42,509 nucleotides of DNA from a bacterium. Lineage in GTDB: Bacteria; Patescibacteriota; Saccharimonadia; Saccharimonadales; OMJO01. A program made the translations under genes and the position numbers. Where the stretch lies: the NCBI GenBank assembly GCA_900299395.1, contig OMJO01000015.1, positions 1 to 42,509 of the forward strand. The letters are read 5' to 3'. The notes beneath the pieces are model-generated. The model saw nothing but the letters and a program-made list of their open reading frames with translations. It was not told the DNA's origin and did no database searches. Shown piece by piece: positions 1 through 42,509 of the stretch. Position 1 is the stretch's first letter, and each line of letters starts with the position of its first letter.

Positions 1-1
1 C

Positions 2-118
2 AATCGCGTGATTGGCGACGAACGGCAAGCAGTACGCTTGGCGCTTGTGCATGAATACGCTGCAGTTTTGAACCATGGTTTGCAACTGCTCAATATACCT
101 GCGCCAGAAAAGATGTAA
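2..118 (+). CDS. argS: Arginyl-tRNA synthetase, C-terminal end (partial, truncated by window start)
   Basis: Open frame from base 2 to TAA 116-118 translating ...GDERQAVRLALVHEYAAVLNHGLQLLNIPAPEKM*, matching the typical ArgS C-terminus (..RLALV..V..GL.LLGI.APE.M). Not in the ORF track. Confidence 0.75.
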   Translation, partial: NRVIGDERQAVRLALVHEYAAVLNHGLQLLNIPAPEKM

Positions 119-119
119 C

Positions 120-854
120 ATGGCAGCGCTCGAGGCAATTCGGAATGATTTACGCGCGGTTGCAACCCCAGGGCGGGCCAAGGCAAACGCTTGGTTCTTT
201 AAGACCGGAGAAGGGCAGTACGGCCATGGTGATAAATTCCTAGGTATAACGGTTCCCGAACAACGCAAAATTGCTCGAAATTACTACAAGGAACTCTCAC
301 TTGATGCTATTGAACAACTTTTACTGAGCCCATGGCATGAAGAGCGACTGACAGCGTTGTTCATGCTCGTTTTGTTGTATCAAAAAGGTGATAGTAAGGT
401 GCGCCAGTCTGTCGCAAGTTTGTACTTACAGCACACGAAGGACATTAATAATTGGGATCTTGTTGATAGTAGCGCTGCCTATATTCTGGGCCCACATCTC
501 GAGAAAAATCCTTACAAAATGAAGATATTGCGTAAATTTGCGGTCTCACACGATTTGTGGGAGCGACGCATTGCGGTACTCACCACGTTTTATTACATTC
601 GTCAGGGACGGGCCGATGAGGCTCTCGAGATAATCGAGCTTCTTAAAAACGACAAACATGATTTAATCCAGAAAGCAGTAGGGTGGATGCTGCGTGAAAT
701 CGGCAAAAATGTGGGGGAAGAAACGCTCACCAGTTTTCTCGACACAAATGCTCATGTGCTACCTCGAACCTGTTTACGCTACGCCATCGAGAGATTGGAC
801 CCGAGCGTGCGCCAGAAATACATGACACAAAAACTACGCAATAACGCGAATTAA
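120..854 (+). CDS. DNA alkylation repair (AlkD-like HEAT repeat) protein
   Basis: MAALEAIRNDLRAVATPGRAKANAWFFKTGEGQYGHGDKFLGITVPEQRKIARNYY..., typical AlkD-family N-terminus; ATG 120 preferred over 75. Confidence 0.8.
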   Translation: MAALEAIRNDLRAVATPGRAKANAWFFKTGEGQYGHGDKFLGITVPEQRKIARNYYKELSLDAIEQLLLSPWHEERLTALFMLVLLYQKGDSKVRQSVASLYLQHTKDINNWDLVDSSAAYILGPHLEKNPYKMKILRKFAVSHDLWERRIAVLTTFYYIRQGRADEALEIIELLKNDKHDLIQKAVGWMLREIGKNVGEETLTSFLDTNAHVLPRTCLRYAIERLDPSVRQKYMTQKLRNNAN

Positions 855-872
855 GTACATAATAATATTCAA

Positions 873-1127
873 ATGGTAGAGTTACTCGATATCTTTGCCC
901 GCGGTGGCGGGGGTGTCATCGTGAGTTATCTGGAGTGGCTACAAAACAGAGCTCATGAGCACTGGAAAGAGGATATGGTTAACCAGAAACTTCATGATAT
1001 GCTGGTGGGCGCAACAGAGGAAATATACAAATTCTCGGTTGCGCACAACCTAACGCTAAAGGAAGCGGCTTTTGCTGTCGCCATCAAGCGTATACTAGAT
1101 ACCAAGAGGAGGAATTCGCAATGGTAG
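873..1127 (+). CDS. Hypothetical small protein (84 aa)
   Basis: Intact ORF, overlaps the mscL start. Confidence 0.5.
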   Translation: MVELLDIFARGGGGVIVSYLEWLQNRAHEHWKEDMVNQKLHDMLVGATEEIYKFSVAHNLTLKEAAFAVAIKRILDTKRRNSQW

Positions 1128-1501
1128 TTAAGAAAAAAGAAGTAACAGTAACAGTTCCGGTGGTTAAAGCACCTAAATGGTTACAGGGATTTGTTGATTT
1201 TGTGCGAGAACAGGGTGTGGTCGGCTTAGCCGTCGGTCTTGTACTTGGTGTTGCAGCTAAAAGTGTCGTCGACTCGTTGGTCACCAACATATTTAACCCT
1301 CTTATAGGCCTGGTTGGTGGCGGTGGCAGCCTAGACAGTAAATATGTCTGTCTTAAAGAGGTTGGTGACGCTTGTCAGAATAAACTCGGCTATGGCTCGG
1401 TGCTAGGAGATCTCCTGAGTTTTGTGATTGTTGCTGCTGTCGTGTACTTTGTCGTAAAGGGTCTCAAGCTCGATAAGCTCGACAAAAAGAAAGAATCGTA
1501 A
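1121..1501 (+). CDS. mscL: Large-conductance mechanosensitive channel
   Basis: AGGAGG SD before ATG; FVREQGVVGLAVGLVLGVAAKSVVDSLVTNIFNPLIGL is MscL TM1. Confidence 0.92.
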   Translation: MVVKKKEVTVTVPVVKAPKWLQGFVDFVREQGVVGLAVGLVLGVAAKSVVDSLVTNIFNPLIGLVGGGGSLDSKYVCLKEVGDACQNKLGYGSVLGDLLSFVIVAAVVYFVVKGLKLDKLDKKKES

Positions 1502-1519
1502 GCTGAATCGTTGGGTGGC

Positions 1520-1897
1520 ATGAAACAAATTAATCAGCATCTGAACGAACAACAAAAAGACGTGTTGTTTAATAAAGCCACGGAAGCCCCGTTTACAGGC
1601 AAATTTTTGCATAACAAAGACGAAGGTTCGTACGTATGTGTCAACTGTGGCAGTGAGCTGTTTAGCTCGGACGCGAAATTTGATAGTGGCAGCGGATGGC
1701 CCAGTTTCTACGATATAGCGAAATCAGGGGCCGTGAAACTGGTAGACGACGCAAGCCATGGTATGCGTCGTACAGAGGTGGTTTGTGCGCATTGTGGTGC
1801 CCATCTGGGCCATCTGTTTGACGATGGTCCCACCGACAAGACGGGCAAGCGCTATTGTATCAATTCCGTTTGCCTTGATTTCAAGCACAAGCACTAA
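1520..1897 (+). CDS. msrB: Peptide methionine (R)-S-oxide reductase
   Basis: CVNCGSELF..SGSGWPSF..CAHCGAHLGHLFDDGP..RYCINS motifs with zinc cysteines. Confidence 0.95.
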   Translation: MKQINQHLNEQQKDVLFNKATEAPFTGKFLHNKDEGSYVCVNCGSELFSSDAKFDSGSGWPSFYDIAKSGAVKLVDDASHGMRRTEVVCAHCGAHLGHLFDDGPTDKTGKRYCINSVCLDFKHKH

Positions 1898-1934
1898 GTT
1901 GCTATACTCACATTATAAATAGGGGAGATTCAGG

Positions 1935-2440
1935 ATGGATCAGGGTCAACAAGCGCCAGTGAGTGTCGGTGAACCAATTAAAAAACAGGTAAAGCGAAGA
2001 GAATATTTACATGGCTACTAGTTCTCTTGCTGCTTAGTGGTGTGGGTGTGCTCAGGTATTTTTATAAGACGACTAATGACAAACTGCGTACAAAAAGCCA
2101 AGAACTCTCCAGTGCGTATACAGAGATTGAGCGCCGTAATGCTGTCGATAAGTTTATCTGGCAATACAACGACTCAAAGCTGAGTAATAACCTCTGTGGT
2201 AGTCAGGCTCTTGCTATGTTTGATGTCCATCTGACGAGTAAATACGCAGTGTTTAAATATATGTGCTCAGGCTTGGCATATAGGACAACCATACGAATTG
2301 GCGCGTTCAAAAAACTTGATAATGGAACATATGAGTTCACTTACGGCTCAGGGGGTGGAGACTCAACGAGTTTGCCAGGCTACATCTTTGATACAGATGC
2401 CGACTTTTTCTCGCGTTTCTACGGCGTAAAGCGCACCTAG
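1935..2440 (+). pseudogene. Small single-TM protein, reading frame interrupted near an A6 run
   Basis: SD AGGGGAG plus ATG 1935 gives MDQGQQAPVSVGEPIKK..., stopping at a TAG near 2019. The downstream frame gives ..KAKRIFTWLLVLLLLSGVGVLRYFYKTTND.. to 2440. One extra A in the 1980-1985 run joins them. Confidence 0.55.
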
Positions 2441-3171
2441 TTGCTGAAGAATTCTTCGAGGGTCGAGATGTTCTGTTTGTGCATTTCATTGGACAGCTCA
2501 GTGCAGATATAGCGGATATGCCATGGCTCGGCACGGTACCCAGTGATGCTTTCTTTGCCAGGGGTGTACCGCACGATAAAACCGTATTTGTAGGCATTGG
2601 CTGCCACCCACTTACCTTCTGGCAGGGTTCCAAAACAGTCCGAGACTTCGCATTTGCGGGCACCATCTTCCACATCCATGGCTAGGCCGGTTTGGTGCTC
2701 GCTGTAACCTGGTTTAGCGCTCTGGGTATCAGCTTTTGCTTGGCCATATTGTTTTACTTCATTGTTGTATACGGTCACTTGGGTTTGATACTAACGATAA
2801 CCACTGGCAAGCATGAGGTTTATATTTTCCTTTTTGGCTGCTGCAACTAGAGCTTCAAGGCCGCCAGCGGCTTCTTTGCGTAGTTTGCGTTCATCTGCAC
2901 CTGCACTTGGGCGGACTGGCACATTTGGTACGACTAAATCGGTAGGTGCATAACTTGCGCCAGCGGCGCGCTGTTTGTTGACGATCCACCAGATACTTCC
3001 TGGTTTCGTGGTTGAGTACTTTGTTTTATCGAACGTAACTTGCGAGGTCTGTTGCTGGGGTTTTTCGCCCTGCGCCACAGGTTTTATCTGTGTGTCGGAA
3101 TTGCGACCAACAAAAAATGCTGAAACCAAGATAATAAACACGATGCCAATCACAAACAGGTATTTTTTCAC
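2437..3171 (-). pseudogene. D-alanyl-D-alanine carboxypeptidase (VanY/M15B-like), interrupted by in-frame TAG at 2791-2793
   Basis: ORF pair in the same frame: MKKYLFVIGI..NLMLASGYR*YQTQVTVYNNEVKQYGQ..GYSEHQTGLAMDV..AEPWHIRY. M15B motifs SGYRSY, HxxGxAxD and EPWH are present across the stop. Confidence 0.85.
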
Positions 3172-3201
3172 CTCCTCAGTATAGCTGATATACTAGCGGC
3201 A

Positions 3202-3771
3202 ATGATTGATAAGAATGCTATCCCAACAAAACTCTTGTGGGTAGACCTCGAGATGACCGGCTTGGATGCGCAGCATGACGTTATCCTTGAGATTGCTGCG
3301 GAAATAACCGATTTTAACTTCAAAACATTGGCTAGCTATGAGGCACGAATACGCCAAAAGCGTGAAGTAGTTTTAGAACGTATGCAAAAAAATGTATGGT
3401 GGCGAGAGTATCCAGCAAACCGCGACGATTTTTTGAATAACTTGGATAAAGCCAAACCGCAAAGTGAGGTAGAGCAAGAACTCGTCGAACTTATGGGTAA
3501 ACATTTTGGTGATGAGCCGGCCGTTTTAGCAGGGAATTCTATACATAATGATCGTCTGTTTATTAAGCGGTGGATGCCCGCCCTTGACCTCAAGTTGCAC
3601 TACCGTATGCTCGATGTGACTTCGTGGAAAATGATCATGCAGGCCAAGTATGGCCAGAACTTCGAGAAAAAGGAAGTACACCGAGCATTTGATGATATTC
3701 AGGCGAGTATTGCTGAACTGCAGCATTATCTAGAATATTTCACGAGCCATGATGGATCACAAGACAGTTGA
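3202..3771 (+). CDS. orn: Oligoribonuclease (DEDD exonuclease)
   Basis: LLWVDLEMTGLD..ILEIAAEITD..LAGNSIHNDRLFIKRWMP..HRAFDDIQASI. Confidence 0.93.
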   Translation: MIDKNAIPTKLLWVDLEMTGLDAQHDVILEIAAEITDFNFKTLASYEARIRQKREVVLERMQKNVWWREYPANRDDFLNNLDKAKPQSEVEQELVELMGKHFGDEPAVLAGNSIHNDRLFIKRWMPALDLKLHYRMLDVTSWKMIMQAKYGQNFEKKEVHRAFDDIQASIAELQHYLEYFTSHDGSQDS

Positions 3772-4096
3772 AGAATACGTCCTGAGCATGCCAAACGCCG
3801 TGCTTGAATATCCGTTCGGCGAGGATGTTGCAGTCTACAAAGTAGACGGTAAGATGTTTGCGCTCATACCTGAAAAGTCAGACCCCGTGCGGATAAGCCT
3901 TAAGTGCGATCCATTGCTTTCAAAGGTGTTAAGAGAGAAATATGAGACAGTTATGGAAGGCTATCATCTGAACAAAAAGCATTGGAACACAATTGTACTC
4001 AGTGGCCAATTACCATGGGAGGATATCCAAGGTCTTATTCGGCATAGCTATCAGCTTGTTACTGGTAACGGGGGCGACGTACCAGCTATTGAGTAG
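3752..4096 (+). CDS. MmcQ/YjbR family DNA-binding protein
   Basis: MDHKTVEEYVLSMPNAVLEYPFGEDVAVYKVDGKMFALI...; overlaps the orn 3' end. Confidence 0.8.
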   Translation: MDHKTVEEYVLSMPNAVLEYPFGEDVAVYKVDGKMFALIPEKSDPVRISLKCDPLLSKVLREKYETVMEGYHLNKKHWNTIVLSGQLPWEDIQGLIRHSYQLVTGNGGDVPAIE

Positions 4097-4703
4097 TGGC
4101 GCTTGGCGCAAGTATGAGCCCAGCGTCGGTATAGGCATTATTAAGCGCGGTGCGGATTGATTTTGCTTTGGCGTTTGTGAAGGCGGTTTTTACGGCAGCC
4201 CGGTAGGCGTTGAGCTCTGTAGTTAACTCTTCGGTAAAAGGACTATCAAAGTTGTTATCTTTCTCTGCGGCGGTCAGTTTGGTATCGGTTGCACTGTTTT
4301 TGCCACTGGCTAAGTCTTTTTTATCAAGGGTGATGTTATTTTTTTTGAGTGCATCAAGCAGTGCTTTATTGTCGGCGGTAACACTGTATCCCGTAGTGAG
4401 TGCAAGACTACGTGTCTTCTGGTCTACTCCTTTAGTTGCGCCAATGTTCGCTACCCGAATAAGTTCGGATTGCTTGCGCGCGACACTAGTGAGCTCCTCG
4501 CGACTTTCTGCGCCACTTCTACCAAGGATAGTAAATAGTATGACGCCAAGTAGTAGCAGAACAACCACACCGGCAACCACAAAGATAATGCGCTGGGTTG
4601 TCGAGTTGCCACTGGGGACCATCTGTTTCTTGGGTTTTTTGGGATCTTCAAACAAGAATGCGTAGGGGTTTTGGCCGTTGGATTGGTTGGCATCATTACT
4701 CAC
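4086..4703 (-). CDS. Hypothetical single-TM protein with extracytoplasmic domain
   Basis: VSNDANQSNGQNPYAFLFEDPKKPKKQ...IIFVVAGVVVLLLLGVILFTILGRSG...; GTG start at 4703 inferred. Confidence 0.6.
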   Translation of the reverse strand: MSNDANQSNGQNPYAFLFEDPKKPKKQMVPSGNSTTQRIIFVVAGVVVLLLLGVILFTILGRSGAESREELTSVARKQSELIRVANIGATKGVDQKTRSLALTTGYSVTADNKALLDALKKNNITLDKKDLASGKNSATDTKLTAAEKDNNFDSPFTEELTTELNAYRAAVKTAFTNAKAKSIRTALNNAYTDAGLILAPSATTQ

Positions 4704-4874
4704 TCGTCTATTTAAACATAGGCAGCATCCAAAAGCACCAGAAGGGTATTCCATTATTGGTAAAAACATGGTATCGTATGTCGTCGACACTTTTCGGAGT
4801 TTGTCGCAATTCCGCGCAGCCTAGCTGTGCGTTGTTCTTTCTCGGTTCCGTCCAACCAGCAAGGGGTACATGCA

Positions 4875-5580
4875 GTGCACATCTTTGGTATTCGTATTCG
4901 GATCAGTCCGTCGTGGTTTGTGATCGGAGCGTTCTTCGCTCTCGACATGGCCAGCTGGCTGTCGTTGAAGCACGTGCCCGATGGCACGGCTTGGCACTGC
5001 GGAGCGTTCTACGCGGTCATGTTCGGTGGCAGCGTGCTCGCTCACGAGCTGGGGCACTCACGGGTCTTCCAGCACTACGGGGGGCACATCGAGCAGATCC
5101 AGCTCTGGGCTCTTGGTGGCATTGCCAGCTTGACAGGTGAGCCGGAGAAACCTCACCAAGAGTTCTGGGTGGCCATCGCCGGCCCGGCTGTGAGCATCAT
5201 GTTGGCGATCCTCTTCGGAGGTCTGACGTGGTTGTTCAGTTGGCTCGACGCCCCGTACTACCTGTGGTTCATCGCTCAGAGGTTGCTCATTCTCAACCTC
5301 GTGCTGGGCCTGTTCAACATGGTGCCGCTGTTCCCGCTCGATGGGGGGTCGCGTCTTGCGTTCGCTGCTCTGGTGGCGCATGAACGACATGGAACGTGCC
5401 ACGCGTTCGTCAGCAGCGCTGACCATCGGGACTGGTTTCGTCGTCAAGTGGACGTGCCTTGGCATGTTCATCTGGACGTTCCAGTTCCAGTGGCTGTGGT
5501 ACACATTCATGGCGATCTTCGTCAGCGGCATGGCCAAGCAGTACGTGGCGTGGATACGGACGCAGAAAGCCCAGGGATAG
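4875..5580 (+). pseudogene. M50 family site-2-type metalloprotease, GC-rich, apparent frameshift at G6 run 5343-5348
   Basis: VHIFGIRIRISPSWF..LAHELGHS (HExxH)..NMVPLFPLDGG, then the frame continues in ORF 5341-5580 as GGRVLRSLLWWRMNDMERATRSSA... Removing one G restores LDGGRVLRSLLWW. Confidence 0.8.
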
Positions 5581-5596
5581 GGCTGTGGCAAGCAGG

Positions 5597-5624
5597 GAGG
5601 GCTCGGCTTCACCGCTGAGCCCTC
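5597..5624 (+). terminator. GC-rich hairpin following the M50 gene (no T-tract)
   Basis: GAGGGCTC (5597-5604) / GAGCCCTC (5617-5624). Confidence 0.4.
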
Positions 5625-5662
5625 TCGCTCGCCCCTCTATCCCTAATTCATCTAAGATTTTG

Positions 5663-5686
5663 GAACCGCATAGGCGGTTCTTTTTT
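5663..5686 (+). terminator. Intrinsic terminator
   Basis: GAACCGC-ATAG-GCGGTTC followed by TTTTTT. Confidence 0.85.
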
Positions 5687-5730
5687 GTGCTTGTGCTTGA
5701 GAAGTGTCGATTAGCGTACAATGAGAGCAC

Positions 5731-7470
5731 ATGGATGCGGTAGAGGATATCAAGGGGCGCTTAAACATTGAGGACGTTATCAGCGAATACGTTCAGCTCA
5801 AACGTGCGGGTCGCAACTTCAAGGGCCTGAGCCCCTTTAACAGCGAAAAGACCGCAAGCTTTATGGTGAGCCCTGAAAAGCAAATCTGGCACGACTTCAG
5901 TAGCGGCAAGGGTGGAAACATGTTTAGCTTCATCATGGAAGTGGAGGGGCTGGATTTCAAAGGCACGCTGGAACTACTTGCCCGTAAAGCGGGAATAGAC
6001 CTCAGCCAGTATCGCACCGGACAAAGTGGTAATAGTCAGCTCAAGGAGCGTCTCTATGCGGCACATGAGCTCGCTACCAAGTTTTATCAGGCACACTTTT
6101 CTAAGAACCAGACAGCACTCGAGTACATTTTTAAAAAGCGTCAGTTTAGTAAGGATATTGCGCTCGCGTTCTGCATTGGTTACGCGCCAGGTAGTGGCCA
6201 GGCTCTTCTGACGTTTATGAAAAAGCAGGGTTATACCGTGAATGAGCTACAACAAGCCGGTTTAGCAACTCGCCGTTCACAAAGCGGCGACATGTTCCGC
6301 GATCGGATTATGATTCCACTCATGGATCCGCAAGGCAGGGTAATCGGTTTTACTGCGCGATTACTCGCCGAAAACCCGAACGCCCCAAAGTATCTCAATA
6401 CGCCTCAGACGCTGATTTATGACAAAGGTCGTCATGTATTTGGCCTGCACCTCGCCAAAGAGACGATACGAAAAGAAAAGTATAGCGTGGTGGTCGAGGG
6501 TAATCTGGACGTTATTGCCAGTCATCAGGCGGGAGTTAAGCACGTTGTCGCCACAGCGGGTACTGCCATGACAGAGATGCATCTCAAGGCACTTGGGCGG
6601 TTTGCGCCAGATGTTCGGTTAGCATTTGACCAGGACAGTGCGGGCATCGCTGCCACTGAGCGAGCCATACCGCTGGCGGCAAAATCAGGTGTCGTTCTGA
6701 GCATCATCGATATACCGGAAGGCAAAGACCCGGACGAACTTATAAAGAAAGACCCGACAGCATGGACGAAGGCAATTACCGAGCATCAGGATGCACAAGA
6801 CTGGCTCATACGCCAGTATGAAAAACGGGCAGATCTCAGCACCTATGCAGGCCGTGATACGTTCAAGCAGGCTGTGCTGGCATCTGTAAAACGGCTCGAG
6901 AGTGCCGGTGAGCAGGGACTCTATGCCAAAAAAGTTGCTCAAATATTGGGGTATAGTGAGGAAGCCATTCATGATGAACTAAAACTTATCAAAGAGGGGC
7001 GAACCACGTATAAGCAGTCCAAAGTTCGTGAGCAAAAAATTGATAAAACACACCTTGAGGGCAAAAAGGCTCAAGATCATTTGTTGGCCATATGTCTGCT
7101 ACAACCACCACTGCGGTATCATCTCGAACCACTTTCCACCGACATGTTGGTTGATGATGAGGCTCGGATGTTACTACGCTTTTTGCAGGACAACCCAGAG
7201 TTCAAGGGAGATTCTAAAGAGGCCAGCGCTTTGCATGAGATGGCAGATTATGTTAAAATTTTAGGTCTACAGTACGAGGAACTCTATCAGGATCTTGGGT
7301 TATTGGAACTTCGTAACGAAGCCACCCGGTTGCAGATTCGGTTGATAGACCACTATGTGAAAACGCAAAAGAAAAAACTGTCCGAGGCGCTTTTGACTGC
7401 TAATGAGACCAAAACGACCGAGCTACTTGAGCAAGTAAAGACCTTAGACGAACTACTAAAGAATCGCTAA
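5731..7470 (+). CDS. dnaG: DNA primase, divergent N-terminal zinc-binding domain
   Basis: [58 protein letters not shown]..; [29 protein letters not shown]. Confidence 0.95.
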
Positions 7471-7484
7471 ATAAGGAGGCATTT

Positions 7485-8612
7485 ATGGCAGATGACGACA
7501 GCGTTGTTGAGAATGCGGTGGATCCGGCATTGGTTCAAGCCAAACAGGATCTTATAGAAAAAGCAAAAAAAGATGGCAAAATCGACCAGCGGGATATTTT
7601 TGCGGTTATTGCCGATACCCCAGAAAATATCGACGTTCTGGATCAGCTCTACACAGAGCTGGCGGACGCTAATGTAGTAATTGGTGGGGTAACTGAGCCC
7701 AATCCAGAATCTTTTACCGACGAATGGGCTGAAGAAGAAGCTGAAGAAGAAGCGACTGATCAACCGGTGTACCTTGATGATGTATCAGATGACTCAGTGC
7801 GACTGTACTTGCGAGAAATAGGAAAGATTCCGCTGTTGACTGCAGAAGAAGAGCTGGCACTTGCTAAGCGAGTGGTGGCTGGTGAAAAGGATGCCAAGGA
7901 CAAAATGGCAGAAGCAAACATGCGCTTGGTGGTGAGTATCGCCAAACGGTATGTGGGCCGTGGTTTGGACCTGCTTGATCTTATACAAGAAGGAAACACC
8001 GGATTGCTGCGAGCGGTGGAGAAGTTTGACCCAGACAAGGGATTCAAATTTAGCACGTATGCTACGTGGTGGATTCGACAGGCTATTACACGTGCTATCG
8101 CCGATCAAGCTCGAACCATTCGTATTCCGGTGCACATGGTAGAGACTATCAACAAACTCCTCCGTACTCAGCGTCGCTTGACCCAGGAACTCAACCGAGA
8201 GCCCACCAACGAAGAGATTGCTAAGGCTATGGAAATCGAAGTGGAAAAAGTCGAACACATCATGAAGATAAAACAGGACATATCAAGTCTTGATGCCAGT
8301 GTTCGTGATGATGAGGAAGACTCTGTTTTGGCTGACTTCATCGAAGACGAAGACACGATTAGCCCTGAAGAATCTGCGACCGGCCAGCTTCTTAAAGAGC
8401 ATGTCAAAGACATGTTGGGCGCTCTAACCGAACGAGAACAAAAAATACTCAAGCTACGCTTCGGTCTCGAGGATGGCAAGAGTCATACGCTCGAAGAAGT
8501 AGGGCAAGAATTCAGCGTGACACGTGAGCGTATTCGCCAGATTGAGGCAAAGGCACTCGCCAAACTGCGCAAGCACAAGGACGCTAAGAAACTCCACGAT
8601 TACATCAAGTAG
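7485..8612 (+). CDS. rpoD: RNA polymerase primary sigma factor
   Basis: [71 protein letters not shown]; region 4 [25 protein letters not shown]. Confidence 0.97.
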
Positions 8613-8621
8613 GAAGACATT

Positions 8622-9059
8622 ATGGCTGCAACAGTCGATGCGGAATTGGCGCAGTGGGAACGGATGGCAGCCCAGGAACATCCTGAGGTACTCCCTTTGT
8701 GCGTTGAAACGTTAGAAATAGCCACGCAACAATTGACCGAACGGGCTGACAATATTCAGGAGATACATGATGAACAGCGCTCACGTTTGCAAAAAGCAGG
8801 AGCGATTATCTTGGCTTCTGAAGCTGTAGTCTTGGCGCAGTCTGAGCTACTTGAGAGAGCTATCGGTGTCCAAGTTCCGGAAAAAATAGTGCTTGGTGTT
8901 GGGCTCCTCGCTGCAGGGGCAGCATTATTCAAGGAAGGTCTTCGCTTTGCACAGTACAGAATGGGGCTACAAAGAACACAAGAACGTGCTGATCAGGTTG
9001 GCTTATTGTACGAGCAAGCAGCACATCGAGCGCGAAGCATGGGTCTGCTTGGAGATTGA
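8622..9059 (+). CDS. Hypothetical protein
   Basis: 145-aa ORF with an upstream GGAAG SD; hydrophobic stretch IVLGVGLLAAGAALF. Confidence 0.6.
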   Translation: MAATVDAELAQWERMAAQEHPEVLPLCVETLEIATQQLTERADNIQEIHDEQRSRLQKAGAIILASEAVVLAQSELLERAIGVQVPEKIVLGVGLLAAGAALFKEGLRFAQYRMGLQRTQERADQVGLLYEQAAHRARSMGLLGD

Positions 9060-9084
9060 CTTTTTAGCATAAGCGTGGTATTGT
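9056..9084 (+). promoter_or_regulatory. Sigma70-type promoter for the 9117 gene
   Basis: TTGACT-N17-TATTGT. Confidence 0.55.
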
Positions 9085-9116
9085 GATAGTACCTAGTATT
9101 AACACACAAACTCACG

Positions 9117-9572
9117 ATGAACGAATTACTTACACAACCAGGCGACCCAATGTTTGACGAAATCGAACAGGCACGATTGGCTGCTGCACAAGCGCAGGGA
9201 GCCACGGTTGAAGAGGGCATTGACCCAGCCTCTGGCAATGATGTCGTTCGAATTGAAGCTGGGCATAGTACTATTGAGGCAGCCAGTGATTTTCAGCCTG
9301 CCACTAACGGCCTGGAGATAGATACCAGCAGGGTAGAGGCCAGTACCGAAAAAGATACGCCAAACGGACACGTCAACTACAAGGCACACGTTGTAACGCA
9401 TCGGTATCCAGACGGTGATAGCTTTTCAAGTGGGCAGGCGGAGATTTATCGAACATTACCTAACGGCAAGGAAGTGATTCGTCGGAGTAATAACCCAGAA
9501 CGGGCACGGCAACTGACTAGCGCCATCGCTAGTCGTATGATTAGTGAAGCTCGTTCGGACCGAATTCGCTAG
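9117..9572 (+). CDS. Hypothetical protein
   Basis: 151-aa intact ORF. Confidence 0.55.
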   Translation: MNELLTQPGDPMFDEIEQARLAAAQAQGATVEEGIDPASGNDVVRIEAGHSTIEAASDFQPATNGLEIDTSRVEASTEKDTPNGHVNYKAHVVTHRYPDGDSFSSGQAEIYRTLPNGKEVIRRSNNPERARQLTSAIASRMISEARSDRIR

Positions 9573-9573
9573 A

Positions 9574-10140
9574 TTAGATCCCGAGCTGCTGCAAGATTGT
9601 ATCTACATTTGCGAGCAATGATTCTTGGCTTTGGTCGTTAACCAAGGTGTAGTCGGCGTTGGCGATTGGGCCACCCTTTTCAAGATTTTCAATTTCAGCG
9701 TACTCGCGCGAGGTAACTTCCTCTTCGGTCAGGGGACGAACAGGGCGATTAGCCAGCCGCTCATGCCGTACCTTACGTGGAGCAGTGACAGCAATAATTA
9801 CGGCGTCGTCGCCAAATCGTTCTTTGAATGCTTTGTACTCAGTCCAGCTGTATAAGCCATCAACCACAACAACTTCATGCCCTTGTTTCTGTAGATCTTC
9901 GATTTTAGTAATTATGCGCTTAGCGTAGGCCGCAGGCCCTTCCTTGGCGCGGATGTCTTCACGTACCATCTTTTCGTTGGCTTCGTTAACATCAAGGCCG
10001 CGGTGCTTTACCTCGTCGATGGTAATACCACCGAAGTAGACGGACGGATGACCTTTAGCAACGACGTGGTCGACGCATACGCTTTTACCGGCACCTGGCA
10101 TACCCACAAACGTGATAAGTTTCATTTCACTCATGGACAT
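9574..10140 (-). CDS. P-loop nucleotide kinase, dephospho-CoA-kinase/adenylate-kinase-like
   Basis: MKLITFVGMPGAGKSVCVDHV Walker A; R-rich LID-like RPVRPLTEEE. Confidence 0.75.
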   Translation of the reverse strand: MSMSEMKLITFVGMPGAGKSVCVDHVVAKGHPSVYFGGITIDEVKHRGLDVNEANEKMVREDIRAKEGPAAYAKRIITKIEDLQKQGHEVVVVDGLYSWTEYKAFKERFGDDAVIIAVTAPRKVRHERLANRPVRPLTEEEVTSREYAEIENLEKGGPIANADYTLVNDQSQESLLANVDTILQQLGI

Positions 10141-10261
10141 AGCTTATCAAAAAACCAAGTTTTGCAAACGATATTGATGATGCTCAAGCTTGCCTCACAA
10201 CAGATGAAGCGTACAATAGCCGCAAGTACCAGACAAAAACTGTGAATGGTTAGGAGTACGT

Positions 10262-10733
10262 GTGACAGAGGTAGTCACGGGCCCAGAAATACAGGGCAAG
10301 TTTGGAGATGAAATTGGGGCGCCAGGCAACACATGCCGAGCTGGCAGCAGAAGTTGAGATGCCAGAAGATAAACTGACAGAATTTTTTCGTTATATGTCG
10401 GACCCGATGTCTTTGAATGAACGCCTTGGTGAAGACAGTGATACCGAACGTGGGGATTTGATTGGCGATATTACCGCAGCGGATCCAGAGCTTGAAGCAA
10501 TACGTGCGGGGATACCCGAAGTTGTAGAGAAAATGCTGGCTATCTTACCAGAGCGTGAGCGGATGATATTAATCTTGCGTCATGGTCTAGATCGTGGTGA
10601 ACTCCGTACACTCGATGAAGTTGGTGAGTACTTTAACCTGACTCGAGAACGCATTCGGCAGATAGAAGCTCGGGCTATGTCTATACTACGCCACCCTTCC
10701 GCCCAGGTTGGCGCCCGGGAGATGCTTGAGTAG
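10262..10733 (+). pseudogene. Sigma-70 family-like protein with regions 3-4 only; apparent frame disruption at G4 10316-10319 (or TTG start at 10302)
   Basis: SD TAGGAG before GTG 10262 gives MTEVVTGPEIQGKFGDEIG-. The main frame gives [69 protein letters not shown]. No region 2 upstream. Confidence 0.65.
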
Positions 10734-10762
10734 GCGCCATATATATTAGCTAACAGATAGCG

Positions 10763-10768
10763 TATAAT
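10763..10768 (+). promoter_or_regulatory. -10 element TATAAT 7 nt before polA ATG
   Basis: TATAAT-tgaacac-ATG. Confidence 0.55.
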
Positions 10769-10775
10769 TGAACAC

Positions 10776-13424
10776 ATGAGTGAGGCAGTGCCCAAAAAGC
10801 TGGCCATTATCGATGGTAAAAGTGTGTTCTATCGTGGGTACTATGCTATGCCAAATTTGAGCACCAAGGATGGCATCCCCACGGGGGGTGTATACGGTTT
10901 TGCAACGATGGCACTGGAGCTCATTAAGAAGCTTAAACCAGACTATGTGTGTGTAGCGTGGGACAAACCCAAGACGAACATCCGTAAACGACTCGAGATG
11001 TACCCAGAGTACAAAGCCGGTCGAAAGCCAGCCCCGCCAGACTTTTATGAACAAATTCCTGTACTGCACGAGCTGCTCGATGCATTCGGCTGGCCACTGT
11101 ACGAACTCGACGATTACGAAGCTGACGACATTATGGGGACATTGGCAACGCAGGCCAAGGCTAAAAATATCGAGACGATGCTAATCAGCAGTGATCTCGA
11201 TATGCTGCAGCTGATCAACGGCCATACGCATGTGTACGCACTCAAGAAGGGCTTTAGCAACATTGACTTGTTCCGACCGGAGACGTTTGTCCTGAAGTAC
11301 GGGATTACACCCGAACAGTTTTTGGACCTCAAGGCGCTGAAGGGCGACAGCTCGGACAATATCCCAGGAGTGCCAGGAATTGGTGAAAAAGGTGCTCTGG
11401 ATTTGCTCAAACAGTTCAAGACGCTCGACGGTGTTTACGAAAATCTGGACTTGATCAAAGAATCTACTCGCAAAAAGCTCGAGGCAGGCAAAGACCTGGC
11501 GTACTTGAGCAAAAAATTAGCAGCCATATGGACCGACGCGCCACTCAAGCTTGATCTTGAAGAAGTCGATGGTCGCAAGGTAAATCCAGAAAAGATTCAA
11601 GAGTTACTGCAAAAGTTCGAATTTCGCACCTTATCGCGGCAGCTACCGGACATTATGAAGATAGAAGAGCAGCATGAGGTACGAAATGTATTTGAGTATG
11701 GTCCAACCGGACAAACAGTGTTTATCCAAAGCGATGCTGAGCTGAAAAAACTAGACCTGGCAGGTGCAAAGCAGGTGTATGTGCACAGCAGAAGTGCGGG
11801 CAAACATGGTCGCGATCCGCAGTACTTCATCCTCAGCCCCAATCCCAAGCACACCTTTATACTCGACATTTCTAAACTATCAAAAGATTTACTGACTGAA
11901 GTGCTGCAGAAACAACTGAGCTCAAAACCGCTTGTGGGCTATGACTTAAAGAGCACCGTAGAAGTTGGTTATTCACTCGGTCTCGACTTGCAGTACGTGG
12001 AACATGATGTACTAATTGGAGCGTTTCTGATCAATTCACTGATTCGTGACCAAGCACTTAGCGACTTGGCGCGTGATGGTTTGGGCTATGAAGGTTCAGG
12101 ATTCGAAGATTTATCTGATTTAGAGTTGGTTGATAGAGCAGGCGAGATCATGGGGGTTATTCAGGCTTTGCACACACAGCAGCAAGAAGCCCTCGCAAAA
12201 CTACCAAAGGTGGCAAAGCTTGCGGCAGACATAGAGTGGCCGGTGATTCCTGTGCTTGCCAGCATGGAATATGAGGGGATTCGCCTAGACACAGGTTACC
12301 TAGAAATCATGGGTGAACAGCTGGCCGACCAAATCAGCGACATTGAACAGCAAATTTATGGACACGCTGATCAGGAATTTAACATCAGCAGTCCGGCACA
12401 GTTAGCAGACGTTTTGTTCGGCAAGCTTAACCTATCAACAGCCAGTATTAAAAAAGGAAAAACTGGTTATTCAACTGCCGCAACCGAGCTTGATAAACTA
12501 CGTGGTTCGCACCCGATTATTGACCTTGTCACTGAGTACAGGGAGTACACCAAGCTCAAAAATACCTATGTCGATACGCTACCCCAGCAGGTGGATGAGC
12601 ATTCTCGTGTTCACACCACCTACGCGCTTACCGTGGCGCAGACGGGGCGCCTGAGCAGTAATGATCCAAACTTACAGAATATTCCGGTTCGCACAGAGCT
12701 GGGCAAGCAAATCCGTACTGCGTTTGTGGCTAGTCCAGGCATGATGCTGGTCAGCGCCGACTACAGTCAGTTTGAGCTTCGCCTTGCAGCCTACCTAGCA
12801 GACGATAAAGAACTTATTGATATGTTTAATGCCGGAGCTGACGTGCACACCATGACAGCAGCGCAAGTGTATGGGCGTGACCCCGATGAAGTAACCAAGC
12901 AAATGCGACGCGATGCCAAGGTTATCAACTTTGGTGTGCTGTATGGGATGAGCCCTCACGGCTTGAGCGTAGCAACTGGTATGACGGTAGCCGCAGCAAA
13001 GGCCTTTATAGATAAGTACTTTGAACTGCGCAAACCATTGCTTGATTATATGAATAGCTTGAAAGAGAAAGCGCAAAAAGACGGGTATGTTGAGACGCTG
13101 TTTGGTCGTCGTCGACCAACACCAGATGTGCAGTCGAGCAACTTCATGGTGCGTGAGGCGGCTTATCGACAGGCAATCAATATGCCCATCCAAGGAACAG
13201 AGGCAGATCTGATGAAGATGGCTATGATAGAAGTACAGAAAAGACTCGAAGGTACAGACTGCAAACTACTGCTACAGATTCACGACAGTTTGATTATCGA
13301 ATGTCCTGAAGATAAGGTAGATGACACTAAGAAACTCCTGAAAGACACCATGGAAGGCGTCTATAAACTGCCGGTAAAGCTCGATGTAGATGTCAGCAAA
13401 GGCAGGAATTGGGGCGAACTGTAG
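10776..13424 (+). CDS. polA: DNA polymerase I
   Basis: 5'-nuclease domain (KLAIIDGKSVFYRGYYAMP; GDSSDNIPGVPGIGEKGA) and polymerase motifs (SADYSQFELRLAAYLADD; DAKVINFGVLYGMSPHGL; QIHDSLIIE). Confidence 0.97.
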   Translation: MSEAVPKKLAIIDGKSVFYRGYYAMPNLSTKDGIPTGGVYGFATMALELIKKLKPDYVCVAWDKPKTNIRKRLEMYPEYKAGRKPAPPDFYEQIPVLHELLDAFGWPLYELDDYEADDIMGTLATQAKAKNIETMLISSDLDMLQLINGHTHVYALKKGFSNIDLFRPETFVLKYGITPEQFLDLKALKGDSSDNIPGVPGIGEKGALDLLKQFKTLDGVYENLDLIKESTRKKLEAGKDLAYLSKKLAAIWTDAPLKLDLEEVDGRKVNPEKIQELLQKFEFRTLSRQLPDIMKIEEQHEVRNVFEYGPTGQTVFIQSDAELKKLDLAGAKQVYVHSRSAGKHGRDPQYFILSPNPKHTFILDISKLSKDLLTEVLQKQLSSKPLVGYDLKSTVEVGYSLGLDLQYVEHDVLIGAFLINSLIRDQALSDLARDGLGYEGSGFEDLSDLELVDRAGEIMGVIQALHTQQQEALAKLPKVAKLAADIEWPVIPVLASMEYEGIRLDTGYLEIMGEQLADQISDIEQQIYGHADQEFNISSPAQLADVLFGKLNLSTASIKKGKTGYSTAATELDKLRGSHPIIDLVTEYREYTKLKNTYVDTLPQQVDEHSRVHTTYALTVAQTGRLSSNDPNLQNIPVRTELGKQIRTAFVASPGMMLVSADYSQFELRLAAYLADDKELIDMFNAGADVHTMTAAQVYGRDPDEVTKQMRRDAKVINFGVLYGMSPHGLSVATGMTVAAAKAFIDKYFELRKPLLDYMNSLKEKAQKDGYVETLFGRRRPTPDVQSSNFMVREAAYRQAINMPIQGTEADLMKMAMIEVQKRLEGTDCKLLLQIHDSLIIECPEDKVDDTKKLLKDTMEGVYKLPVKLDVDVSKGRNWGEL

Positions 13425-13439
13425 ACAATCGAACGGTAG

Positions 13440-14081
13440 TCAAACAATATCCAACATTTTTCGGAAATCTGAAATAATGTGTGTTGGATTGTGTTTCCTC
13501 AGCTCTTCTATTGAGTAGAAATTCGAGTGCTCCGGTGGGAAAAAGAGTATTGAATCGACGCCTGCATTTTGGGCGGCTCCTAGGTCTTTGTCGGAATCCC
13601 CAACCATCACAACGGTTGCATTGTCACCACCTAGTAGCCCGAGGGCTTTATCGATGGGTTCACTGTGAGGTTTGTGGTTGGCCACGTCGTCACCAGTAAC
13701 GATCGCGTCAAAAAGTTGTGACATGCCATGTCTATCTAAGGCAGATAGCAAATGTTCGCGCAGCGATGTGGTTACTAGTGCAAGTTTTTTGTTCCGAGAC
13801 TTCAGTTCTTGGAGTACATCTAACGCGTCAGGGTATAAATATGCCTCAGGGAGCTTCGCCTTGGCAATTTTATCCGCTTCTTCCCATATAGCATCTGTCT
13901 CTGCTTCTAAACCCCACTTCTTGATGTGGGCGGGGAATTGCCCAAAACTGGCAGCGACTTCTTCATCTGTGAGCTTTACACCGCGTTTTTCAAGTGGAGC
14001 ACGACACGCTTCAAGCCATACTTGTAATGTTTGAATCAAATTGCCATCCCAATCAAGCAATATGTATTGGTATCTCTTCAT
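13440..14081 (-). CDS. HAD-family hydrolase (phosphoglycolate-phosphatase-like)
   Basis: YILLDWDGNLIQTLQ..LVTTSL..VTGDDVANHKPHSEPI..VMVGDSDKDLGAAQNAG. Confidence 0.88.
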   Translation of the reverse strand: MKRYQYILLDWDGNLIQTLQVWLEACRAPLEKRGVKLTDEEVAASFGQFPAHIKKWGLEAETDAIWEEADKIAKAKLPEAYLYPDALDVLQELKSRNKKLALVTTSLREHLLSALDRHGMSQLFDAIVTGDDVANHKPHSEPIDKALGLLGGDNATVVMVGDSDKDLGAAQNAGVDSILFFPPEHSNFYSIEELRKHNPTHIISDFRKMLDIV

Positions 14082-14121
14082 ACAACTGTGATTGTATCAC
14101 TCGGATGCTACAATTGTTTCT

Positions 14122-14388
14122 ATGGATAAGCAGTATAGAGAACTGGCTCGGCAGACGGTGGCATTGGCAGACGGCGCAAAGGCGCCAGAAAAGCATATCG
14201 TACAGGCGTTGAGCAACCAGATAAAAGCTACTGGCGACCTTGACAACCAGCTGGAAGAGTTGAACATCAGCATAAAGAGTCTCAATAAAGTCACCTCTAG
14301 ACTTATGACACGGCAGATATGGCTGATTGTGACGCAAACAATCATTGCTGTTGCCATTGGCTGGGCTGCCATCAAAATATCTGGCTAA
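14122..14388 (+). CDS. Hypothetical small membrane-anchored protein
   Basis: MDKQYRELARQTVALADGAK... with C-terminal TM; -10 TACAAT at 14109-14114. Confidence 0.6.
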   Translation: MDKQYRELARQTVALADGAKAPEKHIVQALSNQIKATGDLDNQLEELNISIKSLNKVTSRLMTRQIWLIVTQTIIAVAIGWAAIKISG

Positions 14389-14404
14389 TTGGAGGTGAAT
14401 TTAT

Positions 14405-14956
14405 ATGTGGCTAGGTCCCTTAGCAATTGCAATTGTGTGGGCAATGTTTAGCTTTGTGTACTTTGCAAGTGATAGGCGAGGGCATACTACCCTCAGTTCC
14501 GTTGCGGCATCGAGAAAACGCAACTATTGGCTATTCTGTAGTACGTTGCTCGTTTCAGGCCTACTGATATTTTTGTTCATGAAAGATTGGCTTATCCCAA
14601 CTTTGGAGTTGCCCTCAATCACGATGTATCTGACGTTTGCCGCTGCGCTCGTTTTTCAGCCAGTTATCGCTATTGTCCCATTGGGTAACAAATGGCAATC
14701 ATTTGTCCATAATGTTGCGGCATATGCTGAATGTATCCTTATGCCACCTATAGCGGTCTTCATTGCACAAAGTTACGTTTTACCCTGGTGGGTCCGTATG
14801 ATGTGCTGGGGGCTAATCGTTTTTATGATCTATTTGGCGGCAGAATTTCGTCGTTATTTTTTGAAACCCAAATTTATTCATATTCAGGCGTATTTCACCG
14901 CAAGCTTCCATCTGATAATTCTTATTGCATTTGTGGCTGGTGCCAATATAAAGTAG
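14405..14956 (+). CDS. Hypothetical polytopic membrane protein
   Basis: Multiple hydrophobic segments; GGAGG upstream of ATG. Confidence 0.65.
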   Translation: MWLGPLAIAIVWAMFSFVYFASDRRGHTTLSSVAASRKRNYWLFCSTLLVSGLLIFLFMKDWLIPTLELPSITMYLTFAAALVFQPVIAIVPLGNKWQSFVHNVAAYAECILMPPIAVFIAQSYVLPWWVRMMCWGLIVFMIYLAAEFRRYFLKPKFIHIQAYFTASFHLIILIAFVAGANIK

Positions 14957-14965
14957 AGGAATTAT

Positions 14966-15937
14966 ATGGATACCGCGAGGTTGGTTCTAACGATTCTTAT
15001 TCTGATTGGCATGTCGGCGATATGTTCGGGTTTGAATTTGTCACTAATGTCACTCGACATTACTGACCTGCGACGCAAAAGTAAAGCGGGGGATATACGG
15101 GCAAAACTCGTATTACCACTGCGGAAAAACCGTCATTTGAGCCTGGCCAGCATCTTGCTAACGAACGTGGCAGTAGTATCAGCAACCTCATTGGTGCTGG
15201 AGCATCGCTTTAATGGCATTATCGCCGGGTTAGCTAGTACCATCTTGATCGTAGTGTTTGGTGAGATTTTACCGCAGGCGATTTTTATACGGAATTCACT
15301 GAAGTTTACTGCAATTTTTGTGCCCATGCTGCGGGTAATGATTATTATCACCTATCCAGTCTCAAAGTTACTACAACTTCTTCTTGATAAACTATTTGGA
15401 CCCGAGAGCTTCCAGCTCCATAGTCGTCAAGAATTGGGGATTATCATTGGAGAACACGCCGGTCAAAAGGGTAGTGAGCTGGATGACGATGAAGTAGAAA
15501 TCATCAGAAGCGTGCTGACCATGAGTGAGAAACGAGTTCGTGAAATTATGACACCTATTACTGATGTGTATTGTATAGAGCCGGGGACTGTCATCGATGC
15601 AGACAAAATAGATGATATGAAAGACAAGATGTGGAGTCGCATCCCGATTATCAATAAATCACGGACGCATTGCACCGGTTTTTTGCTGCTTAAAGACCTG
15701 GTGGATATTGATTTCGACGAAGAATCATACCGGGTAGAAGAATTGCCGATACACAATACCCGTGTGGTGGGGAGCATGATGGCCTTGGATACATTGTTCC
15801 GTAAGTTTGTTGGGAAACATTCCCACCTGCTTATAGTGGAGCGCGACGATAAGATTATTGGCATCGTTACGATCGAAGATCTTATCGAAGAAATTTTGGG
15901 TCACGAAATAGAAGACGAATCTGACGGCAACCGTTAG
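14966..15937 (+). CDS. CNNM/DUF21 transporter-like protein with CBS domains
   Basis: GMSAICSGLNLSLMSLDITDLRR..; CBS pair MTPITDVYCIEPGT.. and IVERDDKIIGIVTIEDLIEEILGHEIEDE. Confidence 0.9.
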   Translation: MDTARLVLTILILIGMSAICSGLNLSLMSLDITDLRRKSKAGDIRAKLVLPLRKNRHLSLASILLTNVAVVSATSLVLEHRFNGIIAGLASTILIVVFGEILPQAIFIRNSLKFTAIFVPMLRVMIIITYPVSKLLQLLLDKLFGPESFQLHSRQELGIIIGEHAGQKGSELDDDEVEIIRSVLTMSEKRVREIMTPITDVYCIEPGTVIDADKIDDMKDKMWSRIPIINKSRTHCTGFLLLKDLVDIDFDEESYRVEELPIHNTRVVGSMMALDTLFRKFVGKHSHLLIVERDDKIIGIVTIEDLIEEILGHEIEDESDGNR

Positions 15938-16701
15938 CTGAGCAGCTGGCGGTGTGCTGCTACATCATGAACTCGAATATAGCGAGCGCCTGCTTTTTTT
16001 GCGATTTTGCCAGCGGCAACGTTGGGGCTTGGTTCCATGCGATGTTCTCCCAAGAAGCGTTTGCGCGAGTAGCCGATCAGCATCTGATGATCTGGTAATT
16101 CTTTGGCAAATTCCAGCAGTCGTTGGTTTAGCTCCATGGTCTTACCAAAACCAATTCCAGGATCGAGGATAATCTGCTCTGCGGGCACACCTTGCTTGAC
16201 CAACTCCGTATACTTTGCCAGTAGTTCCGCGCGCACTTGGTCGACACGGTGCGTTTGTGGATGGGCATGTGCATCTGCGACAGTAGGCGATTGAGGTGAT
16301 AGATGCGATACGATACAACGAGCTTTGTGCTGTGCAACGATGGCGATTAGTTCTGGGTTACGAAACATGGTCACGTCGTTGATGATAATTGTTGGATCAA
16401 TCTTCAGTGCTTTCGCTGCTGTCTCAGGATGATACGTGTCCAAAGACAGTTGACCCGGGAACTGCTTTGCCAAGCTGGGCAACACGGGTTTTAGGCGAGA
16501 CCATTCCGTGCGTGCAGATAGCGGTGAAGACCAAGGATTTGTTGATTCGGCGCCAATGTCAACGATGGCCGCACCATCAGTAAACAACTGGGTGGCTTGC
16601 GCAATAGCGGAGTCCGGGCTCAGGAACTGACCACCATCGCTAAAGCTATCGGGAGTTATGTTGAGTATGCCAATTATTTCAAATTGTCGATGGGTCTTCA
16701 T
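15934..16701 (-). CDS. folP: Dihydropteroate synthase
   Basis: IIGILNITPDSFSDGGQF..VDIGAESTNPWS..IINDVTMF..IILDPGIGFGKT..LIGYSRKRFLG..IRVHDVAAH. Confidence 0.95.
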   Translation of the reverse strand: MKTHRQFEIIGILNITPDSFSDGGQFLSPDSAIAQATQLFTDGAAIVDIGAESTNPWSSPLSARTEWSRLKPVLPSLAKQFPGQLSLDTYHPETAAKALKIDPTIIINDVTMFRNPELIAIVAQHKARCIVSHLSPQSPTVADAHAHPQTHRVDQVRAELLAKYTELVKQGVPAEQIILDPGIGFGKTMELNQRLLEFAKELPDHQMLIGYSRKRFLGEHRMEPSPNVAAGKIAKKAGARYIRVHDVAAHRQLLS

Positions 16702-16748
16702 TAGCTATAGTATATGGCAGTGACCATGCAATACACAGGAGCTTATAG

Positions 16749-17141
16749 ATGAGTGAGAAACTATTCAACGTAGGGGTAAAAGCTATTATTCAGAAGGGCG
16801 ACAAATATCTCATCGTCCGTAACGCAAAAGACTTCTGGGAAGTGCCTGGTGGCCGCATGGATGGAAACGAGACGATTGAAGAAACACTTCGTCGAGAGCT
16901 GGCCAAAGAATGTCCAAATATTAAGGATGTGCAGATTCACGAACTACTGGACGCAGTGCGGGTACACAAGGATATCAAAGAAAACGTCAGCTTGGTTCTC
17001 ATTTTCTATCGGGTTACGGCCAATTTTGATGGTGGGGAGCCTCAACTAAGTCACGAACACACTGAATACCGATGGCTCAGCAGGGAAGAGGCCATAGGGA
17101 TAATTTATGATAAGTACCGGCAAGCTTTTAAGAATCTATAA
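16749..17141 (+). CDS. NUDIX hydrolase
   Basis: GGRMDGNETIEETLRRELAKECPNI (Nudix box, REXXKE variant). Confidence 0.88.
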   Translation: MSEKLFNVGVKAIIQKGDKYLIVRNAKDFWEVPGGRMDGNETIEETLRRELAKECPNIKDVQIHELLDAVRVHKDIKENVSLVLIFYRVTANFDGGEPQLSHEHTEYRWLSREEAIGIIYDKYRQAFKNL

Positions 17142-17213
17142 AACCGTGTGTTTAAATAAAAGGGTTACTTCTACCTAAGGTAACGTGTTCTTCCACAATC
17201 GCATCGAAGGAGA

Positions 17214-17960
17214 GTGCCCATGCACTGGCTTGTAGCCCTGTTGTTCGGAGTTGCTGTGACGCAGATCGCCATCTTCGTCACGACCATCTACCTGCACCGC
17301 GGGCTCGCCCATGGTGCACTGAAGTTCCATCCCGTCCTGACACTCGTGTTCCGCAGCATCATCTGGATCACGACCGGCATGAAGCCGCGCGAGTGGGCGG
17401 CCATCCACCAGCAGCACCACGCCAAGACGGACACGACGCTCGATCCGCACAGCCCCAAGGTTCACGGATTCTGGCGTGTCCAGCTCGGCAATGTCGGTCT
17501 GTACCGCAAGGCTTGCAAGTGGCCCGAGGTGACCCGACGCGAGGAGCTGATCCAACCGAAGGATGCACTGGACAAGGTGTTTTACGATCACGCCCTGTGG
17601 GGTCTGGCCGTCGGCATCGCGCTCCTGGTCTTCATCACGACCGTGCTCGGCTTCGGCTGGGTGACGGGTCTGGTGGCTGCCGGTATCCACACGGTGACGT
17701 ACATCATGTTGTCGGGAGCTATCAACGCTGTCGGCCACTACCTCGGTACGCGACCGGATCGGTCAACATCGGCTACCAACGTGCCGGGGCTCAGTCTGCT
17801 CACCGCAGGCGAGGGGTTGCACAACAACCACCACGCAGTGAGTGGTTCTCCGCGTTTTGCGCACCGCTGGTGGCAGATCGATCCTGCATGGCCGGTCATC
17901 AAGGGGCTTGAGGCGGCGAAGCTGCTGACCATCACACGGAAGCTGCGGCCCATCGGCTGA
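17214..17960 (+). CDS. Membrane fatty-acid (acyl-CoA) desaturase, GC-rich
   Basis: Three histidine boxes: HRGLAH, HQQHH, HNNHH; AAGGAG SD upstream; GC composition well above neighbours. Confidence 0.92.
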   Translation: MPMHWLVALLFGVAVTQIAIFVTTIYLHRGLAHGALKFHPVLTLVFRSIIWITTGMKPREWAAIHQQHHAKTDTTLDPHSPKVHGFWRVQLGNVGLYRKACKWPEVTRREELIQPKDALDKVFYDHALWGLAVGIALLVFITTVLGFGWVTGLVAAGIHTVTYIMLSGAINAVGHYLGTRPDRSTSATNVPGLSLLTAGEGLHNNHHAVSGSPRFAHRWWQIDPAWPVIKGLEAAKLLTITRKLRPIG

Positions 17961-17989
17961 ACCCCTTGGTAGAACGAGGTAGAAGTGGC

Positions 17990-18040
17990 ACGGTCGGCGT
18001 CCAAACTCTGTGAATATTCACAGACAAGGACGCCGACCGT
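17990..18040. repeat. Nested inverted repeat after the desaturase
   Basis: Outer arms ACGGTCGGCGTCC (17990-18002) / GGACGCCGACCGT (18028-18040), enclosing perfect palindrome TCTGTGAATATTCACAGA (18007-18024). Confidence 0.85.
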
Positions 18041-18103
18041 AGACACATCAACAGTGGTCAGGTACTTGTTTTAGGCCATAAATTGTGCCATAATATAAGT
18101 GTT

Positions 18104-18658
18104 ATGAGATATATGTACGCCGTTGTTGGGATTATCGTGGCAGCCTTCTTGGCTATCATTCTGATTGTTACTCGCCCGAGCGGTACTAAAACAACGGTCA
18201 AACCAGCTATGAAGTTGCCGGATTACGCCACGCGTGACTCCTCAGTTTCTATTACAACCGAAGGTAGGTTGGTAGGGCAGGATAAGTTTAGATCAATCCG
18301 GATAACTGTTGATGCCAACGAGCGTACCATTGAGATCTTGTCAGGTTATGAGAAGTCGGTAGAACGCTCCGAGACGTTCAGCAACACGCAGCAAGCGTAT
18401 GATACGTTTCTGCGGGCGCTCAATAACGCTGGTTTTATGAAGACCAAGACTGCTAGCTATCCAGATGAACGTGGTGTTTGTCCTTTAGGCTACCGATATC
18501 TGTACGATCTAAAGGATGACAATAAGTCAGCGCTACATACGTGGTCGGCAAACTGTGGCAATATTGGTTCGTTCGCTGGGGCAGGGACAACAGTGCGTCA
18601 GCTCTTTCAGGCACAGATATCAAGCTACAACACTTTTACTTCTGGTGTACTGCAGTAG
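18104..18658 (+). CDS. Hypothetical exported/membrane-anchored protein
   Basis: MRYMYAVVGIIVAAFLAIILIVTRPSGTKTT... N-terminal TM; promoter TTGTTT-N17-CATAAT 9 nt before ATG. Confidence 0.65.
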   Translation: MRYMYAVVGIIVAAFLAIILIVTRPSGTKTTVKPAMKLPDYATRDSSVSITTEGRLVGQDKFRSIRITVDANERTIEILSGYEKSVERSETFSNTQQAYDTFLRALNNAGFMKTKTASYPDERGVCPLGYRYLYDLKDDNKSALHTWSANCGNIGSFAGAGTTVRQLFQAQISSYNTFTSGVLQ

Positions 18659-18695
18659 TCTGGCGTTGATCCTGGGAATTCAGTAGAGTATAAGA

Positions 18696-19259
18696 GTGAT
18701 AAAAGCCGTTATTTTTGATTACTTTGGCGTGATTAGCTCTGATGATTATTGGAAGTTTGTGCGCCATAATCGCGATCGTGCTTCAAAATTTCGTGACTAT
18801 GCCAGTGCTGTTAATAATGGCGAGATGCACTGGTCTGATTTTATAGAGAAGGTAGCCCAAGCGACCGGCACTGATGTTCAACGAGTCAATGAACTGTATG
18901 AGTCAGAACAGATTGATCCTCGGGTAGTGCATCTTATAACCGAATTGCATACTCAATACAAAACAGGGCTCATCACTAACGCCAATCACGAATTTATAGA
19001 CGAAATACTGCAAACAAATAATCTTAATAACATATTTGATACGGTTGTTGTGTCATCAAGGCTAGGGTACTCAAAACCAGATCCACGTATTTTCTCTGAG
19101 GCGTTAGAACGACTTGGAGTGTCGGCCGCGGAAACTGTATATTTTGATGATCTTTCGATGCACGTTGATGCAGCAAAAGCTCTCGGTATACAGGCGTTTG
19201 TGTACGAAAATTACGAGCAAGCCAAGAAGCAAATCGATAAAATATTATCTCAGTCTTGA
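18696..19259 (+). CDS. HAD-superfamily hydrolase
   Basis: IKAVIFDYFGVIS..GLITNANHEF..VVSSRLGYSKPDPRIF..YFDDLSMHVDAAKALG. Confidence 0.88.
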   Translation: MIKAVIFDYFGVISSDDYWKFVRHNRDRASKFRDYASAVNNGEMHWSDFIEKVAQATGTDVQRVNELYESEQIDPRVVHLITELHTQYKTGLITNANHEFIDEILQTNNLNNIFDTVVVSSRLGYSKPDPRIFSEALERLGVSAAETVYFDDLSMHVDAAKALGIQAFVYENYEQAKKQIDKILSQS

Positions 19260-19274
19260 TATATTGCTAATGCT

Positions 19275-19514
19275 TTAATGCCCAATGCGTATGCTCAATC
19301 GTTTATCTGTTTGGGCATGCTGTTGAAGCTGATGTAGTTCCATTCTGAGGCTACCCGCCAGAGCGGCACTAGGGACAGTAATAATTATGTCTTGGGGTCG
19401 GATGGTAACTGTGGGAGTGGTTTCGTATTTTTCTTGGATGTACTGTTTTATTAGTATTACTGCAGGCGGTTCTGCAAAGCGTTTATTCGGCAAGATATTC
19501 CCCAACTGATCCAT
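19275..19514 (-). CDS. Small protein, possibly DUF721/DciA-like
   Basis: MDQLGNILPNKRFAEPPAVILIKQYIQEKY..; start at 19514 supported by TACAAT 6 nt upstream. Family assignment tentative. Confidence 0.5.
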   Translation of the reverse strand: MDQLGNILPNKRFAEPPAVILIKQYIQEKYETTPTVTIRPQDIIITVPSAALAGSLRMELHQLQQHAQTDKRLSIRIGH

Positions 19515-19570
19515 GTGTGTATTGTACAGCACGTAAATATTACATGCATTGTCTGGGTTACAATGATAGT

Positions 19571-20446
19571 ATGCCTGAATTACCAGAGGTCGAAACAGTG
19601 CGTCGAGGTTTGTATGCTCGCATTATTGGTAAGCAGATCTCGCGTGTCTGGCATGACACAGAGAAAAACTTTCCGAATAGTGAAGCGGATGTACGACAGT
19701 TTGTGGTAGGTGCATCAGTGCTTGATGTGCGTCGTCGTGCCAAAGTTCTGATGATAGATCTCGATAGCAATTATACGCTCGTCGTGCACTTGAAAATGAC
19801 AGGGCAAATAGTATACCGGAGTGAGAAGGATCAGTTTGGAGCAGGGCATCCGAACGATAGTTTGGTAGGCGAACTGCCGGATAGGTCAACGAGGGTGGCT
19901 ATACATTTTTTTGATAAAAGCGTTCTGTATTTCAATGATCAACGAAAGTTTGGTTGGATGCTTCTTTTGCCATCCGTACAATTGACTGACATTGATTTCT
20001 TTAAAGCAGTTGGGCCTGAGCCTTTGGCAGCTGACTTCACGAAAACGAATTTCAGACAACGACTCCAGCGTCGCCTAAATAGCAACATAAAAGCGACCTT
20101 GCTGGACCAGGGCGTTATCGCAGGCATAGGCAATATTTATGCCGATGAGAGCTTGTGGGGTGCCAAGATTCACCCCAATACGCTCGTAAAAAACATTGGT
20201 GACAAGCAGCTGAACACATTATTTACCGAACTGCAGTACGTGCTTACTCTGGCAATTGAAAAGGGCGGTTCGACAGACAAGAATTATGTGAATGCAGAAG
20301 GTAAGCGGGGAAGTTATCTGAGCTTTGCTCGGGTCTTTCGTCGTGAAGGTAAAACGTGCCCTCGTTGTGGTACTACCATAGAAAAGATACGGGTTGCGGG
20401 TCGCGGGACGCATATCTGTCCTCAGTGTCAAAAGGTGGTGGAATGA
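19571..20446 (+). CDS. mutM: Formamidopyrimidine-DNA glycosylase
   Basis: MPELPEVETVRRGL..; GVIAGIGNIYADE; C-terminal zinc finger CPRCGTTIEKIRVAGRGTHICPQCQ. Confidence 0.97.
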   Translation: MPELPEVETVRRGLYARIIGKQISRVWHDTEKNFPNSEADVRQFVVGASVLDVRRRAKVLMIDLDSNYTLVVHLKMTGQIVYRSEKDQFGAGHPNDSLVGELPDRSTRVAIHFFDKSVLYFNDQRKFGWMLLLPSVQLTDIDFFKAVGPEPLAADFTKTNFRQRLQRRLNSNIKATLLDQGVIAGIGNIYADESLWGAKIHPNTLVKNIGDKQLNTLFTELQYVLTLAIEKGGSTDKNYVNAEGKRGSYLSFARVFRREGKTCPRCGTTIEKIRVAGRGTHICPQCQKVVE

Positions 20447-21369
20447 TTACGGTACTCACCGGTGATAATCTCTACGAGTTAAACAGACAATTGCACAAGC
20501 GTGTTGAATCGTTTGTGAGTGAGTATGGGGATCTTGCCGTTGAAAAAGTCGATGGCGAAGAGGCAACGTATGACGCAATGCTTGGCGCAATAGAGAGTCA
20601 ACCATTTTTGGCAGCCCGTAAACTCGTAGTTTTACGACGACCGAGCGTAAACAAGCAGTTCACCGAGAATATTGAATATGTCGCAGAGCGCTGCGCCGAA
20701 TCAAACGAAGTTATCATATTTGAGCCAAAACTTGATAAGCGGACCAGCTATTACAAACAGTTAAAAAAGTTGGGGAATTTCAATGAATACTCCCAGAGTG
20801 ATACAAGGGATTTGCCCAGTTGGATTGCCCAGTACGTCAAACACGAAGGTGGAATGATTAGCTTTACGGATGCTCGATATCTGGTTGACAGAGTAGGGCC
20901 AAATCAACAGCTTTTAGCGCGTGAGCTTGATAAGCTTATGGTGTACGATCCACAGATCACACGACAGAGTATCGAATTATTGTGTGAGCCGACACCGCAA
21001 AGTACCATCTTTCAGCTACTTGATGCTGCCTTTGCCGGGGATGCAAAGCGGGCCATAGCACTGTATGAAGATCAGCGTCGTCAACGTGTAGAGCCATTAG
21101 CAATCATTGGTATGGTTACCTGGCAACTACACCTACTGTCGGTGGTTAAGGCGGCAAGAGATCAAGACAGCAATCTCATCGCAAAAGATGCCAAGGCTAG
21201 CCCGTATGTTATCCAGAAGACTAAGCGCATCGCGGATGGTCTGACTTTGGCACAGGTACGCTCACTAGTCACCCAAGTGGCTGATGCAGATGAAAAAATG
21301 AAAACCACTGCCGTTGATGCCGATATGGTCATGACTGGTTTGATAATTCGTATAGCACAGATGATATAA
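20443..21369 (+). CDS. holA: DNA polymerase III delta subunit
   Basis: MITVLTGDNLYELNRQL..; HolA-like architecture; ATGA overlap with mutM. Confidence 0.85.
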   Translation: MITVLTGDNLYELNRQLHKRVESFVSEYGDLAVEKVDGEEATYDAMLGAIESQPFLAARKLVVLRRPSVNKQFTENIEYVAERCAESNEVIIFEPKLDKRTSYYKQLKKLGNFNEYSQSDTRDLPSWIAQYVKHEGGMISFTDARYLVDRVGPNQQLLARELDKLMVYDPQITRQSIELLCEPTPQSTIFQLLDAAFAGDAKRAIALYEDQRRQRVEPLAIIGMVTWQLHLLSVVKAARDQDSNLIAKDAKASPYVIQKTKRIADGLTLAQVRSLVTQVADADEKMKTTAVDADMVMTGLIIRIAQMI

Positions 21370-21393
21370 AAAACCGCTCAAAACGAGCGGTTT
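21364..21393 (-). terminator. Intrinsic terminator of rpsT
   Basis: AAACCGCTC-AAAAC-GAGCGGTTT with a T-run on the minus strand. Confidence 0.75.
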
Positions 21394-21413
21394 ATGTAAC
21401 GACTCCGCCGCCG

Positions 21414-21746
21414 CTATTTTTTTGTTGTTTTCTTTGCAGGAGCTTTTTGGGCTGCTGGTTTTTTGGCAACAGCTTTCTTTACGACTGGCTTCGCACCTGC
21501 AGCCTTCGCTTTTGCGGCAAGCTGACGTTGCTTGCGGGCTACCTTGTTTTTGTGCATTACGCCTTTTTTGGCTGCTGTGTCGAGTGCACTTTGTGCTTTG
21601 CGCTGTGCGTCACTGGCTTTGCTTGAGCCAAGAGCAGCAGAGAAGGCTTTGATAGCAGTACGAAGTGTACGCTTTGTTTTAACGTTTCGAACGGTCGCTT
21701 TACGAGCGACACGAACGCGCTTTTTGGCTGATTTGATAATCGGCAT
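21414..21746 (-). CDS. rpsT: 30S ribosomal protein S20 (bS20)
   Basis: MPIIKSAKKRVRVARKATVRNVKTKRTLRTAIKAF..; AK-rich C-terminal tail. Confidence 0.93.
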   Translation of the reverse strand: MPIIKSAKKRVRVARKATVRNVKTKRTLRTAIKAFSAALGSSKASDAQRKAQSALDTAAKKGVMHKNKVARKQRQLAAKAKAAGAKPVVKKAVAKKPAAQKAPAKKTTKK

Positions 21747-21912
21747 GTGATCCTCTTACTTAGGTTAAGTTGATGAATTATCGTCACTGAATATACCGTA
21801 AAACCACCGGTGTTGTAAAGAGTAATACACTCCCGGCCGGTGAACGAGGATAAAAATATGGACAAGCTTGTGCTTATATGGTAGGCTGACCCCTAGAGGA
21901 TAAAAAACAAAA

Positions 21913-23571
21913 ATGGAAAATCCTGGAAGCCTCAAACAACAGATAGCTTCTCGCTTGAAAGAAGCCAATAATGTATTGGTTACGGTCAGCAATAATCCGT
22001 CTGTCGACCAGTTGGCCGCGGCAATTGGCCTCACGCTATTGCTAAACAAAATGGGAAAACACGCCACCGCTGTATTTAGCGGGCAAGTACCGTCGACAAT
22101 TGAGTTCCTCGAGCCTGATAAAACCATCGAGAAGAACACTGATTCTCTCAGGGATTTCATAATTGCGCTCGATAAAGCCAAAGCCGATAAACTGCGTTAT
22201 AAAGTAGAAGACAAGCTCGTAAAGATATTTATTACCCCGTATCGTACGTCACTCAGTGATAAAGACCTGGAATTTAGCCAGGGCGACTTCAATGTAGACG
22301 TTGTAATTGCTCTGGGCGTTAAGCAGCGAGAACAGCTTGACCAGGCGATTATCGCCCATGGACGTATTTTGCACGATGCGACGGTTATCTCGGTCAATAC
22401 GAAAGATAACGGTGATTTGGGTACGCTCAATCTGGTAGAAAACACGGCGAGTAGTTTGTGTGAAATCGTTGTATCTATCGCTGATCTTATGCAGAGCGCC
22501 AATATGCTTGATGGACAGATGGCAACGGCGTTCTTGACGGGGATTGTTGCTGAAACCGACCGTTTCCGTAACGCCAAGACTTCTCCTGAAGCCATGAGTG
22601 CTGGCTCCAAACTAATGCAAGCCGGTGCCAACCAACAACTCATCGCCGATAAATTGGAAGAAGCTGAGAAAAAAGATATCCCAACCGATAAGCCAGCTTC
22701 AGTAGCGCAAGCTGCCCAGGCCAAGCCAACTGCCAAAGACGGATCCTTACAAATCAACCATGAAACCAAGCCGAAACCTTTGCCACCGATTAACCTTAAG
22801 GTTGACGACGAAGAAGAGCAGAGTGATGTCGAACAAATTGACATCGACGAACATGGCACACTTATGACTGCCAAGGAACGTGAAGAGGCGGCGAAGCAAA
22901 ATGTTGCCAAACCAGGGGATCCTAAAATCGTACTAAATCCACCTGCGCTCGGTGGCACACTGACAGCAAATAGTCGTCCCGAAAGACTAGACCCAAGTAC
23001 TGACCCCATGACATTGCCAGCAGTACAGGGGCCACTACTTGACCATGCTGACACGCCGGTAGATGAAAAAGAGAAGACTGCCGACGAAGCCCCAATATCA
23101 AAAGAACAAGCAATGGAAGATACCCGCAAACAAACACTGACAGATCTTGAGAAGTTTGTTGGTAGTCCACACTTGAAACAAGAAGCTCCCTCTGCCGGTG
23201 CTCCTGTGGAAGGCCCAGCCGATCATGTAGTACAGGCTAAACAAGCAGTTGATTCTGCCCGAGATGCCGTGAACCAAGCTATCAGTAGTTCTGCCACGAC
23301 ACCGCTAGAGCCCATTGCCGCCCTAAATGCCAACCCGGTCAATATCGGCCTCGAACATAGACAGGACGTTGAGAGCCCAGGGGGTTTTCCGCAAATGTCA
23401 GTTGATGCCACAAGCGGCAAGCCGCAATTTGGCATACCAGAGAACCTTATTCCAAAATCTGTTCCTACCGATGAAACGGCCGCCCCTGGCACTCCTGGGG
23501 CGCCTCCTCCAGTGCCGCCACCTATGATGCCGCCAGGAATCGGTGGTTCATCTGGCCAAACACCACTCTAG
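21913..23571 (+). CDS. DHH-family-like protein with degenerate active site and long Pro/Ala-rich tail
   Basis: SNNPSVDQLAAAIGL; ISVNTKDNGDLGTLNLVENTASSLCEIV (DHH position reads VNT); GIVAETDRFRN; low-complexity C-terminus. Confidence 0.75.
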   Translation: MENPGSLKQQIASRLKEANNVLVTVSNNPSVDQLAAAIGLTLLLNKMGKHATAVFSGQVPSTIEFLEPDKTIEKNTDSLRDFIIALDKAKADKLRYKVEDKLVKIFITPYRTSLSDKDLEFSQGDFNVDVVIALGVKQREQLDQAIIAHGRILHDATVISVNTKDNGDLGTLNLVENTASSLCEIVVSIADLMQSANMLDGQMATAFLTGIVAETDRFRNAKTSPEAMSAGSKLMQAGANQQLIADKLEEAEKKDIPTDKPASVAQAAQAKPTAKDGSLQINHETKPKPLPPINLKVDDEEEQSDVEQIDIDEHGTLMTAKEREEAAKQNVAKPGDPKIVLNPPALGGTLTANSRPERLDPSTDPMTLPAVQGPLLDHADTPVDEKEKTADEAPISKEQAMEDTRKQTLTDLEKFVGSPHLKQEAPSAGAPVEGPADHVVQAKQAVDSARDAVNQAISSSATTPLEPIAALNANPVNIGLEHRQDVESPGGFPQMSVDATSGKPQFGIPENLIPKSVPTDETAAPGTPGAPPPVPPPMMPPGIGGSSGQTPL

Positions 23572-23597
23572 TGGGTGAATACGGTATAGTGTAGCCC

Positions 23598-24296
23598 ATG
23601 AACGGCTATGTGCTTATAGATAAACCCAAGGGATGGACCTCTTTTGATGTGGTGAACAAAGTCCGGCATCTCATACAAAATTCTGGTTTCAATCGAACGA
23701 ATAAAAAACGCTTTCCGGTAGGGCACACAGGGACGCTCGACCCACTCGCAACCGGTTTATTGGTGATTCTCATGGGCGACTATACTAAACGTGCTCCTGG
23801 GCTGACCAAGCTGGATAAGACCTACCAAGTTACCATGCATCTGGGGCGTACAAGCTCTACTGGAGACGCTGAAGGAGTTTTATCCGCTGGATCTACCCAC
23901 CAACCGGCGAAAGAAGAGATGCTGGCTGTGACAAAGCAGTTTGTGGGCGAAATCGAGCAAGTGCCTCCCGTATTTTCTGCCATCAAAATAGACGGCAAGC
24001 GTGCCTATCAGTTAGCTCGAGAAGGAAAAGATGTTACCATGGAGCCCCGAAAGGTAAAAATCTACGAAATAACAGAGGTGGAATATACGTATCCATCAGT
24101 ACGTTTTATCGCTAGGGTATCAAGTGGCACCTACATTCGCTCTCTGGTGCAAGACATCGGTGAAGTACTCAAAACGGGTGCATATATGACTGATCTGCGT
24201 CGTACCGCAGTCGGTGACTTTGATATAACAAAGGCTATCAGCGTTGAATCGCTCAGCGCCGAGCAATTGTACAACCATGCACAAACACTTGATTAA
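23598..24296 (+). CDS. truB: tRNA pseudouridine(55) synthase
   Basis: GYVLIDKPKGWTSFDVVNKVR..VGHTGTLDPLATGLL..PPVFSAIKIDGKRAYQLAREG. Confidence 0.96.
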   Translation: MNGYVLIDKPKGWTSFDVVNKVRHLIQNSGFNRTNKKRFPVGHTGTLDPLATGLLVILMGDYTKRAPGLTKLDKTYQVTMHLGRTSSTGDAEGVLSAGSTHQPAKEEMLAVTKQFVGEIEQVPPVFSAIKIDGKRAYQLAREGKDVTMEPRKVKIYEITEVEYTYPSVRFIARVSSGTYIRSLVQDIGEVLKTGAYMTDLRRTAVGDFDITKAISVESLSAEQLYNHAQTLD

Positions 24297-24317
24297 CAGG
24301 AGTAACTGTGGTACTAT
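24289..24317 (+). promoter_or_regulatory. Promoter of rpsO, TTGATT-N17-TACTAT
   Basis: 17-bp spacing, ATG 9 nt after -10. Confidence 0.55.
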
Positions 24318-24326
24318 TGGCCACAG

Positions 24327-24593
24327 ATGATTACTAGTGAGAAAAAACAGGCAGTTATTGCTGACTTGGCCTCTGCCAAGAACGACACCGGTTCACCGGC
24401 CGTTCAGGTTGGTATTTTGACGAAGCGCATCGAGGAACTGACTGCTCACCTAAAGGCAAACAAGCATGATTTTGCTGCGCGCCGCGGGTTGTTGCAGATG
24501 GTTGGTAAGCGTAAGCGTTTGCTCAAGTACTTGGCAGAGCAAGATGGTAAAGCGTATCTTGCCTTAGTCAAAAAACTCGGTCTTCGTAAGTAA
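24327..24593 (+). CDS. rpsO: 30S ribosomal protein S15 (uS15)
   Basis: TGSPAVQVGILTKRIEELTAHLKANKHDFAARRGLLQMVGKRKRLLKYL. Confidence 0.97.
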   Translation: MITSEKKQAVIADLASAKNDTGSPAVQVGILTKRIEELTAHLKANKHDFAARRGLLQMVGKRKRLLKYLAEQDGKAYLALVKKLGLRK

Positions 24594-24610
24594 TTTGCAT
24601 AGACTACAGC

Positions 24611-24632
24611 CTGCTTAATACAAGCAGGCAAG
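24611..24632 (+). promoter_or_regulatory. Hairpin in the rpsO-pnp intergenic region
   Basis: GCCTGCTT-aatac-AAGCAGGC; no T-tract. Confidence 0.55.
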
Positions 24633-24747
24633 CTTGTGCACATTAACGAACGGACGATTTCGTCGTGGAGACCAGATATATGGCAGTTTCGGCACAAGTT
24701 AGCTGTATATTTGCACCCTGCGACGAACCATCCAGGAAGGTGACTAT

Positions 24748-26886
24748 ATGAGTCAAACCATCAATCCATTTGGTAAAAAATTAATCACTGTCGAGACAGA
24801 ACTGTGTGGACGCACACTGACGCTCGAAGTTAACCGTGTCGGTTTTCGAAGTACGGCCGCTGTTATTGCACGGTACGGAGAAACCGTTGTACTCGGCACA
24901 GCTATGGTAAGCCCCAAGCAAATCATGGGGATGGACTATTTTCCGCTGAGTATTGATTATGAAGAAAAATTTTATGCAGCTGGGAAGATTAGTGGCAGCC
25001 GTTTCATCAAGCGCGAGGGTCGTCCATCAGAGGACGCCATCCTGATCGGACGTCTGATTGACCGTCCTATTCGTCCGTTGTGGCCAAAAGGCTATCGGCG
25101 TGAGGTTCAGGGTGTGGCAACAGTTTTAAGTATGGACCCTGCTTTCCGTCCAGACATGGTCGCTATGATCGCTATGAGCGCAGCCTTTATGCTGACCGGA
25201 GCACCATTTGATGGCCCTGTGGCGGGACTTCGTGTCGGGTTAGTCGACGGTAAGTTGACCGCTTTCCCAACGCCCGAACAGCTCAACGATGGGCCACTTG
25301 ACCTCGTGGTAGCAGGTACCAAAGATGCCATCATGATGGTGGAAGCTGGTGCCAATGAAGTCTCAGAAGATGAAATAGCCGATGCTTTAGCCTTTGCACA
25401 TAAGGCCATGCAGCCAGCTATCAAAATTCAGGAAGAGTTGGTCAAAAAAGTAGGCGTGACGAAGCAAGAGTACGAGCTTGTCTTACCAAACGACGATGTC
25501 CAGAAGGCTATGGACGAGTGGGTCAAAGATAAGCTTGGTAATGCACTGCGTGCACCATATCCAGAGCGTAATGAGCTGATTGCCACGTTGCGTGATGAGA
25601 TGCACAAACACTTCGAAAATGAGATCGGTGAAGAGAATTACGCCGAGGTCATGACCGAGTATGAAGAGGCATTAACCATGGCGCTTCATAAGGACGTTCG
25701 TGCCGGTATTGTCAAAGACGGCAAGCGACCTGACGGACGCAAGCTTAATGAGGTTCGACCATTGTCTAGTGAAGTGTCACTGCTGCCACGAGCACATGGC
25801 TCCAGTCTCTTTACGCGGGGGATGACCCAAGCCCTTAACATCGTGACTCTCGCACCGTTATCGTATGCACAGCTTATAGATACTATGGAGCGAGACGTCC
25901 AGAAGCGCTATATGCACCACTACAATGCCCCTGGGTATACTGTTGGTGAAGTGAAGCGTCTGGGTAGCCCCGGCCGTCGTGAAATTGGCCACAGTGCGCT
26001 GGCGGAGCGAGCTTTGCTACCCGTAATTCCCACGGAAGCAGATTTCCCGTACACCATTCGTAGTGTCACTGAAATCATGAGCCAGAATGGTAGTACCAGC
26101 ATGGCCGCTACCTGTTCTAGCTGTTTGGCGCTTATGGACGCTGGTGTACCAATTACGCGACCGGTAAGCGGCATCGCAATGGGCCTTATGATGGATGGCG
26201 ACAAGCCGTACATCCTGAGTGATATTGCTGACGCCGAAGACTTTGCTGGTGACATGGACTTCAAAGTGACGGGTACTGAGAAGGGTATCACGGCGCTACA
26301 GATGGACATGAAGGTTCATGGACTAAGTGTCGATATTCTGAAAGAAGCTCTACAGCAGGGCAAGGAAGGCCGCAAGTTCATCCTTGACCACATGTTGAGC
26401 GTCATCAAGGCACCACGAGGTGAGATGAGCCCATACGCACCGCGCGTTGAGGCAATTAGCATCAATCCGGACAAGATTCGCGAAGTAATCGGTAAGGGTG
26501 GTGAGACCATTCAGAAGATTACGGCCGAAACTGGTACTGAGATTGATATTAAAGACGACGGAACTGTTATGATTGCTAGCCCAGACGGCGATAGCATCAA
26601 CAAAGCCAAACAGTGGATCGAGAACATTGTGGCCGAGCCGGAAGTGGGCAGAGTCTATGAAAATTGCCGTGTTGTGAGCGTGCTCGACTTTGGTGCCTTC
26701 GTAGAAATCTTGCCAGGCAAAGAGGGCTTGGTGCACGTCAGTGAGATGAGCGAAGAGCGGGTAAACAAACCGAGCGATGTGGTGAAGGAAGGCGATACAG
26801 TCACCGTAAAGTTAGTGGCTATTGATGACCGTGGTCGGCTCAACCTCAGCATGAAGGCCGCTGTACGGGAGAAAAATAATGGCTAA
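24748..26886 (+). CDS. pnp: Polyribonucleotide nucleotidyltransferase (PNPase)
   Basis: Two RNase PH domains, KH (IREVIGKGGETIQKI) and S1 (GKEGLVHVSEMSEERV). Confidence 0.98.
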   Translation: MSQTINPFGKKLITVETELCGRTLTLEVNRVGFRSTAAVIARYGETVVLGTAMVSPKQIMGMDYFPLSIDYEEKFYAAGKISGSRFIKREGRPSEDAILIGRLIDRPIRPLWPKGYRREVQGVATVLSMDPAFRPDMVAMIAMSAAFMLTGAPFDGPVAGLRVGLVDGKLTAFPTPEQLNDGPLDLVVAGTKDAIMMVEAGANEVSEDEIADALAFAHKAMQPAIKIQEELVKKVGVTKQEYELVLPNDDVQKAMDEWVKDKLGNALRAPYPERNELIATLRDEMHKHFENEIGEENYAEVMTEYEEALTMALHKDVRAGIVKDGKRPDGRKLNEVRPLSSEVSLLPRAHGSSLFTRGMTQALNIVTLAPLSYAQLIDTMERDVQKRYMHHYNAPGYTVGEVKRLGSPGRREIGHSALAERALLPVIPTEADFPYTIRSVTEIMSQNGSTSMAATCSSCLALMDAGVPITRPVSGIAMGLMMDGDKPYILSDIADAEDFAGDMDFKVTGTEKGITALQMDMKVHGLSVDILKEALQQGKEGRKFILDHMLSVIKAPRGEMSPYAPRVEAISINPDKIREVIGKGGETIQKITAETGTEIDIKDDGTVMIASPDGDSINKAKQWIENIVAEPEVGRVYENCRVVSVLDFGAFVEILPGKEGLVHVSEMSEERVNKPSDVVKEGDTVTVKLVAIDDRGRLNLSMKAAVREKNNG

Positions 26887-27082
26887 AGTTGTCGAGCACC
26901 TGCAAAGCCCACAGACGTTATTTCTGATGGGCGTGGTGGGGTTGGTGCTGGCATACGCCATGGCCACTAGGGCTATCGATACCGGTAGTCTTGGGCAGTA
27001 CGGACTGACGTTTTTGCTCTTGTTCCTGAGCATTAACGTCTTTATACGCGCAGGCCGAAGTTTTAAAAATGACAAGCAGTAA
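26879..27082 (+). CDS. Small hypothetical membrane protein
   Basis: 67 aa, two TM-like segments; overlaps both neighbours. Confidence 0.6.
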
Positions 27083-27641
27083 ACAACAACGTCTTGACCA
27101 GATTAAGGCAGATATCGTCGCAAAACATATCTGCCCAGACCTGGCCAAAACCGCGACACAGTTGGTATTTGGTGATGGGAATCCAGATGCAGACATAGTC
27201 TTTATCGGTGAGGCGCCAGGGAAGAATGAAGATTTACAGGGCAAGCCGTTTGTCGGCGCTGCTGGTAAATTTTTGGACGAGATGCTCCAGTCGATTAATC
27301 TGGAGCGAACGGATGTGTACATTACCAATATCGTAAAGTATCGACCACCCAATAATCGCGATCCACTTCCAGAGGAAAAAGATGCGTTTCTGCCATATTT
27401 AGAGGAACAACTGGCAGTAATACAGCCTAAATTAGTGGTAACGCTGGGTCGCCATAGCATGAACTGCTTTTTGCCTCAGCTGCAGATTTCTGCGGTGCAT
27501 GGACAACCAAAGTGGTTCAAAGGACAGGTGTACTTGCCACTATTTCACCCTGCAGCTGCGCTGTATAACGGGGGGCTACGGGCAACGTTATTAGAAGACT
27601 TTGCGAACATCCCAACTATCCTCACACAAATTGAACACTAA
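27069..27641 (+). CDS. Uracil-DNA glycosylase, family-4-like without Fe-S cysteines
   Basis: [63 protein letters not shown]. Confidence 0.92.
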
Positions 27642-27669
27642 TATTTCTCTTCTAATAGAAAGGAAGAAA

Positions 27670-29751
27670 ATGGATAAAAAACCTAATCAACAAAGACGAC
27701 AGGGCAATAAAGCTCCTCGTCAGAACAAGCAAAATAACCAACCAAACAGCAAGCCGAACAACAATGGTTTGCGTTCCAGCCGTGGTGCAGCTATTCGTGC
27801 CCAAAAGCGCACGCAAGAAGATGCTTCACGTATTGCCAGCCAGTATCTTGACGCATCTGCGCAAGACGGTGGTCAACCACGAGCTAATTTCATCGACGAT
27901 AGTCCACGACTAAAGATTATTGGACTTGGTGGTATGGACGGTGGTGGCTCAAAGAATATGATTCTTTTGGAGTACCAAAATGACGCCATTGTTATGGACT
28001 GTGGTAACGACCTAAGTGTTGACTTGCCGGGCATCAACTATGGAATCGCCGACACCACTTACCTCGAGAGCATCAAGCACAAATTACGTGCCTATGTCAT
28101 TACGCATGGACACCTTGACCACATCGGAGGACTTCCACATATCGTACCCAAGCTGCCAGCACCAATTTACGGAAGTAAATTCACCATTGGCCGCGTCGAG
28201 GAAATATTTGAAAACTTTGGTCTGCCGATGCCTGAGGGCTTCCAGTTGCAGACAGTAACAATGAATGAAGACACCCATGAGCGACTCAAGGTTGGCCCAT
28301 TCTTTGTGGAGTTGGTGCGTGTCACGCACTCGATCCCAGGCAGTACCTGTGTCATTATCGACACACCAGCCGGCCGGATAGTGAACACTGGTGACTTCCG
28401 TCTCGACCCAAATCCACTCGATCACGAGCGAACCGATGTCGAACGCCTTATGGAACTGGGTAAAGAAGGTGTGCTTGCGCTACTCAGTGAGAGTACAACC
28501 ACCGATCGCCCTGGTCGAACACCAAGTGAAAGCACGATCGAACAGAGCTACATCGATATTATTGACCAAGCACCTGGGCGCATCTTTATCGGTGTATTCT
28601 CAACCAACATGAACCGCATCCAGATGATAATTAACGCTGCTGTCCACCATGGCCGCAAGATAGCCATCGATGGTCGTAGCATGGTTAGTACGCTGGAAAT
28701 GGCTGTACGTCATGGATTCATGAAAGTACCAAAAGGTACTTTTGTGCCTATTGCTACCACTGCAAACATGAAGGATCACGAACTCGTGGTTGTTTGTACT
28801 GGTTCACAAGGTGAGCCAAGCTCAGCCTTGCAGCGTATGGCAAGTGGTGACCACAAACACATCAAGCTCAAAGATCAGGACACCGTAATCTTGAGTTCAA
28901 CACCAATTCCAGAATCTGGAAACGATCGCCTGATTGGTGACATGGTTGATGGCCTCATGAAGCGTGGCGTCCATGTATTTGAACATCGAAACCATGAAAT
29001 TGACGGAGTTGGTCCGCTACACGTATCGGGTCACGCCAGTCGCGAAGAATATGCTGAGATGATAACTATGCTCAAGCCAAAATTTTTCATCCCAATCTAT
29101 GGTTCGTACCGTTCAAAGGCACGGCACATTGATCTGGCGATAGAACAGGGTATCCCACGCGCCAATACGCTTAATGTTGAGAATGGCGACGTGATTGCCT
29201 TTGAAGCAGATAAGAAAGTAGAAGTAATTGGCAAAGTGCCACAAGGAACTGTTCTGGTAGACCAGACAGGCGCTATCGTCAGTAACATTGTCATCAAAGA
29301 TCGTCTGATGCTTGCTGAGGAAGGCTTGGTTGCTGTTGTGCTGACACTGGACAAAAAGACCGGACAGCTCGTGACCAGCCCCGATATCATTACCCGCGGG
29401 TTCATCTACATTCGTGATAGTGAAGAGCTTATGAACGCTTTCCGCGCTGAGTTGCGACGAGCTGTGGGGCAGCGCTTCAAACGCATTGATCTCGACCGTT
29501 TCAAAGCAGAACTCAAAGATCACATTACTCACTTCTTGTTTGAACATACGGGACGCAGCCCTATCGTCATTCCCGTTGTCAATGTTGTTGGTGGCGGCGG
29601 CGGTCGACCTAGCGATAAGCCCGGACAGCAGAAACAGAGCAGTGGTCAACAGACACCGGAGCTAACTCCTGAGCAGCAAGCAGCCGAACAGCAACGCCGT
29701 TTCCAGGAACTACGCGCTAAATTACTTGGCCAAGACGCACGAGTAGACTAA
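27670..29751 (+). CDS. rnj: Ribonuclease J
   Basis: MBL motif THGHLDHIGG; beta-CASP motifs (FIGVFSTNMNRIQ..; CTGSQGEPSSALQRMA); Q/N-rich N-terminal extension. Confidence 0.95.
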   Translation: MDKKPNQQRRQGNKAPRQNKQNNQPNSKPNNNGLRSSRGAAIRAQKRTQEDASRIASQYLDASAQDGGQPRANFIDDSPRLKIIGLGGMDGGGSKNMILLEYQNDAIVMDCGNDLSVDLPGINYGIADTTYLESIKHKLRAYVITHGHLDHIGGLPHIVPKLPAPIYGSKFTIGRVEEIFENFGLPMPEGFQLQTVTMNEDTHERLKVGPFFVELVRVTHSIPGSTCVIIDTPAGRIVNTGDFRLDPNPLDHERTDVERLMELGKEGVLALLSESTTTDRPGRTPSESTIEQSYIDIIDQAPGRIFIGVFSTNMNRIQMIINAAVHHGRKIAIDGRSMVSTLEMAVRHGFMKVPKGTFVPIATTANMKDHELVVVCTGSQGEPSSALQRMASGDHKHIKLKDQDTVILSSTPIPESGNDRLIGDMVDGLMKRGVHVFEHRNHEIDGVGPLHVSGHASREEYAEMITMLKPKFFIPIYGSYRSKARHIDLAIEQGIPRANTLNVENGDVIAFEADKKVEVIGKVPQGTVLVDQTGAIVSNIVIKDRLMLAEEGLVAVVLTLDKKTGQLVTSPDIITRGFIYIRDSEELMNAFRAELRRAVGQRFKRIDLDRFKAELKDHITHFLFEHTGRSPIVIPVVNVVGGGGGRPSDKPGQQKQSSGQQTPELTPEQQAAEQQRRFQELRAKLLGQDARVD

Positions 29752-29764
29752 CCACGCCCTAAAC

Positions 29765-29793
29765 TTGAAAAAATAGGAATATTGTAGTATACT
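29765..29793 (+). promoter_or_regulatory. Promoter TTGAAA-N17-TATACT
   Basis: Consensus spacing; ATG 29803 is 9 nt downstream. Confidence 0.65.
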
Positions 29794-29802
29794 ATTGTAT
29801 AG

Positions 29803-30579
29803 ATGCGTCTCTGGCATCACGCTATGAGTGAAAAGATAAAAATCACCAACAATCTAGACTGGGATGTTACTCGGACCCACGAAGCCGTAAGTGCATTCCC
29901 AGAAGCCGCGCTTGAGCAGTTGGCTGTTGTGGGCCTTGACCGCATAGTAAAAGATGCGGATCTACGGGCTATTGCCACTCATGCCAAGTCACGCATGGGC
30001 GAAGTTGGCTCAATGGGGGAGATGTTTACATTACGAGATACCGATGACATCGTCATGAAAGTGCACAAGCACCCATTTTCATATGTGGGTGTCAATGCGG
30101 CTCTACATGAGGGGTTAGCTGCACATCGACAGTTCAGTACACCTAATTATCTCGGCACCATAATGTCGCGCAACGGAACACAAGCGACGCTCATGACTCG
30201 CGAGCCAGGCATCGAGTTGTCGCGAGTAGATAATAAAGACCGCAGCAAGTACGAACGTGGTGTACACGCTCTATTACAATCAACCGCCAGCAAGGCGCTG
30301 GCGAGTGTGGGCGTTGACCCGAACTTGGCACATTGGGACTGGAATCATAACAATCTTTTGGTGCCAGCCGCCACCCGTGACTGGCGCGATGTACACAATG
30401 TTCCAATTACCATATTGGATCAACAGGCAACACAGATCGGTACTATTGATGACTGGGAAAAGCAGGCTCGGCCAGACTTTAGCGGGGTAGCACGTGACCC
30501 TCGTGATTTGGCCACAGAGCAAGCTGCTGACGACGCCTGGGCTCGGCTCAATCAGTCTCAGCAGCTGGTCAAAAACTAG
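29803..30579 (+). CDS. Hypothetical protein with kinase-like (PKL fold) motif HWDWNHNNLLV
   Basis: IVMKVHK, LMTREPGIEL and HWDWNHNNLLV followed by ITILDQQ resemble Lys / hinge / HxDxxxxN / D motifs of the protein-kinase-like fold; divergent. Confidence 0.5.
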   Translation: MRLWHHAMSEKIKITNNLDWDVTRTHEAVSAFPEAALEQLAVVGLDRIVKDADLRAIATHAKSRMGEVGSMGEMFTLRDTDDIVMKVHKHPFSYVGVNAALHEGLAAHRQFSTPNYLGTIMSRNGTQATLMTREPGIELSRVDNKDRSKYERGVHALLQSTASKALASVGVDPNLAHWDWNHNNLLVPAATRDWRDVHNVPITILDQQATQIGTIDDWEKQARPDFSGVARDPRDLATEQAADDAWARLNQSQQLVKN

Positions 30580-30583
30580 CGTC

Positions 30584-30612
30584 TTGACAAACGTTGTATT
30601 TTTTGCTATAAT
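30584..30612 (+). promoter_or_regulatory. Perfect consensus sigma70 promoter TTGACA-N17-TATAAT
   Basis: Direct reading; ATG 30620 lies 7 nt after the -10. Confidence 0.85.
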
Positions 30613-30619
30613 GTAATGT

Positions 30620-30913
30620 ATGAATGAGCTACAACCACCGACAGGAGAAGGCCCAACGCGTTTAGGCGAAATACTAGAAGATGTGGACGCAATTGTAGGC
30701 CAAGAGCCAGATGAGACACGGCGGGCCGACACTGAAGTGGCTCGCCTTGGGGCTGAGGTGTCTGAACTGCACGATGCCCGGCGGGGCATGATCGAAGCTA
30801 ATGAAGCTGGTCACGCCGAACACGACGTAGAGGGCATTACTGAAGCAACACTGGAGGCGCGCGCAGAACTAGATGAGGCCGTAAAACGACATCCTGCCAA
30901 CGGCCCCAAGTGA
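30620..30913 (+). CDS. Small acidic, probably coiled-coil hypothetical protein
   Basis: 97-aa ORF rich in E/A/R behind a consensus promoter. Confidence 0.65.
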   Translation: MNELQPPTGEGPTRLGEILEDVDAIVGQEPDETRRADTEVARLGAEVSELHDARRGMIEANEAGHAEHDVEGITEATLEARAELDEAVKRHPANGPK

Positions 30914-30930
30914 TATAATAGGTAACACCT

Positions 30931-33147
30931 ATGGCAAAGAAGAAAAAACAAACACGATCCCGCAAAAAGACCGAAGAGGTCACTGAGCGTTCGGCTTTTT
31001 GGCCGCTGGCTGGTGCAGTTCTGATGATGGTCTTGGCGGTATTTTTACTACTTGGTGGGTTCGGTACCGGTGGCGCACTGCCAAAAAGTCTATTCCATGG
31101 TGCCTATTGGACGCTCGGGTGGGCGGCATATCTGACGCCAGTCGCGCTGATTTTTTTTGGTATTCACAAGTTTACCAGTGAAGACCGCAATATACCGCTG
31201 GATAAATTTATAAGCATGCTTGCTTTGCTGGTAATGAGCAGCAGTTGGCTGCATGTTGCGTTTGTAACGGGCAATAATGGGAGCTTTGCTGGAGGCCATG
31301 GTGGTGAACTAGGCAAGCTTATAGGTAATCTTGTGCTGGGCGCCCTAGATAAAATCCCAGCTGCGCTGCTGTTCTTTGTTTTGATGCTGCTTGTATTTTT
31401 CCTGACATTTGGCATTTCACCCAAAGTTATCTTGCGGCTGTTCTCACTCTTTAGTCGCCAGACAGACGAGGATACCGATCTCGCCGATCTTAAAGCCAAG
31501 GCTGTTGATAATGGTTTCAAATTGAATGAAGGTGTACCGGTAGAGCGGCATTCCGATCGAGACAAAGCGCGTCTCAGTACGTTCCGCAACTCTGCGCAAA
31601 AGATTACGCCAACCGAGAACCATGAAGCACTTACCATTGCCAGTGACCCAGACTGGAAGTTGCCGTCAATTGATTTGCTCAATCAAAAACAGGACAAAGC
31701 TGATGCGGGCAATGTGGAAGCTAACGCCGAAACTATTAAAGAAACGTTCAACCACTTTAATATCGCTGTCGAGATGGAGGGCGCCAACATTGGTCCTCGT
31801 GTGACGCAGTATACCCTCAAACCTCCAGCCGGCGTTAAGCTGGCTAAAATCGCAGCGCTTGAAAACAATCTGGCCTTAGACTTGGCAGCCCAGGCCATTC
31901 GTATCGAGGCACCGATTCCAGGTAAGAAAGCAGTAGGTATCGAGGTGCCGAATGTCCGCGGTGCGACTGTCCGCGTCAGTTCGATTATGCAATCTCGCGA
32001 ATGGCAAGAGGCCAAGAGTCCGCTGACGTTCTCGATAGGTAAAGATATCGCTGGTAAGCCCATCGTGGCAGATCTGGCAGAGATGCCACACTTGTTGGTG
32101 GCCGGCCAGACAAAATCTGGTAAGAGTGTCATGATCAACACTATTCTGACGAGTTTGCTCTATCGCAATGCGCCTTCAGACCTCAAACTCATCTTGGTTG
32201 ATCCTAAGCTCGTTGAGCTGAAGCCGTATGATGATATCCCGCACTTGCTGACACCAGTTATCACCGATCCGGAAAAAACCATCAGTGCACTGAAGTGGAC
32301 CGTGGCCGAGATGGAACGACGTTACCGTGCGCTGAGTGAAGTGCATCGTCGTAACATCGAGGAATACAATGCCCTGAAGAAAGAAGAGGGGATGCCGTAT
32401 ATCGTGATTGTTATTGATGAATTGGCAGACCTGATGATGATGGCCGCCCGTGATATAGAGGCACTAATTGTTCGCATTGCGCAGAAAGCTCGAGCCGTGG
32501 GTATTCACCTCATTCTGGCCACCCAAAGCCCTCGTGTTACCGTTATAACTGGGCTTATTAAGGCCAACGTGCCCGCACGCATTGCCTTTACGGTGTCACA
32601 AGAGGTGGAATCGCGCATTATTCTAGACCAGAGTGGTGCTGAAAAATTGTTGGGGCAAGGTGATATGCTGTTGCTGACATCCGACATGCCAAAGCCAAAA
32701 CGCGTCCAAGGTGCCCTAATTACCAGTGAAGAAACACTGAAGGTGAACGATTTCTTGCGTATGCAACGTCCACCACAATATGACGATGAAGTTATCAGTC
32801 AGCCGGTACAACTGAATGGCCGCGGTGGTGTTGTTGCCGAGATCGAGAGTACTGATGAGCCGATATTTAAGGATGCAGTTGGTGTGGTTATACAGGCCGG
32901 CAAAGCCAGCACAAGCCTGTTGCAGCGTCGTTTGCGCATTGGCTACGGCAAAGCTGCTCGTTTAATCGAAAGCATGGAAGAGCAGGGCATCGTGGGGCCG
33001 GCAGATGGTTCACGCCCGCGAGAAGTACTAGTTAGCTCAGCCGATGAAGTATTCAATCGCGATACTGCCAGCCCTGCCGAATCTGAAGATGTCTATGACG
33101 ACATGCCGGACGATGGTGACGGCAAAGACGAGTACCTCACTAAGTAG
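30931..33147 (+). CDS. ftsK: DNA translocase FtsK/SpoIIIE
   Basis: N-terminal TM segments; LLVAGQTKSGKSVMINTILTSLL; LADLMMMAARDIEALIVRIAQKARAVGIHLILATQSP; gamma domain LLQRRLRIGYGKAARLIESMEEQGIVGPADGSRPREVL. Confidence 0.97.
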   Translation: MAKKKKQTRSRKKTEEVTERSAFWPLAGAVLMMVLAVFLLLGGFGTGGALPKSLFHGAYWTLGWAAYLTPVALIFFGIHKFTSEDRNIPLDKFISMLALLVMSSSWLHVAFVTGNNGSFAGGHGGELGKLIGNLVLGALDKIPAALLFFVLMLLVFFLTFGISPKVILRLFSLFSRQTDEDTDLADLKAKAVDNGFKLNEGVPVERHSDRDKARLSTFRNSAQKITPTENHEALTIASDPDWKLPSIDLLNQKQDKADAGNVEANAETIKETFNHFNIAVEMEGANIGPRVTQYTLKPPAGVKLAKIAALENNLALDLAAQAIRIEAPIPGKKAVGIEVPNVRGATVRVSSIMQSREWQEAKSPLTFSIGKDIAGKPIVADLAEMPHLLVAGQTKSGKSVMINTILTSLLYRNAPSDLKLILVDPKLVELKPYDDIPHLLTPVITDPEKTISALKWTVAEMERRYRALSEVHRRNIEEYNALKKEEGMPYIVIVIDELADLMMMAARDIEALIVRIAQKARAVGIHLILATQSPRVTVITGLIKANVPARIAFTVSQEVESRIILDQSGAEKLLGQGDMLLLTSDMPKPKRVQGALITSEETLKVNDFLRMQRPPQYDDEVISQPVQLNGRGGVVAEIESTDEPIFKDAVGVVIQAGKASTSLLQRRLRIGYGKAARLIESMEEQGIVGPADGSRPREVLVSSADEVFNRDTASPAESEDVYDDMPDDGDGKDEYLTK

Positions 33148-33176
33148 TTGACTAACAGGGGTAGATAGCGTATACT
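33148..33176 (+). promoter_or_regulatory. Promoter of the rpsF operon TTGACT-N17-TATACT
   Basis: Direct reading. Confidence 0.75.
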
Positions 33177-33241
33177 TACCCCATTATTAACCTTAGCTCA
33201 TGGCCAGTAGGGCGCGTGGGCGTTAACCAAAGGAGGTTCTT

Positions 33242-33631
33242 TTGAACAACCAATACGAGATTGCTGTCTTGTATCACCCAGATCTAGAAGTAGATCTGAC
33301 CAAGGCAGAAGATCGAGTGACAAAGATCGTCACTGGTGCTGGCGGCAAAATCACCGCTATCGACAATTGGGGTAAGCGCAAACTCATGTACCCAATCAAG
33401 GGTCAGGAGCACGCTGTGTATGTTTTCTACACGGTAGAATTGCCGTCAGAAGGTGTCAAGAAGGTAGAAGCTACCCTCAACATCACCGACGAAGTAATAC
33501 GCTACCTTATCACTCGTCCAGACCTCAAGGCTCAGGCTAAGGCCGAGGCTTTGAAGGCAGAGAAGGCCAAGAAGGCTGCCGAGCGTGGTGATAACGCTCA
33601 AGACGACGAAGACGACGATTCAGAAGAGTAG
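33242..33631 (+). CDS. rpsF: 30S ribosomal protein S6 (bS6), TTG start
   Basis: NNQYEIAVLYHPDLEVDL..TAIDNWGKRKLMYPIKGQEHAVYVFY; AAGGAGG SD before TTG. Confidence 0.95.
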   Translation: MNNQYEIAVLYHPDLEVDLTKAEDRVTKIVTGAGGKITAIDNWGKRKLMYPIKGQEHAVYVFYTVELPSEGVKKVEATLNITDEVIRYLITRPDLKAQAKAEALKAEKAKKAAERGDNAQDDEDDDSEE

Positions 33632-33711
33632 ACTTGACGATAAGGCGCATCGGGCGCTACCGTAATAGTACATTAACTAACAAGACATAGATCTTATAAG
33701 GAGGGCTAGCA

Positions 33712-34176
33712 ATGGCTAGATCATTTAACCAAGTAACATTAATGGGTAATCTTACCCGTGATCCAGAGCTTCGGCAGACGCCGAATGGGCAAAACGTCTG
33801 CAGCTTTAGCTTGGCACTAAACCGCAGCTTCAAAAGCAGCAGTGGCGAATGGCAAGAAGCTACCGACTACATCGACGTAGTAGCGTGGGGACCGCTAGGA
33901 GAGCGCGTAGCGCAGTATCTTACCAAGGGCCGCCCGGCACTGGTAAACGGCCGTTTACAATCCAGAAGTTGGGAACAGGATGGCCAAAAGCGCAGCAAAG
34001 TGGAAGTAATTGCCCAAGATGTCACCTTCCTTGGTGGCGCCGGTGGTAGCGGCGGTGGCTATAGCGACGAGAGCAGCAGCCCAGCCCCTAAGCCTAAAAA
34101 GGCAGCAAAGAAAGACGATGTTGTTATCGAAGATCTCGGCGATGAACCAATAAATCTCGACGACATACCATTTTAA
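33712..34176 (+). CDS. ssb: Single-stranded DNA-binding protein
   Basis: SFNQVTLMGNLTRDPELRQTPNGQNVCSFSLALNR..; acidic C-terminal tip DDIPF. Confidence 0.97.
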   Translation: MARSFNQVTLMGNLTRDPELRQTPNGQNVCSFSLALNRSFKSSSGEWQEATDYIDVVAWGPLGERVAQYLTKGRPALVNGRLQSRSWEQDGQKRSKVEVIAQDVTFLGGAGGSGGGYSDESSSPAPKPKKAAKKDDVVIEDLGDEPINLDDIPF

Positions 34177-34186
34177 GGAGTAAATT

Positions 34187-34390
34187 ATGGCAAAGATATT
34201 TAAACACCGCACTGACGTTGCATACTTTGACTACAAGGATTTTAAGACCTTGCAGCGCTATGTAAATCAGTACGGCCAAATCGAAACACGCAAGAAAACC
34301 GGACTCAAAGAGCACGAACAACGCCGTTTGGCGATTGCTATTAAGCGTGCCCGTCACCTTGCACTGTTACCATTCGTAGCAAATAACTAA
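34187..34390 (+). CDS. rpsR: 30S ribosomal protein S18 (bS18)
   Basis: [54 protein letters not shown]. Confidence 0.96.
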
Positions 34391-34398
34391 GGCTTACC

Positions 34399-34962
34399 AT
34401 GGCATTTGGCGTAACAGACCTAAAGAAGGGCCAGATTTTTCAACTCGACGGTGTACCGTACCGAGTAGTGAACTATGCTCAAAAAGTAATGGGCCGTGGC
34501 GGTTCCATCGTAAATGTAAAAATCAAGAGCCTCATTGATGGGCGCGTACTTGATAAGACCTTCAAAGGTAATGAGTCGATCGAGCCAGCCGATGTGACCA
34601 ATCGCAATGTTCAATACCTCTACAAAGATAGTGCTGCGTATTTTTTCATGGACGATGATAGCTATGAGCAGTTTGAAGTGCCGCTTGATGATGCTGAAGA
34701 GATCGAAGGCTACATCAAAGAGGGTGATGCTGTGCAAGCGCAGCTATTTGACGGGCGTGTGATTAACATTGTTCTACCAAAGAACGTGCCACTCAAGGTG
34801 ACCTATACCGAGAACGCCGTAAAGGGCGATACCAGCTCGGCAATTACCAAAGACGCCACACTCGAAACAGGATTGGTGATCAAAGTTCCAGCATTCATCA
34901 AGACGGGTGATCTAATAAGTGTCGATACGACTACTGGCGCTTATCGCGAGCGCGTAAAATAA
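34399..34962 (+). CDS. efp: Elongation factor P (Arg at tip position)
   Basis: MAFGVTDLKKGQIFQLDGVPYRVVNYAQKVMGRGGSIVNVKIKSL..; C-terminal GLVIKVPAFIKTGDLISVDTTTGAYRERVK. Confidence 0.95.
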   Translation: MAFGVTDLKKGQIFQLDGVPYRVVNYAQKVMGRGGSIVNVKIKSLIDGRVLDKTFKGNESIEPADVTNRNVQYLYKDSAAYFFMDDDSYEQFEVPLDDAEEIEGYIKEGDAVQAQLFDGRVINIVLPKNVPLKVTYTENAVKGDTSSAITKDATLETGLVIKVPAFIKTGDLISVDTTTGAYRERVK

Positions 34963-34967
34963 AAGAT

Positions 34968-35432
34968 ATGAACGAGTATATGCTCGCAGTTTTACTGGAG
35001 CAGAAAGAGCAAGGTGAATCATTTGGCCGTTGGCCACTGCACATTACACTTGTGCCGTGGTTTGATATACCAGGCAATCTCAGCGAGGCCGTAGGGGCGC
35101 TTATGGGTACCTTGCAGTCATCGCATGCGTTTTCTGTTACAACTGGATCGAAGACCTCCTTACACGGGCGAAAAGTGGCGCTTATCCGTGATTCAGCTGC
35201 ACTTCGGGCGCTTCATGTGAAGTTACTGGACTTTGTGGGAGAGTATGGGCGTAGCGCTGAACCATTACGTTACGTAGGCCAAGAATATACGCCACATATA
35301 ACAGAGAAGGTGAATGCTACGGTCCAGCCGGGTTTTGCCGTAGCTGTTAAGAAGATCTATCTCATAGAAGCGCCCAAGACCAACCCCAGTACGCGAATCA
35401 AGAGAGTCGCGTGTGTAGGAGAGTTGGCATGA
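34968..35432 (+). CDS. 2'-5' RNA ligase-like (2H phosphoesterase) protein
   Basis: HITLVPWF and HITEKV two-histidine motifs. Confidence 0.7.
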   Translation: MNEYMLAVLLEQKEQGESFGRWPLHITLVPWFDIPGNLSEAVGALMGTLQSSHAFSVTTGSKTSLHGRKVALIRDSAALRALHVKLLDFVGEYGRSAEPLRYVGQEYTPHITEKVNATVQPGFAVAVKKIYLIEAPKTNPSTRIKRVACVGELA

Positions 35433-36145
35433 GGCAGCGGCTCGATAAAACGCTGGTGAGTCTAGGGATGGCATCAACACGCAGCCAGGCAGAGAACTTT
35501 ATAAAACTAGGCACTGTTACTGTAAATGGTGAAGTATGTCGTAAACCGGGTGCAATGGTCACCGACAATGATGCTCTCAAAGTTACCGCAGAAGAACAGT
35601 ATGTTTCCCGCGCGGGGCTGAAACTAATGTCGGTTGCCGGAAAACTCAAGCTCAACTTTAAGGGCAAAATAATGCTTGATGTTGGCAGTAGCACAGGGGG
35701 CTTCACTGATTATGCCCTGCAGCATGGTGCTAAAAGGGTAGTGGCAGTAGATGTAGGGACCAATCAGCTGCATCCGACGTTACGTGGTCACGAGCGCATC
35801 GACCTTCGTGAACAGACAGACATCCGTGATGTGGAGCTGAATGCAATACCAGACATTGTGACTATTGATGTGTCATTTGTGAGTCTCCGGGATATACTCC
35901 CGAGTGTAGCGAAGTTAAGTGACGCAAACACGCAGATTGTCGCCATGGTTAAACCCCAGTTTGAGGCAGGCCAGAGTAGCATTAAACACAAAGGCGTTAT
36001 CAAGAACGATGCCATGCGACGACAGGTGTTAAAAGACTTCGAAACGTGGGTACAAAAATTGTTCATAATCGTTGCAAAGGCCGATTCTGAGGTAGCTGGC
36101 GCGAAAGGCAACGTAGAGCGTTTTTATCTACTCAAGAAACTTTAG
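35429..36145 (+). CDS. tlyA: TlyA-like rRNA methyltransferase (S4 + FtsJ domains)
   Basis: RLDKTLVSLGMASTRSQAENFIKLGTVTVNG; YVSRAGLKL; LDVGSSTGGFTDYALQHGAKRVVAVDVG. Confidence 0.93.
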   Translation: MRQRLDKTLVSLGMASTRSQAENFIKLGTVTVNGEVCRKPGAMVTDNDALKVTAEEQYVSRAGLKLMSVAGKLKLNFKGKIMLDVGSSTGGFTDYALQHGAKRVVAVDVGTNQLHPTLRGHERIDLREQTDIRDVELNAIPDIVTIDVSFVSLRDILPSVAKLSDANTQIVAMVKPQFEAGQSSIKHKGVIKNDAMRRQVLKDFETWVQKLFIIVAKADSEVAGAKGNVERFYLLKKL

Positions 36146-36189
36146 GTTAGTTCTCGCAACAGAGTAAACGCTTATGCTACACTGCCAGT

Positions 36190-36882
36190 ATGTATTATTA
36201 CAGCCGTGCAGAGGCGGGGCGAAAGCTTGCAGCAAAGTTGTTAGGGTATCAGACAAAAAACTGCGCCATCATTGCGCTTAGTCCTGGCGCAGTATTAGTT
36301 GGTGCACAGATTGCTATCAAGTTGCACTCTAACCTCATGATGCTGACGACAGAGAATATTGAAATTCCTGGCGAAAACTCACCATACGGGGCGATAAATG
36401 AAGCCAATATTTTAACGTATAACAATTCTTTCTCTACCGGTGAGATAGAAGAATTTAACATGGAGTACTTTAACCTCATTGAGCAGCAACGTTTACAGAA
36501 AGTACAGAAGCTACATAGGCTTATAGATGCTAATGGGCAGGTACGCCGCGAGCTGCTGAAAAATCATGTCGTCATTGTCGTTGCCGATGGGCTATCGAGT
36601 GGTCTTTCGCTTGATGTAGCAGGCGATTACCTCAAGCCAATCCGTGTGCAAAAGCTTATTGCGGTATGTCCGGTTGCCAGCCCGCAGGCCGTTGATCGTA
36701 TGCGCCTATTCTCAGATGAGGTGCATTGTTTGTCGGTTACCGAAAACTTCGTGGAAACGAACCATTATTACGAGGACAATACCATTCCAAGCAAGGAAGG
36801 GCTTTATAAGATAATCCGTAATATTTCTCTTAGTTGGGACAGGCCAGACTCGGCTAACGTGCGTACGGCAGCTATACGTTAA
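36190..36882 (+). CDS. Phosphoribosyltransferase-like protein with degenerate PRPP loop
   Basis: NHVVIVVADGLSSGLSLDVA at the PRPP-loop position; N-terminal AGRKLAAKLLGY. Confidence 0.65.
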   Translation: MYYYSRAEAGRKLAAKLLGYQTKNCAIIALSPGAVLVGAQIAIKLHSNLMMLTTENIEIPGENSPYGAINEANILTYNNSFSTGEIEEFNMEYFNLIEQQRLQKVQKLHRLIDANGQVRRELLKNHVVIVVADGLSSGLSLDVAGDYLKPIRVQKLIAVCPVASPQAVDRMRLFSDEVHCLSVTENFVETNHYYEDNTIPSKEGLYKIIRNISLSWDRPDSANVRTAAIR

Positions 36883-37951
36883 ATCGGAACTCTACGACAT
36901 CATTTGGTTGCATAATGTAGTCTTTGCCTTCGGTACGGACCTTGCCAGATGCTTTGGCTGCAGTTTCGCTGCCTGCGGCAATAAGATCCGTGTAGTCCAC
37001 AACTTGTGCCGCAATAAACCCGCGTTCAAAATCGGTATGGATAACGCCAGCCGCTTGCGGGGCAGTTGCCCCCTTGGGAATTGTCCAGGCACGTACTTCT
37101 TGTTCACCAGCGGTGAGATAGCTTTGCAAGCCGAGCACATCGTAGGCAGCATGGATGAGTTGGGATAGCCCAGATTCCGTTACGTCGTAACTCTCCAATA
37201 ATTCGGCACGGTCATTCTCATCGAGGCCTTGCAGTTCACTTTCTAATTTTGCACATACAAAAATAACCTGGGCTGGCGCTACAAGCTTAGACAACTCCTG
37301 CTGTCTCTCATCATTAGCTAGGGTGGCTTCGTCAACGTTGAAAAGGTAAATGATGGGTTTGGCAGTGAGTAAGTGCAGATCTTCTATATGTTCTCGATTC
37401 AAGGGTTGGGGCGCGTGAAAAAGGGGTGTACCAGCATCAAGTAGCACTTTTGCTTCTTGCAGCGAATCGACAATCGGCTTGAGTTTGGGATTGGCACGAG
37501 CCTCTTTCTCAATCTTTGGTAATCTATTGGTGACGGTCTGCAGGTCTGCCAAGACCAACTCGGTGTTTATAACGTCGATATCTTTGCGGGGGTCAATCTC
37601 ATTGTCGACATGCACAACATCGGCATCAGTGAACGCGCGAACCACCTGGACGATGGCATTACAGCTTCTAATATGGCTCAAAAACTGATTGCCCAAACCT
37701 TCACCCTTGCTGGCGCCGGCCACTAACCCGGCAATATCTACAAACGTAACAGTAGCTGGTACGACTTTTTTGGACTGATAGAGCTCAGCAAGCTTCTGTA
37801 GCCGTGTGTCCGGGATAGGCACAATGCCGGTGTTGGGCTCAATCGTTGCAAAAGGATAATTAGCCGCCAGAATATTGTTGTTCGTCAGGGCATTAAACAG
37901 TGTGGACTTGCCAACATTGGGCAGCCCGACGATCCCAATTGATAAACTCAT
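36872..37951 (-). CDS. ychF: Redox-regulated ATPase/GTP-binding protein YchF
   Basis: MSLSIGIVGLPNVGKSTLFNALTNN..VDIAGLVAGASKGEGLGNQFLSHIRSCNAIVQVVR..; TGS-like C-terminus. Confidence 0.97.
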   Translation of the reverse strand: MSLSIGIVGLPNVGKSTLFNALTNNNILAANYPFATIEPNTGIVPIPDTRLQKLAELYQSKKVVPATVTFVDIAGLVAGASKGEGLGNQFLSHIRSCNAIVQVVRAFTDADVVHVDNEIDPRKDIDVINTELVLADLQTVTNRLPKIEKEARANPKLKPIVDSLQEAKVLLDAGTPLFHAPQPLNREHIEDLHLLTAKPIIYLFNVDEATLANDERQQELSKLVAPAQVIFVCAKLESELQGLDENDRAELLESYDVTESGLSQLIHAAYDVLGLQSYLTAGEQEVRAWTIPKGATAPQAAGVIHTDFERGFIAAQVVDYTDLIAAGSETAAKASGKVRTEGKDYIMQPNDVVEFRFNV

Positions 37952-38029
37952 GCACAGAGTATACCATCTGTTGGTCGTCTTTTAATCCCTATGCTACCCT
38001 TAGGAAGAAATATTGAGAGGGGATAGACC

Positions 38030-38719
38030 TTGTATAGGGGTAAGAAGATAACGGTATACATGCCGTGTCGCAATGAGGCAAGAAATTTGCCTCGGGTTTT
38101 GAAAAGTATTCCACCGTTTGTTGATGAGGTTTTGGTCGTCGATAATAATTCGACTGATACAACTTTGCAGGTTGCGAAAAAATACGGGGTCCGAGTGATT
38201 ACTGAAGAACGTACAAAGAACGGTATCGGGTATGGCTTTGCGCATATTAGTGGTATTAAGGCTGCAACGGGTGACATTATTGTGGCTTGTGATAGTGATG
38301 GACAGCATCCCCTCAAAGAATTAGCCACAATGATTGATTTATTGCTGGACGAAGGTGCTGATTTTATCTCGTGCAGTCGCTATCACAAACAACATATCGC
38401 CAAGATTCCAGTGAAGTTACGAATAGGGGTTTCGGCACTCAACATGGAAGTGCGGGTGTTATATGGAGTCAAAATACGGGATATTCTTTCTGGTATGTGG
38501 GTTTTTAAAAGGTCTATACGTACCAAACTACAGCTCACAGAGGGGGATTGGAACCTAAGCCCACAAATAAAGATCAACGCGGCTACCCATCCGAAGATCG
38601 TTTTTAGGGAGTTCCCCATTGAGCAAAAACAGCGAGAGGGCACGTCGCATCAAAATTACGTTTCGTCTGGGGTGCGACACGCTTGGTGGATAGCTAAAAA
38701 TCGAATTAAGAGGGGGTGA
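38030..38719 (+). CDS. Glycosyltransferase family 2
   Basis: TTG start; KKITVYMPCRNEARNLPRVLKSIPPFVDEVLVVDNNSTDTT..DSDGQHP. Confidence 0.92.
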   Translation: MYRGKKITVYMPCRNEARNLPRVLKSIPPFVDEVLVVDNNSTDTTLQVAKKYGVRVITEERTKNGIGYGFAHISGIKAATGDIIVACDSDGQHPLKELATMIDLLLDEGADFISCSRYHKQHIAKIPVKLRIGVSALNMEVRVLYGVKIRDILSGMWVFKRSIRTKLQLTEGDWNLSPQIKINAATHPKIVFREFPIEQKQREGTSHQNYVSSGVRHAWWIAKNRIKRG

Positions 38720-38723
38720 AGAT

Positions 38724-40745
38724 ATGAAGTTGCTGTTGATTCAGTTATTCTGGTTCTCCTTTGCACTGATAGGCTACGCACTCACACATGTTATCTGCAG
38801 ACTATTTCCAAGTAGCCGATACGCAGCGATCACTAAGGGCATCAACCAACTTCATGTGCTCACAGGGTTTCTGCATGCATTTGTCATCGGATTCTTGGCC
38901 TATGCAATTTTCACGACGCCTGCGTACATAATCGGTACTCCAATACCGATTCTTTGTTTTATTTATGTGGCATGTCTGCTTTTTATGATCGCAGGGATTA
39001 TCTATGGTAGGGCGCGCCTAAAACTACGATTGGGGGGTACGTTACCGTGGTGGTTGATAATCGTAACCTTCATTTTGATATTTGATTATGTGTACGCACT
39101 ACATACAGCGCCAAACTTACTAACGGGTGATGCATGGGTTCACATAGCAAAGGTCAGCCAAATGTCTAGGGGTTCCATTACGCTATCCGATCCGTTTTTT
39201 GGCTACAACGGAGTGGTAGAACTCCGCTACTCTGCAAATCTTATGCATGCGCTCATGGCCGTTGGCGCGAGACTGCTAGGTGTCTCTGCAGTCACAATGT
39301 GGACGGCGTCAATGGGATTTTTCCGTCTTGTAATGTGGCTTAGTTTATTTACGATGACATTTTCGTCATTACCAATGAAGATACGGCGTATTTGGTCGTA
39401 CGGTGTGCTTTGTATTCTCCCGTTTTTGAGCCCTGTCTTTTTCTCGACTGCACTGTATCCGGACAGGATAGCACTCGCGTGGTCAGCGATTGCCCTCACA
39501 GGGCTACTTATGCTGGACACCATGAAGGGCAAGTATCTTTTCATAGTTGGCTGCACACTGGTTGCGCTGACACATACCCTGAACGCGCTGATGCTGGCCT
39601 CGTTTGTGGCATTCTTCACAGCTGTTTTATGTATAACTCGAAGACCGAGTAGGCAAGAACTCATGACGCTTTTAGTAGGATGTTTTATATGTCTTATTCC
39701 TGTCGCTGCACTTGCATACTATCCAAATCTTTCGGCGCATAGTGAAACGGCAGTCAATGCAGCACAAATAAGTGGTTCTAAGCTTGAGATTTTACATTGG
39801 AAATCTCTAAGGGTTGTCACTGTGCATTTCGGGGAAGTCATCAATGCCGCAATTGTTTTATCTGCCGGCGCTTTATATTGGGTTATAAGAAAAACAAAAC
39901 AACGTTATGCGGTACACCGCATCGTTATTTTGTCTGGGTTCTTATTGGCGATCTCGTTGTTGTTAGGCTACTCTCCGGCCGTGTTTGGATTCATTGGCCT
40001 TCTATGGCTTATAGCGGTGCAAAAAGATCTGTATAAGCGATTGCTATTGAGTTGCCTCACGGTTTTCTATGCGTTCATTATCTATAATCCCTTGATTCTC
40101 ACGCCTTTAATGGGTCGTCTTCCGCCCTGGGGGATCGCACGCTTTAGAGAGCTCAATGTATTGGCCTTGGGGGCACCTTTGATTGCAATGTTTGCTATGT
40201 CGGATCATCTGCTGCAGTCTGTGAAGGTCAAAAACCAGGTTATGCCAGTAGTACTTGCAGTAGGGATGATGTTTGTATTTGTGCCATTTCCGCACAAGCT
40301 TTCGCTGAATACTGCTTCACCCCAAAGACATGATGATTCCCAGACAGTGGCTCAACAACAAACTGAGCTCCAGCGGGCTGCTCAATATATCCATGGCGTA
40401 ACCTACACAGGTACAAACTTGCAACTCCCGCTCACCCTTGCTTCTGTCAGTAGAGTTTCGTTGGTAAATCTCAATGAATATGCTGCCACGCCAATGGTGA
40501 ATAGTGTGCAACGGCAACATTGCGCTAACGTGCTTGCTGCAACGTTGCGTGAAAGTGATCTTGCTACTGCTGGGGTGCAAACAGTAATACTAGATACCTC
40601 AACAGATAAAGATTTAGTCGCATTGGCGGATGCAAAGCCCTACCTAAAACTACTGTACTCTTATAATCAGTATAGAGTATACAATGTTCAGCCTGTTGAT
40701 GGTGTTGCGCAGGGGAGTGATTGCAAAATAGCACATAAGCAATGA
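38724..40745 (+). CDS. Large polytopic membrane protein (possible GT-C-like)
   Basis: 673 aa with many TM segments; immediately downstream of GT2. Family assignment tentative. Confidence 0.7.
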   Translation: MKLLLIQLFWFSFALIGYALTHVICRLFPSSRYAAITKGINQLHVLTGFLHAFVIGFLAYAIFTTPAYIIGTPIPILCFIYVACLLFMIAGIIYGRARLKLRLGGTLPWWLIIVTFILIFDYVYALHTAPNLLTGDAWVHIAKVSQMSRGSITLSDPFFGYNGVVELRYSANLMHALMAVGARLLGVSAVTMWTASMGFFRLVMWLSLFTMTFSSLPMKIRRIWSYGVLCILPFLSPVFFSTALYPDRIALAWSAIALTGLLMLDTMKGKYLFIVGCTLVALTHTLNALMLASFVAFFTAVLCITRRPSRQELMTLLVGCFICLIPVAALAYYPNLSAHSETAVNAAQISGSKLEILHWKSLRVVTVHFGEVINAAIVLSAGALYWVIRKTKQRYAVHRIVILSGFLLAISLLLGYSPAVFGFIGLLWLIAVQKDLYKRLLLSCLTVFYAFIIYNPLILTPLMGRLPPWGIARFRELNVLALGAPLIAMFAMSDHLLQSVKVKNQVMPVVLAVGMMFVFVPFPHKLSLNTASPQRHDDSQTVAQQQTELQRAAQYIHGVTYTGTNLQLPLTLASVSRVSLVNLNEYAATPMVNSVQRQHCANVLAATLRESDLATAGVQTVILDTSTDKDLVALADAKPYLKLLYSYNQYRVYNVQPVDGVAQGSDCKIAHKQ

Positions 40746-40837
40746 ATGGATCTAACCTTGTCGTTGAGCGTATGTTCACGCCAGTGAAGCATGGTATGCT
40801 TATGGAAGTAGGTAAGGGTGCGGCTTTTCATGAGTAA
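40742..40837 (+). CDS. Possible 31-aa micro-ORF bridging two genes
   Basis: ATGA overlap with the previous stop; MNGSNLVVERMFTPVKHGMLMEVGKGAAFHE*; stop overlaps the start region of the next gene. Confidence 0.3.
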   Translation: MNGSNLVVERMFTPVKHGMLMEVGKGAAFHE

Positions 40838-41399
40838 GCAGTCACAATCGGATGGTCCAATACAAAGTTGGTCCACAAAGGCGAACAGCGGAGTAGTGCG
40901 GCGAAAAAAACGAGTTATAACTACCGTGTTGTTTGTTATTTTGTGCGTGGCTATCTACTACCTATATCCAACCATCAGATCCCAGTACAACAATAACTTT
41001 ACAGTTGGTAAAGACTGCACGGATTCGAAGCGTGAGGAGTGCACCTTACTCAACGAATCAGTCAAGCTATTTGATGCGAGTAAAGTCAAAGATTTGAGCA
41101 GAGTAGTCGATAACATTAGAAAAACTCGTGATTATTCGCAGGACCCGAACCTGATGTATGTGTTAGTAACATATGATATAAACCGCAGCGATGGTGACAA
41201 TGGGCGCAAAGATCTCAACCAACTAAAAAAGGTCTACACCAAAGCCGGTTACGATAAGGTCTTAGTTCAGGTTGGTGCTGTAAAACCATCAGATTTGGAA
41301 GAAAAAATAAAGTTCCTAGAAGATCAAGCAATGCAAGTGAAAAAGAACAACTGGGGGGTTAAGACGGATGGCACTACCCAACAGGGGGTTCCACAGTGA
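40830..41399 (+). CDS. Hypothetical single-TM protein
   Basis: MSKQSQSDGPIQSW..KKRVITTVLFVILCVAIYYLYPTIR.. Confidence 0.7.
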   Translation: MSKQSQSDGPIQSWSTKANSGVVRRKKRVITTVLFVILCVAIYYLYPTIRSQYNNNFTVGKDCTDSKREECTLLNESVKLFDASKVKDLSRVVDNIRKTRDYSQDPNLMYVLVTYDINRSDGDNGRKDLNQLKKVYTKAGYDKVLVQVGAVKPSDLEEKIKFLEDQAMQVKKNNWGVKTDGTTQQGVPQ

Positions 41400-42509
41400 A
41401 ACGATTTATAAAAAGCATCTTGGTGTTCAGTGTCTTAACGCTACTGTCACTTGTATCAATTAACCTAGTGTCAGGCCCTAAGGCCAGTGCGACACTACCG
41501 GGACCGGCATGGCCCGGCTTGTTCCCATTTGCTATGCCAGCTGCAAATTTTAATTCTTTGTATCACTGCAATGAACCGGCTTGGAACCCAAGTCTTTGGA
41601 GCCCGACGTTTACGCAGTGGATATCGATTGCGGGGCAACCCGGCACGACAACAATTACTGTGCCGTACGGAACAGCCTCGATCAATCTTGACTATCACGT
41701 TAGCGCTGCAACGTGTGTTCAGAGTGGTGGCAGTGTGGTGTGGGCAAACACAATGGTTACAAATGCGTATACGGCAGGAGTTTCAGGTATTGTCGGGTCG
41801 CAGCTACCATTTTATCTTGGGGCAGGGTCACCAGTGGGAACGTATGCTACCAACGTGAAGGGCTTTAATTACGCACCTCCAGGCGGGTTTACTTCTTCTG
41901 GAAGGTACTGGATTACCCTTGGGACGAAGTCTATCAATCAATTTCCCGCTAATCCTAATTTTAGGTGTGTAGGGGCTGTTCCTATAAATACTACAAGTCT
42001 CAGTAATTTCGGGCCATGCCTAGAGTCGGGGCCGAGTTTTCCGATAGATGTCACTGTGGGGCCACAACCAGACCAGCCACCACAAATAGCCATTTACAGC
42101 GAATGTACGAATAACCGCGTTGTTATCCAAGCTAATGACCCAAACGGGGGCACCCTAAGCATGCAATATCGTATATACAGAGTAACAACTTCTGCTGGGG
42201 GTTGGGTGCCGCATCCTACAACGTACACGGTGGCCCCAAATGCCAACGCAACTTGGTATATTCCGATGGGATCTTACAGCTCGTCGTACACGTGGCGTAT
42301 AGAGGCAAGAACACAAGGTAGGGGGCCGGGAAACACGGCGCCGACAGTTAGTTGGGTTACGGCAGTGACCGGTAATCACGCTGCACCAAATAATGACTAT
42401 GCCGCCTGTATTCCGTCCTGCACGGCTACCTTCAATCCAACTACCGTTGAGCAGGGTGGTCAACTAACCCCAACCATCCGTATAACAAACAATACTCCTA
42501 GCCTAATGA
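41396..42509 (+). CDS. Secreted/surface protein (partial, runs off window), Cys-containing, Ig-like
   Basis: GTG 41396 overlapping the previous TGA; signal peptide VKRFIKSILVFSVLTLLSLVSINLVSGPKASA; open to the window end (..CTATFNPTTVEQGGQLTPTIRITNNTPSL). Not in the ORF track because it has no stop. Confidence 0.75.
   Translation, partial: MKRFIKSILVFSVLTLLSLVSINLVSGPKASATLPGPAWPGLFPFAMPAANFNSLYHCNEPAWNPSLWSPTFTQWISIAGQPGTTTITVPYGTASINLDYHVSAATCVQSGGSVVWANTMVTNAYTAGVSGIVGSQLPFYLGAGSPVGTYATNVKGFNYAPPGGFTSSGRYWITLGTKSINQFPANPNFRCVGAVPINTTSLSNFGPCLESGPSFPIDVTVGPQPDQPPQIAIYSECTNNRVVIQANDPNGGTLSMQYRIYRVTTSAGGWVPHPTTYTVAPNANATWYIPMGSYSSSYTWRIEARTQGRGPGNTAPTVSWVTAVTGNHAAPNNDYAACIPSCTATFNPTTVEQGGQLTPTIRITNNTPSLM

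Follow-up and report, generated by a model that had tools for sequence, protein, structure and literature searches.

Extended -10 promoters set at start codons point to leaderless transcription beside Shine-Dalgarno initiation in a Saccharibacterium

In a stretch of Saccharibacteria DNA, -10-like hexamers recur a few nucleotides upstream of start codons, which raises the question of whether they are promoters from which mRNAs without a leader are transcribed and, if so, how general the arrangement is. The stretch analysed (the window, 42,509 nt) is one contig of a 705-kb genome assembled in 38 contigs and 89% complete, and its PolA has its best relatives in Saccharibacteria (80 loci; 57-70% identity). 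Throughout, gap means the count of nucleotides separating the hexamer from the start codon. The usual spacing between a -10 element and +1 is 6-7 nt, so a gap of 6-7 makes the A of the ATG the +1 position, with an mRNA starting at zero and one starting 1-3 nt upstream of the ATG being indistinguishable from sequence alone. Genes were called with a home-made finder based on codon scores, in which starts were picked from the coding score and the type of start codon, with upstream sequence never used, and gene names were checked against Pfam in some cases. A good -10 was defined as TANNNT with at least five of six matches to TATAAT.

Hexamers before start codons in the window

The original prediction read 17 hexamers as examples of leaderless transcription, and all of them are present with correct coordinates and gaps. 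Twelve are good -10 elements at a gap of 5-9 from starts called blind to the upstream sequence. Seven lie on the plus strand: TATACT of orn (3189..3194; ATG 3202, gap 7), TACAAT of dnaG (5717..5722; ATG 5731, gap 8), TATAAT of polA (10763..10768; ATG 10776, gap 7), TACAAT of ORF 14122 (14109..14114; gap 7), TACAAT of mutM (19559..19564; ATG 19571, gap 6), TATAGT of truB (23585..23590; ATG 23598, gap 7) and TATAAT of ORF 30620 (30607..30612; gap 7). The minus strand carries the other five, namely TATACT of a vanY-like gene (3178..3183; GTG 3171, gap 6), TACAAT of the HAD hydrolase gene HAD 14081 (14091..14096; ATG 14081, gap 9, perhaps with a leader of 2-3 nt), TATACT of folP (16709..16714; ATG 16701, gap 7), TACAAT of ORF 19514 (19521..19526; gap 6) and TATACT of ychF (37958..37963; ATG 37951, gap 6). 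The hexamer of the vanY-like gene stands, while its start is ambiguous because the GTG falls inside GAGGAGGTG; its match to the VanY Pfam family is weak and below the cut-off.

Two further examples are weaker candidates that match TANNNT only, TACTAT before rpsO (24312..24317, plus strand; ATG 24327, gap 9) and TACACT before ORF 36190 (36178..36183, plus strand; gap 6, with TGn). The remaining three, all on the plus strand, did not hold up as leaderless. CATAAT before the uncertain start ATG 18104 (18089..18094; gap 9) is outside TANNNT; TATACT before ATG 29803 (29788..29793; gap 9) precedes an uncertain start for which the coding score favours position 29824 instead; and the extended -10 TGATATAAT of ftsK (30911..30919; ATG 30931) has a gap of 11, which would leave a leader of about 4-5 nt and makes it a short-leader promoter rather than a leaderless one.

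Leaderless-type -10 elements stand on both sides of three divergent gene pairs, vanY/orn (30 nt apart), HAD/ORF 14122 (40 nt) and ORF 19514/mutM (56 nt). The leaderless design gives space for two promoters in divergent gaps of 30-56 nt, and the paired promoters probably exclude each other, since the footprint of each polymerase would overlap the other promoter.

Enrichment of the -10 motif at a fixed distance

The prediction had staked itself on an enrichment of TANNNT before start codons, and it survived the search, in which the motif peaks sharply at gap 6-8 both in this genome and across Saccharibacteria. In a sample of 329 kb of the 705-kb genome, 49 of 327 genes have a good -10 at this distance, against 5.4±2.2 in dinucleotide shuffles of the upstream regions, which set the chance level (z 19.6). 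Within the window the count is 12 of 52 genes, where about 0.9 is expected at the shuffle rate of the 329-kb sample. Chance is thereby excluded as the source of the enrichment in the window and the genome. The looser TANNNT gives 72 genes versus 23.9 in shuffles of the same sample, and the excess of about 43-48 genes amounts to 13-15% of all genes and 16-19% of first-of-unit genes. The predicted 'widespread' use is thus borne out as a real class of genes, though a minority one of about one gene in seven.

Genes that begin a transcription unit have a good -10 at gap 6-8 in 36 of 200 cases (3.9 in shuffles), and operon-internal genes, taken as those within 25 nt of the upstream gene, in 13 of 118 (0.9 in shuffles). 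The leaderless-type -10 therefore prefers first-of-unit genes, if only mildly because the operon-internal set shows an excess too. When every spacing was given equal freedom of start choice, gap 6-8 retained 38 genes, compared with 8.4 on average and at most 16 at other spacings. TGNTANNNT alone occurs 24 times at gap 6-8 versus 2.4 expected, and its counts show another, minor increase at gap 23-25, the distance at which promoters of leadered mRNAs would be expected. Because the gaps vary, simple base frequencies per column at the starts show the signal only in blurred form. As a negative control, 200 kb of E. coli K-12 had no strict match among 170 genes and no peak. The positive control, plasmid MP1 of D. 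radiodurans, a member of a phylum in which leaderless genes are known, had 11 TANNNT versus 1.8; its strict-consensus count (2 versus 0.2) makes a poor control because its G+C is high.

The same peak recurs in random stretches of other Saccharibacteria (14/83 genes versus 2.6, 14/94 versus 3.7 and 18/70 versus 3.3). Among 30 other Patescibacteria genomes, each sampled at only 40-80 kb, the excess varies between nil and 16% of genes; added over all of them, the count is 135 versus about 39. One relative, G001, was left out because it yielded zero genes under table 11; it probably uses another genetic code.

Promoter anatomy, Shine-Dalgarno sites and conservation

The leaderless-type hexamers have the appearance of functional promoters. 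In an alignment of 55 of them from this genome, anchored on the hexamer, 67% have G at -14 and 44% have T at -15, which is the extended -10 pattern. TGn directly precedes the -10 in 19 of the 49 genes with a good -10 at gap 6-8, where about 3 would be expected, and G occupies -14 in 31 of them; TATAAT, TATACT and TACAAT are the commonest hexamers. The primary sigma factor encoded in the window (rpoD, 7485..8612, plus strand) has region 3.0, a 15-residue stretch of which keeps the His/Glu pair that, in the same stretch of E. coli sigma-70, contacts TGn. A -35 element at about 17 bp, which is not obligatory, is in slight excess in this genome (z 2.5), and a search for a strong -35 box in the pooled Saccharibacteria class found none (z 0.6). 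The start codon is ATG in 53 of the 55 leaderless-type genes.

A Shine-Dalgarno (SD) site precedes just one of these 55 genes. Counted as motif occurrences at 5-10 nt, SD motifs number 78 in the 118 operon-internal genes (background 5.5) and 74 in the 200 first genes (background 8.5). The 3′ end of the 16S rRNA reads GGATTACCTCCTTTC, with the CCTCC anti-SD intact. Given this and the abundance of SD motifs, SD initiation runs alongside the leaderless type, in agreement with the predicted coexistence of two initiation grammars in operon-internal and first genes alike. The prediction erred in counting rpoD as a first gene: it is SD-led and sits 14 nt behind dnaG. The intact CCTCC also speaks against anti-SD loss as the cause of the leaderless mode. 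Against loss of IF3 stands its presence in 38 of 41 genomes of the class, and against loss of S1 a homologue matching approximately positions 12-346 of a 516-position model.

Orthologues keep the arrangement to differing degrees. For polA, 67 of 81 Saccharibacteria, the window among them, have a TATAMT-like hexamer at gap 5-9, set in widely different upstream sequence, and a subclade (L047, L055 and L057 among others) has TATACT at a gap of about 12. The -10 lies at the start in 11 of 14 orn orthologues, and a leaderless-type -10 is found in 39/59 orthologues of mutM, 33/54 of ORF 19514, 24/41 of holA, 21/42 of HAD 18696, 10/11 of ORF 9574, 4/4 of folP and 10/36 of dnaG. The arrangement is not conserved for truB (2/9 orthologues leaderless-type) or rpsO (1/5). 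SD sites precede 13 of 17 rpoD orthologues, none of which is leaderless-type, and all of the few orthologues seen of rpsF, ssb and rpsR. For ychF, 11 of 30 members of the class are leaderless-type, and one subclade has its -10 further upstream and AAAGG before the start; at least five label changes are needed on the ychF tree, a count that depends on the motif calls. Conservation orthologue by orthologue, taken with the changes in ychF, indicates that the mode is passed down separately for each gene, yet turns over.

A model for initiation at leaderless-type genes and what it would mean

We propose that these observations are best explained by leaderless transcription operating alongside SD initiation, with a probability of roughly 0.87, since the position and enrichment of the motif, the anatomy of the promoters, the lack of SD sites and the conservation among orthologues all fit it. 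Extended -10 sigma-70 promoters would sit just ahead of these genes, with 6-8 nt separating the -10 from the start codon, and RNA polymerase would begin transcription on the A of the ATG or no more than about 2 nt away from it. The resulting mRNA would have neither a leader nor an SD site and, by analogy with leaderless mRNAs elsewhere, would presumably be translated via direct binding of its 5′-terminal AUG. The same cell would use SD initiation for most operon-internal genes and for many first genes. We give about even odds to the broader proposal that leaderless initiation is ancestral and inherited gene by gene in Saccharibacteria and in part of the Patescibacteria, with genes such as ychF switching between leaderless and leadered forms and with leaderless promoters, each excluding the other, allowing divergent genes to lie only 30-56 bp apart.

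The rival that survives best, although improbable, accepts the promoters as real and has the mRNA begin 3-10 nt before the start codon, the ribosome then binding a tiny leader and not a 5′-terminal AUG. Gaps of 8-9, the gap of 11 at ftsK and the distant TATACT kept by the polA subclade all imply a few leader nucleotides; the sharp peak at 6-8 nt, at the usual spacing, argues instead that transcription begins at the A of the ATG or right beside it. It is very unlikely that the TA-rich hexamer is no promoter at all and reflects a translation signal or plain A+T bias, as discussed for Bacteroidetes or S1-binding sites, even though A+T-rich upstream biases without SD sites are known elsewhere (PMC5397173): the motif matches the -10 consensus, has G or TG two bases ahead, is found in 18% of first-of-unit genes versus 11% of genes close behind another, and is abolished by shuffles that preserve dinucleotides. 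Least probable of all is that the real starts lie downstream with their own SD sites, the hexamers serving ordinary leadered mRNAs, for while a few starts are doubtful (ORF 18104, ORF 29803), in many orthologues the coding sequence opens at the equivalent ATG and conserved residues follow shortly (polA, ychF), and an SD-preceded in-frame start lies downstream in only 5 of 55 leaderless-type genes (6 of 94 SD genes and 4 of 178 others).

Leaderless transcription, the preferred reading, is of a kind already well known. The TA-led genes of Zheng et al. 2011 (PMC3160421) likewise have TANNNT in place of an SD site, in genomes that also use SD sites, at about 12 nt upstream counted from the first T, equal to a gap of 6-8 nt here. 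They report average shares of 19% for Actinobacteria and 39% for Deinococcus-Thermus, whereas the share here, obtained with another method, is about 13-15%; their survey of 953 bacteria tabulates no candidate phylum by name (PMC3160421). The mycobacterial leaderless transcriptome (Cortes 2013, PMC3898074; Shell 2015, PMC4633059) similarly combines promoters at start codons with coexisting SD-led genes, and is backed by 5′-end mapping together with ribosome profiling, whereas the Saccharibacterium case is built on sequence. The leaderless class of GeneMarkS-2 is also predicted from a promoter-like motif near starts and, in the figures quoted in PMC9581028, covers 21.6% of bacterial species and up to 40% of transcripts. 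A search for leaderless initiation in Patescibacteria, Saccharibacteria or the candidate phyla radiation, made in the full text of open-access journal papers, found no paper on leaderless genes there among those read, some of which mention the term just in their references or in passing on YchF. Saccharibacteria and, patchily, other Patescibacteria thus appear to be a new place for a known mode.

The Patescibacteria make up a large and mostly uncultured share of bacterial diversity. If leaderless mRNAs do carry core replication and repair genes such as polA, dnaG, mutM and holA, gene finders that expect an SD site would misplace their starts. For the few Saccharibacteria in culture, expression constructs could then set the promoter at the start codon. 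Finally, sensitivity to drugs that block leadered, and not leaderless, initiation would be a testable prediction.

Divergent pairs and the polA upstream region

Three divergent gene pairs in the window have closely spaced starts, with a -10 hexamer at each start codon on both strands: vanY/orn (3171-3202), HAD/ORF 14122 (14081-14122) and ORF 19514/mutM (19514-19571), separated by 30, 40 and 56 nt, respectively.

On the plus strand, polA lies 42 nt downstream of a gene (10302-10733) whose stand-alone product, according to Pfam, contains sigma-70 regions 3 and 4 and lacks region 2. This protein may be either a sigma paralogue that has been truncated or a regulator in its own right. Upstream of some polA orthologues (loci L047, L055, L057, L044 and others) TATACT is retained at a gap of ~12 nt, frequently with TAGCT preceding the ATG, and a short leader of ~5 nt is predicted for these genes.

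Mode switching at ychF and the literature on YchF

Among the ychF loci L200-L229 some are leaderless-type and others leadered, the gene switching between both forms. The L203 gene, placed within a leadered subclade, appears leaderless, as if a leader had been deleted. According to a paper from 2025 (PMC12641178), leaderless translation is promoted by YchF, which is at odds with the abstract of the primary work, in which YchF loss stimulates it (PMC8138138).

Ribosomal protein S1

The S1 homologue (minus strand of contig C12 in genome G000, G000:C12:33775-34791) lies in a 357-aa open frame. Its match to the rpsA model, which has 516 positions, is confined to about positions 12-346. A shorter S1 appears to occur across Saccharibacteria, in G000 and its class relatives.
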